DNA of 64,000 bases, taken from NCBI RefSeq assembly GCF_030252345.1, contig NZ_CP126980.1, positions 1,565,501 to 1,629,500 on the forward strand. Direction: 5' to 3'. The position numbers and the translations under genes are program-made. Positions 1 to 64,000 of the stretch are shown piece after piece; the first letter of the stretch is position 1; each line of letters opens with the position of its first letter. The notes below the pieces were generated by a model, which ran no database searches, had not been told where the DNA came from, and saw only the letters and a program-made list of their open reading frames with translations. This DNA is from Actinoplanes oblitus (GTDB taxonomy: Bacteria > Actinomycetota > Actinomycetes > Mycobacteriales > Micromonosporaceae).

Positions 1-887
1 AACTGCGGGAGAAGGGGCTGCTGGCGGAGAGCGACGGCGCGCTGTGCGCGTTCCCGGCCGGCTTCACCGGGCGGGACGGTGAGCCGCTGCCGCTGATCGT
101 GCGGAAGGCCGACGGCGGGTTCGGCTATGCGGCGACCGACCTGGCCGCGATCCGGCACCGGGTCGGGCTGGGCGCCGACCGGCTGCTCTACGTGGTCGGC
201 GCCCCGCAGCGGACGCACTTCGCGATGGTCTTCGCGGTGGCCCGGGCGGCCGGCTGGCTGCCGGACGGGGTGGTCGCCGAGCACCTCGGGTTCGGCTCGA
301 TCCTGGGCGCCGACGGCAAGATGCTGAAGAGCCGGGCCGGCGACACGGTCAAGCTGGCCGCGCTGCTCGACGAGGCTGAGTCGGTCCGCGGCGGAAAACA
401 AAATGACAATCGTGGGGGAAGCCGCGCCTCGGCCCCCGCCGTCGGCATCGGCGCGATCAAGTACGCCGATCTCTCCGGGGACCGGCGGGGCGACTACGTC
501 TTCGACTGGGACCGGATGCTGGCCATCACCGGGAACACCGGTCCCTATCTGCAGATGGCGCATGCCAGGGTCCGGGCGATCTTCCGGAAGGCGGGCAGCG
601 CGCCCGGCGGGATCACCGTGACCGAGCCGGCCGAGCGTCACCTGGCGCTGACCCTGCTCGGCTTCGAGACGGCGGTGACCGCGACCGCCACCCTCGCCGA
701 ACCGCACCGGCTCGCCGGTTACCTGTACGAGCTGGCCGCCGCCTTCTCCGGCTTCTACGAGAGGTGCCCGGTGCTGCGGGCCGCGCCGGAGGTGCGGGCG
801 AGCCGGCTGGGGCTGGCCGACCTGACCGCGCGCACGCTGCACACCGGCATGTCCCTGCTCGGTATCGAGGCGCCGGACGAGATTTGA
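1..887 (+). CDS. argS: Arginyl-tRNA synthetase, C-terminal part (5' end outside window)
   Basis: Class I aminoacyl-tRNA synthetase that charges tRNA-Arg in the cytoplasm. The reading frame is open from base 3, so the start lies upstream of the window. Visible family features are the segment KADGGFGYAATDLAAIRHR, a KMSKS-equivalent KMLKSRAGDTVKL, the block VGIGAIKYADLS, and the C-terminal anticodon-binding (DALR) domain beginning near GNTGPYLQMAHARVRAIFRK. The linker between LLDEA and VGIGAIKYADLS is only about 20 residues and Gly/Arg/Asn-rich, where I recall about 35 charged residues in other actinobacterial enzymes. The DNA there is locally A-rich (near 393-413). Identity is secure; the linker is the one odd point. 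Confidence 0.93.
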   Translation, partial: LREKGLLAESDGALCAFPAGFTGRDGEPLPLIVRKADGGFGYAATDLAAIRHRVGLGADRLLYVVGAPQRTHFAMVFAVARAAGWLPDGVVAEHLGFGSILGADGKMLKSRAGDTVKLAALLDEAESVRGGKQNDNRGGSRASAPAVGIGAIKYADLSGDRRGDYVFDWDRMLAITGNTGPYLQMAHARVRAIFRKAGSAPGGITVTEPAERHLALTLLGFETAVTATATLAEPHRLAGYLYELAAAFSGFYERCPVLRAAPEVRASRLGLADLTARTLHTGMSLLGIEAPDEI

Positions 888-1007
888 GCAAACTTGACGG
901 TCACGCAACCCTTCGTTGATCGACCGATGGCCTGATCCCCCGTTAGGGTGCTGTGTTCGCGGCATCCACGAGATGCCCGCACGGAAAAGAGATGCGAGAG
1001 GTTCGCA

Positions 1008-2801
1008 ATGACGCTTCCCAACGGCGTATCGCGGCGCAGCGTGCTGGCCGCCTCGGCGGCCGCCGCCGCGGCACCGCTCGCCTTCCCCGGCGCGGCCGAG
1101 GCCCATGGCAAGGGCGGCCCGAAGACTCCGGAAACGTTCCACCTGACGGTGCTCGGCACTTCGGACACCCACGGCAACGTGTACAACTGGGACTACTACA
1201 AGGACGCCGAGTACGACGACTCCGCGCACAACGACGTCGGCGTCGCCAAGCTGGCCGCCCTGGTCAACAAGCTGCGCGCCGAGGCGACCGGCGCCACGCT
1301 GGTGCTCGACGCGGGTGACACGATCCAGGGCACCCCGCTGGCGACGTACTACGCCAAGCAGGAGCCGATCACCACGACCGGCGAGAAGCACCCGATGGCC
1401 AAGGCCATGAACGTGCTGCACTACGACGCGGTGACGCTGGGCAACCACGAGTTCAACTACGGCCTGCCGCTGCTGAACCTGTGGATCCGGCAGCTCGGCT
1501 TCCCAGCCCTGGCGGCGAACGCGGTGAGTGCCAAGACCGGCCGGCCGGCCTTCACGCCGTACGTGATCAAGAAGGTCTCGCTCGGCAAGCACGCGCCCAC
1601 CCTGCGTGTCGGCATCCTGGGCCTGACCAACCCGGGCGTGGCGATCTGGGACAAGGACAACGTCGAGGGCAAGCTGAAGTTCCTCGGCATGGTGGAGACC
1701 GCCGCCAAGTGGGTGCCGATCATGCGGGCCCGCGGCGCGGACGTCGTCATCCTGTCCGCGCACGGCGGCGACAGCGGCACCTCCAGCTACGGCCCCGAGC
1801 TGCCGAACGAGAACCCGGTCCAGCTGATCGCCCAGCAGGTGCCGGGGATCGACGCGATCCTGTTCGGGCACGCGCACCAGGAGATCGCGCAGCGGTTCGT
1901 CACCAACACCGCGACCGGGCAGCAGGTGCTGACCTCGGAGCCGTCGAAGTGGGGCCAGCGCCTCACCAAGATGGACTTCGAGCTGGTCCGCGAGCACGGC
2001 CGGTGGAGGGTCACCAGCAAGGCGGCGGCCACGCTGAACACCAACACGGTCGAGGCCGACCCGAAGGTGCTCGCCGTGGTGAAGAGCCAGCACGACAAGA
2101 CCGTGGCGTACGTCAACCAGGTCGTCGCCACGTCGACCGAGGAACTCTCCGCCGCCACCTCGCGGTACCAGGACACCCCGATCCTGGACTACATCAACAA
2201 GGTGCAGACCGACGAGGTGACCAGGGCGCTGGCCGGCACGTCGTACGCGAGCCTGCCGGTCCTCTCGATCGCCGCGCCGTTCAGCCGGACCGCGGTGTTC
2301 CCGAAGGGCGACGTCAAGATCAAGGACGTCGCGGGGCTCTACATCTACGACAACACCCTGGAAGCTGTCGTGCTGACCGGCGCCGAGGTGCGGGCGTACC
2401 TGGAGTACTCGGCGAAGTTCTTCAAGACCCTCGCGGTGGGCGCCCCGGTCGACGTCGCGAACATCAGCGACAGCGCGATCCCGGACTACAACTACGACAT
2501 CCTCTCCGGGGTCGACTACGACATCGACATCAGCAAGCCGATCGGCAGCCGGATCACCAAGCTGCAGGTCGGCGGGGTGGACGTGGCCGCCGACGCGCAG
2601 TTCGTGGTCGCGGTGAACAACTACCGCCGGTCCGGCGGTGGCGCGTTCCCGGGCATCGTGAAGACCCAGGTCTACAACGAGCAGAAGGAGATCCGCCAGC
2701 TCCTGATCGACTGGGCGCAGGCCAAGGGCCACATCGACCCGGCCGACTTCTACGTCAGGAACTGGCAGCTCGTCCGGGAGGGCGTGCCGGTCACCTTCTG
2801 A
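1008..2801 (+). CDS. Tat-exported 5'-nucleotidase / 2',3'-cyclic phosphodiesterase family protein
   Basis: Predicted extracytoplasmic metallophosphoesterase that dephosphorylates nucleotides for scavenging. The ATG at 1008 follows a GAGAGG ribosome site; an in-frame start at 948 would place extra residues before the signal. The N-terminus has a twin-arginine motif (SRRSVLA, residues 8-14) followed by an Ala-rich hydrophobic core. Metal-binding motifs follow in family order: DTHGN (about 53-57), GDTIQGTP (about 103), GNHEFNYG (about 145) and GHAHQE (about 285). The C-terminal nucleotidase domain holds NNYRRSGGGAFPG, the substrate-binding signature. At 597 residues it has normal length for the two-domain family. 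It converges on the next minus-strand gene with a 7-base gap. Confidence 0.93.
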   Translation: MTLPNGVSRRSVLAASAAAAAAPLAFPGAAEAHGKGGPKTPETFHLTVLGTSDTHGNVYNWDYYKDAEYDDSAHNDVGVAKLAALVNKLRAEATGATLVLDAGDTIQGTPLATYYAKQEPITTTGEKHPMAKAMNVLHYDAVTLGNHEFNYGLPLLNLWIRQLGFPALAANAVSAKTGRPAFTPYVIKKVSLGKHAPTLRVGILGLTNPGVAIWDKDNVEGKLKFLGMVETAAKWVPIMRARGADVVILSAHGGDSGTSSYGPELPNENPVQLIAQQVPGIDAILFGHAHQEIAQRFVTNTATGQQVLTSEPSKWGQRLTKMDFELVREHGRWRVTSKAAATLNTNTVEADPKVLAVVKSQHDKTVAYVNQVVATSTEELSAATSRYQDTPILDYINKVQTDEVTRALAGTSYASLPVLSIAAPFSRTAVFPKGDVKIKDVAGLYIYDNTLEAVVLTGAEVRAYLEYSAKFFKTLAVGAPVDVANISDSAIPDYNYDILSGVDYDIDISKPIGSRITKLQVGGVDVAADAQFVVAVNNYRRSGGGAFPGIVKTQVYNEQKEIRQLLIDWAQAKGHIDPADFYVRNWQLVREGVPVTF

Positions 2802-2808
2802 CCGGCAG

Positions 2809-3612
2809 TCACCGCTTCGGCGTCTCCCAGTTGCCGCGCAGGTCCGCCATGATGCTCATCGTGGCGGACCTGCCGTCGGCCAGCTGGAACGTGCAGTCGT
2901 AGGCACGCAGGCCGTCGGCGCCACGGTCACCGGCCGGCACACAGCCGCCGGACTTGACGGTGGTGCCGACCGCCGCCTCCACCCGGCCGTCGCCGAGCAC
3001 CTTGCGCTGCACGGCCTCGGTCGCCTGGGACTCGACGTGGTGCCGGTACAGCGGCAGGGCCACGTCGGACACCAGCGCCGACCAGAACGCCGCGCCGCCG
3101 GCCAGGGTGAGCAGGAAGGCCACGTAGTAGGGGAGGCGGGTCCGGCCGTACGCCTTCGCCTTGCCGGCCCGGCGCATCGCCGGGATCACGCCCAGCACGC
3201 TGAGGAAGAACGTCCAGGCCACCACCGGCCGCCAGGACGGGGCATCGGGCCGGGCCGCGCCCAGCACCTCGTGCGGGAAGCGGACCAGCAGCTGGCCGTG
3301 CTTGTTGCCGGGCGAGCCGTACGGCGGGACCGTGCCGCCGAAGGGCAGTGCCCCCAGCTCGGCGGTCTCCGCCTCGGACGCGCCCGATGCCGGCCCGGCG
3401 GCCCATGGAGCCGCGGTTTCCGGGTGGCCGTTGGCGGCCCACGGAGCCGCGGTTTCCGGGTGACCGTTGGCGGCCCATGGAGCCGCCGTTTCCGGCTGGC
3501 CGGCGCCGGCCCACGGAGCCGCCGTTTCCGGCTGGCCGTGCACGGCCCACGGCGGCGCCACGGAGTACGCGCCCGGCTCATACGGAGTCTGGTGAGTCTC
3601 GACGGTCGTCAT
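2809..3612 (-). CDS. Membrane protein with N-terminal 12-residue Pro/Ala repeats
   Basis: Function unknown. The start at 3612 gives 267 residues and is preceded by GGAAGG; the longer open frame upstream runs through the MerR gene and is rejected. Residues about 25-75 are four near-identical 12-residue units of the type NGHPETAAPWAA, encoded by 36-bp DNA repeats. Two hydrophobic segments follow (around SWRPVVAWTFFLSVLGVIPAM and LPYYVAFLLTLAGGAAFWSALV). The C-terminal part resembles a small extracytoplasmic domain: two Cys (GGCVPAGDRG and YDCTFQL) and LADGRSATMSI, a pattern seen in DUF4333-like proteins. I infer a membrane-anchored protein with a proline-rich cytoplasmic tail. It is the last gene of a minus-strand run. 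Confidence 0.75.
   Translation of the reverse strand: MTTVETHQTPYEPGAYSVAPPWAVHGQPETAAPWAGAGQPETAAPWAANGHPETAAPWAANGHPETAAPWAAGPASGASEAETAELGALPFGGTVPPYGSPGNKHGQLLVRFPHEVLGAARPDAPSWRPVVAWTFFLSVLGVIPAMRRAGKAKAYGRTRLPYYVAFLLTLAGGAAFWSALVSDVALPLYRHHVESQATEAVQRKVLGDGRVEAAVGTTVKSGGCVPAGDRGADGLRAYDCTFQLADGRSATMSIMADLRGNWETPKR
3398..3541. repeat. In-gene 36-bp tandem repeat, four units
   Basis: Four consecutive 36-bp units start at 3398, 3434, 3470 and 3506, with a partial fifth unit after 3541. They encode the 12-residue PETAAPWA repeats of the membrane protein on the minus strand. The period is a multiple of three, so copy-number change would keep the frame. Confidence 0.85.
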
Positions 3613-3694
3613 GGTGGCGGCCCTTCCCGGTAGCGGCTCGGGTGCTTTTCCGTGCCACCCGAGTTCATCGGCCGGGCCGCGACCCAGTTGAGGA

Positions 3695-4555
3695 TTAGTT
3701 TTCCCGGGTTGCGATTCCGGTGCCGTCCAGCGGCACCTGCATCTCGGTGAGCCACTCGTCGAAGCAGCCCGGCGGGCAGTGCAGGTAGACCTCGCGGGCG
3801 TAGCCGGGCGGCACCGGCCGGAACCCGTTGTCCTCGATCCAGGCGGCGATCCGCCCGCCGGTGCGGAACGCCTCCGCCATCGGCCCCTCGTGCACCGCCG
3901 TGGCCGCCTCGATCGGCGGCAGCACCACCACGTCGAACCCGGCCCCGGTGACCTCCGCGTCGCCGATCGGGAACGCCGCGTGCACGGTGATCGTCTCGTC
4001 CTCCGGCCCGGTCGGCGCCGGCCGGTAATAGGCCAGCGGGGAGCCGGTCGTCGTGACACCCGCCTGCTCCATCAGCTCCATCAGGCGCGGGTAGAGCGGC
4101 GACAGGTTCTCGGTGATCGACGCGGGGTGGTCGTACCCCAGGGCGGTGGCGGACAGCTCCGCCACCCGCACCGCCGGAACCCGCTTCAGGATGATGTCTC
4201 CGGTGTTCATGTGACCCTCCGACTCGATCATCCGGAGACGTGCGTCGACCAGGGCCAGACGGGCGCTGTCCCGTTCCACCTGGGCGGTCAGCTCGGCCCG
4301 GCGCAGCCGCAGCATCCCGCGCAGCTCACCGAGATCGACCTTCTCCTCCAGCATCACCCGCACCTGCTGCAGGCTGAAGCCGAGATCCCGGAGAGCCAGG
4401 ATCCGGTTGAGCCGCAGCAGCTGCTCCGCGGTGTAGTAGCGGTAGCCGCTGTGCGGGTCGACGTGGGCGGGACGAAGCAGGCCGATGGCGTCGTAGTGGC
4501 GCAGCATGCGCACCGACACCCGGCCCAGGCCGGCGAAGTCTCCGATACTCAACAT
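3695..4555 (-). CDS. MerR-family regulator with GyrI-like effector-binding domain
   Basis: Transcription regulator of 286 residues. Residues 1-70 form a MerR winged helix: MLSIGDFAGLGRVSVRMLRH, then YDAIGLLRP, GYRYYTAEQL and LGFSLQQVRVML. A coiled coil follows (about 80-112). Residues about 120-286 match the GyrI-like/AraC effector-binding fold (VPAVRVAELSA, PLAYYRPAP, AAFPIG, GPMAEAF, REVYLHCPPG), the architecture of multidrug-sensing BmrR/TipA-type regulators. The start lies 36 bases past the intended stop of the kinase gene, on the same strand, so the two may be co-transcribed. The ligand and targets cannot be told from sequence. Confidence 0.9.
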   Translation of the reverse strand: MLSIGDFAGLGRVSVRMLRHYDAIGLLRPAHVDPHSGYRYYTAEQLLRLNRILALRDLGFSLQQVRVMLEEKVDLGELRGMLRLRRAELTAQVERDSARLALVDARLRMIESEGHMNTGDIILKRVPAVRVAELSATALGYDHPASITENLSPLYPRLMELMEQAGVTTTGSPLAYYRPAPTGPEDETITVHAAFPIGDAEVTGAGFDVVVLPPIEAATAVHEGPMAEAFRTGGRIAAWIEDNGFRPVPPGYAREVYLHCPPGCFDEWLTEMQVPLDGTGIATREN

Positions 4556-4591
4556 GGTCGCTCCACCGTCCCGCCTGACACGGGGAGAGAG

Positions 4592-6083
4592 TCAAGAACC
4601 GGTGCCGGCTCCGGTTCCGGAGCCGGTCCCACCCCCCGGTGCCCGGGTCGTCCGGGCCGGTCGAGGTCGGCGCGGTCGTCGGACTCTTCGTCGGCTCGGT
4701 CGTCGGGTCGTCGGTCGGCTCGGTCGTCGGGTCCTCGGTCGGGGTGGTGGTCGGGGACTCGCTGGGGGTCGCCGAGGGGGCGGAGACGGACACCGAGGGC
4801 TTCGACGTCGGGTTCTTCGTCCGCCGGGTGGTGGTGGTCCGGTGCGTGGTGGTCTCCACCTCCGGCACCTCGCTCTCCGACTCCACCGGATCGGTGGTCT
4901 GCTCCACCGTGCTCGTGGTGGCCGACGATCCGCCGGTCGGGCTCGCGTCGGCGGGCGTCCGGTCGCCGCTCATCGCCCAGGCCACGCCGAGGCCCCCGGC
5001 CAGCACGAACAGCGCGATCACGGCGATCATCAGGCTGCGCTGGGCGCGCGGCGCCACCGGCACCACGTTGGGCGCCGGCATCGGCGGCGGGGCCGGCGAC
5101 ATCCGCGGCCGCTGGACCGGGTGGGTGGGCATGGCGGGGCTGATCGGCGCGGTGGCCGGCGCGGGACTGGTCGGGCGGATCAGCGCGGTGCCGGTCAGCC
5201 GTTTCCAGTCCTGCGGGGCGCCGACCGCCGCGTACGCCGCCTCGGCGAACTCGGCGGCGCTGGCGAACCGGTCGGCCGGCTGCTTGGCCATCGCCCGGGC
5301 GATCAGCTCGCGCACCTCGACCGGCACGTGCTCGGGCAGCGGGTCCGGCTCGTCCTCCAGGTGACGCAGCGCCACCTGCAGCGCGTTGTCGCCGTCGAAC
5401 GGCGGCCGCCCGGCGATGCAGTGGTAGGCCACCGCGCCCAGCGCGTAGACGTCGGTGCCGGGCGTCAGGTTGCCCTTGGCGACCTGCTCCGGGGCCATGT
5501 AGAGCGCGGTGCCGACGATCGAGTTGACGCCGGTCATGCTGGTCATCGCGTTGGACCGGGCGACGCCGAAGTCGATCAGGATGACCGCGCCGGACGGTTT
5601 CACGATCAGGTTGCCGGGTTTGATGTCGCGGTGCACGATGCCCACCTCGTGCGCGGCGTGCAGCGCCTCGGCGGCCTGGGCCACGATCGACAGCGTCTCG
5701 CTGACCGGGATCGGGCCCTGCTTGACCCGGTTCGACAGCGGCTCGCCCTCGACGAACGCCATCACCAGGTAGGCGACCGTCTCGGGGCCGCCGGAGTCGC
5801 CCGCCTCGGCGTAGTCGTAGACCTCCACCACGCCCGGGTGCCGGAACGCGGCCATCATCCGGGCCTCGCCGTAGAACCGGGCGGCGAACTCCGGGTCGTC
5901 CAGCATCGCGGTGCGCAGCACCTTCACCGCGACGACCCGGCCGAGCACCACGTCGGTGCCACGCCACACGTCGCCCATGCCGCCGGTCGCGATCCGTTCG
6001 TCCAACCGGTAGCGGTTGTCCAGGAGATGTCCCGCACTGAGCACCAGGTGGACCTTTTTCTGATCGGGCGGCCCGGGCCGCAT
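4592..6083 (-). CDS. Transmembrane Ser/Thr protein kinase, C-terminal frame broken at a homopolymer
   Basis: Hanks-type kinase of the PknB class without PASTA repeats. Visible motifs: glycine loop ATGGMGDVW (about 32-40), Lys54 in VAVKVL, HRDIKPGN (151-158), DFGVARS (171-177), MAPEQ (196-200), and a transmembrane helix at about 351-371. A Ser/Thr/Pro-rich extracellular tail follows. In the sequence as given the frame misses the expected end and runs on to 4326, across the start of the MerR gene. Removing one base from the C6 run at 4632-4637 restores a Gly/Thr/Ser tail ending at the stop at 4592-4594, which fits the low-complexity extracellular tail. The coordinates here assume that repair (496 residues). 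A GTG at 6044 behind AAAGG is an alternative start. Confidence 0.85.
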
Positions 6084-6157
6084 GGCGAAGTGGTGACCGA
6101 CTTCCGAGCATTCTTTGATCGAACGCGGTGCCGCTCAACTGTACAGAGCCGCGCCGA

Positions 6158-6748
6158 TCAACGGGAGATCAGCGGCGGCACCCGTCGACCCGCTCCGGAA
6201 TCCGCGATGAGCTGGGCCAGGCGCCGTTCCCGGGTGTCCGCCCGCTTGGCGCCGAGCACCCAGTGGGTGGCGGATCTCCGGTACGCCGGGGACTGCCCGG
6301 CGAACCACGTCCAGGCGCCCTGATCGGCCTGGAAGCGGGCGAGTTGAGCGTCGTCGAGGGTGACCGGCGCGGCCTGCTCGTAGGAGTACTCGCCGACCCG
6401 GGCCGGGCGCCGCTCGTCGAAGGCGCGCCGCCCGGCCGGCCGCAGCAGCCCCCGCTCGGCCAGCTCGGCCATTTTGGTGACGTTCACCTCGCTCCACACG
6501 CTGCCCTTGCGGCGTGGCGTGAAGCGCACCCGGTAGCGCCGGTCGTCGATGCGCCTGACGACGCTGTCGATCCAGCCGAAGCAGAGCGCCTGCTCGATCG
6601 CCTCGGGATGGGAGACGCCGGTCTCACCGGCGCCCTTCTTCCAGTAGCCGACGAACAGCTCGGTCGCACTCTCGTGGTTCTCCTCGAACCAGGCGCGCAG
6701 GGCGGCGGCGTCGGGGAAGAACGTGGCGGCGGTGCTGGGCTCGGCCAT
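6158..6748 (-). CDS. YdeI/OmpD-associated family protein
   Basis: A 196-residue cytoplasmic protein of the YdeI/OmpD-associated family, whose biochemical role is poorly defined. Recognisable features are FFPDAAALRAWFEENH at the N-terminus, the conserved block PEAIEQALCFGWIDSVVRR, the basic strand FTPRRKGSVWSEVNV, and a C-terminal helical part with YRRSATHWVLGAKRADTRERRL. The start ATG at 6748 gives the usual family length. It lies between a small membrane protein and the kinase, all on the minus strand. I see no regulatory signal. Confidence 0.87.
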   Translation of the reverse strand: MAEPSTAATFFPDAAALRAWFEENHESATELFVGYWKKGAGETGVSHPEAIEQALCFGWIDSVVRRIDDRRYRVRFTPRRKGSVWSEVNVTKMAELAERGLLRPAGRRAFDERRPARVGEYSYEQAAPVTLDDAQLARFQADQGAWTWFAGQSPAYRRSATHWVLGAKRADTRERRLAQLIADSGAGRRVPPLISR

Positions 6749-6811
6749 CGCACCAGGGTATGGCGACCGCGCACGGTCGCCACACCCCCGCGGTTCAGCT
6801 CGTCCGACCGG

Positions 6812-7225
6812 TCATTTCTGGTCGTACGTCGGGGTCACCACCACCGCCGTCTCGGCCAGTTCGAGCTGCTCGTTCTCGGCCTGCCGCTCGATCGCGGCGC
6901 GCGCGGTGGACGCGGCGGCCCAGCCGGCTGCCAGCCCGAGCAGTCCGATCCCGGCGATCAGGCCCCACGGCCGGCCCGGCTTGCGGCCGGCCAGCGCGGC
7001 GGCGGCGGCGTTCGCCCGCACCCACGCCTCGTCGGCCGCGCCACTGGCGCGTTCTGCCAGGTAGGAACCCTTTTTGCTGGCCTTGCGAGCCAGCCGTCGG
7101 CTCTTCTTGTCGACCTTGGCCGCGGTGTCCTTGCCGGTCTCGCCGGCGCTGGCCATGGCAGCCGACAGGTGGTTCCACGCCTCGGCGGCCGTCCGTTCAG
7201 TCCGGTTCTTCCTGGTCGCGAACAT
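6812..7225 (-). CDS. Small basic membrane protein, unknown function
   Basis: A 137-residue protein I do not recognise. The first 90 residues are charged and helical (Lys/Arg/Ala-rich, with AAKVDKKSRRLARKASKK). One transmembrane helix follows (about 94-112, GLIAGIGLLGLAAGWAAAS) and then an acidic tail with ENEQLELAETA. The start at 7225 sits just after GGAGG-like bases on the minus strand (GTAACCTCCTGC on the plus strand). Similar one-helix basic proteins are common next to stress genes in actinobacteria, but no function can be given. Confidence 0.72.
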   Translation of the reverse strand: MFATRKNRTERTAAEAWNHLSAAMASAGETGKDTAAKVDKKSRRLARKASKKGSYLAERASGAADEAWVRANAAAAALAGRKPGRPWGLIAGIGLLGLAAGWAAASTARAAIERQAENEQLELAETAVVVTPTYDQK

Positions 7226-7520
7226 CGTCGGTTACCTCCTGCGCTAGCCCTGTCATCGAAACCGTGCCCCGATGCGGGCCACGGCAAACGTCCGGTATGG
7301 ACGGCATCACAGTTCGAAAACGATTTGACGGCCCGCAGTACTGTTGACCACGCCCACACGGGCCACTCAGGTGTCTAACAGGTTCGGGGCCTAACCTTTC
7401 GGTCAGTTTCACCGAACCTTCCGGGGGTAGTCCATCCGCCCTGCTCACCAGGGCGGTCGTGACGATCGCGGACAGAGGAACAACGCCCCGGATTGACCCG
7501 GGCGGGTGGAGGGAAGAGGC
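7226..7520. promoter_or_regulatory. Divergent promoter region with 8-bp inverted repeat
   Basis: The region separates two divergent genes and should hold both promoters. An inverted repeat AGGTTCGG (7380-7387) / CCGAACCT (7412-7419) with a 24-base spacer lies about 100 bases ahead of the STAS gene. It could be a regulator site. I do not recognise a clear sigma-factor consensus. Confidence 0.35.
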
Positions 7521-7871
7521 GTGACGCTGTCGATAACGACGTCGACGCTTGCGGACGGCGCCGTCGAGGTTTCGCCGCGAGGCGAGATCGACGTCGAGAA
7601 CGCGTACGAGATCCGTGAGGCCGTGGCGGCTCAGCTGGCTGACGGCTCCCCGGTGCGCATCGAGCTCAACATGCAGCACGTGACCTTCATCGACTCGGTC
7701 GGCATCAGCGCCCTCGTGGCCGCCTTCCAGCTCGCCGGCGTGAGCGGCGTCAAGGTCGTGGTCACCCACCCCAGCCGGTTCGCCCACAAGCAGCTCTGGG
7801 TGACGGGCCTGCTCGGGCTCTTCGGCAACCCCCAGCCCCACCAGGACGACGCCGCCCTCTCCGGCGCCTGA
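7521..7871 (+). CDS. STAS-domain anti-sigma factor antagonist
   Basis: A 116-residue single-domain STAS protein of the SpoIIAA/RsbV type, which binds anti-sigma kinases and releases sigma factors when unphosphorylated. The GTG at 7521 is preceded by GGAGGGAAG, better than the in-frame GTG at 7506. Motifs: GEIDVENAYEIREAV, RIELNMQHVTFIDSVGISAL, where Ser59 in FIDSVG is the usual phosphorylated position, and a final strand VVVTHPS. No partner kinase gene is adjacent, so it probably acts with one elsewhere. Its own long upstream region suggests independent control. Confidence 0.9.
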   Translation: MTLSITTSTLADGAVEVSPRGEIDVENAYEIREAVAAQLADGSPVRIELNMQHVTFIDSVGISALVAAFQLAGVSGVKVVVTHPSRFAHKQLWVTGLLGLFGNPQPHQDDAALSGA

Positions 7872-8293
7872 CGGCCCGGCGGGCGCGAGCGTCCCGGGAG
7901 CGCGGCCGAAACGGCGCTTGATCAGGCCGCCCAGCGGAGGGGCCGGGGCGCGCGGCCGAAACGGCACCTAGCCGGGAGGCCCAGTAGAGGGGCCCGGGGA
8001 CGCGCGGCCGAACGGGACCCGACCGGGCATCCGGACAGGCCCGGGAGCGGCCGGACAGCCCCTGGCCGAGCCGCCCGGCGGAGTACCCGGAGCGGGATCC
8101 GGGTTTTCGGTGACCACCCGCGGACAGTGAAGAGGGCGGCGATCGCCCTGGACGCGCAGCGGCCAGATCGCCGCCCTCGGCCCGCGCGGGAGCATGCGAT
8201 CCGCACCACAGCGGACCCGCGTATCCGAAGATCTTGAAGTTGATCTTCGTCTGGGAACTCGTGAACTTGACTCGCGCCTCGACCCTGTCCCAC
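7872..8293. repeat. Gene-free interval with three 50-53 bp direct repeats
   Basis: This interval between convergent genes has no credible ORF. Three diverged direct repeats, each containing CGCGGCCGAAACGGC or a variant, start at about 7901, 7951 and 8004, and each is followed by a purine-rich GAGGGGCC block. Near 8227-8248 there is a palindrome GAAGAT-N10-ATCTTC that could form a hairpin close to the surE end. Confidence 0.6.
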
Positions 8294-9142
8294 TCAATAT
8301 GCCGTCTGGATGCGGATGGCGCCGACGTTGATGCGGATGTCGGTGTCCTCGTGCGGCGCCCGCAGCGGCGTGACCACGGCGAAGTTGTCGGCCAGCGCGG
8401 CCAGGTCGGTGCCCGGGTCGAGCTCCTCCTCGGCGGCCTGCACAGCGGTGCGGACATACCCGTCGCCCGCCTCCGCGATGCTCATCTGCACCTGGCCGAA
8501 CCGGGCCAGAGCCGCCTGTTTCAGCCCACGGATCCCGTCCACGTGCAGATCCGGGACGTTCAGGTTGAAAACCGTGCCGGGCGGGGTGTGCAGCAGTGAC
8601 GGCAGCAGCCGCACCGCCAGCTCGGCGCCGCTGGCCCAGTGGTGCTTCTCCTCGTCGGCCTTGTGGATGGCGTCGATCGCGGCGCCCCCGCTGGCCGCTG
8701 TCGCCTGGGCCGGGGTGAGCACGTCCAGTGAGACGGCCAGCCCGCGCAGCCCGGCGTGCGAGGCGGTCAGGGTGGCGCCCACGGTGCCCGAGTGCACCAC
8801 CGCGGCGCCGGCGTTGGCCCCTCGGTTGATCCCGGAGACGACCAGGTCCGGTGGCGGGCCGAAGGCCTCCCGGAGGGCGAGCAGGACGATGTAGGCGGGG
8901 GAGGCGGCCACCCCGTACGACGGGATGTTCTTGGCACCGGCCAGTTCGTGCGGCTCGGACACGATCTTCCCGTCCTGCACCACGGCGGTCATCGAGGCGC
9001 TGCTACCGCTGGACTCGCTGAGCGGGGCGGCGACCACCACGTCGTACTCCGCGTGGGCGAGTGCCCGGGCCAGCCAGCGGATGCCCGGTGCCTCGATGCC
9101 GTCGTCGTTGGTGATCAGGATGCGCGGGTGGCGAGGGGTCAT
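8294..9142 (-). CDS. surE: 5'/3'-nucleotidase SurE
   Basis: Survival protein E, a divalent-metal nucleoside monophosphate phosphatase. The metal site is ITNDDGIEAPG (Asp13, Asp14), followed by APLSESSGSSAS (a conserved Ser ligand) and VSGINRGANAG (an Asn ligand), all in family order. The 282-residue length is slightly above the usual 250-270. The start ATG overlaps the stop of the upstream PfkB-family gene by four bases (ATGA), so the two are probably translated together. The pairing with a sugar or nucleoside kinase suggests a shared nucleoside or sugar-phosphate role, which is inference. Confidence 0.93.
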   Translation of the reverse strand: MTPRHPRILITNDDGIEAPGIRWLARALAHAEYDVVVAAPLSESSGSSASMTAVVQDGKIVSEPHELAGAKNIPSYGVAASPAYIVLLALREAFGPPPDLVVSGINRGANAGAAVVHSGTVGATLTASHAGLRGLAVSLDVLTPAQATAASGGAAIDAIHKADEEKHHWASGAELAVRLLPSLLHTPPGTVFNLNVPDLHVDGIRGLKQAALARFGQVQMSIAEAGDGYVRTAVQAAEEELDPGTDLAALADNFAVVTPLRAPHEDTDIRINVGAIRIQTAY

Positions 9143-10074
9143 GATGCCTTCTTGATCGGGGTCAGCCGGACTCGTTCGGTGAGTACCCGGACGGCGTCGA
9201 CGTGCCCGGTGCCGAGACCGTGCCGGGTGACGTTAAGGGCGCCGGCGGCCGCGCCGGTGCGGACCGCGTCGGTCATCGAGCCGCCGCGGGCCAGGGTGGC
9301 GGCCACCCCGGCGGTCATCGAGTCGCCGGCGCCGCGGTGCTCGGCGGCGGTCAGCCGGGGCAGCGAGACCGAGAAGATCTCGTCGTCGATCAGCGCCAGG
9401 GCGCCCTCGTCGGCCCGCGACACCAGGACCGCCTCGGCGCCCTCCGTGTTGATTTTCACGAGGGCGGCCATCAGCTCCCGGGTCGACCCGTCGGCGGCCA
9501 GCCCGTCCTTGATCAGCTCCTCGTGGCTGATCTTGACGACGTTGAGGCCGGCCTCCAGCACCGACTCCAGGTAGCGCCCGCACAGGTCGGCGATCACCCG
9601 GCAGCCGTTGGCGCGCAGGTCGGCGGCGAGCCGGCCGTAGACCTCCGGCTTGATCACCGAGGGGTGCGCCGGCCCGCTGAGGACGGCGATGCCGGCCCGC
9701 AGGCCCTCGGCCAGGGTGAGGTTGTAGAGCTCGTCCAGTTCGTGCCGGGAGAGCGGCACGCCGGGCCGCTCGGCGAGTTCCTGACGGCTGCCGCTGCGCC
9801 GGTCGTGCACGTACCACCCGCTGCCGTGCTCGCGGGCCACCAGCCGCATGGTCACCCCGTGCAGATCGGCCATCAGCGGGGCCAGCACCCGGCCCACCTC
9901 GCCACCGGCGGCGGTGCAGAGCGTCACCTGGGCGCCCAGCGACGTGATCATGCGGGTCTGCCAGATGCCCTGACCGCCCGGATGCACGTGCAACTCGGGT
10001 TCGTCGTGGTGTTGCTCGATGGTCACCGTCAGCTGGGGAGCCGGCGCGAAGACCATGACCCGGCCGTCACTCAT
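9139..10074 (-). CDS. PfkB-family carbohydrate/nucleoside kinase
   Basis: Ribokinase-like kinase of about 311 residues. It shows the N-terminal substrate loop HPGGQGIWQTRM, an internal NVVKISHEEL block, VLVSRADEGALAL, and the C-terminal PfkB signature HRGAGDSMTAGVAATLA, which contains the catalytic Asp in GAGDS. The phosphofructokinase-1 subgroup (FruK/LacC-like) is the closest match by eye. The start is uncertain: ATGs at 10074, 10083, 10089 and 10101 are all in frame and weakly served by ribosome sites. The longer frame to 10230 adds a basic non-family leader. It is upstream of and coupled to surE. Confidence 0.82.
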   Translation of the reverse strand: MSDGRVMVFAPAPQLTVTIEQHHDEPELHVHPGGQGIWQTRMITSLGAQVTLCTAAGGEVGRVLAPLMADLHGVTMRLVAREHGSGWYVHDRRSGSRQELAERPGVPLSRHELDELYNLTLAEGLRAGIAVLSGPAHPSVIKPEVYGRLAADLRANGCRVIADLCGRYLESVLEAGLNVVKISHEELIKDGLAADGSTRELMAALVKINTEGAEAVLVSRADEGALALIDDEIFSVSLPRLTAAEHRGAGDSMTAGVAATLARGGSMTDAVRTGAAAGALNVTRHGLGTGHVDAVRVLTERVRLTPIKKAS

Positions 10075-10139
10075 GACTCGCATTCTCATCTTTTCGCGCA
10101 TCCGGCGTGGCGGTTCGCAAAAAGAACAGAAGCGACGTT

Positions 10140-10484
10140 TTACAACTCGAAGCTCTCGGCGGTCAGATCGACGATCGCGCCGGCCAGGTCCGGCCGGGCC
10201 TGGAGCAGATCCTGCAGACGCCACCGCCACTTGCCGGCCTCCACGTCCATCGGGTACCGGTCACCGTCATCCCAGATCCCGGAGGCGATCAGGTAGTCGC
10301 GGGTGGCGATCAGCTGTTCCTGGACGTCCGGGCCGAGCCGGTCCCGCACCCGGCGGCTGAACTCGGCGAAGTTGTGCCGCGTGGCCGCCCGGACGAAGGC
10401 TCGCGCCCCGTCCCAGGCGACCCGCGGCTGGTGTTGCACATGTGTCATGCAGTGATCGTGCTCGGCCGATGTGATGATCGCCAT
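10140..10484 (-). CDS. Small hypothetical protein
   Basis: A 114-residue protein (or 102 residues from an ATG at 10448) that I do not recognise. The body is hydrophilic and helical: PRVAWDGARAFVRAATRHNF, RRVRDRLGPDVQEQLIATRDYL and KWRWRLQDLLQARPDLAGAI. No membrane segment or signal is visible. The start at 10484 follows GGCGGG. It sits between the HelD-type helicase and the kinase gene on the same strand. Confidence 0.6.
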   Translation of the reverse strand: MAIITSAEHDHCMTHVQHQPRVAWDGARAFVRAATRHNFAEFSRRVRDRLGPDVQEQLIATRDYLIASGIWDDGDRYPMDVEAGKWRWRLQDLLQARPDLAGAIVDLTAESFEL

Positions 10485-10500
10485 ACCCGCCGGTGTGGTT

Positions 10501-12624
10501 TTACGGGTGCCAGGCCGGGTCGGCGCCGACAGTGGTGAGGCGCTGGGTGGCACGCGACAGGGCGACGTAGAGGGTGCGCACGCCGGCCCGGTCGACAGCG
10601 ATCTCACCCGGCTCGACCAGCACCACGGCGTCGTACTCCATGCCCTTGGCCTCCAGCGCGGTGACCACCTGGACGCGTTCCGGCAGGCCGGTGACCCAGC
10701 CGGCGACCTCGTCGCGGCGCGGCACAGGGGCGATCACACCGATCGTCCCGTCCACGTCGGCCAGCTGTTTCTCGGTCAGCTCGCGGACCGTGCCGGGCAG
10801 CGCCGCCCGGCCGGCGACCACGTCGACCGGGTCCACGCCGGTGGACCGGACGGCGCGGGGCAGCGGCAGGTCGGGCAGGATCGCCCGGATCACCCCGGCG
10901 GCGACCGCGAAGATCTCCGAGGAGTTCCGGTAGTTGGTGGTCAGCGCGTAGCTGTTGCGCTTGCGCGAGCCGAGCGCCTTCTCCCGGGCCCGGTCCAGCT
11001 CGGCCGGGTCGCCCGACCAGGCGGTCTGCGCCGGGTCGCCGACGATGGTCCAGGACGCGTACTGCCCGCGGCGGCCGATCATCCGCCACTGCATCGGCGA
11101 GACGTCCTGCGACTCGTCGACCACCACGTGCGCGTAGTCCCGGTAGTCCTCCTCGCGCTGCACCTGCTGCGCCCGCTGGGCGGCCTGCCGGTCGGCGAAC
11201 GTGCTGACCTCCTGGATCCCGTCCCGCACGTGGAACGGGTTCTTGGTCTTGCGCTGCGGCTGGCGCGGGCGGCCCATCAGCTCGTCCAGCTCGTCGAGCA
11301 GCGCCACGTCGGCGATCGTCGGGCCGTGCTCGGCGAGACCGTCGAACGAGCCCTGCAGGGTCGCGATCTCCTCGCGGGACAGCACCCCGTTGGCGTACGC
11401 CCGGAGCCGTCTCGGGTCGGCCAGCCAGCGCAGCACCCGCATCGGGGTGAACCGCGGCCACCACGCCTTCAAAAAGTCCCGGAAGTCGGTCCGGTCGGCC
11501 AGCTCGGCCTCGAACTCGCGCTTCTCCGGCAGGCCCGTCACCTTCTGCTCGCGGGCCTGCGCCCAGAGCGCGTCGAAGATCCGGTCGAAGCCCTGACCGC
11601 GGACCTCGTTGCGGCGGGCGCCGCGCTGCAGCACCTTGCGCCGGATCTGGTCCAGCTCCGGCGTGCCCAGCCGGAGCAGGGCACCGCGGTAGAGCAGGCG
11701 CAGCTCGGCGGGACCGCCCGGCACCGCGTCGTGCGAGGCCCGCTCCAGCACCCGGCGCATCCGCAGCGAGCCCTTGATCGCCGCCACCTCGCCGGCGTCC
11801 ACCCGGGTCGCGTCCCATCCCGGGACCAGCGAGCCGAGCGAGCGCAGCGTCGCGGTGTCCTCGCCGAGCGAGGGCAGCACTGTCGCGATGTACTCGACGA
11901 AGACGCCGGACGGGCCGACCACCAGGATGCCGCCGCCGGCGAACCGGCTGCGGTCGGAGTAGAGCAGGTAGGCGGCGCGGTGCAGGGCCACGGCGGTCTT
12001 GCCGGTGCCCGGGCCGCCGGTGACGATCGTCACGCCGGAGGCGGGGGAGCGGATCGCCTCGTCCTGCTCGCGCTGGATGGTGGCGACGATGTCCCGCATC
12101 CCGCGGCCGGTCGCCTTGGCCAGGCTGGCCAGCAGCGCGCCGTCGCCGACCACCCGCATCCCGGGCGGGGCCGACTCCGGGTCGAGCAGGTCGTCCTCGA
12201 TGCCGGTGACCCGCTCCCGGCTGGACTGGATCATCCGGCGGCGCACCACGCCCAGCGGCTCGGCCGGGGTGGCCTGGTAGAAGGCCGCGGCGGCGGGCGC
12301 CCGCCAGTCGACGACCAGCGGTTTCGAGCTGTCGTCGCGGATACCCATCCGGCCCACGTAGTGGGTGGCGCCGGTTTTCAGGTCGAGGCGGCCGAAGACC
12401 AGCCCCTCGTACTCGGTGTCGAGCGCGTGCCGGCGCCGGGCCGCGTGGTAGACCATCGCGTCGCGCTCGACCAGCGCGCCGAAGGTGCCCACCCCGGCGA
12501 GCTGGTAGCCCTCCTTCTCGGCGCGGGACGCATCCTGGCGCAGCTCGGCGAGCCGGGCGTACACCCGGTCCACGTGCTGCTGTTCGACCGCGATCTCCTG
12601 TTGCAGGACGGTGGCGTCGCTCAA
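10501..12624 (-). CDS. HelD/HelR-type UvrD-like ATPase (RNA polymerase recycling)
   Basis: Superfamily 1 ATPase of 707 residues resembling HelD/HelR, which pull stalled RNA polymerase off DNA and in some actinobacteria protect it from rifampicin. Visible: N-terminal coiled coil (about 5-40, EIAVEQQHVDRVYARLAELR), Walker A GGPGTGKTAVALHR near residue 203, DESQDVSPMQW near 503, NYRNSSEIF, and the C-terminal LYVALSRATQRL near 686. The start chosen is a TTG at 12624 behind AAGGGAG. An ATG at 12702 would add 26 unlike residues. Whether it confers drug tolerance cannot be read from sequence. Confidence 0.88.
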   Translation of the reverse strand: MSDATVLQQEIAVEQQHVDRVYARLAELRQDASRAEKEGYQLAGVGTFGALVERDAMVYHAARRRHALDTEYEGLVFGRLDLKTGATHYVGRMGIRDDSSKPLVVDWRAPAAAAFYQATPAEPLGVVRRRMIQSSRERVTGIEDDLLDPESAPPGMRVVGDGALLASLAKATGRGMRDIVATIQREQDEAIRSPASGVTIVTGGPGTGKTAVALHRAAYLLYSDRSRFAGGGILVVGPSGVFVEYIATVLPSLGEDTATLRSLGSLVPGWDATRVDAGEVAAIKGSLRMRRVLERASHDAVPGGPAELRLLYRGALLRLGTPELDQIRRKVLQRGARRNEVRGQGFDRIFDALWAQAREQKVTGLPEKREFEAELADRTDFRDFLKAWWPRFTPMRVLRWLADPRRLRAYANGVLSREEIATLQGSFDGLAEHGPTIADVALLDELDELMGRPRQPQRKTKNPFHVRDGIQEVSTFADRQAAQRAQQVQREEDYRDYAHVVVDESQDVSPMQWRMIGRRGQYASWTIVGDPAQTAWSGDPAELDRAREKALGSRKRNSYALTTNYRNSSEIFAVAAGVIRAILPDLPLPRAVRSTGVDPVDVVAGRAALPGTVRELTEKQLADVDGTIGVIAPVPRRDEVAGWVTGLPERVQVVTALEAKGMEYDAVVLVEPGEIAVDRAGVRTLYVALSRATQRLTTVGADPAWHP

Positions 12625-12778
12625 GTCGGTCGTTCTCCCTTTCGTGCGCACCACCAGCGCGCTCGCGCGAAGGGGGCAATCGAACTTACTCCTGCCCGGC
12701 AACGCGCGTCACAGCGGCCCGGTGTTCGCCGCGTTGTTCGAGCCTTTCAGAAACGACCGGGGGTGGGCGGATGTTCCG

Positions 12779-13720
12779 CTAAGCCGCCTCGGGGTAGGCC
12801 GTGCGGCGGTGTGCCCTGCGGGTGCCGCGGTTCACCCGGCGGACGATGCTCAGCAGCGCGGCGGAGACCTCCTCCGGGCGCTCCAGCGGCAGCATGTGGC
12901 CGGCGCCGGGGCAGACGGTCAGCTCGGCGCCCGGCAGCGCGGCGGCGATCGACTCGGCGCACGGCGGCGGAGTCAGCCGGTCCCGGTCGCCGACCAGCAC
13001 CGCGGCCGGGATCCGGCCCACCGTGGCCAGGGTGTCCAGCCGCTGCTGGGCGCCGATGGAGCTGCGGAACCCGCCGATCGACCGCAGCGACGCCCGGCCC
13101 ACGCTGCGCAGGGTCAGGCCCAGGTCGTCCTCGCCGCACCGGTCGCCGAACAGCAGCCAGCGCAGCGCCGGCGCCAGCGCGGGCAGCACCGCCCGGTGCG
13201 GGCGCCAGGCGCCGGACCGGGCGAGCAGGCCGGCACCGAGCGTCTCGCCGGCCCGCAGCACGCCGGCCACGGTGGGCGACAGGCCGTACCGGGTGTGGGT
13301 GTGCCCCTCGGCGGTGGTGGAGACCAGCAGCAGCCCGGCCACCCGGTCGGCGAACTCGGCCGGGTGGCGGTGCGCGTACTCCATGATCGTCATGCCGCCC
13401 ATCGAGTGGCCGCCCAGCACCACCGGCCCGGCCGGGGCCAGCCGGCGCAGCACCTCGGCCAGGTCGTCGCCGAGCTGGTCCAGGGTGGCCGCGTGCCGCC
13501 GGGTGGCCGAGGAGCGCCCGTGCCCGCGGATGTCGTAGGTGATCACTCGCGGCTGCCGCCGGCCCAGTCCGCCGAGCGCGTCGACCTGGCGCCGCCAGGT
13601 GCGCCGGTCCAGGCACCAGCCGTGCAGCAGCACGACGGTCACCGGGGCGTCCGCCGGGCCGGAGACCTCGGCGTGCAGCCGTACACCGTCGGCGAGGGTG
13701 ATCTCGGTACGCTCGAACAT
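12779..13720 (-). CDS. Alpha/beta hydrolase
   Basis: A 313-residue cytoplasmic alpha/beta-fold hydrolase. The oxyanion region is VLLHGWCLD (about 30-38), the nucleophile elbow is GGHSMGGM with Ser106, the acid is Asp247 in VGDRDRL, and the base is His275 in GAGHMLPLE. The start at 13720 has a GGAGG ribosome site five bases upstream. A longer frame to 13774 is not needed. The C-terminal 20 residues are strongly basic (RRVNRGTRRAHRR), which is unusual for the family and may bind nucleic acid or membrane. Substrate unknown. Confidence 0.88.
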   Translation of the reverse strand: MFERTEITLADGVRLHAEVSGPADAPVTVVLLHGWCLDRRTWRRQVDALGGLGRRQPRVITYDIRGHGRSSATRRHAATLDQLGDDLAEVLRRLAPAGPVVLGGHSMGGMTIMEYAHRHPAEFADRVAGLLLVSTTAEGHTHTRYGLSPTVAGVLRAGETLGAGLLARSGAWRPHRAVLPALAPALRWLLFGDRCGEDDLGLTLRSVGRASLRSIGGFRSSIGAQQRLDTLATVGRIPAAVLVGDRDRLTPPPCAESIAAALPGAELTVCPGAGHMLPLERPEEVSAALLSIVRRVNRGTRRAHRRTAYPEAA

Positions 13721-13868
13721 GGGCACCTCCGCGTTGTTCACGGCCCCGTCGTACCCACGGGTAATAATCATCACTCGCGATCACGGCGTACGCCACTCAT
13801 CCGGACGTGTCGCGTGACCTGCCTCGCAATCACTTTCGCCGGCCGTCCGGGCAGCGAGAATCGACGGC

Positions 13869-14477
13869 ATGGCAGGCATCCACACCGTCCCGGCCCTCAC
13901 CCCCGCCACGGCCCTGGGTGAGCTGATCACCGGCAACAAACGATTCGTGTACGGCAAGCCGCACTACGGGCACAACGTCACCCAGGCCGCCGCGACGGCC
14001 GGCGGCCAGCAGCCCCACTCGGTGGTGCTCGGCTGCATCGACTCGCGAGTACCGCTCGAGGCGGTCTTCGACCAGCCGTTCGGCGCGATCTGCGTGGCCC
14101 GCTCCGGCGCGCACGTGCTGGACCGGTCGGTGCTCGGCTCGGTGGAGTTCGCCGTCGACGCGCTCGGCGTCTCGCTCGCCCTGGTGGTGGGGCACAAGCG
14201 GTGCGGCGCGGTGACCGCGACGGTCGGCGCGGTGCGCTCCGGCGACCGGCCGGGCGGCGACGTCGGCTATCTGGTCGACGAGATCGCCCCGGCGGTCGAC
14301 GGGGTCGACCTGGACGACCCGGGCGCCGCCGAGCTGGCGATCCGGGCGCACGTGATCCGGACCGTGGAGCGACTGCGGGAGAACGAGGGCCTGGCCGCCG
14401 GGATCGCCGAGGGCCGGCTGAAGGTGGCCGGCGCGATCTACGACCTGGACAGCGGCTGGGTCGAGTTCCTCGACTGA
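13869..14477 (+). CDS. Beta-carbonic anhydrase
   Basis: Zinc enzyme interconverting CO2 and bicarbonate in the cytoplasm; 202 residues. Zinc ligands and catalytic dyad are visible: Cys56, Asp58 and Arg60 in GCIDSRV, and His109 and Cys112 in VVGHKRCGAV. The strand after the first motif reads CVARSGAHVLD rather than the more familiar RNAGN type, a subfamily variation. It is monocistronic, ends in a strong hairpin at 14521-14558 and is divergent from the hydrolase gene. Bicarbonate supply for the nearby acyl-CoA carboxylase is possible but is only inferred from proximity. Confidence 0.92.
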   Translation: MAGIHTVPALTPATALGELITGNKRFVYGKPHYGHNVTQAAATAGGQQPHSVVLGCIDSRVPLEAVFDQPFGAICVARSGAHVLDRSVLGSVEFAVDALGVSLALVVGHKRCGAVTATVGAVRSGDRPGGDVGYLVDEIAPAVDGVDLDDPGAAELAIRAHVIRTVERLRENEGLAAGIAEGRLKVAGAIYDLDSGWVEFLD

Positions 14478-14520
14478 GCCGGTCCTCGCCGACCCTTTGA
14501 GCTGATCTTCGTCAGATGCG

Positions 14521-14558
14521 AAAAGGCACCTCCCGGTCGGAACCGGGAGGTGCCTTTA
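14521..14558. terminator. Bidirectional intrinsic terminator
   Basis: Hairpin with arms AAAGGCACCTCCCGGT and ACCGGGAGGTGCCTTT flanked by A/T-containing ends. It lies between convergent genes (carbonic anhydrase and a minus-strand small gene) and can serve both. Confidence 0.88.
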
Positions 14559-14570
14559 CCGCGTGTCTGC

Positions 14571-14897
14571 TCAGCCCTCGAAGACGCCGGCGTCGACGAG
14601 CCGCTTCTCCGTGTCGGCCCAGCCGTGCTCCGGGTTGACGGTGTGCAGCGCGCCCAGCTCGGCGCGGATCTTGGCGCCGTGGCCGGCCGCGGCCAGCGTG
14701 CGGATCTCCTCGACGAAAGCGTCCGAGGTGGTGCTGAGGTGCGTGGTCTTGCCGTTGGTCAGGTTGCGCACGTACGCGTAGCGGCCGTTGGCGAGCGGGA
14801 TGAGGTACTTGTACTCACCGAGCACGCTGAGGGCGCCACCGGTGCCCTGGCCGGCGCGGACTGATGCGCGGGCGGTCTTTGAGGTGTTGCTCGCCAC
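14571..14897 (-). CDS. Conserved hypothetical protein (about 108 aa)
   Basis: Small cytoplasmic protein of unknown function. The GTG start at 14897 is preceded by AAGGAG at a seven-base spacing; the longer frame to 15068 is rejected for that reason. The protein begins VASNTSKTARASVRAGQG and continues with YKYLIPLANGRYAYVRNLTN, KTTHLSTTSDAFVEEIRTLA and a C-terminal HTVNPEHGWADTEKRLVDAG. No domain is recognised. The compact well-formed gene with its own terminator suggests it is genuinely expressed. Confidence 0.75.
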   Translation of the reverse strand: MASNTSKTARASVRAGQGTGGALSVLGEYKYLIPLANGRYAYVRNLTNGKTTHLSTTSDAFVEEIRTLAAAGHGAKIRAELGALHTVNPEHGWADTEKRLVDAGVFEG

Positions 14898-15142
14898 GGC
14901 GGTACTCCTTGAGGAAAAGCTCGAGACAGAGAAAAAAGGCCGTGGCAACTCTACACGACGCCTGGTGAACCGCACCGTCGGAGCAGGTACGAGCGTTGGA
15001 CCGGATATGCCACTACGGCGGCTCCCATAGTCGATGTTGCGGATTCTCTGGCGCACCATCCGTACCAACCGGCATCATGGGACACGATCAACCGCGGTCG
15101 AGGTCGTAGGGGAAGACGCACCTCGGTCTCCGGGAGGTCACC

Positions 15143-15634
15143 GTGCCAACGTGTGGCGTCGTATACGTCCACTCATCTCCGCTCGCCGTGTGCCAGCACG
15201 TCGAGTGGGCCATAGCGCGCGTCCTGACCGCGCCGGTCAATCTCCAATGGACCGTGCAGCCGGTCGACCCCGGCATGCGCCGTGCCGAGTGCAGCTGGAC
15301 CGGACGCGCGGGAACTGGCGCCGAGCTGGCTGCTGCCCTCCGGCAGTGGCCCATGATCCGTTTCGAGGTGACCGAGGAACCAAGTCCCGGGCTCGACGGC
15401 GAGCGGTTCATGCACGTCCCGGGCCGGGGGCTGTTCCACGGCACGATGGGCGCCTCGGGCGACATCCAGATCGGCGAGGACCGGCTGCGGGCCATCATGG
15501 CCTCGGCCCGGGCCCCCGAGGCGCTGACGCATGCCCTGGAGAAGGCGCTCGGCAGTGCCTGGGACGCCGAGCTGGAGCCGTACCGGTACGCCGGCGACGG
15601 GGCTCCGGTCACACTTCTCACCCGGGTCGGCTGA
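15143..15634 (+). CDS. DUF3145 family protein
   Basis: A 163-residue actinobacteria-specific protein of unknown function. The family is recognisable from MPTCGVVYVHSSPLAVCQHV, the block CSWTGRAGTGAELAAALRQW, RFEVTEEPS, and GERFMHVPGRGLFHGTMGAS. The GTG start at 15143 is directly behind GGGAGG. From memory this family sits next to the fatty-acid synthesis genes in Streptomyces as well, so conserved linkage hints at a role in lipid or envelope metabolism. That is inference. Confidence 0.9.
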   Translation: MPTCGVVYVHSSPLAVCQHVEWAIARVLTAPVNLQWTVQPVDPGMRRAECSWTGRAGTGAELAAALRQWPMIRFEVTEEPSPGLDGERFMHVPGRGLFHGTMGASGDIQIGEDRLRAIMASARAPEALTHALEKALGSAWDAELEPYRYAGDGAPVTLLTRVG

Positions 15635-15658
15635 CGGCGGTTTTCCCGACCTGATTCG

Positions 15659-17401
15659 ATGGCTGGTGTGAAAAAGCTGGCCCGTGTCGCATTTGTCGCC
15701 CCGCTGCTGCTGCTCGCCGGAGCGTGCGGCGACAATGCCGACGCGCCGGAGAACCCGCCGCCGAGCGCCGCACCGGTGAGCGCCTCGGCGCCCGCCCCGA
15801 TCTCCGAGTCGGCGTCCGCGCCACCGGCCGATCCGGCGGCGCGCGCGGCGGCGACGGTGGCCGGGCTCAGCGACGAGGACCTGGCCGGGCAGGTGCTGAT
15901 GCCGTACGCGTACGGCGGCTCGGCCACCCAGGTGGACGCCGGATCGGCGGCCGGCAACCGGGCCCTGGCCGGCGTGGACACCCCGGCCCAGATGATCGCG
16001 AAGTACCGGCTGGGCGGTCTGATCCTGGTGTCGTTCACCCCGGACGACCCGACCGGCAAGACCAACCCCACGTCGAACGTGGAGAACCCGAAACAGGTCC
16101 GGGCCCTCACCGACGGCCTCCAGGCGGCCGCCCGCCAGCTGCCGGCCGCCGCCCCGCTGATGATCGGCACCGACCAGGAGTACGGCATCGTGACCCGGGT
16201 CGCCGACGGCGTCACAGCGCTCCCGTCGGCGTTCGCGATCGGCGCGGCCGGCCGGCCCGAGCTGACCGAGGCGGCCTGGCACGCGGCCGGCGAGGAGCTG
16301 GCCGCGATGGGCGTCACCGTCGACTTCGCCCCGGTCGCCGACACCCTGGGTACGGCGGGCAGCTCGGTGATCGGCTCCCGGTCGTACGGGACGGACGCCA
16401 AGGCGAACGCCAACCAGGTCGCCGCCGCGGTGCGTGGCATGCAGGCGGCCGGCGTCTCGGCGGCGCTCAAGCACTTCCCCGGACACGGGCACACTACCGG
16501 GGACAGCCACGACGAGCTGCCGCTGATCAAGCAGAGCCTGGCCGCCTGGAAGGCGCAGGACCTGCCGCCGTTCCAGGCCGGGGTGCAGGCCGGCGCGGGC
16601 GTGGTGATGTCCGGCCACCTCAACCTGCAGGCGGTCGACAAGGGCACTCCCGCGACCTTCTCCCACAAGATCATGACGGACGTGCTGCGCGGCCAGCTCA
16701 AGTTCAGCGGGGTGGCGATCACCGACGCGATGAACATGGCCCCGGCCCGGAAGTGGCCGGCCGGCGAGGCGGCGGTCCGCGCCCTGAACGCCGGCAACGA
16801 CATGCTGCTCATGCCGCCGGACATCGGCGCCGCCCGGGACGGCATCGTGGCCGGCCTGCGGAGCGGCGCGCTCAAGCGTGAGCGGCTGGTCGAGGCGGTC
16901 ACCCGGATCCTCACGCTGAAGTTCCGCACCGCCGCCACCCCGCAGCCGGACCTGTCGGTGCTCGCTTCGGCGCCGCACCAGCAGGCGGTGGCGGCACTGG
17001 ACGCCGCCTCGATCACGGTGCTCCGCGGCAAGTGCTCGGGCCCGCTGGTCAACGGTCCGGTCACGGTGACCGCCCCGTCGTCCCGTGAGACGGCCCGGGT
17101 CAACCTGGTGCACGCCCTGCAGGAGGCCGGCGTCGAGGTGCGGGCCGCGGGCGGCGCGGAGATCCGCCTGGTCGGGTACGGCGACAAGCCGGTCGACCTG
17201 TCCCCGGAGGCGGCGGTCACGGTGATGATGGATCTGCCGGGGCTGCTGGCGTACGCCAAGTCGCCGACCCTGGTGGCCACCTACTCGTCCAGCAAGCTGT
17301 CCCTGACCGCGCTGGCCGCGGTGATCGCGGGGAAGACCACGGCGCCGGGCAGGTCGCCGATCGCGGTGGCCGGGCTGCCGCGCAGCGCCTGCGTCAAGTA
17401 G
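15659..17401 (+). CDS. Glycoside hydrolase family 3 lipoprotein (beta-N-acetylhexosaminidase-like)
   Basis: Secreted, lipid-anchored hydrolase of 580 residues. The N-terminus is a lipoprotein signal with lipobox LLAGAC, Cys23 becoming the lipidated residue. The GH3 barrel includes DQEYG, VDFAPVADT and the NagZ-type signature KHFPGHGHTTGDSHDELP near residue 270, carrying the His and Asp used by GH3 N-acetylglucosaminidases. It also has GVAITDAMNM near 350 with the nucleophile Asp. A C-terminal domain of about 140 residues follows. It probably trims GlcNAc from peptidoglycan or chitin fragments outside the cell. It converges on the accD gene. Confidence 0.92.
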   Translation: MAGVKKLARVAFVAPLLLLAGACGDNADAPENPPPSAAPVSASAPAPISESASAPPADPAARAAATVAGLSDEDLAGQVLMPYAYGGSATQVDAGSAAGNRALAGVDTPAQMIAKYRLGGLILVSFTPDDPTGKTNPTSNVENPKQVRALTDGLQAAARQLPAAAPLMIGTDQEYGIVTRVADGVTALPSAFAIGAAGRPELTEAAWHAAGEELAAMGVTVDFAPVADTLGTAGSSVIGSRSYGTDAKANANQVAAAVRGMQAAGVSAALKHFPGHGHTTGDSHDELPLIKQSLAAWKAQDLPPFQAGVQAGAGVVMSGHLNLQAVDKGTPATFSHKIMTDVLRGQLKFSGVAITDAMNMAPARKWPAGEAAVRALNAGNDMLLMPPDIGAARDGIVAGLRSGALKRERLVEAVTRILTLKFRTAATPQPDLSVLASAPHQQAVAALDAASITVLRGKCSGPLVNGPVTVTAPSSRETARVNLVHALQEAGVEVRAAGGAEIRLVGYGDKPVDLSPEAAVTVMMDLPGLLAYAKSPTLVATYSSSKLSLTALAAVIAGKTTAPGRSPIAVAGLPRSACVK

Positions 17402-17415
17402 GCGCCGCCGGCCGG

Positions 17416-18750
17416 CTACAGCGGGATGTTGCCGTGGGCGCCGCGAGCCGGGGGCGCCTCGGCGAGGGCCTCGGCGATCCGCCGGCGGGTCTCGTCCGGG
17501 TGGATGACGGCGTCCACCACGCCGGCCTGCAGGGCCGGCTGGACGCCGCCGGTGGCGTCGACGTGCTCGCGGATCAGGCGTTCGCGGAGGGCGTCGCGGT
17601 CGGCCGGTGGCGCGGCGGCGAGCCGCCTGCGGTGCAGGACGTGCACCGCGGCGCCGGGGTCGAGCACCGCGACCTCGGCGTCCGGCCAGGCCAGCACGGC
17701 CGAGGCGCCCAGGGCGCGGGAGTTCATCGCGAGGTAGCCGCCGCCGTAGGCGCGCCGGGTCACCAGCGTCACCCGGGGCACCACCGACTCCGCGAAGGCG
17801 TGCACCAGCTGGGCGCCGCGCCGGACCACCGCGTGCGGGTCCTGGTCGGGCAGGTAGCCGGGGGTGTCGACGAGGACGAGCAGGGGGACCGCGAGCGCGT
17901 CGCACATCCTGACGAAGTGGGCGGCCTTCTCGGCACCTGACGCGTCCAGGCAGCCGTTGAGGTGCCGCGGGTTGTTGGCGACCACGCCGACCGTGCGACC
18001 GGCGAACCGGCCCAGGGTGGTCACCACGTTCGGCGCCCAGCGAGCGTGTGACTCCAGGCCGGGCTCGTCGAGCAGGGCGCGGATCAGTGGGCGTACGTCG
18101 TAGTTCCGGTCGTGCAGCAGTGAGTCGAGCGGACGTCCGATCGTGCTGCCGGGCCGGACGTCGGACGGCGACAGCCGGCCCTGATGGCCCAGCAGCCGGA
18201 TCAGCCGGCGGGCCTCGGCCAGCGCGGCCGGTTCGTCGTCGGTGGTCACGTGCGCCCACGAGGTGGCGGTGCCGGACGGGACCAGCCGGCCGGCCCGGCT
18301 CATGATCACCAGGTCGGTGAGCACCGGGCTGTACGCGGCGCTGCCCGCGGCCGGCCCCAGCACCACCGAGACCTGCGGGATCCGGCCGGAGGCCCGCACC
18401 ATCGCGGCGAACACCCGGCCGGCCGCGTCGAGCGAGCTCACGCCCTCGGCGAGCCGTGCCCCACCGGAGTGCCAGAGGCCGGCCACCGGGACGCGATCCC
18501 GCACCGCGCCGTCGATCGCCTCGACGATCCGCCGGCACCCCGCCACGCCGATCGCGCCGCCCATCCGGGTGGCGTCGGTGGCGAAGGCGACGGCGGGGGT
18601 GCCGTCGACGGTGCCACGGGCGGGCAGCACGCCCGACTCGTCCCGGGGGGCGAGCAGGCGCATGGTGCCGCGGTCGAAGAGGGCGATCAGCCGCAGCTCG
18701 GGATCACGCCGATCGGTGACCGAATCTGTCCCTCCGGGGGTGAAGGGCAC
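17416..18750 (-). CDS. accD: Acyl-CoA carboxylase carboxyltransferase (beta) subunit
   Basis: Biotin-dependent carboxyltransferase of 444 residues, transferring CO2 from carboxybiotin to acetyl- or propionyl-CoA. It has two crotonase-fold halves: the N-terminal half contains VPVAGLWHSGGARLAEGV and VVLGPAAGSAAYSPVLTD, and the C-terminal half contains VLVDTPGYLPDQDP, TRRAYGGGYLAMNS and a final HVDATGGVQPALQAG. No zinc ribbon is present, as in actinobacterial AccB/PccB types. The GTG start has GGAGGAG upstream and lies 12 bases after fabF. As the last gene of the fab operon it probably supplies malonyl-CoA. The biotinylated alpha subunit is not in the window. Confidence 0.88.
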   Translation of the reverse strand: MPFTPGGTDSVTDRRDPELRLIALFDRGTMRLLAPRDESGVLPARGTVDGTPAVAFATDATRMGGAIGVAGCRRIVEAIDGAVRDRVPVAGLWHSGGARLAEGVSSLDAAGRVFAAMVRASGRIPQVSVVLGPAAGSAAYSPVLTDLVIMSRAGRLVPSGTATSWAHVTTDDEPAALAEARRLIRLLGHQGRLSPSDVRPGSTIGRPLDSLLHDRNYDVRPLIRALLDEPGLESHARWAPNVVTTLGRFAGRTVGVVANNPRHLNGCLDASGAEKAAHFVRMCDALAVPLLVLVDTPGYLPDQDPHAVVRRGAQLVHAFAESVVPRVTLVTRRAYGGGYLAMNSRALGASAVLAWPDAEVAVLDPGAAVHVLHRRRLAAAPPADRDALRERLIREHVDATGGVQPALQAGVVDAVIHPDETRRRIAEALAEAPPARGAHGNIPL

Positions 18751-18762
18751 GACTCCTCCCGG

Positions 18763-19989
18763 TCAGGGGCGCGCGAAGACCAGGGCCACGTTGTGACCCC
18801 CGAAGCCGAACGAGTTGTTCACCGCGGCCGGGATGTCGAGGTGACGGGCCTTGTGCGCCGCCACGTCGAGATCCAGCCGCTCGTCCGGGTCGTCCAGGTT
18901 GATGGTGGGGGGAACCACGCCGTCGCGGATCGCCAGGATGGTGGCGATCGACTCCAGCGCGCCGGCCGCGCCGAGCAGGTGCCCGGTCATCGACTTGGTC
19001 GACGTGACCACCGGGTGGTCACCCACCGCTTCACGGATGCCCTTGATCTCGCCCATGTCGCCGGCCGGGGTCGAGGTCGCGTGGGCGTTGACGTGCTTGA
19101 TGTCGGCACCGGTCAGACCGGCGTCGCGAATCGCCATCCGCATGGCGCGGATGCCGCCGGCACACTCCGGATCCGGCTGGACGATGTCGTAGCCGTCCGA
19201 GGTGACCCCGGCGCCGGCGAGCCGGGCGTACACCCGGGCACCGCGGGCGGCGGCGTGGTCGGCACGCTCCAGGATGATCGCGCCGGAACCCTCACCGAGG
19301 ACGAACCCGTCCCGGTTCTTGTCCCACGGCCGGGACGCCCGCTCCGGATCGTCGTTGCGCGTCGACATGGCGCGCATCGAGGCGAAACCGGCGATCGGCA
19401 GCGGATGGATGACGGCCTCGGTGCTGCCGGCCACCACCACGTCGGCACGGCCGGCCCGGATCAGGTCGAGACCCAGGGCGACCGCCTCGGCGCCGGTGGC
19501 GCAGGCGCTGGCCATCGCCCGGACGCCGGCCTTGGCCCCGAACTCCAGCCCCACGTAGGCGGCCGGGCCGTTGGGCATCAGCATCGGCACCGTGTGCGGG
19601 CTGACCCGCCGCGGTCCCGACTGCTCCAGGATGTCGTCCTGGTCCAGCAGGGTGATCGCCCCGCCGATGCCACTGCCGAAGCTGACCGCCAGGCGCTCCT
19701 GGTCCAGCTCGACGCCCTCCAGCCCGGCGTCCGTCCAGGCCTGCTTCGCGGCGATGATGGCCATCGCCTCGCTGCGGTCCAGGCGGCGCATCCGGACCCG
19801 CTCGATGACCTCCGACGGTTCGACGGCGAGTCGAGCGGCGATGCGTACGGGCAGCTGGCCGGCCCACTCCTCGGTGAGGGTGCGCACTCCGGAGCGGCCG
19901 GCCAGCATGGCGTCCCAAGTGGACACGACGTCCCCGCCCAGCGGGGTCGTCGCGCCGAGCCCGGTGACGACGACGTCTACAGTGCTCAT
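18763..19989 (-). CDS. fabF: Beta-ketoacyl-ACP synthase II
   Basis: Elongating condensing enzyme of type II fatty acid synthesis, 408 residues. The catalytic triad is recognisable: Cys near 163 in SACATGAEA, His near 303 in NAHATSTPAGD, and a second His in the ESIATIL/VVPPTINL region, followed by NNSFGFGGHNVAL at the C-terminus. The start ATG at 19989 is one base past the acpP stop, and its ribosome site (GAGGCGAACCACTGAG) lies within the end of acpP. An upstream in-frame ATG would overlap acpP and is rejected. Confidence 0.95.
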   Translation of the reverse strand: MSTVDVVVTGLGATTPLGGDVVSTWDAMLAGRSGVRTLTEEWAGQLPVRIAARLAVEPSEVIERVRMRRLDRSEAMAIIAAKQAWTDAGLEGVELDQERLAVSFGSGIGGAITLLDQDDILEQSGPRRVSPHTVPMLMPNGPAAYVGLEFGAKAGVRAMASACATGAEAVALGLDLIRAGRADVVVAGSTEAVIHPLPIAGFASMRAMSTRNDDPERASRPWDKNRDGFVLGEGSGAIILERADHAAARGARVYARLAGAGVTSDGYDIVQPDPECAGGIRAMRMAIRDAGLTGADIKHVNAHATSTPAGDMGEIKGIREAVGDHPVVTSTKSMTGHLLGAAGALESIATILAIRDGVVPPTINLDDPDERLDLDVAAHKARHLDIPAAVNNSFGFGGHNVALVFARP

Positions 19990-19990
19990 C

Positions 19991-20233
19991 TCAGTGGTTC
20001 GCCTCGATGTAGTTGACCGCGTCACCGACGGTCTTGAGGTTCTGCACCTCGTTGTCCGGGATCTTCACGCCGAACTTCTCCTCGGCGGCCACCACGACCT
20101 CGACCATCGACAGCGAGTCGACGTCCAGGTCGTCGGTGAAGGACTTGCCCTCGGCGACGTCGTCCGGGTTCACCCCGGCGACCTCCTCGAGGATCTCGGC
20201 GAGGCCGGAGGTGATCTCTTCGCGAGTAGCCAT
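19991..20233 (-). CDS. acpP: Acyl carrier protein
   Basis: Eighty-residue acidic four-helix protein that carries growing acyl chains on 4'-phosphopantetheine attached to Ser40 in the motif DVDSLSMVEVV. The N-terminal helix (REEITSGLAEILEEVAG) and the third helix (VQNLKTVGDAVNYIEANH) are typical. It lies between fabH and fabF, as in other actinobacteria. The gap to fabH is 54 bases, with a ribosome site GAGGAAAAG just upstream of the start. Confidence 0.96.
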   Translation of the reverse strand: MATREEITSGLAEILEEVAGVNPDDVAEGKSFTDDLDVDSLSMVEVVVAAEEKFGVKIPDNEVQNLKTVGDAVNYIEANH

Positions 20234-20287
20234 GGTTGTTCTTTTCCTCTCGGTTTTTACGGTTTTTCCGGTATCAACCGGAAAAGC

Positions 20288-21238
20288 TTACGGGCAGCGG
20301 ACGACCTGGCCCGCGTAGGTGAGGCCACCGCCGAAGCCGAACAGCAGCACCGGGGCCCCGGAGGGCACCTCACGGCGCTCGATCAGCTTGGACAGGGCCA
20401 GCGGCACGCTGGCCGCGGAGGTGTTGCCGGACTCGACGAGGTCCTTGGCGACGATCGCGTCCGGGCGCAGGCCCAGCCGCTTCACGATGCCGTCGATGAT
20501 CCGGGTGTTCGCCTGGTGCGGCACGAACGCGGCCAGCTCGGAGGGCTCCACGCCGGCCCGGCGGCACGCCTCGATGGCGAACGGGGCCAGCGCGGTGGTC
20601 GCCCAGCGGAAGACGATCTGGCCCTCCTGCTTGATGTACGGCTGCCAGCCCTCGATCCGCAGCACGTCGCCCTTGTCCGGGGCGGAACCCCAGAGCACCG
20701 GGCCCACGCCGACCGCCTCCTGGTCGGTGACCCCGGTGACCACGGCCGCGCCGGCCGCGTCGCCGAAGAGCACCGCTGTGGTGCGGTCGGACCAGTCGGT
20801 GACGTCGGAGAGCTTCTCCGCACCGATCACGATGGCGTTGCGGGCGGCGCCGGCGCGGATCGCGTGGTCGGCGCTGGCCATCGCGTACGAGAAGCCGGAG
20901 CAGGCGGTGTTCAGGTCGTACGCGGCCGGGGCGACGATGCCCAGCTTGTTCGCGACCCGGGTCGCCACGTTCGGGCAGCGGTCGATCGACGAGCAGGTCG
21001 CGACGACCACCAGGTCGATGTCGGCGGCGGTGAGGCCGGACGCCGCGAGGGCCTTCTCGGCCGCGAAGGTGGCCATGTCGGCGACCGTCTCGCCGTCGGC
21101 GATCCGCCGCTCGGCGATGCCCACCCGGTCCCGGATCCACTCGTCGTTGGTGTCCAGGGTCTTGGTGAGGTCGTCGTTGGTGACCACGCGCGAGGGCTGG
21201 TAGTGGCCCATCGCGACGATGCGGGAACCCGCGATCAT
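20288..21238 (-). CDS. fabH: Beta-ketoacyl-ACP synthase III
   Basis: Initiating condensing enzyme joining an acyl-CoA starter to malonyl-ACP; 316 residues. Active-site Cys113 is in DLNTACSGFSYA, His near 243 in VPHQANTRI, and Asn near 273 in ESGNTSAAS. The last block GFGGGLTYAGQVV closes the thiolase fold. The start ATG at 21238 follows AGGAGG. Starter selectivity (branched or straight) cannot be read from the sequence, but actinobacterial orthologues usually favour branched-chain starters. Confidence 0.95.
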   Translation of the reverse strand: MIAGSRIVAMGHYQPSRVVTNDDLTKTLDTNDEWIRDRVGIAERRIADGETVADMATFAAEKALAASGLTAADIDLVVVATCSSIDRCPNVATRVANKLGIVAPAAYDLNTACSGFSYAMASADHAIRAGAARNAIVIGAEKLSDVTDWSDRTTAVLFGDAAGAAVVTGVTDQEAVGVGPVLWGSAPDKGDVLRIEGWQPYIKQEGQIVFRWATTALAPFAIEACRRAGVEPSELAAFVPHQANTRIIDGIVKRLGLRPDAIVAKDLVESGNTSAASVPLALSKLIERREVPSGAPVLLFGFGGGLTYAGQVVRCP

Positions 21239-21269
21239 CCTGTTCCTCCTTCAGTCGCGACTGCGCGCG

Positions 21270-22199
21270 TCAGTGCTGTGCCGTGCCGTGCCGGGCGATC
21301 AGGTCGCGTGCGGCGCTCAGATCGTCCGGCGTGTTCAGGGTGACGATCTCCGGCGCGCCCTCGCCCTTGAGCTCGCGCTTGACCAGACCGGCCAGGGTGC
21401 CGGCCGGGGGCAGCTCGAGCACCGCTGTGACGCCCAGGTCCTTGAACGTGCGCATGCACAGGTCCCAGCGGACCGGCGCGGTGACCTGGCGCACCAGGCG
21501 GCTCAGCATCTCCGCGCCGCCGGACACGGCAGTGCCGTCCAGGTTCGACAACAGCGTCCGGGCCGGATCGGTGACGCTCACCCCGGCCGCCGCGGCCGCC
21601 AGGGCGGTCTCGGCGGGTGCCATGTACGGCGTGTGGAACGCCCCGGCCACGGCCAGCGCGATCACCCGGGCCCGGGCCGGCGGGGCGGCGGCGAACTCGG
21701 CGAGCGCGTCGAGCGCCCCGGCCGCCACGACCTGGCCGGCGCCGTTGCGGTTGGCCGGGTGGAGCCCGTGCTTCTCGATGGTGGCGATCACCTCGTCCGG
21801 GTCGCCGCCGAGCACCGCTGACATGCCGGTCGGCTGCAGTGCGCACGCGGCGGCCATCTCCCGGCCCCGGACGCCGGCCAGCGTGATGGCGTCCGCCGGG
21901 GTCAGCACCCCGGCCACCGCGGCGGCGCCCAGCTCACCGACGCTGTGACCGGCGACCAGGCCGACGCCGTCCAGCGGCAGCTGCTCGGCGGCCAGCAGCG
22001 CGGCGGCGATCAGCAGCGGCTGGGTCCGGGCGGTGTCCTTGATCTCGTCGGCGTCGGCCTCGGTGCCCAGGTGCACCAGATCGACGCCGGCCAGCGCGGA
22101 CCACGCGGTCAGGCGGTCCCGGGCACCGGGGAGGTCGAGCCACGGAGTGAGGAAGCCGGGTTTCTGAGAACCCTGGCCGGGGGAGAGAACGGCGAGCAC
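21270..22199 (-). CDS. fabD: Malonyl-CoA:ACP transacylase
   Basis: Transfers malonyl groups from CoA to ACP; 309 residues. The N-terminus LAVLSPGQGSQKPGFL is the family signature, and the nucleophile is Ser86 in VAGHSVGELGAA. The catalytic His is in VAGAFHTPYM. The start is GTG at 22199. It is the first structural gene of the fab operon and is preceded by a nested palindrome at 22254-22293. The regulator gene lies just upstream on the same strand. Confidence 0.95.
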   Translation of the reverse strand: MLAVLSPGQGSQKPGFLTPWLDLPGARDRLTAWSALAGVDLVHLGTEADADEIKDTARTQPLLIAAALLAAEQLPLDGVGLVAGHSVGELGAAAVAGVLTPADAITLAGVRGREMAAACALQPTGMSAVLGGDPDEVIATIEKHGLHPANRNGAGQVVAAGALDALAEFAAAPPARARVIALAVAGAFHTPYMAPAETALAAAAAGVSVTDPARTLLSNLDGTAVSGGAEMLSRLVRQVTAPVRWDLCMRTFKDLGVTAVLELPPAGTLAGLVKRELKGEGAPEIVTLNTPDDLSAARDLIARHGTAQH

Positions 22200-22253
22200 G
22201 TCTTCGACTCTTCCGGATCGGGGGGCGTTCCGGGGTTGCCGGGCGCGACCAAA

Positions 22254-22293
22254 CCCTACGACCAGCCTTGTAGGATCCCTACAAATCGTAGGG
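22254..22293. promoter_or_regulatory. Nested palindromic operator/promoter upstream of fabD
   Basis: CCTACGA (22255-22261) pairs with TCGTAGG (22286-22292), and inside them TTGTAGG (22268-22274) pairs with CCTACAA (22278-22284). On the minus strand, TTGTAG and TCGTAG are 17 bases apart and could be -35 and -10 boxes. The element begins 55 bases ahead of the fabD start and 60 bases past the end of the PucR-type regulator gene. It is a good candidate binding site for that regulator; this is inference. Confidence 0.6.
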
Positions 22294-22353
22294 GAACTTG
22301 CCCGGGTTGAGCACTATTTGACGCGCTGCTCGTTAGTCGCTAATCCCTGTGAC

Positions 22354-23562
22354 TCATGTCGCAGGTTCCAGCCGTCCGATGGTCAGCGCCAGCCGCAGGG
22401 CGAAGGCGTCCCGCCCGTCCAGCGGGGAGAGCCCGCTGACCTCGGCCACCCGCCGCAGCCGATATCGGACCGTGTTCGGGTGCACGTAGAGCTCCCGGGC
22501 GGCGCTCTCCAGCACCCCGCCCGCCGCGAAGAACGCGTCGAGGGTCTCCAGCAGGCCACCGCCCGCCCGGGCCAGCCCCGCGTAGACGTCGTTGCGCAGT
22601 TTGCGCCGGGCGTCCATGTCGCCGGCCAGAGCCCGCTCCGGCAGCAGGTCGTCGGCGGCGACCGGGGTCGGCGCACCCGGCCAGGCGGCCGCCGCGCGGA
22701 ACCCGGCCAGCGCCGCCCGGGCGGACTCGGTGGCCTGCTCCAGGGTCGGCACCGCCGGGCCGGCCACGATCGGCCCGTCGCCGAAGCTGGGGCGCAGCGC
22801 TGTCGCCGTGGCAACCGGGTCGGCCGCGCCGCCGACCACGGCGACCAGCCGGTCGCCGTGCACCCCGCCGATCACCTCGAGCCGGGCCCGCCGCGCCGCC
22901 CGGTAGACCGCGTGCAGCACCGCGGTGATGTCGCCGCCGGGGGAGCGGCCCACCACCACCGCCACCGGCGGCGTGTCCACCCAGCCCAGCGCGGCCGCCC
23001 GGCTGGCCAGCACGTCCGACGAGTCGCCGCGCAGCAGGGCGTCGACCAGCAGCGCCTGCAGCCGGGCGTCCCAGGCGCCGCGCGACTCGGCGGCCCGCGC
23101 GTAGACCCGGGCCGCGGAGAACGCGATCTCCCGGGAGAACCGGAGGATCGCCTGCAGCAGCAGGTCGTCCTCGCCCTTGGCGGCGAAGCCGGGCACCTCG
23201 GCCTCGGCCACGTCGATGGTCACCTTGATCAGTTGCACGGTCTGGGTCAGCGTGATCGCCCGGGCCAGCGCGCGCGGCGCCGCCGCGAACACCTCGTCGG
23301 AGATCTCCTGGGTGCTGGCCGCCACGGTGGCGCCCGAGCGCAGCCACTCGACCAGGGACCGGACGCCGGCCTGTGCGACGAGCATCACCCAGGACCGCTG
23401 GTCGGCCGGCAGCGCCCGGAACCAGGGCAGCGTCTCCTCCATCCGGACCACCGCGGAACTCGCCAGCGCCCCGGCGTGCCGCTCGATCCGGCGCAACGTC
23501 GCAGGTTGCAGAGGGTTCGCCGGGGCCTCCGGCGCGGCATCAGTGCTTCGGCTCTCGGCCAC
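22354..23562 (-). CDS. fasR: PucR-family regulator of fatty acid synthesis (FasR-like)
   Basis: A 402-residue regulator with a C-terminal PucR-type helix-turn-helix: AARELYVHPNTVRYRLRRVA, then VSGLSPLDGRDAFALRLAL. The central region contains a GGDEF-like fold remnant (VIGGVHGDRLVAVVGGAADP) as in CdaR/PucR proteins. Its place immediately upstream of fabD-fabH-acpP-fabF matches FasR, the activator of this operon in Streptomyces; the symbol is assigned on that basis. The start is GTG at 23562. It probably binds the palindrome ahead of fabD and senses an acyl-ACP or acyl-CoA, by analogy. Confidence 0.87.
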   Translation of the reverse strand: MAESRSTDAAPEAPANPLQPATLRRIERHAGALASSAVVRMEETLPWFRALPADQRSWVMLVAQAGVRSLVEWLRSGATVAASTQEISDEVFAAAPRALARAITLTQTVQLIKVTIDVAEAEVPGFAAKGEDDLLLQAILRFSREIAFSAARVYARAAESRGAWDARLQALLVDALLRGDSSDVLASRAAALGWVDTPPVAVVVGRSPGGDITAVLHAVYRAARRARLEVIGGVHGDRLVAVVGGAADPVATATALRPSFGDGPIVAGPAVPTLEQATESARAALAGFRAAAAWPGAPTPVAADDLLPERALAGDMDARRKLRNDVYAGLARAGGGLLETLDAFFAAGGVLESAARELYVHPNTVRYRLRRVAEVSGLSPLDGRDAFALRLALTIGRLEPAT

Positions 23563-23794
23563 GGGCCCAGCGTGTCACGCCACGATCGGCTGACGCGAAC
23601 CGCGCTGTTTTAAGCAAATTTATTACTTTTGTCCGGTGTAGCGGTGCGCCCCTCCCGCGATTCCGGTCGGTGACCTGGCATCGTGTCCGACTAGTGCGTA
23701 GCGCCCCGGCGTTCAACCCGGGGCCGGGCGTGCCGATGAAGAGACGGTGCCGAACAACCTGTCGACAGCCGAACCCGCGGATCGAGGAGGCGAG

Positions 23795-24028
23795 ATGATG
23801 GACCGGGACGATGCGCTGCGGGCCGAGATCGACCCCACCCTCGAAGACCTGCCACCGGTGGCCGAGGAGGAACCGCTGCTCCTGTCGGAGCAGGTCATCG
23901 GTTCGGAGCCGGGCCGGGTCGGGTGCCGGACCGAGCTGCGCGGCTGGGCCGGCGCGCACCTGCACGGCGCGGTGCGGCCGCGTCGCCGGGCGGCCGGTCG
24001 AGGCCGTCCGCCGGGCCGCTGGTGCTGA
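23795..24028 (+). CDS. Possible small acidic-to-basic protein
   Basis: A candidate gene of 77 codons starting at an ATG-ATG pair behind a strong GAGGAGG. Residues 1-40 are acidic (MMDRDDALRAEIDPTLED, VAEEEPLLLSEQVIG). The rest is Arg/Gly-rich and resembles out-of-frame GC-rich DNA. I do not recognise it. The ribosome site and acidic start argue for translation, while the tail argues that the true end is different or that this is not a gene. Confidence 0.35.
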   Translation: MMDRDDALRAEIDPTLEDLPPVAEEEPLLLSEQVIGSEPGRVGCRTELRGWAGAHLHGAVRPRRRAAGRGRPPGRWC

Positions 24029-24348
24029 GCTGATCTTCTCCGCCGGGCCGCGCGAGGCCCGGCGTCCCCCCGGCCGCCGCGCGGCTCACGGTTCGTCTCG
24101 CGCTTCGCGCCCCTGGGGTACGCCCGGAGCCGCCCGCCCAGCGTTTCACGACTTTTCCGTACGGACCTCGCGGAACGGTCGCCCTCCGTGCGTGGCCTGC
24201 GGATAGTTTCTTTTCGGACGTCCGCTCCCACCGTGCCGGAACCGCGCCGGGCGCGCGCCCGGTGGGGTGCTCACCCCGACGGGTGAGTGGCGGCACCGGC
24301 CCGGGCGCGTTTCCCCGGTCCGGGCCCCCCGGCTGGTCAGGTGAACAC
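24029..24348. other. Gene-free interval upstream of TetR gene
   Basis: No credible ORF, repeat or RNA is visible. It presumably holds the promoter for the TetR-family gene, but I recognise no consensus. Confidence 0.4.
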
Positions 24349-24921
24349 GTGGACGACAAGAGACGGCTGATCCTGGACCAGGCGCTCGCCCTGGTGGACG
24401 AACGAGGTCTGGCCGCCATGTCGATGCGGGCGGTCGCCGAGCGGGTCGGGCTCACCTCGATGGCGCTCTACCCGTACGTCGGGGGCAAGGACGCTCTGCT
24501 CGACGGCCTGGTCGACCTGCTGCACCTGGAACTGGGCACCGCGGTCGGCGACGACCTCGCGGACATCGACTGGCGGCGACGGCTGCGGGCGCTGGCCCGG
24601 GCCGTGCGGTCGCTCGCCCACGCCCACCCCAGCGCCTTTCCCCTGCTGCTGAACCGCTCGGCGGCCGGCGCCTCGGCGTCCTGGCTGACCGCGGCGTTGC
24701 GCGCCATCCTGCTCGACGCCGGCGTGCCGGACCGGGCGGTGCCCCGGCTGGCCCGGATGATCTGCGCGTTCCTGCTCGGCTACACCACCGGCGAGGTCAC
24801 CGGCGGCCTGCCTGTCGTGGAGTGGGCGGGACAGCCCGGCGACGCGGACTTCGAGGCGGACGTGGAGGACCTGCTGGCCCTGGTCGAGCGTGCGGTGTGC
24901 ACCCCGGAACGAGCCGGCTGA
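24349..24921 (+). CDS. TetR-family transcriptional regulator
   Basis: A 190-residue repressor. The N-terminal helix-turn-helix is clear: DKRRLILDQALALVDERGLA, MRAVAERVGLTSMALYPYVG, KDALLDGLVDLL. The C-terminal ligand domain resembles the tetracycline-repressor C-terminal group (RALARAVRSLAHAHPSAFPL, MICAFLLGYTTGEV). The start is GTG at 24349 behind AGGTG; the longer frame from 24262 adds a low-complexity Gly/Pro leader. No efflux pump or enzyme is adjacent, so the target is unknown and may be its own promoter. Confidence 0.87.
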   Translation: MDDKRRLILDQALALVDERGLAAMSMRAVAERVGLTSMALYPYVGGKDALLDGLVDLLHLELGTAVGDDLADIDWRRRLRALARAVRSLAHAHPSAFPLLLNRSAAGASASWLTAALRAILLDAGVPDRAVPRLARMICAFLLGYTTGEVTGGLPVVEWAGQPGDADFEADVEDLLALVERAVCTPERAG

Positions 24922-24947
24922 CCCGCCACCGCGACAGCCCCACGGCC

Positions 24948-25305
24948 CGGCTGGCGCTCACGGTGGTGTCCCGACCCGGGATACCACCGTCACCCCCAGC
25001 CGGTCCCCGCCCGCGGTCCGGGCTGGTCGTCACGGTGGTGTCCGGGCCTGGGATACCACCGTGGGTGCCAGCCGGTCCGGCCCGTGGTCTGGGCTGGTCG
25101 TGACGGTGGTGTCCGGGTCTGGGATAGCACCGTGAGTGCCAGCCGGTCCCGGCCTGTGGTCTGGGCTGGTCGTGACGGTGGTGTCCGGGTCTGGGATAGC
25201 ACCGTGAGTGCCAGCCGGTCCCGGCCTGTGGTCTGGGCTGGTCGTGACGGTGGTGTCCGGGTCTGGGATAGCACCGTGGGTGCCAGCCGGCTCGGTTCTC
25301 GACGG
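24948..25305. repeat. Tandem array of about five 71-72 bp units with inverted-repeat core
   Basis: Units begin at about 24948, 25020, 25091, 25163 and 25235; the last three are almost identical and spaced exactly 72 bp. Each has a core CACCGTGAGTGCCAGC, a spacer of about 21 bases, then GCTGGTCGTGACGGTG, which is an imperfect inverted copy. The linker to the next core is GTGTCCGGGTCTGGGATAG. A related array with a shorter spacer lies at 61.0 kb. Long open frames cross the array on both strands only because the period is a multiple of three. They lack starts or family matches and I treat the array as non-coding. Confidence 0.88.
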
Positions 25306-25477
25306 GCGTCGCCGGTGCGGGGCTTGCCCGACAAGGGGCGCGCCCGGCGGTGACTGTGGACGACGCCCGGGGTTCGCCCGGGGCGGGGCGCTCCGGGCGT
25401 ACCGAAATCGGGGTGAAAAGCGAGACGCCCTGGCTCGCGGGATGACCGGGAGCCAGGGCGGACGTCACGTCCGGATG

Positions 25478-26224
25478 CTAGACGCGCCGGCGGATCATGA
25501 ACGCCATGCCGGCCAGGCCGGTCAGGATGACCAGCAGGACCGCCCCGTTGAGCAGCAGCAGCTGGCGCATCTGCCCGAACAGGTGGCCGGCGCCGGCGAC
25601 CGGGTCGACCTCGGACTGGTCCAGGCTCTCGCCGACACCGCCGCCGATGCCGCCGTTGACCACGTCCGGTTTCGCCTTCAGCGGGACGCCGCTGAGCCGC
25701 AGCGACTCGGACATCGACTGCCGGCCGTAGAACCAGCCGTCCTGCTGCCGCTTGGTGCCGGCCGGCTGCTGCGCCGGCCGGTGCGCCCGCGGGCCGCCGG
25801 CGGCCAGCGGGTACAGCTCGAACTCCTGGGTCGCCTTGTCCCCGGTCAGCACGTGGACGACGTATCTCGGACCCAGCTTGGCGCTCTTGCCGGGAGGTGA
25901 GGCCTGCGGCTGCGCCGCGGCGAGCCACCCCACCTCGGTGAACAGCATGCGGAACAGTTTCGGGTCCTCGGCCTGCAGGACCTTGATCCCCTCGTCCGGC
26001 ACGCCCTGGCCGGTGATGTGGATCCCGTTCGGCTGCGGTTTCGGTTTGGCCGGCGGTTTGGCCGGTGGCCTGGTCGTCGGTTTGGCCGCCGGAAGGACGC
26101 CGGTGATCTGCCCGGCGGAGGTGGCTTGCGCCGCCGCCGGGGTGGTGCCGAGTGCCAGTGCCGCCGCGATCGTCACTGCGCCGGCCGCCGTCGCCACCCG
26201 TTTCATAGCTCGTCGAACCACCAT
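25478..26224 (-). CDS. Secreted, C-terminally membrane-anchored protein of unknown function
   Basis: A 248-residue predicted exported protein. The start ATG at 26224 follows GGGGGAGG. Residues 1-33 form a signal peptide (VVRRAMKR, then a long Ala-rich core ending near AAAQA). A Pro/Lys-rich linker follows (about 42-65, KPTTRPPAKPPAKPK), then a folded region with GIHITGQGVPDEGIKVLQAE and YVVHVLTGDKATQEFELYPL. The C-terminus is a transmembrane helix (LLLLNGAVLLVILTGLAGMA) followed by IRRRV, an anchor with a positive tail. The layout resembles surface proteins held in the membrane; I recognise no named family. Confidence 0.78.
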   Translation of the reverse strand: MVVRRAMKRVATAAGAVTIAAALALGTTPAAAQATSAGQITGVLPAAKPTTRPPAKPPAKPKPQPNGIHITGQGVPDEGIKVLQAEDPKLFRMLFTEVGWLAAAQPQASPPGKSAKLGPRYVVHVLTGDKATQEFELYPLAAGGPRAHRPAQQPAGTKRQQDGWFYGRQSMSESLRLSGVPLKAKPDVVNGGIGGGVGESLDQSEVDPVAGAGHLFGQMRQLLLLNGAVLLVILTGLAGMAFMIRRRV

Positions 26225-26529
26225 CCGACCTCCCCCGCCCGTGGATGACATGGTTACGTGAACCGCTGCTCGTGCACCGGGGATGACCGGTGCGCGGCAT
26301 CGGCCTCTCCAGCCTTCCCGAGCACCGGCCCTGTCGCATCCAGAGACAGGGTTAATTGGAGCTATGTGGGGGGACGGCCGCGGAGGACGGTGAAGCCGTT
26401 GATCAGCGGCCGAATATTACCCAGTCCGCGCAACGCGTGGGGGTGGCGGCCACCCATGTAGCGGACCGCATCACCGCATTCGACGACCAGCTATGGCGGC
26501 CGGCCGTCGAATGCGGTAAAAGGGGGCGA
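26225..26529. other. Intergenic region between gltX and secreted protein gene
   Basis: No credible gene. It should carry the promoter of the secreted protein gene (minus strand) and the 3' end of the gltX transcript. The inverted repeat at 26473-26517 is listed separately. Confidence 0.4.
26473..26517 (-). terminator. Long inverted repeat downstream of gltX
   Basis: A perfect 13-bp inverted repeat, ACCGCATTCGACG (26473-26485) and its complement (26505-26517), with a 19-base loop. It lies 13 bases past the gltX stop on that strand. There is no U-tract after it, so it may be a factor-assisted terminator or an mRNA-stabilising hairpin. Confidence 0.6.
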
Positions 26530-27942
26530 TCAGGCGGAAAGTCGCGCCCGGGCCGCCGCGATCCGGGACAGCGTCCGCTCCCGGCCGAGCAGCTCGATCG
26601 ATTCGAAGAGCGGAAGTCCGACGGTACGCCCGGTGACGGCGACCCGGACCGGTGCCTGGGTCTTACCGAGCTTCAGCCCGCGCGCCTCGCCGACCTGCTC
26701 CAACGCGGTTTTCAGCGGCTCCGCGCGCCAGTCGGTGAGCGCGGCGAAGGCCTCGGCGGCGCCGTCCAGGATGTCGGCGGCGCCCTCCTTCATCGCCTTG
26801 GCCCAGGACGCCTCGTCGTCGACCGGCTGGTCGAGGAAGAGGAAATCGACGTTCTCCACGATCTCGGAGAGCACCGCGATCCGGGTCTGCGCCAGCGGGG
26901 CGATGGTGGTGAAGATCTCCGCGTCGAATTTCGACGGGTCCCACGGCGGGGCCGGGATGGTCCCGGTGCCGGTCAGCCACGGCGCGCAGACCTGGGTGAA
27001 CTCGGCCGGGGTGAGGGCCCGGATGTACTCGCCGTTGAACGCGCGCAGTTTCTTGACGTCGAAGAAGGCCGGGGCGTGGTTGACGTCCTCGATCCGGTAC
27101 TCCTCCTCGACCACCGACCACGGGACGATCTCCCGGTCGCCGGTGGGCGACCAGCCGAGCAGCATCAGGTAGTTGCGCATCGCGGCGGCGAGGTAGCCCT
27201 CGTCCCGGTACGACTCCAGGGCGACCTTGTCCCGCCGCTTCGACAGTTTCTGCCGCTTCTCGTTGACGATGACCGGGACGTGTCCCCAGACCGGCGGGGT
27301 GACGCCGAGCGCCTCCCAGAGCAGCTGCTGCTTCGGCGTGTTCGGCAGGTGCTCCTCGGCGCGGAACACGTGGGTGATCCCCATGCTCATGTCGTCGACC
27401 ACGTTGGCCAGCAGGAACACCGCCGAGCCGTCGGAGCGGGCGATGACGAAGTCCTCGATCAGCTTGTTCTCGAAGGTGGGCTTGCCGCGGACCAGGTCGA
27501 CGACCACCGTCTCGCCCTCGTCCGGCGTGCGGAAACGCAGCGCGCGACCCTCGCCCGGGCCGAGCGCCCGCTCGCGGCAGAAGCCGTCGTAGCCGGTGTG
27601 GGTGTTGCCGGAACGGGCGGTCACGTCCTCGCGCTTGCAGTCGCAGTAGTACGCCTTGCCCTCGGCGTACAGGCGGGTGGCGGCGGCGGTGTGGTCGGCC
27701 GCGTACGAGGACTGGTAGTAGGGGCCCTCGTACGTCCCGCGTTCGATGCCGATCCAGTCGAGCGCCGAGATGATGCCCTCGGTCCACTCGGGTTTGTTGC
27801 GGGCCGCGTCGGTGTCCTCGATCCGGAGCACGAAGACGCCGCCGTGCTGCTGGGCGTAAATCCAGTTCTGCAGCGCCGAGCGGGCGCCGCCGACGTGGAA
27901 CATGCCGGTGGGTGAGGGGGCGAAACGTACGCGAACAGTCAC
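26530..27942 (-). CDS. gltX: Glutamyl-tRNA synthetase
   Basis: Class I synthetase charging tRNA-Glu, 470 residues. The HIGH-type motif is in [18 protein letters not shown] (about 8-25) and the KMSKS-type motif is [13 protein letters not shown] near 247. The Zn-like Cys motif is partly visible as YYCDCKRE. The C-terminal anticodon-binding region is complete. The GTG start overlaps the stop of the upstream AlkZ-like gene (GTGA), so translation is probably coupled. The gene is followed by the inverted repeat at 26473-26517. Confidence 0.95.
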
Positions 27943-28925
27943 GGTGCCAGCCTACCGAGATCGGCGAGCGCATTACGGACCCAGCCCGGCTGGTCGCGGA
28001 ACAGGGTGATGGTGCCGGTGTCCCAGGTGCCCTCGATCCGCCCGTTCACCAGGACGACCGGGGAGATCCAGCCCTGTGGCCGCGACACCGCCGACCGGGG
28101 GCCGCTGCTGATCGCCTCCAGCTGGCGCAGGGCGCCGACGGTGTAGGGGTCGAAGGCCGGCAGCAGGTGGACGGTGTCCTCGGCCGCGGCGTCCGAGATC
28201 TCGGCTCTGACGCGCTGGAACGCCTGCTTGGCCAGTGGCGGGCGCAGGTCGAACCAGCGGGCGAACTCCGCCGGCTCCGCCGGGCCGTAGGCGCCCAGAT
28301 AGTCCAGCGCCAGCCGGTCGACCGCCTCCTCCAGGTCGACCGGCTCCTGCTCGCCGAGCCACTCCCGCGGTGCCACGAAGGTGACGTTGCGCCCACGGGG
28401 CGGCCCGGAGCAGAGCAGGCCGCGGAAGGCGAGCGGCTTGAGGATCGCCCCGAAGCCCTGGGTGAGCGGCTCGCGCAACTCCTCGTGCCCGGTCGCGGCG
28501 ATGATCGCGGCAGCCAGTTCCTCGCGGGTCATCGGTTCGCCGCCGAGCACATCGGGTACCGCCGAGATGATGTCGGCCATCTGGTCCACGGTGACCCCGT
28601 GGTACTTCAGCCACGAGCCCTTGGTCTCCCGCTCGCGGGTGCTCATCGCGGCCACCCAGTACGGCAGGTCGGCGGCCGGCAGCAGGTGCAGCGTGCCCCG
28701 GGCCGCCCAGGTGCGGACCAGTGTGCGGTCGCGGTACAGCGCGGCGTCCAGGTCCGGCGGGGTGTCCATCCGCAGGTCGGCCGCGGCCTGGGCGCAGGAC
28801 GCGACCTGGGCGTGGATGCCGCAGAGCCGACGGGCCAGGGCGACCGGGTCGGTGGCCTTCACGGAGCCGAGGTGGTGGCGGTGGACGCGCCAGCGGAGAA
28901 CGTCGTCGAGCTGCACTTGACACAC
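27939..28925 (-). CDS. Winged-helix DNA-binding protein of the AlkZ/YcaQ-like (HTH_42) family
   Basis: A 328-residue protein of the winged-helix family that includes the DNA glycosylases AlkZ and YcaQ. Family signatures: [40 protein letters not shown], and a C-terminal [16 protein letters not shown] with [13 protein letters not shown]. Most actinobacterial members are uncharacterised and their glycosylase activity is not shown. The start may be GTG at 28925 or GTG at 28916. It is the first gene of a two-gene unit with gltX and is divergent from the RibD-like reductase gene. Confidence 0.85.
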
Positions 28926-28992
28926 GCTAGCCGACCGGCTTACTTTACCAATGAGTTAATTAACCAACACGTCAAATACAGAGGTGAGCGAG
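28926..28992. promoter_or_regulatory. AT-rich divergent promoter with palindrome
   Basis: This 67-base gap between divergent genes is markedly AT-rich for this genome. It contains the perfect palindrome GTTAATTAAC (28955-28964) flanked by ACCAA on both sides (28947 and 28963 areas), a pattern typical of MarR/HxlR-like operators. No such regulator gene is adjacent. Confidence 0.5.
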
Positions 28993-29526
28993 ATGGGCAA
29001 GGTTGTCGCTGTGGAGTACGTGACGCTCGACGGCGTCTTCGAGGAGCCGGCGTGGAGCGGCCCCTACTTCAACGAGGAGCTCAGTGGCTGGCAGGCGGAG
29101 AACCTGCGGGAGGCCGACGCGCTGCTGCTCGGCCGCCGGACCTACGAGGGCTTCAAGCAGGCCTGGCCGCGGATGGAGGAGGCCACCGGCGACTTCGGCG
29201 TGCGGATGAACGCGATGCCCAAGCATGTGGCGACCACGACGCTGAGCGAGCCGGAGTGGAACGCGACGTTCATCGAGGGCGAGGTGGCCGACGCGGTGGC
29301 CAAGCTCAAGACCGAGCCGCGCACGCTGCTGATCAACGGCAGCGGGACCCTGGTGAACTATCTGACCAGGCACAACCTGATCGACGAGTACCGGATCATG
29401 GTCTTCCCGGTGGTGCTGGGCGAGGGCCGGCGGCTCTGGGACGACGGCACCAAGATCGCCCTGTCGCTGACCGGGTCGTGGCGCACGGCGACCGGCGTCG
29501 AGGTGGTGACCTACGTCCCGGCATGA
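28993..29526 (+). CDS. RibD C-terminal-domain (dihydrofolate reductase-like) protein
   Basis: A 177-residue cytoplasmic oxidoreductase of the DHFR/RibD fold. The motifs are KVVAVEYVTLDGVFEEP, LLLGRRTYEGFKQAWPRM, LINGSGTLVNYLTRHNLIDE and MVFPVVLGEGRRLW, the typical order of this broad group. Such stand-alone proteins are usually of unknown substrate and are not true folate enzymes. The ATG at 28993 lies behind GAGGTGA; a GTG at 28984 is inside that ribosome site and less likely. A strong terminator follows. Confidence 0.88.
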   Translation: MGKVVAVEYVTLDGVFEEPAWSGPYFNEELSGWQAENLREADALLLGRRTYEGFKQAWPRMEEATGDFGVRMNAMPKHVATTTLSEPEWNATFIEGEVADAVAKLKTEPRTLLINGSGTLVNYLTRHNLIDEYRIMVFPVVLGEGRRLWDDGTKIALSLTGSWRTATGVEVVTYVPA

Positions 29527-29527
29527 G

Positions 29528-29552
29528 AAAGGGCCCGCCGGAGCGGGCCCTT
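29528..29552. terminator. Bidirectional intrinsic terminator
   Basis: Hairpin with arms AAAGGGCCCGC and GCGGGCCCTTT and a short CGGA-like loop. It separates the convergent RibD-like gene and aceE and should stop both transcripts. Confidence 0.9.
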
Positions 29553-29563
29553 TCCACTGATTG

Positions 29564-32302
29564 CTAGCTGTCGCCGCCGGTCTCGCCGACCGGCGCCGCG
29601 TTCACGTCGTCGATCGCGTACTTCTTGGCGGCCTCGCCGGGCACGTGCCCCGGTACCTTGCCGCGCAGCGCGAGCTCGCGCAGCGTGGCCACGGCGACCG
29701 ACTCGCCGTCCACGTGGAAGTGGCGGCGCAGCGCGTGCCGGGTGTCGCTCATGCCGAACCCGTCGGTGCCCAGCGAGGTGTACCCGTTCGGCACCCAGCG
29801 GGCGATCAGGTCGGGCACCGCCCGCATCCAGTCGCTGACCGCCACCGACGGACCCTCGGTGCCCTCCAGCTTCTGCTGGATGTACGGCTTGCGCGGCTGG
29901 TCGCTCGGGTGGAGCAGGTTGTGCTCCTCCGCCTCGATCGCGTCCCGGCGCAGCTCGCCCCAGGAGGTGACCGACCACACGTCGGCGCTCACGCCCCAGT
30001 CCTGGGCGAGCAGCTCCTGTGCCTTGAGCGCCCAGCGCATGCCGGTGCCGGAGGCGAGCAGCTGCGCTTTCGGGCCGCCGGTCGCCGGGCCCTCGGAGTA
30101 GCGGTAGATGCCCTTGAGGATGCCCTCGGCGTCGACGTTCTCCGGCTCGGCGGGCTGGATCGCCGGCTCGTTGTAGATGGTGAGGTAGTAGAAGATGTTC
30201 TCCTGCTTCTCGCCGTACATGCGATGCAGGCCGTTCTCCATGATGTGCGCGATCTCGTACGCGAACGCCGGGTCGTACGCCACCACGGCCGGGTTGGTCG
30301 CCGCGATCAGCAGCGAGTGCCCGTCCTCGTGCTGCAGGCCCTCACCGTTGAGCGTGGTGCGGCCGGCGGTGGCGCCGAGCAGGAAGCCCCGGGTCATCTG
30401 GTCGGCGGCTGCCCACAGCTCGTCGGCGGTGCGCTGGAAGCCGAACATCGAGTAGAAGATGTACAGCGGGATCATCGGCTCGTCGTGCGTCGCGTACGAC
30501 GTACCGGCCGCGATGAAGCTCGCTGTCGAACCGGCCTCGTTGATGCCCTCGTGCAGGATCTGGCCGTTCGTCGCCTCCTTGTAGGACAGGAACAGCTCCC
30601 GGTCCACCGAGGTGTACGTCTGGCCGTGCGGCGAGTAGATCTTCTTGGTCGGGAAGAGCGAGTCCATGCCGAAGGTACGGGCCTCGTCCGGGATGATCGG
30701 CACCCACCGGGCACCGAACTCCTTGTCCTTCATCAGGTCCTTGAGCAGGCGGACGAAGGCCATCGTGGTGGCCACCTTCTGCTTGCCGCTGCCCCGCTTG
30801 ACGTCGGCGAACGCCTTCGAGTCCGGGATCGCCAGCGACTTGGCCCTGGTGCGCCGGGACGGCACGTAACCGCCCAGATCGCGGCGGCGTTCCTGCATGT
30901 ACTGGTATTCGTCGGACTTCTCGCCGGGGTGGTAGTACGGCGGGAGGTACGGGTTCTCCTCGAGCTGCTTGTCGCTGATGTCGAGGTAGAGCCGGTCCCG
31001 GAAGCCCTTCAGGTCCTCCAGGGTCAGCTTCTTCATCTGGTGCGTGGCGTTGCGGGCCTCGAAGTGCGAGCCCAGCGTCCAGCCCTTGATGGTCTTGGCG
31101 AGGATCACCGTCGGCTGCCCGGTGTGCTCGGTGGCCGCCTTGTACGCCGCGTAGAGCTTGCGGTAGTCGTGGCCACCACGCTTGAGGTTCCAGATCTCGT
31201 CGTCGGTCATGCCCTCGACGAGCTTGCGGGTCCGCGGGTCACGGCCGAAGAAGTGCTCCCGGACGTACGCCCCGGACTCGCCCTTGTAGGTCTGGTAGTC
31301 ACCGTCGGGCGTCACATTCATCAGGTTGACCAGGGCGCCGTCGGTGTCGGCGGCGAGCAGCGGGTCCCACTCGCGGCCCCAGACCACCTTGATCACGTTC
31401 CACCCGGCGCCGCGGAAGAAGGACTCCAGCTCCTGGATGACCTTGCCGTTGCCGCGTACCGGGCCGTCGAGCCGCTGCAGGTTGCAGTTGACCACGAAGG
31501 TGAGGTTGTCCAGCTCCTCGCGGGCGGCCAGGCCGATCGCGCCGAGCGACTCGACCTCGTCCATCTCGCCGTCGCCGAGGAACGCCCAGACGTGCTGCTG
31601 GCTGGTGTCCTTGATGCCGCGGTTGTGCAGGTAGCGGTTGTACCGCGCCTGGTAGATCGCGTTCATCGGGCCGAGGCCCATGCTGACGGTGGGGAACTCC
31701 CAGAAGTTCGGCATCAGCCGGGGGTGCGGGTACGACGGGAGGCCGCCACCGGGGTGGCTGAGCTCCTGGCGGAAGCCGTCCAGCTGGTCGGTGGTCAGAC
31801 GACCCTCGAGGTACGCCCGGGCGTACATGCCGGGGGAGGCGTGGCCCTGGAAGAAGATCTGGTCGCCACCGCCGGGGTGGTCCTTGCCCCGGAAGAAGTG
31901 GTTCATGCCGACCTCGTAGAGGCTGGCACTCGACGCGTACGACGAGATGTGGCCTCCGACGCCAATCTCGGGTCGCTGCGCGCGGTGCACCAGCATGGCG
32001 GCGTTCCACCGGACGTAGGCCCGGATGCGCCGCTCCACGAACTCGTCACCCGGGAACCAGGGCTCCTGCTCCGGCGTGATCGTGTTGATGTAGTCGGTGG
32101 ACGTCAGTGGCGGAACGCCGACCTGTCGTTCACGCGCGCGCTCCAGCAGGCGCAACATCACGTACCGGGCTCGTTTGGCGCCCCGTTCGTCGATGACTCC
32201 GTCGAGGGACTCGATCCACTCGTTCGTTTCCGAAGGGTCGATGTCCGGAAGCTGGCTCGGCAGGCCATCGCTGATCACCGGGCGCTTGCGCTCCGTGGCC
32301 AC
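29564..32302 (-). CDS. aceE: Pyruvate dehydrogenase E1 component (homodimeric)
   Basis: Single-chain thiamine-diphosphate enzyme (912 residues) that decarboxylates pyruvate and passes acetyl groups to E2. Family features are [20 protein letters not shown], a TPP-binding [14 protein letters not shown] followed by [16 protein letters not shown], and the C-terminal transketolase-like part with [11 protein letters not shown]. The start is GTG at 32302 with AAGAGG upstream; the longer frame to 32371 adds residues unlike the family. The E2/E3 genes are not here. The promoter lies in 32303-32455. Identity is very secure. Confidence 0.96.
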
Positions 32303-32433
32303 AGGCAATCCTCTTGGTGTGAGTGTCGGAACCGGTGCGATCAAGGTGGCGTATCGCCCGGAGGTCTCCATCCTGCCTCTTAACGGTGGGCATCGTCACG
32401 CCTAACGGTCGGCGCAGCGATGCGCGACACATG

Positions 32434-32445
32434 TACTGACCAGTA
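32434..32445. promoter_or_regulatory. Small palindrome upstream of aceE
   Basis: TACTG-AC-CAGTA is an exact 12-base palindromic element about 135 bases upstream of the aceE start. The gap 32303-32455 also contains two copies of ACCGTTA on the minus strand. It may be an operator; nothing else supports this. Confidence 0.3.
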
Positions 32446-32455
32446 ACTTTGCCGA

Positions 32456-32860
32456 TCACCCGTTGAGGAAGGAGAACCGCACCTGGCGAGTGGGGTTGTC
32501 GCCGTTCGGATCCACCAGGCAGATCGACTGCCAGGTGCCCAGCGTGAGCCGGCCGCCGAGCACCGGCAGGCTGGCGTACGGCGGGATCCAGGCCGGCAGC
32601 ACGTGATCGCGCCCGTGCCCGCGCGAACCGTGCCGGTGCCGCCACTTGTCGGCGGCCGGCAGCAGGTCGTCGATAGCGGTCAGCAGGTCGTCGTCGGAGC
32701 CGGCGCCGGTCTCGATGATCGCCAGTCCGGCCGTCGCGTGTGGCACGAAGACGTGCAGCAGGCCGTCCTGCTCGGACGCCACGAACTCCTCCGCCTGCCG
32801 GGTGATGTCGACGACGACCGGCCGGTCGCCGGTCCGGACGGTGATCACTTCGCTACGCAT
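32456..32860 (-). CDS. YjbQ family (UPF0047) protein
   Basis: A 134-residue cytoplasmic protein of the YjbQ family, some members of which show thiamine-phosphate synthase side activity; the true role is unknown. Characteristic residues are FVPHATAGLAIIETG, LLPAADKWRHRHG, HVLPAWIPPYASLPVLGG and GTWQSICLVDPNG, including the His/Glu cluster thought to bind metal. The start at 32860 gives normal length. It lies upstream of aceE on the same strand, a TPP-dependent enzyme, so the neighbourhood is suggestive, though not proof, of a thiamine link. Confidence 0.9.
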   Translation of the reverse strand: MRSEVITVRTGDRPVVVDITRQAEEFVASEQDGLLHVFVPHATAGLAIIETGAGSDDDLLTAIDDLLPAADKWRHRHGSRGHGRDHVLPAWIPPYASLPVLGGRLTLGTWQSICLVDPNGDNPTRQVRFSFLNG

Positions 32861-32880
32861 CCGGCGAGCCTACCGGCGGC

Positions 32881-32952
32881 CTATGTGTAGAGATCCAGCA
32901 CGAGGAAGGCCGCCGCGATCAGGACCAGACAGGCGGCGCACCTCATGATCAT
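32881..32952 (-). CDS. Possible 23-residue hydrophobic micropeptide
   Basis: An open frame of 23 codons that reads MIMRCAACLVLIAAAFL and ends VLDLYT, i.e. two Cys followed by a short hydrophobic helix. The start could be the ATG at 32952 or at 32946. The ribosome site is weak (CCGGGA). It sits 20 bases upstream of the YjbQ-like gene on the same strand. If translated it would be a one-helix membrane peptide or a leader. Evidence is the amino-acid pattern only. Confidence 0.3.
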   Translation of the reverse strand: MIMRCAACLVLIAAAFLVLDLYT

Positions 32953-33056
32953 CCCGGTATTGCACCACCGGATCCGGGCCCCGCGCAGGAAGATCGACAA
33001 GTGTGATCGGCCGCCGGTGGGTGGCAGCGTTCGCCGCGGTCCGCAATGCTGATTTC

Positions 33057-35276
33057 GTGACCACCCCGCAAAGCCTCGACGAGCGGTTCCGCGATGCGGT
33101 CTCGGCCCTGCGACCCCCGGAGCAGCGGCGCGCTCCCGGCGATCCGGTCCGCGACGGCGTCACCCTGACCGGCGCCCGTGCCCTCGAGCTCTTCGACGCC
33201 CAGCTGACCAGCCGCCACCTCGACCTGGCCGCGCGCTGGCTGCGCAGCTTCAACGAGGGTTTCCACACGGTCGCCTCGGCCGGCCACGAGGGGAACGCGG
33301 CGGTCGCCGCGGCGCTGCGTGGCGACGATCCGGCGCTGCCGCACGACCGGGCCGCCGCCTTCTACTGCGCGCGGGCCGCGGCCGCCGCCCCGGAGAACCG
33401 CGCGCAGCGGCTGGAGGACGCCGCCCGGGACATCCTGCGCGGGGTGGTGGCCTCGGTCCGGGATCCGATCAGTGGCGGCCGCGACAAGGTCTTCGGCAAT
33501 GCCGGGCTGCATCTGGTCCCGGTGGTCTCACCGCCGGCGGGTCACCTGCCGCGAGCGGTCGGTCTGGCGTACGGCCTGAGCCGCTCGCCCGATCCGCGCT
33601 GGCCCGCCGACGCGATCGTCGCGGCCACCTTCGGCGACGACGGGATCGACCAGCCCGGCGCGGCCGCCGCCCTGCACGCCGCGGGCTGGCACGACCGGGC
33701 CGGCCGGCCGATCCCGCTGCTGCTGGTCTGCGAGGACGACGCGGCCGGCGGGCCGGAGCCGGACGGCTGGGTGGCCTCGGTGCTGCGCGGGCGGCCGGGG
33801 GTGCGGTACTCGTACGCCGACGGCTGTGACCTGGCCGCCGCCCACGACGCCGCCGCCGAGGCCGCCGAGTTCGTCCGCCGGGAGCGCCGCCCCGCGGTGC
33901 TCCATCTCGGCACGGTGTCGCTGCTGGGCCGGCCCGGCGACCCGGACCCCGGCCCGGAGCTGGCCCGGGATCCGCTGGTCGGCACCGCCCGGCTGCTGGT
34001 CGAGGCCGGACTGCTCGGCCCGGACGACGTGATCACCCGGTACGACGAGGTCGGCTGGCAGGTCCGCAAGGCCGCCGAGGAGGTGCTCGGCGAGCCGAAA
34101 CTGGCCACCATCGGCGAGATCGTCGCCTCGCTGGCCCCGCGCCGCCCGCTGCGGGTGGCGCACGCGATCACCGACGCGGCGAGCCGGGCCGCCGGGCCGG
34201 GCGCGTCCGGCCGGGTCCGGATCTTCGACGGGCGGCTGCCCGAGCAGGCCGGGCCGATGACCCTGGCGCAGACGGTCAACGCCGCGCTCACCGACGCGCT
34301 GGCCGCCCGGCCCGGGCTGCTCGCCTTCGGGCCCGGCACCACCCGTGGCGGGCCGCACGGGGTGACCGCCGGGTTGCGCGAGCGCGGCGGCGACCGGGTC
34401 TTCGACACCCCGCCGGACGCCACCGGCGTGCTCGGGCTCGCGCTGGGCGCCGGGCTGGCCGGGCTGCTGCCGGTCGCCGAGCTGCCCGGGCTGGCCGACC
34501 TGCACGGCGGCGAGGAGCAGCTGCGCGGCGAGGCGGCGACCATGTCGTTCCTCTCCTCGGGCGCGTACCGCAACCCGCTGGTGCTGCGCCTCCCCGCGCT
34601 GGCCGACCCGTACGGCCTGGGCGGCCACCGGGCCAACGACAACTCCCTCGCCGTGCTGCGCGACGTGCCCGGCCTGGTGGTCGCGGTGCCGGCCCGGGCC
34701 GAGGACGCCGCGCCGATGCTGCGTACCTGTCTGGCCGCCGCGGAGGTGGACGGGAGCGTCTGCGTCTTCCTGGAGCCGGCGTCGCTGTATCAGACGAGGG
34801 ACCTCTATCAGCAAGGCGACAACGAGTGGCTGGCCCCCTACGCGCCGCCGGAACGGTGGGCCGTCGAGCACGCTCCGATCGGCCGGGCGCGCATCTACCC
34901 CCTGGGCACCGCGCAGGATCTGACCATCGTCACGTACGGTGGCGGGGTGCGGATGTCTCTTCGGGTGGCCGCCCGGCTGGCCGCCGACGGGTATGGCACC
35001 CGGGTGGTCGACCTGCGCTGGCTGAACCCGCTTCCCGTCGCTGACCTGGTACGGGAGAGCCTGGCCACCGGCCGGGTGCTGATCGTCGACGAGACCCGCC
35101 GCTCCGGCGGGGTCGGCGAGGGCGTGCTCGCGGCTCTGGTCGACGGGGCGTTCGTCGGATCCGCGCGGCGGGTGGCCGCGGCCGACGCACCGGTTCCGCT
35201 GGGTCCGGCCGCCCAGCATGTGCTGGTGGGAGAGGATGCCATCACACAGGGTGCCCAGGCCCTGCTGGCGCGGTAA
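33057..35276 (+). CDS. Fused E1 alpha/beta-like thiamine-dependent dehydrogenase homologue
   Basis: A 739-residue protein (757 from a GTG at 33003) that resembles a 2-oxoacid dehydrogenase E1 alpha subunit fused to E1 beta. The alpha half shows SFNEGFHTVASAGHEGNAAV and VSPPAGHLPRAVGLAYGL. The expected TPP motif GDG...NN is altered to FGDDGIDQPG and VCEDDAAG. The beta half shows TLAQTVNAALTDAL, AELPGLADLHGGEEQLRGE, NPLVLRLP, and a transketolase C-terminal domain (LTIVTYGGGVRMSL, RVVDLRWLNPLP, VLIVDETRRSGGVGE). The substrate is unknown. The weak TPP motif may mean altered cofactor binding. Confidence 0.82.
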   Translation: MTTPQSLDERFRDAVSALRPPEQRRAPGDPVRDGVTLTGARALELFDAQLTSRHLDLAARWLRSFNEGFHTVASAGHEGNAAVAAALRGDDPALPHDRAAAFYCARAAAAAPENRAQRLEDAARDILRGVVASVRDPISGGRDKVFGNAGLHLVPVVSPPAGHLPRAVGLAYGLSRSPDPRWPADAIVAATFGDDGIDQPGAAAALHAAGWHDRAGRPIPLLLVCEDDAAGGPEPDGWVASVLRGRPGVRYSYADGCDLAAAHDAAAEAAEFVRRERRPAVLHLGTVSLLGRPGDPDPGPELARDPLVGTARLLVEAGLLGPDDVITRYDEVGWQVRKAAEEVLGEPKLATIGEIVASLAPRRPLRVAHAITDAASRAAGPGASGRVRIFDGRLPEQAGPMTLAQTVNAALTDALAARPGLLAFGPGTTRGGPHGVTAGLRERGGDRVFDTPPDATGVLGLALGAGLAGLLPVAELPGLADLHGGEEQLRGEAATMSFLSSGAYRNPLVLRLPALADPYGLGGHRANDNSLAVLRDVPGLVVAVPARAEDAAPMLRTCLAAAEVDGSVCVFLEPASLYQTRDLYQQGDNEWLAPYAPPERWAVEHAPIGRARIYPLGTAQDLTIVTYGGGVRMSLRVAARLAADGYGTRVVDLRWLNPLPVADLVRESLATGRVLIVDETRRSGGVGEGVLAALVDGAFVGSARRVAAADAPVPLGPAAQHVLVGEDAITQGAQALLAR

Positions 35277-35384
35277 ATTGCCACACACTCGGTGCGCCAC
35301 TTGCGCCCGGGGCCCGGAGTGTGTGGACTACCCCCAAGTTCCGGTACATTTTCGCGGCATTTCACGGCTAGGAGGATTTGGACA

Positions 35385-35819
35385 GTGAGCGCGACCGCGG
35401 GTCAGGCCGACGGCGTACGCAGCCTGGCGGACCGGTTCGGCTTCGAGCCGAACATGGTGGTCATGGAGATGGGTTACGACGATGACGTCGATGAGGAGCT
35501 CCGTGACGCCCTGACCGAACGCGTCGGTGATTTGGTTGACGAGGACACCGACGAGGTCGTCGATGCGGTGCTGTTGTGGTACCGCGATGGCGACGGTGAT
35601 CTGTTCGAGCTGCTCACCGATGCTCTTGGCCCCCTCGCCGACAACGGCGTGGTGTGGCTGCTGACCCCGAAGGCCGGACGCGACGGGCACGTCGAGCCGA
35701 GCGAGATCAGCGAGTCGGCGCCCACCGCCGGCCTGCAGCAGACCTCGACGGTGAACGCCGGCAAGGACTGGACCGGGGCACGGCTGGTCTCCCCGCGAGG
35801 CGCCGCCAAGAAGAAGTAG
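35385..35819 (+). CDS. DUF3052 family protein
   Basis: A 144-residue actinobacterial protein of unknown function. It begins SATAGQADGVRSLADRFGF, continues with MVVMEMGYDDDVDEELRDAL, VDAVLLWYRDGDGDLFELL and GVVWLLTPKAGRDG, and ends in a basic PRGAAKKK. The domain is recognisable by the WYRDGDGDL and WLLTPK blocks. The GTG start at 35385 is behind GGAGGA. From memory, this family is found beside pyruvate dehydrogenase and peroxiredoxin genes in Streptomyces too, so the order is conserved. Confidence 0.92.
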   Translation: MSATAGQADGVRSLADRFGFEPNMVVMEMGYDDDVDEELRDALTERVGDLVDEDTDEVVDAVLLWYRDGDGDLFELLTDALGPLADNGVVWLLTPKAGRDGHVEPSEISESAPTAGLQQTSTVNAGKDWTGARLVSPRGAAKKK

Positions 35820-36154
35820 CTCACTGCCGTCACCCGCTCAGGTCGGCGTCCTCGGGGACGCCGGCCCATCGGCATGCCCGGACCGCTTCCGCGACGGATC
35901 CTCGGGACCGTTCTTCCCAACCGCTCTGCGCGTCTTCCGCCCGCTCTCCCGGATTTTTCCGACGGCTCTCCCGGAGCATTCCGACGGCTCTGCACGTCTT
36001 CCGCCCGCTCTCCCGGACCTTCCGGACCGCCCTCGGGTCTTCCCGACCGCTTTCTCGGACCGCACGCCTGCGGTCAGCCTCGGATGCCGGGCCGTGCCCG
36101 GTTCGCGGCCCGGGGCCGTGGCCGGCCGGGGCGGCGGGGGCCTAGGCTGGGGCG
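35820..36154. repeat. Gene-free stretch with hairpin and degenerate 20-22 bp repeats
   Basis: A hairpin CGGCGTCC/GGACGCCG with a four-base loop (35844-35863) follows the DUF3052 stop and is a likely terminator. From about 35910 to 36062 there are about eight degenerate units of 20-22 bp of the type TTCCGACCGCTCTCCCGGA. No credible gene is present. Confidence 0.6.
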
Positions 36155-36619
36155 GTGCCGATCGAGGTGGGCGCGCCGGCGCCGGATTTCCTGCTCAAGG
36201 ACCAGAACAACCAAGAGGTCCGCCTGTCCGCCTTCCGCGGCCGCAAAGCGGTCCTGCTGGTCTTCTACCCCCTGGCCTTCAGCCGGCACTGTCACGGTGA
36301 GCTGACCGAGATCCAGGAGCACCTGGCGGACTACGTCAACGACCGGGTGCAGGTGCTCACCGTCAGCGTCGACTCGGTGTACAGCCACAAGGTCTGGGCG
36401 GAGCGCGAGGGCTTCGACTTCCCGCTGCTCGCCGATTTCTGGCCGCACGGCGAGGTGGCCCGCGCCTACCAGGTCTTCAACGAGGAGACCGGCTTCGCCA
36501 ACCGCGGCACGTTCCTGATCGACCCGACCGGCACCGTCCGCTTCGCCGAGATGACCGGCCCCGGCGAACCCCGAGATCAGTCCACCTGGCGGACCGCCCT
36601 GGCCACCGGCACCCCCTGA
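36155..36619 (+). CDS. AhpE-like peroxiredoxin (1-Cys type)
   Basis: Cytoplasmic thioredoxin-fold peroxidase, 154 residues. The active-site block reads FYPLAFSRHCHGELTEI: Pro, Ser and the peroxidatic Cys are placed as PxxxSxxC. No second Cys is present, so it is a one-Cys enzyme needing an external thiol. Other features are PAPDFLLKDQNNQEVRLS, LTVSVDSVYSHKVWA, and FPLLADFWPHGEVARAY. The start is GTG at 36155, with GGGGCG near by. AhpE-type enzymes protect against organic peroxides. The length matches the family. Confidence 0.92.
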   Translation: MPIEVGAPAPDFLLKDQNNQEVRLSAFRGRKAVLLVFYPLAFSRHCHGELTEIQEHLADYVNDRVQVLTVSVDSVYSHKVWAEREGFDFPLLADFWPHGEVARAYQVFNEETGFANRGTFLIDPTGTVRFAEMTGPGEPRDQSTWRTALATGTP

Positions 36620-36869
36620 CCCGCCGCACTCGCTGGCCCGCCGCACCCCTGATCCGAGGCACCCGCTGGCCCGCCGCACCTCTGACCCGCCGCACCCGGC
36701 TGTCATCCTCGCCGTTCTGGCACGCCACGACCTGGTCGTCACCTTGGCCGGCGTCTGACCGGGCCTGAACCGGCCTGCCGTCTCATGGGGACGGGCCGCC
36801 GGTAGCTGGTTCGCAGCCCGCGCCGGTCACGATCCGTGGCAGGGTAGGATGACCACTCCGGTTTAACCC

Positions 36870-36941
36870 GGGCGCGTAGCTCAGTGGGAGAGCACTCGCC
36901 TTACAAGCGAGGGGTCGTAGGTTCGAAACCTACCGCGCCCA
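36870..36941 (+). tRNA. tRNA-Val (anticodon UAC)
   Basis: A complete cloverleaf of 72 nt. The acceptor stem GGGCGCG pairs with CGCGCCC. The D arm holds AGCTCAGTGGGAGAGC. The anticodon stem CTCGC/GCGAG encloses loop CTTACAA with anticodon TAC, reading GUA. The T arm is GTAGG-TTCGAAA-CCTAC. CCA is not encoded. Confidence 0.96.
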
Positions 36942-36950
36942 CGACCAACG

Positions 36951-36987
36951 GCGTCCCCGGTCCGCGCTCGTCGCGGACCGGGGACGC
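36951..36987. terminator. Strong hairpin terminator after tRNA-Val
   Basis: Perfect 16-bp arms GCGTCCCCGGTCCGCG and CGCGGACCGGGGACGC with a five-base loop, ten bases past the tRNA. It is a likely transcription terminator despite the poor T-tract. Confidence 0.85.
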
Positions 36988-37312
36988 TCGTCATATCCCC
37001 TCCGCATGCCGCTTCCTCCTTTTCGTACGCCTTGAGCGCACCCCGCGCCGGCACGCGCCTCCGGAGAGCCGACGACCGCCGCCGCCCGTGCGAGTCGTGG
37101 TGGCCCACGCAACGCCTCGGTGGCGACTCCTTGGCGCGGGCACGGTGCGGTGCGGGCAGCGCCCTCGATATGGCCTCCAGGCGGGGCGTGGCGCCGGCCG
37201 GGTGCGGGACGCGGGCGACGGTGGGCCGGCGCCGGGTCGGCCCACCGCCGGCTCGGTCAGAGGGCAGTCGGGTCCGGTGGGCCGGCGCCTGGTCGGCCCA
37301 CCGCCGGCTCGG
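36988..37312. repeat. Gene-free stretch with 56-bp direct duplication
   Basis: No credible gene. Two copies of a GGGCCGGCGCC-to-GGTCCGGT segment start at 37223 and 37279, a 56-bp period, with few differences. A third partial copy of the GCCGGCGCC type may begin earlier. Confidence 0.6.
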
Positions 37313-37810
37313 TCACGGGGTGGTCGGGTCCGGTGGGTCGGCTCGTGGTGGGCGCCAGCGGCCGCCCGGTGGGATCTCGCCGAGGTGTTCCAGGCGGGCC
37401 CGGACGCCGCCGGTGGTGCGGCCGAACTCGGCGGCGAGCTCGGCCTGGCCGGCGCCCTCGTGGTAGCGGGCGCGGAGCCGGGCGTCGTCGGCCGGGGTCC
37501 AGCGGGCGCCCTGGTTGGGTGGGTGGCGCCGGGGCGTCGGGGTGGTGGCCGGTCCGGTGCCGGGCGGGCCGGTCATCGCGATCAGGCCGGCCAGTGTGGA
37601 GGTCAGCACCTCGGTGAGGCCGGGGAGGTCGGTCGGTGCGAGGCTGCCGCTGATCTCGCTCACCACCTGGCCGTCGTCGTCGCTGCTCACGATGCAGAGG
37701 TCGAGCCGCTGGTCCTCGGTGGGGAAGACGGTGACCTGATAGTCCGTCTCACCGAGCAGGAGGCGACGGTCGAGGGTGATCGGGGAGTTCCGGAGTGCTG
37801 TGTCGGTCAT
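37313..37810 (-). CDS. Protein with C-terminal Myb/SANT-like helix-turn-helix
   Basis: A 165-residue cytoplasmic protein. Residues 1-85 form a beta-rich domain of unknown type (RLLLGETDYQVTVFPTEDQ, VVSEISGSLAPTDLPGL). After a Pro/Thr linker, residues about 100-145 hold a SANT-like helix-turn-helix: ARWTPADDARLRARYHEG, QAELAAEFGRTTGGVRARLE. I infer a small DNA- or nucleoprotein-binding factor. The start ATG at 37810 gives the shorter, plausible length. No operon partner is evident. Confidence 0.75.
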   Translation of the reverse strand: MTDTALRNSPITLDRRLLLGETDYQVTVFPTEDQRLDLCIVSSDDDGQVVSEISGSLAPTDLPGLTEVLTSTLAGLIAMTGPPGTGPATTPTPRRHPPNQGARWTPADDARLRARYHEGAGQAELAAEFGRTTGGVRARLEHLGEIPPGGRWRPPRADPPDPTTP

Positions 37811-38123
37811 GGGGCGACCGTAGGGTTACCCTCTGACAGTTTTCCGGGGTGTGCCGGGCGGTGGCCGGGTCAGCGAGACCGGGGTCACCGGCGGCCCGCC
37901 CGGGTGGCCGCCCGGCCCGCCGGGACACCTGCCGATCGGCCCGGCCGGCCGTCGCCGGATCCGGGCACCGGCTCGCACCGACAGCGCAACCGGAGGCGGC
38001 TCAAGTCCGCCGGCGTGGCTCCGATCCCTACTGGTACCTGCGGGAAGCACCGCAGATGGGCGGGTCCGGCCGGTTTCCCCTCGGCGGTTCGGGCCCGCCC
38101 GGACCCCGGGTGAGGGAGGCGCG
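37811..38123. other. Intergenic region between divergent genes
   Basis: I see no gene, RNA or distinctive repeat here. It must hold the promoters for the divergent HTH protein and membrane protein genes. Long plus-strand frames through it are Pro/Gly-rich and probably not translated. Confidence 0.4.
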
Positions 38124-38963
38124 GTGAGCACGGACCTGTACATCGGCGCCGACGACGAGAAGGTCGTCGTCTCGTCCCGCCCGGTACGGCTCCGGACCGG
38201 GCGCGCCCGCTCCCGGCGTACCGGAACTCTGGTGCAGGCCGTGCCGCGACCGCCTGCCGTGCGCACCCGCGAGGTTCGTCTGGCGCGCACCGCGCGCCTA
38301 GCCCTGGCCCTGGTCTTCGCCACCGCGCTGCTCTCGGCGACCGGGCTGTCCTGGTGGTTGCCGGCGACCGCGAGCGCCGCCCTGATCGTCTGGTTCGCCC
38401 GCGGGCAGGCCCGGGGCGCCCAGTTCGCCGCGTTCGCGACGCCGCGTGACCCGCAGTCGCGGGTGCTGTGGACCGAGCCGGAGCGGCGGGCGTTCGCGCG
38501 CGCCCTGGCCGGTTCGCGCCGGGTGCGCAAGACCTGGCCGGCGCTGGGCGGCATGATCGACGCCGAGCTGGCCGACCGCTCGCTCACCCGCGCCCTGGAC
38601 GAGCTGGCCACCCTGCTGGCCCGGCGTCAGGAGCTGCGCCGGGTGCTGGCCGGCCTGGAGGCGACCCGGGACGCCGACATCCCGGCGGACAGCCCGGCCC
38701 GGATCGCCGCGGACCTGCAGCGGGAGCGGGCCGATGAGCTGTGGCGGGAGACCGGCGCGGCGGCCGAGGGCATCCTGCGGGCGATCGACGCGGCGGCCCG
38801 GGCGGGGGAGAGCTTCATCAGCGAGCAGCAGGTGGCGGCGACCGCCCGGCACGCCGAGCGGGCGCTGGCCCGGGTCGGCGGCGTGCCGGTCGCGGAGAGC
38901 GGACCGGAGCTGGCCGACCGCACCGCCGCCGTGATCGCCGCCTACCGCGACCTGGCCGCCTGA
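38124..38963 (+). CDS. Membrane protein of unknown function with long helical tail
   Basis: A 279-residue protein. The GTG start at 38124 follows GGGAGG; the longer frame from 37851 is a low-complexity leader. Residues about 1-55 are basic and cytoplasmic. Two hydrophobic segments lie at about 58-98 (ARLALALVFATALLSA and WWLPATASAALIVWF). The rest is charged and strongly helical (LARRQELRRVLAGLEATRD, EGILRAIDAAARAGESFISE), suggesting coiled-coil or helical-bundle interaction. I do not recognise the family. Confidence 0.78.
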   Translation: MSTDLYIGADDEKVVVSSRPVRLRTGRARSRRTGTLVQAVPRPPAVRTREVRLARTARLALALVFATALLSATGLSWWLPATASAALIVWFARGQARGAQFAAFATPRDPQSRVLWTEPERRAFARALAGSRRVRKTWPALGGMIDAELADRSLTRALDELATLLARRQELRRVLAGLEATRDADIPADSPARIAADLQRERADELWRETGAAAEGILRAIDAAARAGESFISEQQVAATARHAERALARVGGVPVAESGPELADRTAAVIAAYRDLAA

Positions 38964-39151
38964 TTTTCATTCATCAGCGTCATCTGTTCGGGTGACTCGC
39001 CCCACGCCAGGGTCCGGGATAGCTTGTCGGATGACATGTGTTCCCGTGCCCACGCCCGGCAACCGGCCGCCGGAGTCGATGAGGTGGCCGGCGAGGGACG
39101 CGTGTCCGGTTCCGGCGGTTCCGGTTCCGGCGGCCCCGGGCCAGGTCGTGC

Positions 39152-39175
39152 TCCGGCATCCGATCGGATGCCGGA
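39152..39175. terminator. 24-bp perfect palindrome at the end of the primase-like gene
   Basis: A 12-base arm TCCGGCATCCGA is followed at once by its exact reverse complement. It lies seven bases beyond the stop of the minus-strand primase-like gene, and could act as a terminator hairpin or a protein site. Confidence 0.55.
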
Positions 39176-39182
39176 CCAGGAT

Positions 39183-39851
39183 CTAGGCGGCCCGGCGCAG
39201 CGTGGAGAGCTGGCGGGGCACGAGCGGCTTGGCGGCCGCCCGGCGCACGTTCGCGGCCAGCATCTCCTGCACCCTCTCCGGGTCCGGCAGCGTCCAGCCC
39301 ACCTGGCCGGGCGGGATCGCCCAGCGCACCGGTCCCTCCACCAGCCGGCTCGGTGGAGCCGGGATCCACGAGCCCTGCCCATGGCGGACCACGTCCTGGC
39401 GCAGGTCGAGTTCGGCCCGCAGCGGGCAGCCCGGCCGGACCAGGAACATCCAGCGACCGGCGGTGGTGACCGCGACCGGCCCGGCCGCGTCGCCGAGCCG
39501 TTCGGCGACCGGCCGGCCCAGCACGGCCGGCACCTCCAGCACGTCGAAGGCGTCGCCGGTGGTGAGCAGCACGTTGTGCGGCCGGTGCCGCCACCATCCG
39601 GCCACCCGGCCGGGATCGGTGGTGGCCGACTCGGCGAGGGAGTCGACGGCCGGATGACAACCGGTGATCGGGCATCCGGGGCGCCCGCAGTCGAAGCGCG
39701 GGCCGGTCAGCACCGCGCCGGGTGCGACCGCCCAGCCGTGCCCGGCGAACGCCTGTGCGGCCCGGCGCAGGCGCACCCGGTCGAGGCGGTCGAGAAGCGA
39801 CGGTGGGACGAATGGCTGACGGACGAACGGCTGACGGTTGGTCCACTGCAT
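39183..39851 (-). CDS. Bifunctional DNA primase/polymerase-like (PrimPol N-terminal) protein
   Basis: A 222-residue protein resembling the N-terminal domain of bifunctional primase-polymerases, without a helicase. It has RRAAQAFAGHGWAVAPGAVL, then FDCGRPGCPITGCHPAV (a Cys-rich, zinc-like cluster), NVLLTTGDAFDVLEVPA, and a C-terminal RWAIPPGQVGWTLPDPE. The usual catalytic acidic dyad is not obvious, so activity is uncertain. The ATG at 39851 has a GGGGGAA ribosome site; earlier ATGs at 39914 and beyond give unlike residues. It is divergent from an XRE regulator gene and likely shares its control region. Confidence 0.75.
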   Translation of the reverse strand: MQWTNRQPFVRQPFVPPSLLDRLDRVRLRRAAQAFAGHGWAVAPGAVLTGPRFDCGRPGCPITGCHPAVDSLAESATTDPGRVAGWWRHRPHNVLLTTGDAFDVLEVPAVLGRPVAERLGDAAGPVAVTTAGRWMFLVRPGCPLRAELDLRQDVVRHGQGSWIPAPPSRLVEGPVRWAIPPGQVGWTLPDPERVQEMLAANVRRAAAKPLVPRQLSTLRRAA

Positions 39852-39944
39852 GGCCTGATTCCCCCAGGATCCGGTTCTGCTGCCGCCAAGTCGGGTGTCG
39901 AGGCCGTATCCCATCGACGCGAACGTCGTTGGGCCGGTCAGATC

Positions 39945-40030
39945 CACCCTTTGCAACTTGCACAAAAAACTACGAGCATCGGTGAGCAGGCGATCACACA
40001 CGTTGTGCGATCTGTGCACACGTGAGCGGT
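39945..40030. promoter_or_regulatory. Divergent control region with repeated TTGCA/CACAC motifs
   Basis: It contains the near-palindromic TTGCAACTTGCACAA (39951-39965), then CACACGTTGTG (39997-40007) and TGTGCACA (40013-40020). Such short palindromes suggest operators for the adjacent XRE regulator. The same TGCAACTTGCACAA occurs at 56529-56542. The -10 and -35 boxes cannot be assigned with confidence. Confidence 0.55.
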
Positions 40031-40094
40031 TCAGACTGCAGGTCACCGGATGGCTCACCGGCGGACGGGCCGCCGGGTGAGTGGGGGAGGCACC

Positions 40095-41321
40095 GTGGAC
40101 GAGCTGCCGATCGGCCGCCGCGTCGCCTACTGGCGGGGCAGGCGCAAGATGTCTCAACAGGTCTTCGCGGACCGGTTGGGCAAGAGCAAGAGCTGGGTCG
40201 ACAAGGTGGAGCGGGGGGTTCGCCGACTCGACAAGTTCTCCGTGGTCTACGACATCGCCGACGTGCTCCAGGTCGATGTCCAGCTGCTGCTGGGCAAGGA
40301 GGTGGAGCGCAAACCGGAGACGCAGAACTGTATCGACCAGGTGGAGGTCGAGGAGATTCGAGCGGCTCTGGAGCGATATGACCAGATGAGCGCGTTCTTC
40401 CAGGCGGTGCCGCAGTCACCACCGCTGGCGGAGATGCACAAAGCGGTCAGCCACGCCTGGCTGACCTATCAGCACGCGAAGTACGGCGTGCTGGCCCGCG
40501 CGCTGCCCAAGCTGCTGCGCGACGCCCAGGCGGCGGACAGCGCGCACGCCAACAGCGAGCAGGCGCCGAAGGCCGCGCACCTGCTCGGGCAGGTCTACCA
40601 GATCGCCTCCTCGGCGCTGCGGAAAGTGGGCGAGCACGAGCTCTCCTGGCTGGCCGCGGACCGATCGATAGCGGTCTCCCAGCGGGCCGGCGACCAGCTG
40701 CTGGCCGGGCTCGCCAGTTACCGGGTGGGCAGCGCCCTGCTCGCGCTCGGACGGGTGCGCCCGTCGCTCGAGGTCAACGTGAACATCGCGAACCGGCTCG
40801 CGCCCGGGCCGTCCCGGCCCGAGGCCGAGCAGCTCTCGGTGTACGGGATGCTGCTGCTCAACGGGGCGATGTCGGCCTCCCGGATCGGCGACAGAGCGAC
40901 AGTGCGGGACCTGCTCAGCGGCGCCGAGCAGGCCGCCCGGGAGCTGGGCGGCGACTTCAACCACTACTGGACGTCCTTCGGGCCGACGAACGTCCAGCTG
41001 CACCGCTGTGCGACGGCGGTCGAGCTCGGCGACGGGCGGACCGCGGTGGAGACGCACGAGCGGATGGAGAAAGCCGGGTTCCACGCCATGCTGCCGGAGC
41101 GGCGGGCGCATCACTACCTGGACATCGCTCGCGGTTACACACAGATCGGCGACGTGGAGAAAGCCGGCGAGATGCTGCTGGAGGGCGACCGGCTCGCCCC
41201 CTCGGAGATCCGCTGCCGTCCGCTCGCCCACGAAGTCCTTTCCGACGTGCTCCGGCGTACCCGGGGCACGCCGCCGGCTCCGATCGCGGAGCTGGCCGAA
41301 CAGATGGGAGTCGGCGTATGA
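40095..41321 (+). CDS. XRE-family regulator with long helical/TPR-like C-terminal domain
   Basis: A 408-residue protein. The N-terminal helix-turn-helix (about 8-62) is IGRRVAYWRGRRKMSQQVFA, DRLGKSKSWVDKVERGVRRL, then IADVLQVDVQLLLG. Residues about 90-400 are helical repeats with TPR-like character (LLGQVYQIASSALRKVGEHE, AADRSIAVSQRAGDQLLAGL, AGEMLLEGDRLAPSE). The GTG start is behind GGGGAGG. It probably senses a ligand or partner through the repeats. The flavoprotein gene follows within 16 bases, so they are likely co-expressed. The architecture is common in actinobacteria; its ligand is unknown. Confidence 0.88.
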   Translation: MDELPIGRRVAYWRGRRKMSQQVFADRLGKSKSWVDKVERGVRRLDKFSVVYDIADVLQVDVQLLLGKEVERKPETQNCIDQVEVEEIRAALERYDQMSAFFQAVPQSPPLAEMHKAVSHAWLTYQHAKYGVLARALPKLLRDAQAADSAHANSEQAPKAAHLLGQVYQIASSALRKVGEHELSWLAADRSIAVSQRAGDQLLAGLASYRVGSALLALGRVRPSLEVNVNIANRLAPGPSRPEAEQLSVYGMLLLNGAMSASRIGDRATVRDLLSGAEQAARELGGDFNHYWTSFGPTNVQLHRCATAVELGDGRTAVETHERMEKAGFHAMLPERRAHHYLDIARGYTQIGDVEKAGEMLLEGDRLAPSEIRCRPLAHEVLSDVLRRTRGTPPAPIAELAEQMGVGV

Positions 41322-41337
41322 GGTGGGTCAGCGCGTG

Positions 41338-41922
41338 ATGGCCGGTAACCCCTCACCCGGTGTGCTGTACGTCCTCGTGTGCGGCTCACCGATGGCCCGG
41401 GACGTCGGAGTCCTCGTCAGCATGGCCCAGCGGGACGGCTGGGAGGTGTGCGTGATCACGACCCCGGACGGTCGCAAGTTCGTCGACGTGACGGCTTTGC
41501 AGACCCAGACCGGACATCCGGTGCGTACCTTCTACAAGAGTCCCGGCGACCCGGACGTGCTGCCGCCGGCGGACGCCATGATCGTCGCGCCGGCCACCGT
41601 CAACACCGTCAACAAGTGGGCCGCCGGGATCACCGACACGCTGGTGCTCGGCCTGCTCGTGGAGGGGTACGGGTACGGCGTGCCGACCGCCGTCGTCCCG
41701 TACACCAACAAGGTGATGGCCCTGCACCCGGCCCTGCACGAGAGTCTGGCCAAGCTCCGCGACTGGGGCGTGCACGTGCTGTACGGCGAGGACGTGTGCC
41801 GGCTGGGCGGTCCGGGCCAGACCGACCGGTTCCGCGGGCAGTTCCCGTGGCGCCGTGCGCTCCAGGCGGTCAGCAACCCGATCACGGCGGCCAGCCGAGT
41901 CGAGCCTGGGGCGGTTTCCTAG
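41338..41922 (+). CDS. Flavoprotein of the HFCD (Cys decarboxylase-like) family
   Basis: A 194-residue Rossmann-type flavoprotein resembling homo-oligomeric flavin-containing cysteine decarboxylases (EpiD, Dfp). Visible: VLYVLVCGSPMARDVGVLV, ITTPDGRKFVDVTALQT, and the FMN-binding block MIVAPATVNTVNKWAAGITD. The catalytic His of decarboxylases (position within the family SHI/HHN region) is not obvious here. The start is ATG at 41338 or GTG at 41335; a GAGGTGGG ribosome site lies close by. It directly follows the XRE gene. I infer a paired regulator-flavoprotein module, possibly a redox or metabolite sensor. Confidence 0.85.
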   Translation: MAGNPSPGVLYVLVCGSPMARDVGVLVSMAQRDGWEVCVITTPDGRKFVDVTALQTQTGHPVRTFYKSPGDPDVLPPADAMIVAPATVNTVNKWAAGITDTLVLGLLVEGYGYGVPTAVVPYTNKVMALHPALHESLAKLRDWGVHVLYGEDVCRLGGPGQTDRFRGQFPWRRALQAVSNPITAASRVEPGAVS

Positions 41923-42003
41923 CCAAGTAGAGTTTGCGGGCGTGACCGACTGCACCCAGAGACGCCGTAGTGTGCCCGGCGGCCGGACCGGCGAGGTGAC
42001 GCG

Positions 42004-42855
42004 GTGACCGGGCCGGTCGGGACCCCGGCCGTTCGTCAGGTGGTCGACGCCCTCGACGGGCGGTACCCCCGGCACTGGGCGGAGTCCTGGGACCGGGTCG
42101 GCCTGGTGCTCGGCGAGTTCGAGCACGCCGTCTCCCGCGTGCTGTGCGTGGTGGACTGCGTGCCGGAGACCGTCGACCAGGCCCTCGCCATCGGCGCCGA
42201 CCTGATCGTCGCCCACCACCCCCTGCTGCTGAAACCGGTGTCGTCGCTCGCCCCGGACACGTTCAAGGGCCGGCTCGTCCATCGGCTGATCCGGGCCGAG
42301 GTGGCGCTCTACACCGCGCACACCAACGCCGACGTGGCGAACCCCGGTGTCTCCGACGCGCTCGCCGCCCGGCTCGGCCTCACCGGGCTGCGCCCGCTCG
42401 CGCCGGCCGAGGGCGCGGCCGCCGGCGAGGGCCGCGGCGTGGGCCGCATCGGTGACCTTCCCGAGCCGCTCACCCTGGCCGATCTGACCGCCCTGGCCGC
42501 CGACCGGCTGCCGGCCACCGCCGCCGGGGTGCGCGCCGCCGGCGACCCGGATCGGGTGATTCGTACGCTCGCCGTCTGCGGTGGCGCGGGCGACTCCTTC
42601 CTGGCCGGCGCGGCCCGTGCCGGAGTGGACGCGTATCTTTGCGCGGACCTGCGGCACCATCCGGTGAGCGAGCACCTCGCGAACGACGGCCCGGCGTTGC
42701 TCGACGCCGCCCATTGGGCCACCGAGCGTCCCTGGCTCGACGAGGTGGCGTCCTGGCTGCGTACCCAGTTCCCCGTCGAAGTGGTGGTGTCCGACCTGGA
42801 CACGGACCCCTGGACCGTTCATGTCGCTTCTGTGTCGAAGGAGACCCACCCGTGA
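42004..42855 (+). CDS. Nif3-like dinuclear metal centre protein
   Basis: A 283-residue member of the Nif3/YbgI family (GTP cyclohydrolase I type 2 by some annotations), forming hexamers around a two-metal site. Signature residues: IVAHHPLLLKPVSSLAPDTF, ALYTAHTNADVANPGVSDAL, and VCGGAGDSFLAGAARAGVDA with a later DLRHHPVSEHL. These supply the conserved His and Glu/Asp ligands. The GTG start is preceded by GAGGTGA. It leads a tightly packed three-gene unit with the zinc-ribbon protein and the RNase H/phosphatase, suggesting a shared nucleic-acid or nucleotide role. Confidence 0.92.
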   Translation: MTGPVGTPAVRQVVDALDGRYPRHWAESWDRVGLVLGEFEHAVSRVLCVVDCVPETVDQALAIGADLIVAHHPLLLKPVSSLAPDTFKGRLVHRLIRAEVALYTAHTNADVANPGVSDALAARLGLTGLRPLAPAEGAAAGEGRGVGRIGDLPEPLTLADLTALAADRLPATAAGVRAAGDPDRVIRTLAVCGGAGDSFLAGAARAGVDAYLCADLRHHPVSEHLANDGPALLDAAHWATERPWLDEVASWLRTQFPVEVVVSDLDTDPWTVHVASVSKETHP

Positions 42856-43586
42856 AGGCCGCCCCGGAAGCTCAGCGCCGCCTGCTCGACCTGCAGGCCG
42901 TCGACACCGCCCTGGCTCAGCTGGCACACCGCCGCAAGAGTCTGCCCGAGCTCGCCGAGATCGAGGCGGCGGCCCGGGAGATCTCCGCGCTGGAGGACGA
43001 GCGGGTCCGCGCCCAGGTCGCCGTCGACGACCTGGACCGGGACATCTCCCGGTTCGAGAAGGACATCGACCAGGTCCGGCAGCGCAAGGCGAAGGACCAG
43101 AAGCAGCTGGACGCGGGTGGTTCGCTGAAGCAGGTCGAGGGCTTGCAGCACGAGCTGGCCACGCTCAACCGGCGGCAGTCGGAGCTGGAGGACGCCGAGC
43201 TGGAGCTGATGGAGCAGCGGGAGACCGCGGTCGCGGCGCTGGCCGAGGTGCAGGAGCGGATCACCGCGGCGGTACGGCGGCGCGCCGACGCCGAGCGGCG
43301 GCGTGACGAGACGTCCGCCGAGATCGTCAAGGAGCAGGAGTTCAAGGCGGCTTCCCGCGGCCCGCTCGCCAACGACCTGCCGGCCGACCTGGTCACCCTG
43401 TACGACAAGATCCGCACTGAGACCGGGATGGGCGCGGCGCTGGTCTACGCCGGCCGCTGCGGCGCCTGCCGGATCGAGCTGTACGGCGCCGACCTCAACC
43501 GGGTGAAGTCCGCACCGGCCGACGAGGTGGTGCGCTGCGAGGAGTGCCGCCGGATCATGGTGCGGACGTCGGAGTCGGGCCTGTGA
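42852..43586 (+). CDS. Coiled-coil protein with C-terminal C4 zinc ribbon
   Basis: A 244-residue protein made of a long antiparallel coiled coil (residues about 5-165, heptad-like runs such as ALEDERVRAQVAVDDLDRDI and LSKRQ-type stretches) and a C-terminal zinc ribbon (CGACRIEL near 205 and CEECRRIM near 230). It matches the CT398/DUF164-type family often annotated as zinc-ribbon regulatory protein. The GTG start overlaps the Nif3-like stop by GTGA, and its own stop overlaps the next start in the same way. Coupled translation is likely. The biochemical role is unknown, with nucleic-acid association inferred. Confidence 0.9.
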   Translation: MKAAPEAQRRLLDLQAVDTALAQLAHRRKSLPELAEIEAAAREISALEDERVRAQVAVDDLDRDISRFEKDIDQVRQRKAKDQKQLDAGGSLKQVEGLQHELATLNRRQSELEDAELELMEQRETAVAALAEVQERITAAVRRRADAERRRDETSAEIVKEQEFKAASRGPLANDLPADLVTLYDKIRTETGMGAALVYAGRCGACRIELYGADLNRVKSAPADEVVRCEECRRIMVRTSESGL

Positions 43587-44677
43587 GCGGTGACCTGCGG
43601 GTTGTCGTCGAGGCGGACGGCGGCTCCCGGGGCAACCCCGGTCCGGCCGGGTACGGCGCCGTGGTGAAGGACGCGGCCACCGGCGAGGTGCTGCTGGAGC
43701 GGTTCGCCGCCCTCGGCACCACCACCAACAACGTCGCGGAGTACTCCGGCCTGATCGCCGGTCTGCGGGCCGCCGCCGAGCTGAACGCCACCCGGGTCGA
43801 GGTCCGGATGGACTCCAAGCTGGTGGTCGAGCAGATGTCCGGCCGCTGGCAGATCAAGAACCCGGGTCTGCGCCCGCTCGCCGCCGAGGCGGCCGGCCTG
43901 GTCGCCACGTTCGAGTCGGTCACTTTCGGCTGGATCCCACGGGAGCGCAACAAGGACGCCGACGCCCTGGCCAACCGGGCGATGGACGGCGAGACCGAGT
44001 CCGCGCCGCAGCGGCCGGAGGCGCCGGCGGCCAAATCCTGGGCCCCGCCGTCGCTGGAGAACGCCACCCGGCTGATCCTGGTCCGGCACGGCGCCACGGC
44101 GATGACCGCGCAGGGCCGGTACTCCGGTCGCGGCGACGTGCCGCTCACCGACGAGGGCGAGGCGCAGGCGATGGCCGCGGCCGGCCGGGTGGCCGGGCTG
44201 TCCCGGGACGTCGGCGCGGTGCTGACCTCGCCGCTGGCCCGTTGCGTACGGACCGCCGAGCTGATCGCCGCCGAGGTGGGCGGGATGCCGGTGACCGTGC
44301 TGGACGACCTGATCGAGTGCGACTTCGGGCTCTGGGAGGGCAAGACCTTCGCCGAGGTGCAGGAGGGCTGGCCGCGGGAGATGGCGGCCTGGCTGGAGTC
44401 GACGAGCGTGGCGCCGCCGCGGGGCGAGTCGTTCCAGGCGGTGGCCAAGCGGGTGCGCGGCGCGATGGCGAAGATCGTGCAGGCGTACCCCGGACAGGTC
44501 GTCGTGGTGGTCTCGCACGTGTCGCCGATCAAGCTGATCCTCCGCGACGCCCTGGCGGCCGGTGACGCGTTCCTGCACCGGCTGTTCCTGGACGCGGCGG
44601 GCGTATCCACCATGGACATCTGGCCGGACGGGAACATCGCGGTGCGGTCCGTGAACGAGACAGCCCATCTTCGATAG
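43583..44677 (+). CDS. Bifunctional RNase H / histidine phosphatase
   Basis: A 364-residue fusion. The N-terminal RNase HI domain (about 1-135) starts with VVVEADGGSRGNPGPAGYGA and has VEYSGLIAGLRAAAELNATR (acidic catalytic residues), VRMDSKLVVEQMSGRW and ERNKDADALANRAM. The C-terminal phosphoglycerate mutase-like domain (about 165-360) has LVRHGATAMTAQGRYSGRGD with the phospho-accepting His, ECDFGLWEG and VVSHVSPIKLILRD. The fusion is known from mycobacteria (RNase H plus alpha-ribazole phosphatase-like activity). It degrades the RNA strand of RNA-DNA hybrids; the phosphatase substrate here is uncertain. The GTG start at 43583 is coupled to the preceding gene. Confidence 0.93.
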   Translation: MSGDLRVVVEADGGSRGNPGPAGYGAVVKDAATGEVLLERFAALGTTTNNVAEYSGLIAGLRAAAELNATRVEVRMDSKLVVEQMSGRWQIKNPGLRPLAAEAAGLVATFESVTFGWIPRERNKDADALANRAMDGETESAPQRPEAPAAKSWAPPSLENATRLILVRHGATAMTAQGRYSGRGDVPLTDEGEAQAMAAAGRVAGLSRDVGAVLTSPLARCVRTAELIAAEVGGMPVTVLDDLIECDFGLWEGKTFAEVQEGWPREMAAWLESTSVAPPRGESFQAVAKRVRGAMAKIVQAYPGQVVVVVSHVSPIKLILRDALAAGDAFLHRLFLDAAGVSTMDIWPDGNIAVRSVNETAHLR

Positions 44678-44700
44678 AAGGCATTGACCCTCCCAGGTCG

Positions 44701-44740
44701 AAACGTTTAGTTTCCTCGATCAGGAAACGTTCTTAACCGT
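44701..44740. promoter_or_regulatory. Inverted-repeat operator ahead of chitinase gene
   Basis: GTTTCCT (44710-44716) and AGGAAAC (44722-44728) flank CGATC. The flanking bases extend the symmetry to AAACGTT/AACGTT-like ends. It is 31 bases upstream of the chitinase start and resembles GGAAA/TTTCC palindromes found ahead of actinobacterial glycoside hydrolase genes. I treat it as a likely carbohydrate-responsive operator. Confidence 0.6.
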
Positions 44741-44758
44741 TTCGCTCCTGGGGGGCTC

Positions 44759-46039
44759 ATGAAGGGTTTCACCCGCAGTCTCGTCGCGGTCACCGCGGCC
44801 GTCACCGCCGTCGTGGCCGGCGCGCCCGCACCCGCCTCCGCTTCTCGTGATTACGTGAAAGTCGGATACTTCACCCAGTGGGGCATCTACGGCCGCGACT
44901 TCCAGCTGGCCAAGGTGCAGAACTCGGGCGCCGCAGCCCGTCTCACCCACCTCAACTACGCGTTCGGCCCGGTGACCGCGGAGGGCGTCTGCGCCTCCGC
45001 CGACCCGTGGGCCGACTGGCAGACCCCGTTCTCCGACGCGAACAGTGTGGACGGCGTCGGTGACGTGGCGGGCCAGCCGATCGCCGGCAACCTCAACCAG
45101 CTCGCCGAGCTCAAGAAGAAGAACCCGAGGCTGCGGGTGCTGATCTCGCTGGGCGGCTGGAGCGGCTCGGCGTACTTCTCGGACGCGGCGCTCACCGACG
45201 CCTCCCGCAAGAAGCTGGTGTCGTCCTGTGTCGACCTCTGGATCAAGGGCAACCTGCCCGGCCTGACCGAGGGCGTGGCGGCCGGCATCTTCGACGGCGT
45301 CGATCTGGACTGGGAGTGGCCCGGGTCGGCGGGTAACGCCGGCAATGTGATCCGGCCCGAGGACAAGCAGAACTTCACCCTGCTGGCCGCGGAGTTCCGG
45401 GCCCAGCTGGACCGGCTCGGCAAGAGCAACCGCAGGCACTACGACCTGACCGCGTTCCTGCCGGCCGCCCCGGCCAAGATCGATGCCGGCTTCGAGGCCG
45501 CCAAGATCTTCAAGTACCTGGACTTCGGCACCCTGCAGGGCTACGACTACCACGGCACCTGGGAGGCACGGACCAACCAGCAGTCGGCGCTGCGGGTGCC
45601 GGCCGGCGCGCCGGACAACCCGGACTTCTCCGTGGCGAACACGGTGGACGCCTGGCTGGCCGGCGGCGCGCCGAAGCGCAAGCTGGTGGTCGGCCTGCCG
45701 TACTACGGGCAGGGCTGGACCGGGGTCACCGGCACCGGCAACGGGCTGTTCCAGCCGGCCGCGGGCCCGGCGCCGGGCGTCTTCGCCGCCGGCACCGAGG
45801 ACTACAAGACCCTCAAGAAACTGCCGGCACAGGGCTACGCCGTGCATCGGGACCTGCGGGCCGGTCACGCCTGGCTCTTCGACGGCAACACCTTCTGGAC
45901 GTACGACGATCCGGCCGTACTGCTGCAGAAGACTCTCTACATCCGCAGCCGTGGTCTCGGTGGCGCGATGATGTGGTCGCTCGACGGTGACGACGAGAAC
46001 GCCACGCTCACCAAGACCGTGGCGGTGGGCCTCTTCTGA
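44759..46039 (+). CDS. Secreted GH18 chitinase
   Basis: A 426-residue secreted hydrolase. Residues 1-29 form a Sec signal peptide (MKGFTRSLVAVTAAVTAVVA, cleavage near SASA). The GH18 barrel begins YVKVGYFTQWGIYGRDFQL and has SLGGWSGSAYFSD, then the catalytic DGVDLDWEWPG near residue 180 with the proton-donor Glu, GYDYHGTW, and a C-terminal MMWSLDGDD. No separate chitin-binding domain is visible. The start follows GGGGGG. It degrades chitin to oligomers, which fits with the GH3 lipoprotein at 15.7 kb acting on products; the two are not linked genetically. Confidence 0.93.
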   Translation: MKGFTRSLVAVTAAVTAVVAGAPAPASASRDYVKVGYFTQWGIYGRDFQLAKVQNSGAAARLTHLNYAFGPVTAEGVCASADPWADWQTPFSDANSVDGVGDVAGQPIAGNLNQLAELKKKNPRLRVLISLGGWSGSAYFSDAALTDASRKKLVSSCVDLWIKGNLPGLTEGVAAGIFDGVDLDWEWPGSAGNAGNVIRPEDKQNFTLLAAEFRAQLDRLGKSNRRHYDLTAFLPAAPAKIDAGFEAAKIFKYLDFGTLQGYDYHGTWEARTNQQSALRVPAGAPDNPDFSVANTVDAWLAGGAPKRKLVVGLPYYGQGWTGVTGTGNGLFQPAAGPAPGVFAAGTEDYKTLKKLPAQGYAVHRDLRAGHAWLFDGNTFWTYDDPAVLLQKTLYIRSRGLGGAMMWSLDGDDENATLTKTVAVGLF

Positions 46040-46185
46040 GGGCCCGCGTTCCGGGCAATGAGACGGTGTGCCGTTCGGCGCACCGCCTCGCCCGTTCGGC
46101 GCACTTTGATCGCCAATGCTCCGGGTGCCTCGTTAGCGTGACGAGAGCTACACGCACTGTCTCGCTACATTGAGGGAGGTGGATC

Positions 46186-46416
46186 ATGGCGGAGCCGAAG
46201 TCCCCACCACCACGTACCGATAGCAGTCCCTGGAACTGGTTGCTGCTGGTGCCGATCGTGGTGCCGCTGCTGACCCCGTTGTACAACCACGTCGAGCCGA
46301 GGCTCGCCGGATTCCCGCTCTTCTACTGGCTGCAGCTCGCCCTCATCCTGCTCGGCGTCGGTACCACCACGCTGGTCTACCAGATGACCAAGCGGAAGCG
46401 GGTGGACCGGCCATGA
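46186..46416 (+). CDS. DUF3311 small membrane protein
   Basis: A 76-residue protein with two transmembrane helices (about 18-36 NWLLLVPIVVPLLTPLYN and 47-66 LQLALILLGVGTTTLVYQM) and a positive C-terminus. DUF3311 proteins accompany SSS-family symporters, and here the stop overlaps the start of the next gene by four bases (ATGA). It is probably a partner or accessory subunit of that transporter. The ATG start is behind GGAGGTGG. Confidence 0.92.
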   Translation: MAEPKSPPPRTDSSPWNWLLLVPIVVPLLTPLYNHVEPRLAGFPLFYWLQLALILLGVGTTTLVYQMTKRKRVDRP

Positions 46417-48059
46417 GCGACCACATCACCGAGATCGTCGTCTTCACGGTCCTGTTCCTGCTCGTCAGCGGCATGGGCTTCGTGGCAGCCAAGTGGCGCG
46501 CCCCGCAGGACATGGCGCACCTCGACGAGTGGGGGCTGGGCGGGCGCAGCTTCGGCGGCTGGATCACCTGGTTCCTGGTCGGCGGTGACCTGTACACGGC
46601 GTACACGTTCGTCGCCGTCCCGGCGCTGATGTTCGGCGCCGGCGCCGCCGGGTTCTTCGCGGTGCCCTACACCGTGGTGATCTACCCGCTCTTCTTCCTG
46701 GTGCTGATCCGGCTCTGGTCGGTGTCGCACCGGCACGGCTTCGTCACGCCTGCCGACTTCGTCCGCACCAGGTACGACTCGCCGACCCTGGCGCTGCTGA
46801 TCGCCATCACCGGGATCGTGGCCACCATGCCGTACATCGCGTTGCAACTGGTCGGCATCGAGGCGGTGCTCAAGACGATGGGCGTGACCGGGGACAGCCC
46901 GCTCGCCCGGCACGCGCCGATCATCATCGCGTTCGCCATCCTGGCGGCGTACACGTACCAGTCCGGGCTGCGGGCGCCGGCGCTCATCGCGTTCGTCAAG
47001 GACACCCTGGTCTACATCGTGATCGCGGTGGCGGTCATCTACCTGCCGTACAAGCTGGGTGGCTGGGGTGCGATCTTCGACGCGGCGGACGCGAAGTTCA
47101 CCGCCTCTCCGGCGCCCGGCGACGGGATCATCCTGAACGCCAACAACCAGGTGCAGTACTTCACCCTGGCGCTCGGCTCGGCGCTCGCGCTGTTCCTCTA
47201 CCCGCACAGCATCACCGGGGTGCTGGCCAGCCGGAACCGGGGCGTGATCAAGCGGAACATGTCGGCGCTGCCGGCGTACAGCTTCCTGCTCGGCCTGATC
47301 GCGCTGCTCGGCTTCATGGCCATCGCGGCCGGGGTGAAGCCGTTGCCCGGTGCCAAGGCCGGCAGCGTGGACAGCAACACTGTGGTGCCGCTGCTGTTCG
47401 ACATGAAGTTCCCGGCCTGGTTCGCCGGCGTCGCGTTCGCCGCGATCGGGATCGGCGCCCTGGTGCCGGCCGCGATCATGTCGATCGCCGCCGCCAACCT
47501 GTTCACCCGCAACATCTACAAGGAGTACCTGAAGCGGGATGCCACCCCGGCCCAGGAGGCGAGTGTCGCCAAGATCACCTCGCTGGTGGTGAAGATCGGG
47601 GCGGTCGCGTTCATCGTCTTCCTGGACCCGCAGTTCTCCATCGACCTGCAGCTGATCGGCGGCGTGATCATCCTGCAGACCGGGCCGTCGGTGGTCCTCG
47701 GCCTGTACGGCCGGTGGCTGCACCGGGGCGCGTTGATCGCCGGCTGGGCGGCCGGCATGCTGCTGGCGTTCTGGATGCTCTGGCAGATCCCGAACGCGGC
47801 CACCAAACGCGCGCACTTCGGCGGGTCGGCGTTCCCGCTCTCCGAGTTCGGCCTCGACTCCTCGAAGACGATCTACGTGGGCTTCGTGGCGGTGCTGGTG
47901 AACCTGGCGGTCGCGGTGCTGGCCACCTGGTGGCTGCGGGTGATGAAGGTGGCTCCGGGCGTGGACGGCACGACGCCCGACGACTACTTCGCCGACGAGG
48001 GGGACCCGCGGATCGAGCGGGAGAAGGCCGCCGCTGTCGACACCGTCTCCTCCACCTGA
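46413..48059 (+). CDS. mctP: Sodium:solute symporter (monocarboxylate type)
   Basis: A 548-residue SSS-family symporter with about 13 transmembrane helices. It starts with HITEIVVFTVLFLLVSGMGF, then GGRSFGGWITWFLVGGDLYT, TPADFVRTRYDSP and PYIALQLVGIEAVLK, and later IGIGALVPAAIMSIAAANLF. The pattern with a DUF3311 partner matches MctP-type monocarboxylate (lactate, pyruvate, acetate) uptake systems. The substrate is inferred. The gene is followed by a long-stem hairpin at 48073-48120. Confidence 0.88.
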   Translation: MSDHITEIVVFTVLFLLVSGMGFVAAKWRAPQDMAHLDEWGLGGRSFGGWITWFLVGGDLYTAYTFVAVPALMFGAGAAGFFAVPYTVVIYPLFFLVLIRLWSVSHRHGFVTPADFVRTRYDSPTLALLIAITGIVATMPYIALQLVGIEAVLKTMGVTGDSPLARHAPIIIAFAILAAYTYQSGLRAPALIAFVKDTLVYIVIAVAVIYLPYKLGGWGAIFDAADAKFTASPAPGDGIILNANNQVQYFTLALGSALALFLYPHSITGVLASRNRGVIKRNMSALPAYSFLLGLIALLGFMAIAAGVKPLPGAKAGSVDSNTVVPLLFDMKFPAWFAGVAFAAIGIGALVPAAIMSIAAANLFTRNIYKEYLKRDATPAQEASVAKITSLVVKIGAVAFIVFLDPQFSIDLQLIGGVIILQTGPSVVLGLYGRWLHRGALIAGWAAGMLLAFWMLWQIPNAATKRAHFGGSAFPLSEFGLDSSKTIYVGFVAVLVNLAVAVLATWWLRVMKVAPGVDGTTPDDYFADEGDPRIEREKAAAVDTVSST

Positions 48060-48072
48060 TCTGGTCCGTTTC

Positions 48073-48120
48073 TGAGCACGCGCGCCGCGTCCCGCCGCCG
48101 GGGCGCGGCGCGCGTGCTCA
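48073..48120. terminator. Strong hairpin after the symporter gene
   Basis: Inverted repeat with 17-bp arms, TGAGCACGCGCGCCGCG (48073-48089) and its complement (48104-48120), and a 14-base loop. It starts 14 bases past the stop. A U-tract is missing, but the stem is very long. Confidence 0.82.
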
Positions 48121-48253
48121 GGGCGTACCCACATCGGTTTTGGATTTATTGCGGACCTTGCGGTCCGTTGCGAACCTTGCCCCTATTCGACCGACTCTCC
48201 GGTAGCGTCTGGCCTGTTCATCCGAAGGTTCTTCGCGTCGAGGGGGACATGCG

Positions 48254-48985
48254 ATGCCGGCGCAGATGACGCTGACGCAGCAGTTCGCCGCCGAATACGC
48301 CAAGGGCGCGGTGCCGGGCATGCTGAAGGCGATCCGGACCATCAAACGCGCCAACAACGGGATCCTGGCCGGCGCGCTCGCCGCCAGCTACCTGCACCAG
48401 GGGCACTACCTGGTGAGCCTCGGCGCCGGGCTGTTCTCCTGGATAGTGCCGGCCGTTTTTGATCTGGCCATGCTCTCCATGCTCACGATCAGCCAGACCG
48501 CCGGGATGGCCCAGGACGCGCGCCGGGCCGCGCTCAAGGTCCTCGTGCTGGTGGTCAGCATCTCCGCGGCGGTGAACTTCGCGGCGCCCGGACCGCTCGG
48601 TCTGCGGGTCATCTTCGCCCTGGTGGTCGGCCTGGTCGCGGGCGTCGAATGGGTGGCCGCCAAGATCCGGCCGGACTTCGCGGCGATCGAGGCCCGCGAG
48701 GTCGAGGCGACCGCCGACGTGCGCCCGGCGCGGCGCCTCGACCCGGAGGTGGCCCGGCAGCGGGCGGCGAAGGCGGCGGTCACCCGTCGCGCGAACCAGG
48801 CGGCCAAGGCCGCTGAGGACGCCGCCCGGTCGCGGGGGGCCAAGGCCGTCGAAAGGGCTCGTGTACGCGCGGCGAAGGACGTGCTGGAGCAGGTGGAGCT
48901 GGAGGAGTTCTTCGCGCAGCCGGCCTATCCGCAGGCGGCCCATCCCCATCCCGAGGTGACCCAGCAGGTCCGGGTCCGACGGTGA
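48254..48985 (+). CDS. DUF2637-like membrane protein
   Basis: A 243-residue protein with several transmembrane helices in the first 140 residues (ILAGALAASYLHQGHYLVSL, GLFSWIVPAVFDLAMLSML and FALVVGLVAGVEWVAAKI) and a long charged, Ala/Arg-rich cytoplasmic tail. The pattern resembles DUF2637 (spread-like) proteins of actinobacterial mobile elements and chromosomes. No replication or transfer genes adjoin it. The ATG start at 48254 is preceded by GGGGG. The assignment to DUF2637 is by topology and is moderate. Confidence 0.65.
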   Translation: MPAQMTLTQQFAAEYAKGAVPGMLKAIRTIKRANNGILAGALAASYLHQGHYLVSLGAGLFSWIVPAVFDLAMLSMLTISQTAGMAQDARRAALKVLVLVVSISAAVNFAAPGPLGLRVIFALVVGLVAGVEWVAAKIRPDFAAIEAREVEATADVRPARRLDPEVARQRAAKAAVTRRANQAAKAAEDAARSRGAKAVERARVRAAKDVLEQVELEEFFAQPAYPQAAHPHPEVTQQVRVRR

Positions 48986-49185
48986 TCCCGAGCCGCTCCA
49001 GCGCCGTCCGCCGGACGCGCCAGGTGACCCAGTCGTGGCACCCGTCCCGCCGGAGTTCGCCGTCGCGGAACGGGATCCAGTCGATGCCCCAGCCGCGCAG
49101 TCAAACCGTGACGGGGTCGCGGTAGTCGTCGTGGCGTCGTTCGTAGCGGTGGGAGAGCACGATCACCCACGCGGACGTATCCATG
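48986..49185 (-). pseudogene. Hypothetical protein gene with in-frame stop
   Basis: From an ATG at 49185 (minus strand) the frame reads MDTSAWVIVLSHRYERRHDD, YRDPVTV, then a TGA at 49101-49103. After it the same frame continues in a protein-like way: LRGWGIDWIPFRDGELRRDG, CHDWVTWRVRRTALERLGI. The amino-acid composition on both sides is coding-like, so I read this as a nonsense-mutated or decayed gene. It has no clear end and runs antisense into the neighbour. A sequencing error is possible. Confidence 0.4.
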
Positions 49186-49279
49186 AGCACAGGTTAACGG
49201 TGATCGGTTCAAAGGTGGTCGACCTGCTTCGGTGATCGAGGCCGGCTCGGTGGCCCGACCGTGCTGAGGAGGTGTCAGA

Positions 49280-49810
49280 GTGGCTGGATCGTCTCGGCCG
49301 GCGGCGTTGGTGATCGTGCTGCTGCTCGCCGGCTGTGCCACGAAGGAGGATGACGGCGGTGCCGCTGGTCTGGCCAAGGGCGCGAGCTGGGAGGAACAGC
49401 GTCAGGCCGCCCGGGCGGTGTTGGCCCGCTACGACGCGAGCCTGGCCGGGGCGCGGGCTCCCGGGGCCGGCCCGTCCGCCGCGAACTCCGCTGTGGTGAG
49501 TTCCGGCTTGTCCATCGACTCCGCCACCCTGGACGCCCGGGGTACCCGCATGACGGTCTCCTTCATCGGATCGCCGGAGCCGGCGACGCAACCGTGCGGC
49601 ATCGACTACGCGGCCGAGCCGATCGAGTCGGACCGGGCCGCGACGGTCATCGTGCTGGAGCAGCCGAACGGTGGTGGCAGCGGCACGTGCGCCCTGATCG
49701 GCGCGTCCCGTACAGCGGTGCTGAACCTGGCGAGGCCGCTGGGCGATCGAGCGGTCCTGGACATCCAAGGCGAACCGGTGCCGGTCACCCGGACCGCCGG
49801 CACGAAGTGA
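49280..49810 (+). CDS. Lipoprotein of unknown function
   Basis: A 176-residue predicted lipoprotein. The signal has lipobox LLLAGC near residue 19. The mature part is hydrophilic with ASWEEQRQAARAVLARYDAS, then beta-rich strands (RMTVSFIGSPEPATQPCGID, ATVIVLEQPN, CALIGASRTAVLNL) with two Cys that may form a disulphide. The GTG start at 49280 is behind GAGGAGG. The family is not recognised; similar lipoproteins are common in this group. Confidence 0.82.
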   Translation: MAGSSRPAALVIVLLLAGCATKEDDGGAAGLAKGASWEEQRQAARAVLARYDASLAGARAPGAGPSAANSAVVSSGLSIDSATLDARGTRMTVSFIGSPEPATQPCGIDYAAEPIESDRAATVIVLEQPNGGGSGTCALIGASRTAVLNLARPLGDRAVLDIQGEPVPVTRTAGTK

Positions 49811-50075
49811 GCGCTGGGCGACGCGGCTGAGCGGCTCCGACTCCGGGCGTCTTCAGGGCACCGCGAGATCGTCCGGGATGCGCCGATGATTGCCCGATGG
49901 GTGCCCATGAGACCGGCCGGTCCGATGAGGTCGGGGCGGCGGGTACTCGGTGGCACGCCGATGCCGATGAGGCTTCGGTCTACTGGCTTGACGTCCTCAA
50001 GGTGGCCAAGGCGCCGGCGATCGGTCTGACCTGCGGCTCGCTCAGGTTGCCGGATGGTTGTCCGAACGGAAGGGC
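49811..50075. other. Intergenic region upstream of hybrid histidine kinase
   Basis: No secure gene. A plus-strand frame at 49897 reads GRSDEVGAAGTRWHADADEA and could be a relic of a coding sequence, but it has no ribosome site and ends inside the kinase start. The kinase promoter should lie here. Confidence 0.35.
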
Positions 50076-52046
50076 ATGCCGGACCAGATTTTTCTCATGG
50101 GCAATCTGGTGATCATGGTGGCCTACGCGGCGATCACGGTGGCGATCGTAGTTCCGGTCGCTCGAGCGGGACAGCTACGCACCAACAGGCTTGCCACCGC
50201 CACCGCGTTGATCTTCTTCAGTTGCGCGGTCGGTCACGGACTGCACGCGGTGATGGCGTACCGCACCGTCATGCAGGTTCCGGCCACTCACCAGATGCAC
50301 ATGGAGGCTGCCGGGTGGACCTGGACCTCGGCGATGTGGGACCTTTTCACCGCCGCGATGGGCGTCTACTACTGGACGCTACGCCGGGCCTATGGAGTTC
50401 TGCTCGGTAAAGGCGCGATTTATGTGGACCCGTGGGGTCAGTACCGGCTGGACGAAGCCGACGCCCGTGAACGCGCCGCCCGCGATGTCGCCGAGGCTCA
50501 TCGGGCCACCCTGGCGACCGTGGTCGAGCACACCGACGACGCGGTTGTCGGCGTTACCCCGGAGGGCATCATCACGGCGTGGAACGGCGGGGCGGAACGC
50601 CTGTTCGGATACCCGGCTGAGGAAGTCCTCGGCCGGCCCGCCACGATGCTGGCCGATGAGACCGGCTCGGGCGAGCAAGCGGACGTCCTCGCCCGGATCC
50701 GGCACGGCGAGCGCGGCATGGCCTACGAGACGCGGCGGCTGCGCAAGGACGGGACTCTCGTCGACGTCGCGCTGACGATGGCACCGATCCACGATCAGGC
50801 AGGTACGGTCATCGGTGCTTCTGCCGTCGCGCGGGACATCACCGCGGCGAAGGAGGCCGCCGAACGCGGGCGCGCCATCCAGGAGCGCAGCAACCAGGCA
50901 CAGCGCATGGAGAGCCTCGGCAAGCTGGCCGGCGGTGTCGCTCACGACTTCAACAACATCCTGGCGATCATCGCCAACTACACCGAGTTCGTGGCGGAGG
51001 AGACCGCTGACCGGCCGGAGGTGCAAGCCGACCTGACCCAGGTACGTACGGCGGTGGAGCGGGCGACCAACCTGACCCGGCAGCTGCTGACGTTCACCCG
51101 TGCGGAGGCCATCCAGCCGCAGGACGTCGACCTCAACGCGGCGGTCACCGAAGTGCAGATGATGTTGGAGCGCACCATCGGCGAGCACATCGACCTGATC
51201 GCGGTGCCCTCGCCGCAGCCGCTGATCGTGCACGCCGATCCGGGTCAGCTTCAGCAGGTGTTGTTGAACCTGGCGCTCAACGCCCGTGACGCCATGCCCG
51301 AGGGCGGCGCCCTCGTTCTGGAGGCCAATACCGCCACGCTGGACGGCGAGGAGGTCAACATGCAACCGCCCCTGCCCGCCGGCACCTACGCCCGCCTGCT
51401 GGTCAGCGACACTGGCGAGGGCATGTCGCCGGAAACCGCCAAGCGGATCTTCGAGCCGTTCTACACCACCAAGCCTCAGGGTCGAGGCACCGGATTGGGC
51501 CTGGCCACCGTCTACGGCATCGTGACCGAATGCGGAGGCAGCATCAACGTGTACTCCGAGCTGGGCACAGGCACAACCTTCCGGGTCTACCTTCCGTTGG
51601 CGAAGGCGGTAACCGACACGACGGCGATCCCGCCGGCGCACCGTACGGCACCGCCGCGCGGCGACGGCAGCACCGTGCTGGTGGTCGAGGACGAGCCCGC
51701 TCTCGCCCGCGTGGTCACCCGCATCCTCAGCAGGGCCGGATACCATGTGCTCACCGCTGCCGACGCCGGCGAAGCGCTGGACCTGTACGAGCAGCATGGC
51801 TGCGACGCCCTGCTCACTGACGTGATCATGCCGGGCGTCTCCGGGCGACGTCTGGCCGAGTCGCTGCACGAACGTCAGCCGGATCTTCCCGTGCTCTACA
51901 TGTCCGGCTACAGCAACGGACTTCTCGGCACCACCCACATCCTCGACGAGGACATCGCCTTCCTCGAGAAACCCTTCACGGCCGCTGATCTGCTCCACAG
52001 GCTGGCGGCGACACGCGAAAGTAGCTCTTCACCACTCGGATCATGA
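50076..52046 (+). CDS. Hybrid sensor histidine kinase with PAS and receiver domains
   Basis: A 656-residue kinase. Three or four N-terminal membrane helices (LVIMVAYAAITVAIVVPVA, LIFFSCAVGHGLHAVMAY) are followed by a PAS domain (TDDAVVGVTPEGIITAWNGG), HisKA with SLGKLAGGVAHDFNN (phosphorylated His near 290), HATPase (LNLALNARDAMPEGG, DTGEGMSPE, GRGTGLGLATVYGIV) and a C-terminal receiver (VEDEPALARVVTRILSRAG, phospho-acceptor Asp near 583 in LLTDVIMPGV, LEKPF). The start is uncertain: ATG at 50076, with TTG at 50058 possible. It faces the GGDEF-EAL gene end to end, a signalling neighbourhood. The signal sensed is unknown. Confidence 0.9.
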   Translation: MPDQIFLMGNLVIMVAYAAITVAIVVPVARAGQLRTNRLATATALIFFSCAVGHGLHAVMAYRTVMQVPATHQMHMEAAGWTWTSAMWDLFTAAMGVYYWTLRRAYGVLLGKGAIYVDPWGQYRLDEADARERAARDVAEAHRATLATVVEHTDDAVVGVTPEGIITAWNGGAERLFGYPAEEVLGRPATMLADETGSGEQADVLARIRHGERGMAYETRRLRKDGTLVDVALTMAPIHDQAGTVIGASAVARDITAAKEAAERGRAIQERSNQAQRMESLGKLAGGVAHDFNNILAIIANYTEFVAEETADRPEVQADLTQVRTAVERATNLTRQLLTFTRAEAIQPQDVDLNAAVTEVQMMLERTIGEHIDLIAVPSPQPLIVHADPGQLQQVLLNLALNARDAMPEGGALVLEANTATLDGEEVNMQPPLPAGTYARLLVSDTGEGMSPETAKRIFEPFYTTKPQGRGTGLGLATVYGIVTECGGSINVYSELGTGTTFRVYLPLAKAVTDTTAIPPAHRTAPPRGDGSTVLVVEDEPALARVVTRILSRAGYHVLTAADAGEALDLYEQHGCDALLTDVIMPGVSGRRLAESLHERQPDLPVLYMSGYSNGLLGTTHILDEDIAFLEKPFTAADLLHRLAATRESSSSPLGS

Positions 52047-52069
52047 CAAGGAGTCAGGCCGACGGGGTG

Positions 52070-54385
52070 TCACGCCGCGCCGAGAACTGTCGAAGCGGTG
52101 AAGGCGGCTAGTTCGGCGGCAGGCATGGGCCGGGCGTAGTGGTAGCCCTGGCCCCGGTCGCAGCCGATGCGGTGCAGCAACTCTCCCTGGACAGCCGTTT
52201 CGATGCCTTCGGCGACCGTTGTCAGGTCCAGGCTACGGGCAAGGTCGATCACCGCGCGGACGAGGGCGAGTTGGCGGATGTCGTGTTCGTCGGCGGGCAT
52301 CAGCGATCGGTCGATCTTCAGCGTGTCGATCGGCAGGACGCGCAGGTAGGCCAGGGAGGAGTAGCCGGTGCCGAAGTCGTCGACGGCGATCCGGATGCCG
52401 TCGGCGCGCAGGGTCTGCAGGTGGGCGAGGGCTTGGGCGCTGTGGTGGCCGGCACTGACCAGGATGCCCTCGGTGATCTCCAGGGTGAGCGCGGTCGGTG
52501 GCAGGCCGCTGTCGGTGAGCGCGGCGCGAACCTTCGTGGTGAACTCGTCGTCGGCGAGCTGCCGCGGGGATACGTTGACGGTCAGCGTGACGCCGTTCGC
52601 CCGGTGCCAGGGTGCGGCGTCGGCGCAGGCGCGGCGCAGCACCCATTCGCCGAGGGCGATGATCAGGCCGCTGTCCTCGGCGGCCGGGATGAACCTGTCC
52701 GGGCCGATCGGCGGTTCACCGGGGGGCAGCCAGCGAGCCAGCGCTTCCACGGCGACCGTCGTACCCGTGTCGAGCTCGACAATGGGCTGGAAGTGCACGG
52801 TCAGTTCGCCGGCGTTCAGGGCGTGGCGTAGCCGCTCCACGATGCGAATGCGTTCGGTCTGCCGGGTGCGGAACGCCGGGTCGTACTGGCTGACACAGTC
52901 CTTGCCCGCGGCCTTGGCCGCATACAGCGCGAGGTCGGCGTCACCGAGCCGGTGCACCACGTCAGCGGCTGCGTCGGGCAGCCGTACGCCGATGCTGGCG
53001 GTGATGTGCAACATGTGCTCGCCCACCGGTATCGGCGCGCGCAGCAGATGGAGCAGGCTGTTGGCGCGGCTTACGGCGTCGGGCGAATCGGCGGCGGGCA
53101 CCAGGAGAACGAATTCGTCGCCGCCGGTGCGGGCGAGCAACTCGCCCGGAGCGAGAGTGGCTTGTAGGCGCTGCGCGATCGCGAGCAGCAACTGGTCACC
53201 GATGGTGTGTCCCAGCCGGTCGTTGACGTCCTGAAAGTCGTCGAGGTCCAGCAGTAGCACAGCCCGCGGAGTGGGTGAGGCGAGATGTTGTTCGAGCCGG
53301 CGCCGGTTCGGCAATCCGGTCAAAGCGTCGTGGTCGGCCAGGTGCCGCAGCGAGCGTTGTAGCTGTTGCTGTTCGGCCAGCGCCTCGGTGAGCGAGGTGG
53401 CATGCCGGTGCAGTTGCCGCTGGGCGATGGTCATGCGAACGACCAGCAGCACGGCGATCGCCGCGGTCGCCGAGAGCGGGACGATGAAGTCGTAGCCGTT
53501 GAGCTGACCTTCTCGTTCGTCCTGTACCAGGGCGTAGCAGGTCGCCGCGGGGCCGATCAGGACGAGCACGCCGTGCAGCAGCACGGTACGCCAGCTACCC
53601 ATCTCCCCGGCGGCGGTGCGGGAGCCGACGGTGGGCTCCGGCCCCGCCGCAGCGAATGCTGGAAGCGTGAACGCGACGAGCCACGCCATGACGCTGGGCG
53701 CGGGGCCGGACCACGCGCCGCCCAACGTCACCGACAGGAAGTACGCGACGTCCGCGGCCGCCAGGAGAACGGCCATCACCAGCAAGGCGATGTGTGTCCG
53801 GGTGAGCCGTCGCTGCGCGACGAGCAGCCGAACGGCCATGGCGATCAGCAGCACGTCCAATACCGGGTAGCAGACCGCCCCGGCATCCCCGGGCATCCGA
53901 CCCTCGTCGATCAGATACGGGTCGTACAGCAGGATCCAGGCCAGAATCGCTCCGGTGCAGGCCACGATGCCGGCCTCGGCCCAGCCGGTCCAGCGCGAAC
54001 TGCCCGGCGGCCGTTCGGGCAGCATCGCCAACGCCGCCGCGAGCAGGGGATACATCGCGAAGTACAGCACGTCGACGACAGAGAACCGAGGCGCTCCCGG
54101 CAGACCCAACCCGTATTGGATGCCCCAGATGGTGTTGGCCAGCGCTCCGCACCCGAGGCCGGCAGCCAGCAGCAACCAGGCCGGCTGGTGTGCCCGCCGG
54201 TGCCGGTGCCGGCGCGCGGCGACGACGATGACGGTGGCCGAGCCGAACCCGGTCAGCGCGTACATCAACTCCTGCAACGCCGAGCTCAGCGACGGCGCAA
54301 CGGCAACAACCGCCACCATGACCACGACCGTGAGCACCGCCAGCGAGGGCCTGATCCGCGGTTGCCCGATGGAACCCCGCGTCAT
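52070..54385 (-). CDS. Membrane GGDEF-EAL protein (cyclic di-GMP turnover)
   Basis: A 771-residue protein with about nine N-terminal helices, then a GGDEF domain (DHDALTGLPNRRRLEQHL, LLDLDDFQDVNDRLGHTIGD, TGGDEFVLL intact) and an EAL domain (VEALARWLPP intact, NVSPRQLADDE, LEITEGILV, DDFGTGYSSLAYLR, KIDRSL). No RxxD inhibitory site precedes GGDEF. Both domains look catalytically intact, so it may make and degrade cyclic di-GMP. The start ATG at 54385 is the best of several; the longer frame to 54658 runs into rnpB. It lies downstream of rnpB on the same strand. Confidence 0.88.
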   Translation of the reverse strand: MTRGSIGQPRIRPSLAVLTVVVMVAVVAVAPSLSSALQELMYALTGFGSATVIVVAARRHRHRRAHQPAWLLLAAGLGCGALANTIWGIQYGLGLPGAPRFSVVDVLYFAMYPLLAAALAMLPERPPGSSRWTGWAEAGIVACTGAILAWILLYDPYLIDEGRMPGDAGAVCYPVLDVLLIAMAVRLLVAQRRLTRTHIALLVMAVLLAAADVAYFLSVTLGGAWSGPAPSVMAWLVAFTLPAFAAAGPEPTVGSRTAAGEMGSWRTVLLHGVLVLIGPAATCYALVQDEREGQLNGYDFIVPLSATAAIAVLLVVRMTIAQRQLHRHATSLTEALAEQQQLQRSLRHLADHDALTGLPNRRRLEQHLASPTPRAVLLLDLDDFQDVNDRLGHTIGDQLLLAIAQRLQATLAPGELLARTGGDEFVLLVPAADSPDAVSRANSLLHLLRAPIPVGEHMLHITASIGVRLPDAAADVVHRLGDADLALYAAKAAGKDCVSQYDPAFRTRQTERIRIVERLRHALNAGELTVHFQPIVELDTGTTVAVEALARWLPPGEPPIGPDRFIPAAEDSGLIIALGEWVLRRACADAAPWHRANGVTLTVNVSPRQLADDEFTTKVRAALTDSGLPPTALTLEITEGILVSAGHHSAQALAHLQTLRADGIRIAVDDFGTGYSSLAYLRVLPIDTLKIDRSLMPADEHDIRQLALVRAVIDLARSLDLTTVAEGIETAVQGELLHRIGCDRGQGYHYARPMPAAELAAFTASTVLGAA

Positions 54386-54591
54386 CCGGGCCACGCTGAA
54401 CACCGCCAGCCACGCACCGTATCCACTCCGTTTCCGCGACCACCGATCACCGCCGGTGTCATCGGCAGAAATCCGAGCTGAATGAGCGAATCTGCCATGA
54501 ACGCCGCGGCCGGGGCGCCGCATGGCGGACGGGGCCGAACTCGCGCCGGGCCTGGCCGGCGCCGCCCCGACGATCGTGGCCTCGAGGCGGC

Positions 54592-55000
54592 GGACGAGCC
54601 GGCCTGTACGCCGGATTCTGTGGCCGGGACCTCGCGGTCCGCGGTGGCGGCCATCCATCTCGGCCTGCCGTTGCCGACAGGCTCATGCAGCCTACCCGCA
54701 GGCTCGGGCGAGCAGCCCTCGAACGCCTGCGCCGGCCGGGGCCTCGCGGTCCCGGCCTTGCTTGGCCTTGCTCCGGGTGGGGTTTACCTAGCCGCCCCGG
54801 TCACCCGGGGCGCTGGTGAGCTCTTACCTCACCGTTTCACCCTTACCGGCCGGTGCTGGCACCGGCCGGCGGTCTGTTTTCTGTGGCACTGTCCCGCGGG
54901 TCGCCCCGGGTTGCCGTTAACAACCACCCTGCTCTGCGGAGTCCGGACGTTCCTCGGCGATGCCCGCGGGCACCGACGCGGCCGCCCAGCCGACTCGTCC
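54592..55000 (-). ncRNA. rnpB: RNase P RNA, type A
   Basis: The ribozyme component of RNase P, about 409 nt, which trims 5' ends of pre-tRNA. The minus strand contains the conserved elements in order: a 5' P1 strand GGACGAGTCGGC, GAGGAACGTCCGGACTCC, GCAGAGCAGGGTGG, GGTGAAACGGTGAGGTAAGAG, AGGTAAACCCC and ACAGAATCCGGCGTACAGGC, ending with the matching P1 strand GGCCGGCTCGTCC. Frames over it are spurious. Ends were set by P1 pairing. Confidence 0.95.
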
Positions 55001-55137
55001 GTCGCGTCGCCATAGTACGTCCCGGCCGGTCACCGGCAGTGCACCCGGTCCGGTTTCCGATCTCGGAAGCCGGCGCGGGCGTGATCTCGTGAGAAGGCGG
55101 GGCCGAGGCCGGGTGAGGACGTAGATTCGCTCGCATC

Positions 55138-55902
55138 ATGGATCTGTCGCACATCTTGTTGCTGGGCATCGCCGGTGTCGCGGCCGGAGCGGTGAACGCG
55201 ATCGCCGGGGGCGGTTCGCTGATCACGTTTCCGAGCCTGATCGCGACCGGGCTGCCCTCGGTGGCCGCCAACGTCACCAACTCGGTCTCGGTGTTCCCGG
55301 GGTACGTGTCGAGCGTCGCCGGAAGCCGGGCGGACCTCGCCGGGCAGGGGCGGCGGGTGCGGGCGGTGCTGCCCGCCGCGGCGCTCGGGACGCTGGCCGG
55401 ATGTGTGCTGCTGCTGTCCACGCCGGGGCGGGTGTTCGAGGTGGTCGTGCCGTTCCTGGTGCTGGGTGCGGCGGCGACGCTGGCCTTCCAGGAGCGGCTG
55501 CGCGGGCTGGTGGGGCATCCGCGGGCCATGTCGGCGCGACGGGCCGCGGTCACGGTGCAGGCCGTGGTGTTCGTCGGGGCGGTGTACGGCGGGTACTTCG
55601 GTGCGGCGCTGGGGGTGATGTACGTGGCGGCGCTGGCACTGGTGCTGGACGAGCCGCTGAAGCGGATCAACGCGCTGAAGAACGTGCTGTCGGCGACGGT
55701 GGGGCTGGTCACCCTGCTGGTGTTCGCGCTCTTCGCGGATGTGCGCTGGGATGCGGTGGCGGTGCTGGCACCGGCCACCGTCGTCGGCGGCTACGCGGGG
55801 GCCCGGCTGGCCCGGCGGCTGCCGGGCAAGGTGCTCAAGTGGGTGATCGTGACGTTCGGGACGGCGATCGGGCTGCTCTTGCTCTACCGCGCCTTCGCCT
55901 GA
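55138..55902 (+). CDS. TauE/SafE family membrane exporter
   Basis: A 254-residue membrane protein with seven to eight helices. The N-terminus LLLGIAGVAAGAVNAIAGGG and PSLIATGLPSVAANVTNSVS are characteristic, and a second repeat contains GAVYGGYFGAALGVMYVAAL and KRINALKNVLSATVGLVTLL. Family members export sulfite or organosulfonates; the substrate here is unknown. It is a single gene with its promoter in 55001-55137 (divergent from rnpB). Confidence 0.9.
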   Translation: MDLSHILLLGIAGVAAGAVNAIAGGGSLITFPSLIATGLPSVAANVTNSVSVFPGYVSSVAGSRADLAGQGRRVRAVLPAAALGTLAGCVLLLSTPGRVFEVVVPFLVLGAAATLAFQERLRGLVGHPRAMSARRAAVTVQAVVFVGAVYGGYFGAALGVMYVAALALVLDEPLKRINALKNVLSATVGLVTLLVFALFADVRWDAVAVLAPATVVGGYAGARLARRLPGKVLKWVIVTFGTAIGLLLLYRAFA

Positions 55903-56063
55903 CGGCGGGTGCGGGCCGCGAGAGGCCCCGGCACCGTATTTCTCCCGCGGCGAGGGCGAGTTTCGGCGATTCATGCACACTGGGATCAGAGTCGGAAACT
56001 GGTTCACCCTTCCCAAATATGATCTTGATACCCCAATCGGACGTAAGTCAAACACGCCCGCAA

Positions 56064-56513
56064 TCACGGCGTACGCGAAAAAGGGTTTCGCGGGCCGCCG
56101 ACAGCGACCATCAAGACCTCCAGTGCCTCCTCTTCGTCCAGGTCATAGAGGCTTTTCCAGTTCGTGGCGCGGAGCGCGGCGGGCGGCGATCCGGAATCGA
56201 GGAGCAGTGCCACCAGGCCGGGCGCCAGGGGCACCTCGGCCCAGTCCGAATCGGACGCTCGATGCTCCCGGGAGACCAAAATGACCACCAGATCCGGTCC
56301 GGATAGCGCAGCGCCTATCCGATCGGCGAAGTCGACCCCGGCCGGCTGCATTTCCACCACATGCCCCGCTGCCTGCAGGGATCGGTTGATCCACTGTGCC
56401 CACGGTGCGTCCGAGGTGGCGTAGGAGAGGAGTATGGGCACGTCTCCAGCATGCCGTAACGTGCTCCACATTGTTGCCGGGGCTTTGATGGTCATCATTC
56501 GGCTGTGTGACAT
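56064..56513 (-). CDS. TIR-like domain protein
   Basis: A 149-residue protein consisting mainly of a TIR-like fold: VPILLSYATSDAPWAQWINR, SLQAAGHVVEMQPAGVDFAD, LVVILVSREHRASDSDWAEV, then LAPGLVALLLDSG. The last block has the Ser, Trp and Glu (SDWAE) placed like the catalytic Glu of TIR NADases. Some actinobacterial TIR proteins act in NAD+ depletion or signalling. The start is chosen at ATG 56513 behind GGAAG; GTG at 56441 is an alternative. No effector or other defence gene adjoins it. It is divergent from the GAPDH homologue. Confidence 0.7.
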   Translation of the reverse strand: MSHSRMMTIKAPATMWSTLRHAGDVPILLSYATSDAPWAQWINRSLQAAGHVVEMQPAGVDFADRIGAALSGPDLVVILVSREHRASDSDWAEVPLAPGLVALLLDSGSPPAALRATNWKSLYDLDEEEALEVLMVAVGGPRNPFSRTP

Positions 56514-56645
56514 CGTCTTCCGTTGACGTGCAACTTGCACAACTCATAGTGTCGGAGCCGTGACGCCGAGTGGACTCTTCTGTGAAACAGAGGTGTTCTG
56601 GGCGGACGGGGAAGGCATAACAGCAGCGGAGTCGAGGAGCGCTCG
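56514..56645. promoter_or_regulatory. Divergent control region with palindrome GTGCAACTTGCAC
   Basis: A perfect 13-base palindrome GTGCAACTTGCAC occupies 56528-56540. It is 15 bases upstream of the TIR gene start and about 105 bases upstream of the GAPDH homologue start. The 14-base string TGCAACTTGCACAA also occurs at 39952-39965. It is a likely regulator site. Confidence 0.55.
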
Positions 56646-57704
56646 ATGACTGTCGCGATCGGGATCAACGGCCTCGGGCGGATCGGTCGCAGCTTGACCC
56701 GAATCGTGGCGTCGACCCCGAATCCGGGTATCTCGATCGCCGCGGTGAACGACATCGCGTCCACCGAGAAGCTGGCGTACGGCCTGCGCCGGGACAGCAT
56801 CCGGGGCGCGTTCCCGGGCACTGTCACCGCGCGCGGCGACTATCTCGTGGTCAACGATCACGCGATCCGCGCCTATCACCACGAACGCCCGGAACGCATC
56901 CCGTGGGCCGAGCAGGGGGTGGAGGTGGTGATCGAGGCGACCGGCCGGTTCCGGGCCGGCACCGCGGCACGCACCCACATCACCCACGGCGGCGCCCGCA
57001 AGGTGGTGATCAGCGCCTCGGCCGACGATCCGGACGCCTTCCTGGTCGTCGGCGCCAATCACCTCAGCTACGACCCGGCCGTGCACAACGTGGTCTCGCC
57101 GGCCTCCTGCGGGGTGAACGCGCTGACCGTGATGGCCAAGGTGCTGCTCGACCGATTCGGGCTGCACTCGGTGAACACCTCGGTGATGCTGGCCACCCAG
57201 GGCTGGCAGCGGGTGCAGGACTCGCTGATCGGCACCTCGCGGGACGATCCGCGGCTGGGCCGGGCCACCGGGGAGAGCATCATCCCGCACAACCACGTGG
57301 TCGGTGACCTGGTCCGGGTGGCGCTGCCGGAGATCGGCGAGATGCGGTACAGCTACTACTGCGTGCCCACGCCGGTCGGCTCGCTGGCCGAGCTCTCCGG
57401 GCAGACCGGGCGGCCGGTGACGGTCGAGGAGGTCAACCGGGCGATGGCCGAGGCGGCGGCCGGGCCGCTGCGGGGCATCCTGGCGTACGACCCGGACCCG
57501 ACCGTCTCCATCGACGTCAAGAACAATCCGGCCTCGTGCCTCTTCGACCCGTCCGGCACCCAGGCGACAGCGGACGGCGGGGTGAAGGTGCGCGGCTGGT
57601 TCGACAACGAGTGGGGCTTCTCGAACCGATTACTCGACCTGGCGCGGCTGATCGGGGAGCGCTTACCCGTCCCGTCCGGCCAGGTGAGCTGGAGCGTCGC
57701 CTAG
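56646..57704 (+). CDS. Divergent glyceraldehyde-3-phosphate dehydrogenase homologue
   Basis: A 352-residue GAPDH-family protein. The NAD site INGLGRIGRSL (8-18) and the catalytic Cys near 154 in SPASCGVNAL are present, and so is NEWGFSNRLLDLARL near the C-terminus. However, the histidine motif (usually VHAYT) reads SVMLATQGW, and the phosphate-site motif (usually IIPTSTGAA) reads IIPHNHVVGD. The second Cys of CxxNC is Ala. I infer a changed substrate or a non-glycolytic role. The start ATG at 56646 is clear. The gene is followed 9 bases later by a dehydratase. Confidence 0.88.
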   Translation: MTVAIGINGLGRIGRSLTRIVASTPNPGISIAAVNDIASTEKLAYGLRRDSIRGAFPGTVTARGDYLVVNDHAIRAYHHERPERIPWAEQGVEVVIEATGRFRAGTAARTHITHGGARKVVISASADDPDAFLVVGANHLSYDPAVHNVVSPASCGVNALTVMAKVLLDRFGLHSVNTSVMLATQGWQRVQDSLIGTSRDDPRLGRATGESIIPHNHVVGDLVRVALPEIGEMRYSYYCVPTPVGSLAELSGQTGRPVTVEEVNRAMAEAAAGPLRGILAYDPDPTVSIDVKNNPASCLFDPSGTQATADGGVKVRGWFDNEWGFSNRLLDLARLIGERLPVPSGQVSWSVA

Positions 57705-57713
57705 ATTCGACCC

Positions 57714-58601
57714 GTGATCAACCTTGCGGACGTGGAAGCCGCCGCCCGGCGGATCGAGGGCCGGATCCGGCGGACCCCGCTGATCGAGGCGGAGCCGGGC
57801 CGGCTCTTCAAGCTGGAGTACCTGCAGCACGCGGGGTCGTTCAAGACCCGCGGCATGATGAACAAGATCCTCAGCAGCGAGGTACCCGAGGCCGGCATCG
57901 TGGCGGCCTCCGGTGGCAACGCCGGGCTGGCGGCTGCCTACGCGGCGCGCCGGCTGAACGTGCCCGCCGAGGTGTTCGTGCCGGTCACCGCGCCGGCCGT
58001 GAAGGTGGCGAAACTCGGCAAGCTGGGCGCCCGGGTCGTCCAGGTCGGCAACGAGTACGCCGAGGCCTACGCCGCCGCGCGGGAGCGGACCGAGGCGCTG
58101 TTCTGCCACGCCTACGACGATCCGGCCATGGTCGCCGGAAACGGCACGCTGGGCCTGGAGATCGCCGGGCAGGCGGACACGGTGCTCGTCGCGGTCGGCG
58201 GCGGCGGCCTGATCGGCGGCGTCATCGCGGCTCTGCGCGGCACCGCCAAGATCGTTGCCGTCGAGCCGGTCACCTCCAGCGCGCTGCACGCGGCCCTGCG
58301 ACACGGCGCTCCCGTCGACGTCCCGGTGTCCGGTGTCGCCGCCGACTCCCTCGGCGCCCGCCGGGCCGGCGACATCGCCTTCGAACTCGCCACCGACGCC
58401 GGCATCGAGTCGGTGCTGGTCGACGACGACGCCATCGTCGACGCCCGGCAGCGCCTCTGGGACGACCAGCGCATCGTCGTCGAGCACGGCACCGCCGCCG
58501 CCTATGCCGCGCTCACCTCCGGCGCCTACCGCCCCGCGCCGGGCGAGCGGGTGATCACCCTGCTCTGCGGGGCGAACACCAACCCGGCCGATTTGGCCTG
58601 A
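57714..58601 (+). CDS. Serine/threonine dehydratase (PLP-dependent)
   Basis: A 295-residue fold-type II PLP enzyme. The Schiff-base Lys near 44 is in GSFKTRGMMNKIL. A phosphate-binding loop is ASGGNAGLAAAYAARRL and the later VAVGGGGLIGGVIAALRG is the glycine-rich cofactor loop. Family members deaminate L-Ser or L-Thr to the 2-oxo acid and ammonia. No regulatory ACT domain is present. It follows the GAPDH homologue by 9 bases and may be co-transcribed with it; a GTG start is used. Confidence 0.9.
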   Translation: MINLADVEAAARRIEGRIRRTPLIEAEPGRLFKLEYLQHAGSFKTRGMMNKILSSEVPEAGIVAASGGNAGLAAAYAARRLNVPAEVFVPVTAPAVKVAKLGKLGARVVQVGNEYAEAYAAARERTEALFCHAYDDPAMVAGNGTLGLEIAGQADTVLVAVGGGGLIGGVIAALRGTAKIVAVEPVTSSALHAALRHGAPVDVPVSGVAADSLGARRAGDIAFELATDAGIESVLVDDDAIVDARQRLWDDQRIVVEHGTAAAYAALTSGAYRPAPGERVITLLCGANTNPADLA

Positions 58602-58632
58602 TTCCACCCCGCCGGAATGGCACGCTCGTGAG

Positions 58633-59910
58633 GTGATCGAGGAGAACGAGATCCAGCCGGGCCGTCAGTTCCGGCGCTTCGCGCTCGCGGTCTGCGCCAT
58701 CGGGATGGTCATCCAGCTCGCCCTGACCGCGTACTACCTGGGCATGGGGCATCGGGCCGCACCGCACCACCTGCCGGTCGGCCTGGTCGCCAGTGCCGAG
58801 CAGCGCGCCGAGGTGATCGGCGTGCTCACCGCCGGCGACCGGTTCGAGGTGGCCGACTATCCGGCGGCCGAGGCGCTGACCACCGCGATCAGGCGCCGCG
58901 AGGTGTACGGCGGCGCCGACCTCACCGGCGACACCCCGCACCTCTACGTGGCGGGCGCCGCCGGACCGGCCGCCGCCAGCCTGCTGCGGTCCACCTACAC
59001 CTCGATGCTGCAGCAACGGACCGCCGCCCAGGTCACCCGGCTCGCCCAGACCGCGAGCCGGGTGGGCATCGTCACCGTCCAGTCCCTGACCGCCCCGCCG
59101 CTGGTCACCGACGTGGTCCCGCTGCCCGCCGACGACGTCAACGGGGTGTCGCTCGGCTTCCTCACCCAGGCGCTGTCCCTCGGCGGCACTGTCGCGTCGA
59201 TGGGGCTGGGCCGGCTCATCCCGCGCACCCGGCGCAGCTGGCGCCGCGGTGTCGCGCACCTGTCCACGCTGATCCTCTACGCCGTCGGCTCGGCCGTGGC
59301 GGTGCTGTGGTCGATGAGCTGGTTCGGCATCGGCAGCCACGCCGACCGGTGGGAGATGCTCGGCATCTTCTCGCTGATCTCGCTGGCCGTGACCGGATCG
59401 ACGGCCGGCGCGGTGGCGGTGATCGGCCCGCCCGGCGCGGCGGTCGGCGCGTTCTACTTCATGATCGGCACGGTCATCTCCGGGGCCAGCATCCTGCCCG
59501 AGTTCCTGCCCACCTTCGGCCGGGTGCTCGGCGAGAACCTGCCCACCGGCGCCGGCGTGCAGGCGGTCCGCGACAACCTGTACTTCCCGGACGCGCCGGT
59601 CGGCCCGCACCTGGGTGTGCTCGCCGCCTACGCGATCGTCGGCTCGCTGCTGGTGCTGGTCACCAACGTGCTGCCGAACCGGAAGAACAGCACGTCGGAG
59701 ATCGATCTCGACCTGACCGTGCGGCTGGAAGGGCCACCGGCTGAGGAAAAATCGCGGAGCGACTCAGTTTTCCGTGGCCACGCCGAACCAGTAGAACGTG
59801 GGAATCGAGGGAGTGAACTCGCGCATCGCCGACATCCAGAGCCGGATCCTGGCGTTGCAGACTCAGCAGGCGACCACGGCGACCGCGACCCGGACCTCGG
59901 GATCCGCTAG
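58633..59910 (+). CDS. Multi-spanning membrane protein (ABC-2/YhgE-like), 3' end uncertain
   Basis: A protein of up to 425 residues. It has one N-terminal helix (ALAVCAIGMVIQLALTAYYL), an extracytoplasmic domain with RFEVADYPAAEALTTAIRR, and five or six C-terminal helices (STLILYAVGSAVAVLWSMSW, GIFSLISLAVTGSTAGAVAV, PHLGVLAAYAIVGSLLVL). The layout resembles ABC-2 or YhgE-type permease subunits. The last 40 residues, past VRLEGPPAEEKSRSD, overlap the next gene by 113 bp in another frame and are Arg/Asp-rich, so the real end may be earlier or a frame error is present. The GTG start is used. Confidence 0.75.
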   Translation: MIEENEIQPGRQFRRFALAVCAIGMVIQLALTAYYLGMGHRAAPHHLPVGLVASAEQRAEVIGVLTAGDRFEVADYPAAEALTTAIRRREVYGGADLTGDTPHLYVAGAAGPAAASLLRSTYTSMLQQRTAAQVTRLAQTASRVGIVTVQSLTAPPLVTDVVPLPADDVNGVSLGFLTQALSLGGTVASMGLGRLIPRTRRSWRRGVAHLSTLILYAVGSAVAVLWSMSWFGIGSHADRWEMLGIFSLISLAVTGSTAGAVAVIGPPGAAVGAFYFMIGTVISGASILPEFLPTFGRVLGENLPTGAGVQAVRDNLYFPDAPVGPHLGVLAAYAIVGSLLVLVTNVLPNRKNSTSEIDLDLTVRLEGPPAEEKSRSDSVFRGHAEPVERGNRGSELAHRRHPEPDPGVADSAGDHGDRDPDLGIR

Positions 59911-60412
59911 CAACACCAGCACCAGCGCCAGCACGTTCGCCAGCCACCTGAGGGGCGCCATGGCCGCTCAGGGAACCTCGGCGGCGGACCAGGCCTACAA
60001 ACTCAACGGCAAGGGCATTCCGGAGGATCTCGCCGCGTACGGGAACGGCCGGATCCCGGCGGAGGCCCTCGAACAGGTCGGCGGCACCCGGCACAAGCTC
60101 TGGGCCCCGGCCGCCGAGAAACTCACCCAGCTGATCGCCGACGCCAAGGCCGACGGCGTCAAGATCGGCATCACGGACTCGTACCGTCCGTACACCGAAC
60201 AGGTCGACCTGGCCCGCCGCAAGGGCCTCTACTCACAGGGCGGCCTGGCCGCCAAGCCCGGCACCAGCGAACACGGCTGGGGCATGGCCACCGACCTGGA
60301 CCTCAACCCGGAAGCGCTCGCCTGGATGCGCAAGAACGGCGGCCGTTACGGCTTCGTCGAGAACGTGCGCCGCGAATCCTGGCACTGGGCCTTCCGCCCG
60401 AACGCGCTCTGA
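59798..60412 (+). CDS. M15-family D-alanyl-D-alanine carboxypeptidase
   Basis: A 204-residue peptidase of the VanY/M15B type acting on peptidoglycan stem peptides. Zinc-site motifs are SYRPYTEQVDLARRKG, then SEHGWGMATDLDLN (His and Asp), and the C-terminal ESWHWAFRP with the third ligand His. The N-terminus is a short Ser/Thr-rich helical region without a clear signal peptide. The GTG start at 59798 and the GTG at 59813 are both possible. It overlaps the upstream membrane protein by 113 bp as that frame is written. Confidence 0.85.
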   Translation: MGIEGVNSRIADIQSRILALQTQQATTATATRTSGSASNTSTSASTFASHLRGAMAAQGTSAADQAYKLNGKGIPEDLAAYGNGRIPAEALEQVGGTRHKLWAPAAEKLTQLIADAKADGVKIGITDSYRPYTEQVDLARRKGLYSQGGLAAKPGTSEHGWGMATDLDLNPEALAWMRKNGGRYGFVENVRRESWHWAFRPNAL

Positions 60413-60560
60413 TCGGCCAGGGACCACACCGGGGGGAAATGCGGGACCGCGACGATGCGTCGCGGTCCCGCTCCGCTTGCGGGAGATGCTTTCCGGTACG
60501 GCGGGGGCGGCGCCCGGCCGGCCGCTCGCGCACCGGCGACAGCCCGTGCAACCGGCCGCA

Positions 60561-60870
60561 CTGGTCACACGGCGTACTGGTCACGCGGCGTACTGGTCAC
60601 GCGGCGTACTGGTCACACCGCGCGCACTGGTCACACCGCGCGCACTGGTCACACCGCGCGCACTGGTCACACCGCGCGCACTGGTCACACCGCGCGCACT
60701 GGTCACACCGCGCGCACTGGTCACACCGCGCGCACTGGTCACACCGCGCGCACTGGTCACACCGCGCGCACCGGTCACACCGCGCGCACCGGTCACACCG
60801 CGCGCACCGGTCACGTCGCGCGCACTGGCCACAGGGTGCGGACCGGTCACGGCCCGCGCACCGGCCACAT
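60561..60870. repeat. Minisatellite of 16-bp then 18-bp units (about 18 copies)
   Basis: Copies of (C/A)CTGGTCAC start at 60561, 60577, 60593 and 60609 (16-bp period), then every 18 bp from 60609 through about 60861. The main 18-bp unit is CTGGTCACACCGCGCGCA, becoming CCGGTCACACCGCGCGCA and then diverging at the right end. Both periods are stated from direct counting. Confidence 0.92.
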
Positions 60871-61019
60871 TCCGTGCAGCCGCGACAGCCCGCCCACCCT
60901 GGGGGTGGGCCCCCGGAAGCAGTGTGGCGCAAGCGCGGTGGCGCCGCGAGCCAGGCTGTGGATAACCATCGGCGGGCGCGTTTCCGTTGAAGTGACCCAC
61001 GGGCTGCGGGCCACCGTCG

Positions 61020-61400
61020 GTGCCGGCGCCCTACCCCGGGCCCGAACAGCACCGTCAGGGCCAGCTGGGGTTGTTGGGCTGGTGTTCGTGGTGGTGTGCG
61101 GGGCTCGGATGGCACCGTCAGGGCCAGCTGGGGTTGTTGGGCTGGTGTTCGTGGTGGTGTGCGGGGCTCGGATGGCACCGTCAGGGCCAGCTGGGGTTGT
61201 TGGGCTGGTACTCACGGTGGTGTGCGGGGCTCGGAGAGCACCGTCAGGGCCAGCTGGGGTTGTTGGGCTGGTACTCACGGTGGTGTGCGGGGCTCGGATG
61301 GCACCGTCAGGGCCAGCTGGGGTTGTTGGGCTGGTACTCACGGTGGTGTCCCGGGCCCGGAGAGGACCACCAGGACCAGCCGAGGTCATCGGTCGGCCGG
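61020..61400. repeat. Tandem array of about six 63-bp units related to the 24.9-kb array
   Basis: Units of 63 bp have core CACCGTCAGGGCCAGC, a 12-base spacer TGGGGTTGTTGG, then GCTGGTACTCACGGTG, and a linker GTGTGCGGGGCTCGGATGG. The core and its inverted copy match the units at 24948-25305; the 9-bp difference in period (63 versus 72) equals the spacer difference (12 versus 21). No coding role is seen. Confidence 0.88.
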
Positions 61401-61620
61401 CGGGCGGGACCGTGACCAGCAACTCCATGGCCCGGCAAGCAAACCCCGACCACCCGTAGACCACGACCGGCGACCGGGCGGTTCCCCGGCCGCCGAGACG
61501 GCGTTCCGGGACGAGGCGGACGTGGTCAGAGCGACCTCGCTGCCGGACCCGGCGATCTCCCGCACAGCAAACGCACCTGCCAGCGACTGTGGAAACGGTG
61601 CGGAGCCGCCCGCCGTGGGG

Positions 61621-62412
61621 TCAGGCGCGGCAGAGGATCTCGCCGTGCGGGATGGTGAACCAGCCGTCCGGCGACTCCGACCACTCGCGCCAGGCGGCGG
61701 ACAGGCGCTCGAGGTCGGCCCGCGTCGCGGCGCCGGTGCGCAGCGCCGTGGTGGCCATCTCCGACTTCAGGATGCGGTCGGCCCACATGCCGCCCCACCA
61801 TCGCCGGTCGGCGTCGTCGGCGAAGCCCCAGACACTCGCGGTGGCCGTCACGTCGGTGAATCCGGCGGCGCGGGCCCAGGACAGCATCCGGCGGCCGGCG
61901 TCCGGCTCGCCGCCGTTGCCGCGAGCGATCCGCTGGTACAGCGCCAGCCACTCGTCCAGCTCCGGGATCAGCGGGAACCAGGTGAAGCCGGCGTAGTCGC
62001 TGTCGCGCGCGGCCACCACGCCGCCGGACCGGGTCACCCGGCGCATCTCGCGCAGCGCGGCGACCGGGTCGGTGACGTGTTGCAGCACCTGATGGGCGTG
62101 CACCACGTCGAAGCTGTCGTCCGGGAAGTCGAGGGCGTGCACGTCGCCGACCGCGAAGTCGACGTTGGCCAGGCCGCGCCGCGCGATCTCGGCACGTGCC
62201 ACGTCCAGCGCGGCGTCGGTCTGCTCCAGGGCGGTGACCCGTGTGACGTGCGTCGCCAGGTCGGCGGTGATGGTGCCGGGGCCGCATCCGACGTCCAGCA
62301 GGGTGAATCCGGAGGAAAGATGCGGCAGCAGGTATGCCGCCGAATTCTCTGCGGTGCGCCAGCGGTGTGAGCGCAAGACCGACTCGTGGTGCCCGTGGGT
62401 GTACGTCGCCAT
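61621..62412 (-). CDS. SAM-dependent class I methyltransferase
   Basis: A 263-residue methyltransferase of the UbiE/COQ5-like group. The SAM loop is LLDVGCGPGTITADLA (motif I), then VTALEQTDAALDVARAEIAR, FAVGDVHALDFPDDSFDVVH and LQHVTDPVAALREMRRVTR. The C-terminal half, with WFPLIPELDEWLALYQRIAR, is typical of small-molecule methyltransferases. The substrate is unknown. The start ATG at 62412 lies behind GAGGG; earlier ATGs would extend into the intergenic region. It is divergent from asd with a 102-base gap that contains the promoters. Confidence 0.9.
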   Translation of the reverse strand: MATYTHGHHESVLRSHRWRTAENSAAYLLPHLSSGFTLLDVGCGPGTITADLATHVTRVTALEQTDAALDVARAEIARRGLANVDFAVGDVHALDFPDDSFDVVHAHQVLQHVTDPVAALREMRRVTRSGGVVAARDSDYAGFTWFPLIPELDEWLALYQRIARGNGGEPDAGRRMLSWARAAGFTDVTATASVWGFADDADRRWWGGMWADRILKSEMATTALRTGAATRADLERLSAAWREWSESPDGWFTIPHGEILCRA

Positions 62413-62442
62413 GCCCTCGAAGCTAGTCCCGTTGTCCTCTAA

Positions 62443-63540
<1,098 letters not shown>

Positions 63541-63551
63541 TCCGTCCTACG

Positions 63552-63587
63552 AGCCGCCCCCGCCGCGAGTCCGCGGCGGGGGCGGCT
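63552..63587. terminator. Intrinsic terminator after asd
   Basis: Hairpin with arms GCCGCCCCCGCCGCG and CGCGGCGGGGGCGGC around a four-base loop, followed by TTTGTGTT. A good intrinsic terminator for asd. Confidence 0.88.
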
Positions 63588-63779
63588 TTGTGTTCCCAGG
63601 CTTCCGTGGCGCTCGATGAGGTCTCTGTGGTGTGAATGCGAGCGGGAAGCCGGGCGAATGCGCCGGGTGGCTCGTTCCGATGGGGTATGACGGTCAATCC
63701 ACTCGGCTCCACAATGGAAATCTTGGGCATTTTGCCCGAATCGGTAGCGCATGGTCGTTTTTAGTTGCACAGTGATGGA
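63588..63779. promoter_or_regulatory. Promoter region of the small conserved gene
   Basis: The 190 bases upstream of the last gene contain AGTTGCAC at about 63763-63770, a half-site resembling the GTGCAACTTGCAC element at 56528. No other element is recognised. Confidence 0.25.
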
Positions 63780-63986
63780 ATGAACGACAGTGGGCTCGGC
63801 GGGGCGGGCTACTTCTGGTGCCTCCGACACCATCGGGTCGAGATCGGCGACGACGTGTGTCCCGCCCAATTCCGGCTCGGCCCGTTCGCCACGGCTGACG
63901 AAGCGACGCGGGCCCTCGAAACGGTCGAGAAGCGCAATGCCGAGTGGGATGCCGAGGACGCTCGCTGGACCGGAGAGAGCAGCTAG
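63780..63986 (+). CDS. Small conserved protein with SPOR-like repeat
   Basis: A 68-residue protein. It reads GYFWCLRHHRVEIGDDVCPA then FRLGPFATADEATRALETVE and KRNAEWDAEDARW. Two Cys and two His near the start (CLRHH, DDVC) could bind metal, and the middle resembles SPOR-like small actinobacterial proteins (LGPFATADEA). The ATG at 63780 is preceded by GATGGA; an earlier ATG at 63765 is possible. Function is unknown. Confidence 0.75.
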   Translation: MNDSGLGGAGYFWCLRHHRVEIGDDVCPAQFRLGPFATADEATRALETVEKRNAEWDAEDARWTGESS

Positions 63987-64000
63987 ACCGTCACCTCGCT

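Follow-up and report, generated by a model that had tools for sequence, protein, structure and literature searches.

The Actinoplanes oblitus chromosome carries about 700 copies of a 53-bp palindrome, which belong to a REP/BIME-like family found in part of the genus. The tandem arrays of this palindrome, not its lone copies, are polarised by replication—all 47 of the arrays examined conform—and on the lagging-strand template G and T have replaced A and C in stem mismatches, bulges, and spacers. We put the chance at about one half (0.5) that the arrays of this family gained their polarity by changes of A and C specific to that template strand. The polarity is of greater importance than the family itself: if mutation is the cause, exposure of the lagging strand is shown in nature, and if selection is the cause, a new polar signal exists.

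The unit, its arrays, and the adjoining genes

In the window, the whole 64-kb stretch analysed here, TRF places array A at 24960-25290 with a period of 72 and array B at 61049-61361 with a period of 63. Their common unit is a 53-bp palindrome, GGCTGG...CCAGCC, repeated in tandem (Table 1), with spacers of about 10 bp at period 63 and about 19 bp at period 72 (19 throughout array A, save one of 18). The initial annotation had taken both arrays to be one palindromic element, and this holds: typical units of the two are identical at 43 of 53 positions, and the highest-scoring alignment of 53 columns between the two arrays has 44 matches, whereas 200 dinucleotide shuffles average 30.4 and reach at most 34. 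The shared core is likewise above chance—the pattern CACCGTNAGNGCCAGC, at up to 2 mismatches, has 21 matches in the window, 19 inside array A or B, against 1.47 expected and a maximum of 6 in 100 shuffles. The periods differ by nine bases, and so do the spacers, whether measured from GCCAGC to GCTGG (21 versus 12) or between 53-bp units (19 versus 10). What must be redrawn is the unit, since the pairing of CACCGT..GCCAGC with GCTGG..ACGGTG is a complementary register across the spacer; the natural unit is centred on the inner loop. Its boundary is fixed by lone 53-bp copies that occur elsewhere, and single units make up 63 of the 97 loci in the named-contig set. A pattern that left other lengths open gave 104 distinct matches, both strand readings included, of which 102 are exactly 53 bp long and 2 are 54. 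The suggested capacity to form hairpins is supported by predicted RNA folding: 7 strands, taken from 5 units, have z of -2.8 to -13.6.

Table 1. Palindromic units and neighbouring genes of arrays A and B (window positions)
Feature	Position	Strand	Basis or remark
TetR-family regulator, upstream of array A, 3' end towards array	24262..24921	+	Pfam TetR_N 6.8e-10
Array A unit 1 (edge unit, nearly symmetric)	24949..25001	.	0 mismatches at fixed positions; CM 68.6 bits
Array A unit 2	25021..25073	.	53-bp scan; CM 78.1 bits; fold -40.7 (+), -30.6 (-) kcal/mol
Array A unit 3	25092..25144	.	53-bp scan; CM 74 bits
Array A unit 4 (same sequence as unit 3)	25164..25216	.	53-bp scan; CM 74 bits
Array A unit 5	25236..25288	.	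53-bp scan; CM 72.7 bits
257-aa protein gene converging on array A	25478..26251	-	no Pfam match
Nearest called + gene left of array B	58633..59910	+	gene call; no Pfam match
Array B first unit (degenerate)	61014..61066	.	core match at 61050; not in 53-bp scan output; recognisable part is the right arm only, from about 61049
Array B unit	61077..61129	.	53-bp scan; CM 48.6 bits
Array B unit	61140..61192	.	53-bp scan; CM 48.6 bits
Array B unit	61203..61255	.	53-bp scan; CM 58.7 bits
Array B unit	61266..61318	.	53-bp scan; CM 58.6 bits; fold -28.3 (+), -21.6 (-) kcal/mol
Array B last unit	61329..61381	.	53-bp scan; CM 60.5 bits
Methyltransferase gene converging on array B	61621..62412	-	Pfam Methyltransf_31 1.5e-26; gene call

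The arrays had been described as lying past a plus-strand gene, which is correct for that gene and incomplete: by gene calls from a home-made codon scorer, both lie between convergent genes. The 257-aa protein beside array A has a match in 67 of 67 genomes of the genus and served as the anchor by which the orthologous site was located. The end of the minus-strand gene at site A has a distinct inverted repeat that resembles a terminator, present in A. oblitus and in genomes G010 and G216.

Distribution of the family and its place among genes

Searching the whole genome and its relatives strongly bore out a repeated element. The A. oblitus genome holds 108 exact cores and 689 copies at up to 2 mismatches (reversed-pattern control 0 in both cases); an evenly spaced 20% sample of it holds 175 units at up to 3 mismatches, in 34 loci (control 0). 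Of 61 same-genus genomes, 20 have matches, at 1 to 793 copies per genome (G216 793, G231 116, G029 7), as do 2 of 189 genomes from the rest of the family, with one each; with 20 fixed positions, the scanning pattern favours units retaining GCTGG/CCAGC, but because it is palindromic it cannot favour one strand. Subfamilies vary from genome to genome, even at one site among three sister species, while stem pairing is preserved across them. Pairing is also preserved within A. palleronii (pair 13-41, for example, is 94% Watson-Crick versus 76% in shuffles); in A. oblitus the arms covary less than those of shuffles, and hairpin perfection is therefore not maintained there.

Amplification and genome-wide dispersal, both implied by the initial annotation, are borne out, whereas mobility has only indirect support, from patchy presence in the genus, genome-specific subfamilies, and the array missing at site B in two sister species. 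About 1.1 kb differs between species at site B, so that no clean junction or target-site duplication is readable there, and six relatives compared at sites L290 and L295 show synteny, yet no clean empty junction. Neither an autonomous copy, a mobilising enzyme, nor a target-site duplication was found in PF01797 searches, a 2-Mb sample, and site B. The same 2-Mb sample contains 39 unpaired half-sites, several of them array fragments (reversed sequence yields 11), and none was seen to be separated arms around an ORF or transposase gene. The unit has no match in plasmid or phage collections or, searched as the exact pattern, among viruses; nothing in Rfam reaches gathering score, the only hits being two microRNA matches below threshold, both at array A. 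The open-access literature searched yielded no REP-like element for Actinoplanes, a genus to which a large one is now added.

One could picture a classical REPIN, in which a RAYT (a Y1/HUH tyrosine transposase) mobilises units on the lagging-strand template and the polarity is that of insertion. Location, copy number, and palindromy are indeed REP-like, and the accessible text of PMC6006769 has HUH elements targeting the lagging-strand template; even so, we regard this as highly improbable, as PF01797 matches number 0 in A. oblitus (G000), G216 (793 units), and G231 (116), and 8 in G029 (7 units), and the polarity is unrelated to unit orientation and absent in lone units. PF01797 occurs in 21 of 67 genus genomes, for example G010 (5) and G014 (3), without correspondence to unit number, and such a transposase was rejected as the driver.

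The units are extragenic, single or arrayed, and lie mainly on the 3' side of genes and in convergent gene gaps. Among 27 classifiable A. oblitus loci, 17 lie in convergent, 8 in tandem, and 2 in divergent gene gaps, the rest of the 34 sampled loci overlapping a called ORF (2) or falling at block edges (5); with convergent gaps at 324 of 1615 in the background, the convergent excess has p 1.4e-6. The unit is on the 3' side in 275 of 344 near genes, pooled from several genomes with some genes counted repeatedly. An all-against-all comparison of these near genes (those >60 aa) produced no cluster larger than 4, and several clusters were the same locus twice; a recurrent neighbour gene was dismissed. 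Arrays mostly have a period of 62-64 bp and linkers of 9-11 bp, with no alternating REP orientation, and spacers are mostly alike inside one array, unlike CRISPR spacers. Loci are sparse towards the terminus: 1 of 34 lies within 3.5-5.6 Mb, a span that holds 21 of the 100 sampled blocks. By eye, the flanks of the 34 loci share no tetranucleotide (GTAG or CGTC tag) next to the GGCTGG/CCAGCC ends, and they lack the T-run after the unit that an intrinsic terminator would have.

Replichore polarity of the arrays

The + strand of all 25 right-replichore arrays examined has stem mismatches of keto type (G.T, G.G, T.T), and that of all 22 left-replichore arrays has the amino type (A.C, C.C, A.A). Counting only distinct unit sequences in each array, keto:amino mismatches are 665:98 on the right and 168:777 on the left (Fisher p 7e-14, taking arrays as independent). 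The 47 arrays were drawn from 100 unbiased blocks, the window, and 27 A. oblitus loci fetched as matches—about 20% of the genome at random plus chosen loci; other match-fetched loci were omitted for overlap with those included. The switch falls between 5.04 and 5.8 Mb, where the set has no array and where our dividing line of 5.3 Mb was chosen after the data were seen; cumulative GC skew peaks at 5.42 Mb and has its minimum near 0.3 Mb. This polarity, the most unusual feature of the family, was not visible to the initial annotation.

Unit orientation has no bearing on the sign, and neither has gene direction: on the right, 2 '++' and 4 '--' arrays are all keto, and on the left 2 and 2 are all amino. 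Because these contexts agree within each replichore, the asymmetry tracks replication rather than gene direction, and a case for RNA-level selection from wobble pairs in tandem-gene contexts was dropped when its signal proved to track replication. The same finding weighs on the idea that the units are RNA-level elements, either bidirectional transcription terminators or hairpins that protect mRNA 3' ends. Placement 3' of genes and in convergent gaps, very stable RNA hairpins predicted on both strands, and compensatory pairs in A. palleronii all fit such a role; we nevertheless think it unlikely, given that the asymmetry goes with replication, that the flanks of the 34 loci lack a T-run by eye, that the site A minus-strand gene in A. 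oblitus, G010, and G216 already has its own terminator-like repeat, and that sister species manage without the site B array.

The bias extends beyond the stems. Oriented spacers are 77% and 78% G+T in the two replichores, with 3% A, compared with 51% G+T in other intergenic DNA; A is the most depleted base in bulges, loops, and spacers (2-4%), where C stands at 19-36%. The keto share rises from 0.53 in lone units through 0.70 at the origin-side edge and 0.85 at the terminus-side edge to 0.89 in inner units. Little or no polarity is seen in lone copies (33:29) or in other inverted repeats (2067:1876), and ordinary substitutions over 14,801 aligned positions are nearly symmetric (own-lineage noncoding 30:37, third positions 148:133). 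Fork-relative polarity is uniform at the 47 arrays examined; ordinary DNA of the same bacterium is almost without strand bias.

Several observations are less regular. The first 50 bp of flank have no A/T polarity, and at 200-400 bp the origin side is 57-62% keto in the right replichore and 48-50% in the left. On G.T/A.C alone, two left arrays tie (7.885 Mb, 1:1; 9.369 Mb, 7:7). A weak bias in the same direction is seen in other intergenic tandem repeats too (keto >0.5 in 54 of 80, p 0.002), and some of the effect may therefore be independent of hairpins. Arrays of A. palleronii show no concordance of sign within contigs (15 same, 19 opposite), and 1 of 7 in G216 has the wrong-way sign.

The keto/amino split also coincides with the specificity of the mismatch-repair nuclease NucS, which, in the accessible text of PMC8228993 and PMC11551767, cuts G-T, G-G, and T-T mismatches and hardly or not A-C, C-C, and A-A. 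NucS could then act as a filter that destroys slipped hairpins on one strand, arrays growing only where the nascent lagging-strand hairpin holds NucS-blind mismatches; in the 4 genomes examined NucS_C occurs once per genome and MutS_V in 0 of 4. We hold this to be very unlikely, because the bias in loops and spacers acts per base, not per mismatched pair: pair types are close to the base-composition prediction (loop C.C 82 versus 81.1 expected, spacer C.C 23 versus 15.7), and at bulge pairs C.C is in excess (127 versus 72.2).

Possible origins of the polarity and comparison with known systems

Under strand-specific base change, units would spread as non-autonomous elements through a putative enzyme, and tandem arrays would grow by replication slippage or unequal exchange. 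As a fork passes, an array may fold on the exposed lagging-strand template and stay single-stranded longer than ordinary DNA; amino-bearing bases might then undergo deamination-type change on that strand (A to G, C to T, C to G). Further tandem copies would inherit and fix these changes, which could be why array interiors are the most strongly polarised and lone copies show no polarity. Spontaneous deamination usually strikes C more than A, and it counts against a deamination-type change that A, not C, is the most depleted base. Also on this side of the ledger are the failure to find a mobilising enzyme, target-site duplication, or autonomous copy, the A. oblitus arms that covary less than shuffles, the flank pattern, the two G.T/A.C ties, the bias of other tandem repeats, the A. 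palleronii discordance, the G216 exception, and the post hoc choice of the 5.3-Mb dividing line. Selection for hairpin stability on the lagging template was rejected, as the right replichore has more C.T than G.A mismatches (46:11), contrary to expectation.

The main rival to strand-specific base change is selection for a polar signal, the arrays being KOPS/AIMS-like landmarks whose duplex is read by a translocating or replication-linked protein; such a protein would need the G/T-rich strand oriented with the fork. Conformity of 47 in 47 arrays is a stringency typical of selection, ordinary substitutions have almost no strand bias, and the 63-bp period, kept despite unlike spacers, is about six helical turns, as for phased protein sites (phasing of other spacings was judged by eye only, and we make no claim on it). 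KOPS are enriched towards the terminus, however, whereas our loci are rarer there (1 of 34 in 21 of 100 blocks); spacers, loops, and bulges are alike in composition without a common sequence, lone units have no polarity, and the site B array is absent from two sister species. We therefore judge a selected landmark to be fairly unlikely.

A bolder reading, somewhat less likely than not, is that these scattered hairpin arrays act as polar, replication-oriented elements, either recorders of lagging-strand single-strandedness or selected polar landmarks. A landmark would have a replication or segregation protein as its reader; a recorder would hold a genome-wide record written by strand-specific base change. 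Because palindromes start symmetric, each mismatched pair tells which strand changed, and hundreds of units in fixed places would therefore give a strand-resolved record of what befalls hairpin DNA at the fork, a question for which engineered palindromes are otherwise used.

Several known systems share part of this description. The MIRU/VNTR loci of mycobacteria are also actinobacterial intergenic tandem repeats, with a similar period and many loci, but they are not known to be palindromic or replichore-polarised, as the Actinoplanes arrays are. In KOPS/AIMS-type skewed motifs strand orientation is set by replication direction, as it is here (47 of 47); the Actinoplanes arrays differ in being long hairpins of variable sequence with no terminus enrichment. 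The CGTC-tagged REPs, as the accessible text of PMC3733652 describes them, are likewise palindromic repeats seemingly without a dedicated transposase; however, they have CGTC and mostly CCA tails, form mostly head-to-head dimers, and are listed for five phyla that do not include Actinobacteria. The Actinoplanes element behaves like the REP/PU and BIME elements of enterobacteria and pseudomonads—high-copy extragenic palindromes found 3' of genes or between convergent genes, single or arrayed, in genome-specific subfamilies. It differs from these in its 53-bp unit (theirs is 20-40), the lack of a visible GTAG or CGTC end tag, and the lack of a RAYT-type transposase in the two richest genomes (PF01797 search); its whole palindromes run head-to-tail at a near-fixed period of 62-64 bp, and its arms are replichore-polarised.

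The 53-bp palindromic unit and its range

The initial annotation had proposed that two distant tandem arrays in the window, here arrays A and B, are built from one palindromic element, and the proposal stands: an array A unit and an array B unit are identical at 43 of 53 positions, against a best value of 34 in shuffled sequence. The core it described in both arrays is real; its location, however, is the arms of a 53-bp palindrome (GGCTGG...CCAGCC). A search of this genome and its relatives, as had been suggested, found 108 exact copies of the core here and 0 of its reversal; 35 other same-genus genomes have 0-5 copies each, except one with 18.

Features discussed, in window coordinates (bases 1565501-1629500 of the single-contig, 9,807,870-bp source genome)
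Feature	Coordinates	Strand	Description
Array A	24949-25288		five units of 53-bp palindrome; spacers 18-19 bp
Array B	61077-61381		five full units at these coordinates, plus one degenerate unit; spacers 10 bp
18-bp tandem array	60557-60869		17.7 copies of CGCACTGGTCACACCGCG; adjoins array B
Terminator-like inverted repeat	25427-25460		CGCCCTGGCTC...GAGCCAGGGCG; just past array A's minus-strand gene
Short motif TTTCCGGTACGCCC / GGGCGTACCGGAAA	about 25395-25407 and 60490-60500		intergenic
tRNA-Val gene	36870-36942	+	
RNase P class A RNA	54591-54997	-	

With 20 positions of the 53 bp fixed in a symmetric pattern and up to 2 mismatches allowed, 689 copies are found in this genome; the next nine genomes by copies hold 793, 582, 294, 116, 108, 43, 43, 19, and 17. 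Any copy at all is found in 20 of 61 same-genus genomes (this one counted) and in 2 of 189 others of the family. The single-copy counts (four of the 20 and both outsiders) match the background of the reversed-pattern control: it gives 1 match in each of five genomes of the genus and as many as 3 in genomes outside it. A covariance model matches all 150 scored candidates of this genome (thus at least 150) and is positive at E ≤ 1e-4 in 10 of 60 genomes, all of the same genus. At least 120 stretches in a species collection carry the element—the 80 matches listed are all from Actinoplanes, 70 of them from A. palleronii, with 7 in A. utahensis, 2 in A. cyaneus, and 1 in A. flavus—and scans of virus, plasmid, and phage collections gave no match.

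Position, period, and turnover

A sample of 100 blocks of 20 kb, spread at even intervals over 20% of the genome in total, holds 175 units in 34 loci: 17 lie between convergent, 8 between tandem, and 2 between divergent genes, with 2 overlapping a called ORF and 5 at block edges. With 324 of 1615 gene gaps in the blocks convergent, the excess in convergent gaps is significant by number (p 1.4e-6) and by bases (1.8e-5). Across several genomes, 275 of 344 genes within 300 bp of a unit have it on their 3' side, some genes being counted more than once since fetched loci overlap; 3 of the 344 have units within 300 bp on both sides, such as the minus-strand gene at 1729-2556 of locus L052. The 80 named loci, each picked because it holds a unit, contain 97 unit loci: 49 lie between convergent genes, 22 between tandem and 5 between divergent ones, with 6 overlapping and 15 at edges.

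The block sample yields 141 unit spacings, of which 129 fall at 62-64 bp and 7 at 71-72 bp. Spacers are mostly similar inside one array and dissimilar from array to array, so the period is kept and the spacer sequence is not. A 63-64 period is found again in G216 (a sister genome) and in A. utahensis, A. cyaneus, and A. palleronii, though the last also shows many different spacings and the other sister, G010, has 75 and 107.

Inner stems vary by genome with pairing retained: the commonest here is GGTGGT/ACCACC, with GGGTGTCTC/GAGACACCC in G010 and G014, GGCTGTCTC/GAGACAGCC in G019 and G021, and GGCCCTATC/GATAGGGCC in G216. Lone units of further types occur in this genome as well, for example GGGTTGTCTC at 590-642 of locus L295. 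Every one of the 67 genus genomes has a match to the gene adjoining array A, single in each save for two neighbouring pieces in G032. In the intergenic space at this site the sisters (DNA identity 88-95% over long aligned blocks) each carry an array of their own subfamily, with periods of 104 (G010) and mostly 64 (G216). In genome G242 a single unit (4 mismatches) adjoins the gene; in G014, G023, and G209 the same TetR gene end as at array A lies next to the gene without a unit, as judged by eye, and 26 of 30 loci fetched for the site hold no unit. At site B both sisters are without the array, with ~96 and ~19 bp between aligned blocks versus ~1.1 kb here. From this comparison across relatives, these may be old sites whose occupying sequence was replaced, or a favoured site may have been re-entered.

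Other repeats were also noted. The 18-bp array sits inside the ~1.1-kb stretch missing from the sisters, and its 12-mer GGTCACACCGCG has 0 occurrences in the 2-Mb block sample. The terminator-like repeat is present in both sisters, and at site A of G010 (locus L354, about 963-1271) a three-unit array is bracketed by inverted repeats of 24 bp, with GACCGCACCGCGCGTCACGGTCCC on one side and its complement on the other. A second dispersed intergenic element of ~150 bp, containing TGGACGCGCAGCGGCCAG ... GACGATCAGTGATCAGCG with sequence varying from copy to copy, occurs in this and other genus genomes (L262 about 5390-5560; also L003, L026, L082, L085, L357, and L361), close to palindromes at several loci; its 18-mers rank among the sample's commonest. 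The short motif TTTCCGGTACGCCC / GGGCGTACCGGAAA lies in intergenic stretches downstream of genes, including in L233-L332. In the sample, TTCCGGTACG occurs 53 times and its complement 59 times, with ~2 each expected from base composition (hand-calculated).

Replichore polarity of stem mispairs

Compensatory pairing is evident in 128 A. palleronii units, where pair 13-41 is Watson-Crick in 94% (76% shuffled) and pair 16-38 in 89% (67% shuffled), whereas units of this genome have fewer paired positions than shuffles in both 50-unit and 143-unit sets. This contradiction led us to the polarity described here: the stem mispairs of this genome's units are non-random. Counting G.T versus A.C only, the 28 loci up to 5.04 Mb include 26 with an excess of G.T on the + strand (G.T:A.C 477:41 over all 28), the others being lone units, one opposite and one tied. 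From 5.6 Mb, A.C is in excess at 23 of 30 loci (G.T:A.C 46:486), with one lone unit opposite and six ties, two of them arrays (7.885 Mb, 1:1; 9.369 Mb, 7:7).

Mispairs by replichore (distinct units, conserved stem pairs, + strand)
Replichore	G.T	A.C	G.G	C.C	C.T	G.A	T.T	A.A
Right	362	33	105	21	46	11	8	0
Left	45	377	35	163	15	28	0	8

Scored as keto (GT, GG, TT) versus amino (AC, CC, AA) over pairs 1-23 in arrays of at least two units, all 25 right arrays are keto (keto:amino 665:98) and all 22 left arrays are amino (168:777), with zero exceptions and zero ties (Fisher p 7e-14 if arrays are independent). Cumulative GC skew, itself weak, is lowest near 0.3 Mb and peaks at 5.42 Mb, which puts the switch at the likely terminus. 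Transcription as the cause would tie sign to gene direction; arrays between tandem genes speak against this, since on the right two '++' and four '--' contexts are all keto, and on the left two and two are all amino.

The + strand is the lagging-strand template right of the origin. Read along that template in both replichores, G+T is 77% / 78% in spacers of the two halves (A 3%), 69% / 69% in bulges, 63% / 61% in loops, and 51% / 51% in other intergenic DNA. The nearest 50 bp of flank are without A/T polarity; at 200-400 bp out the keto share reaches 57-62% on the right (origin side) and stays at 48-50% on the left. Amino stem bases are eroded (A12 0.53/G 0.45, C13 0.46/T 0.40, A35 0.61/G 0.38, C36 0.73/G 0.27, A44 0.71/G 0.26), and their keto partners are retained at 0.87-0.98. 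Keto share also depends on a unit's place: lone units (0.53; 12 units, keto:amino 33:29) lie below origin-side edge units (0.70), then terminus-side edge (0.85) and inner units (0.89).

Imperfect inverted repeats of noncoding DNA other than this element serve as one control and give keto 2067 and amino 1876; as a second, own-lineage substitutions, polarised with both sisters over 14,801 window positions, give 30:37 in noncoding DNA and 148:133 at third positions. Of 81 other intergenic tandem repeats (L233-L332), 54 exceed a keto share of 0.5 and 26 fall short of it (p 0.002); there is a weak general tendency for intergenic tandem repeats to be slightly G+T-rich on the lagging-strand template, with the same sign as the arrays. 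With origins placed roughly by synteny, the expected sign appears in 6 of 7 arrays of G216 and 4 of 5 of G010 (the fifth, 0:0, has no such mismatch), with margins below this genome's. Loci of A. palleronii comprise 28 keto, 32 amino, and 24 ties, and consistency of sign within contigs was not found there (15 same, 19 opposite).

The changes on the lagging-strand template (A to G, C to T, C to G) match those expected when exposed single-stranded DNA is deaminated, whether or not uracil is then excised. We propose that the lagging-strand template, exposed as single strands, would be deaminated in this way. Alternatively, NucS mismatch repair might filter arrays pair by pair: the keto/amino split fits its mismatch classes—G-T, G-G, and T-T are cut, and A-C, C-C, and A-A hardly or not, according to the relevant parts of PMC8228993 and PMC11551767—and NucS is present and MutS_V absent in the 4 genomes examined. 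We disfavour this filter, however, because loop and spacer pair counts follow base composition and C.C exceeds expectation at bulges. Beside template deamination, selection of the polarity as a polar signal is possible.

Relation to known repeat families

In the portions consulted of one survey, most REPs belong to the GTAG and CGTC super-families, and its main text has 0 mentions of Actinobacteria, Streptomyces, or Actinoplanes (PMC3733652); a table of a 2025 survey gives REP counts for three Actinomycetota genomes, with 0 mentions of Actinoplanes in its main text (PMC12306157). The open-access literature searched, as far as its text was accessible, holds no report of the element or of replichore-polarised palindrome arrays; with most subscription journals outside the search, this silence lends weak support to the novelty of both. 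No Y1 transposase was found in this genome or in G216, and no split autonomous copy was seen in the 2-Mb sample. The element differs from REPINs in unit length, end tags, and RAYT, and is therefore not filed as one; its nearest known kin are REPs and BIMEs, and we term it REP-like.
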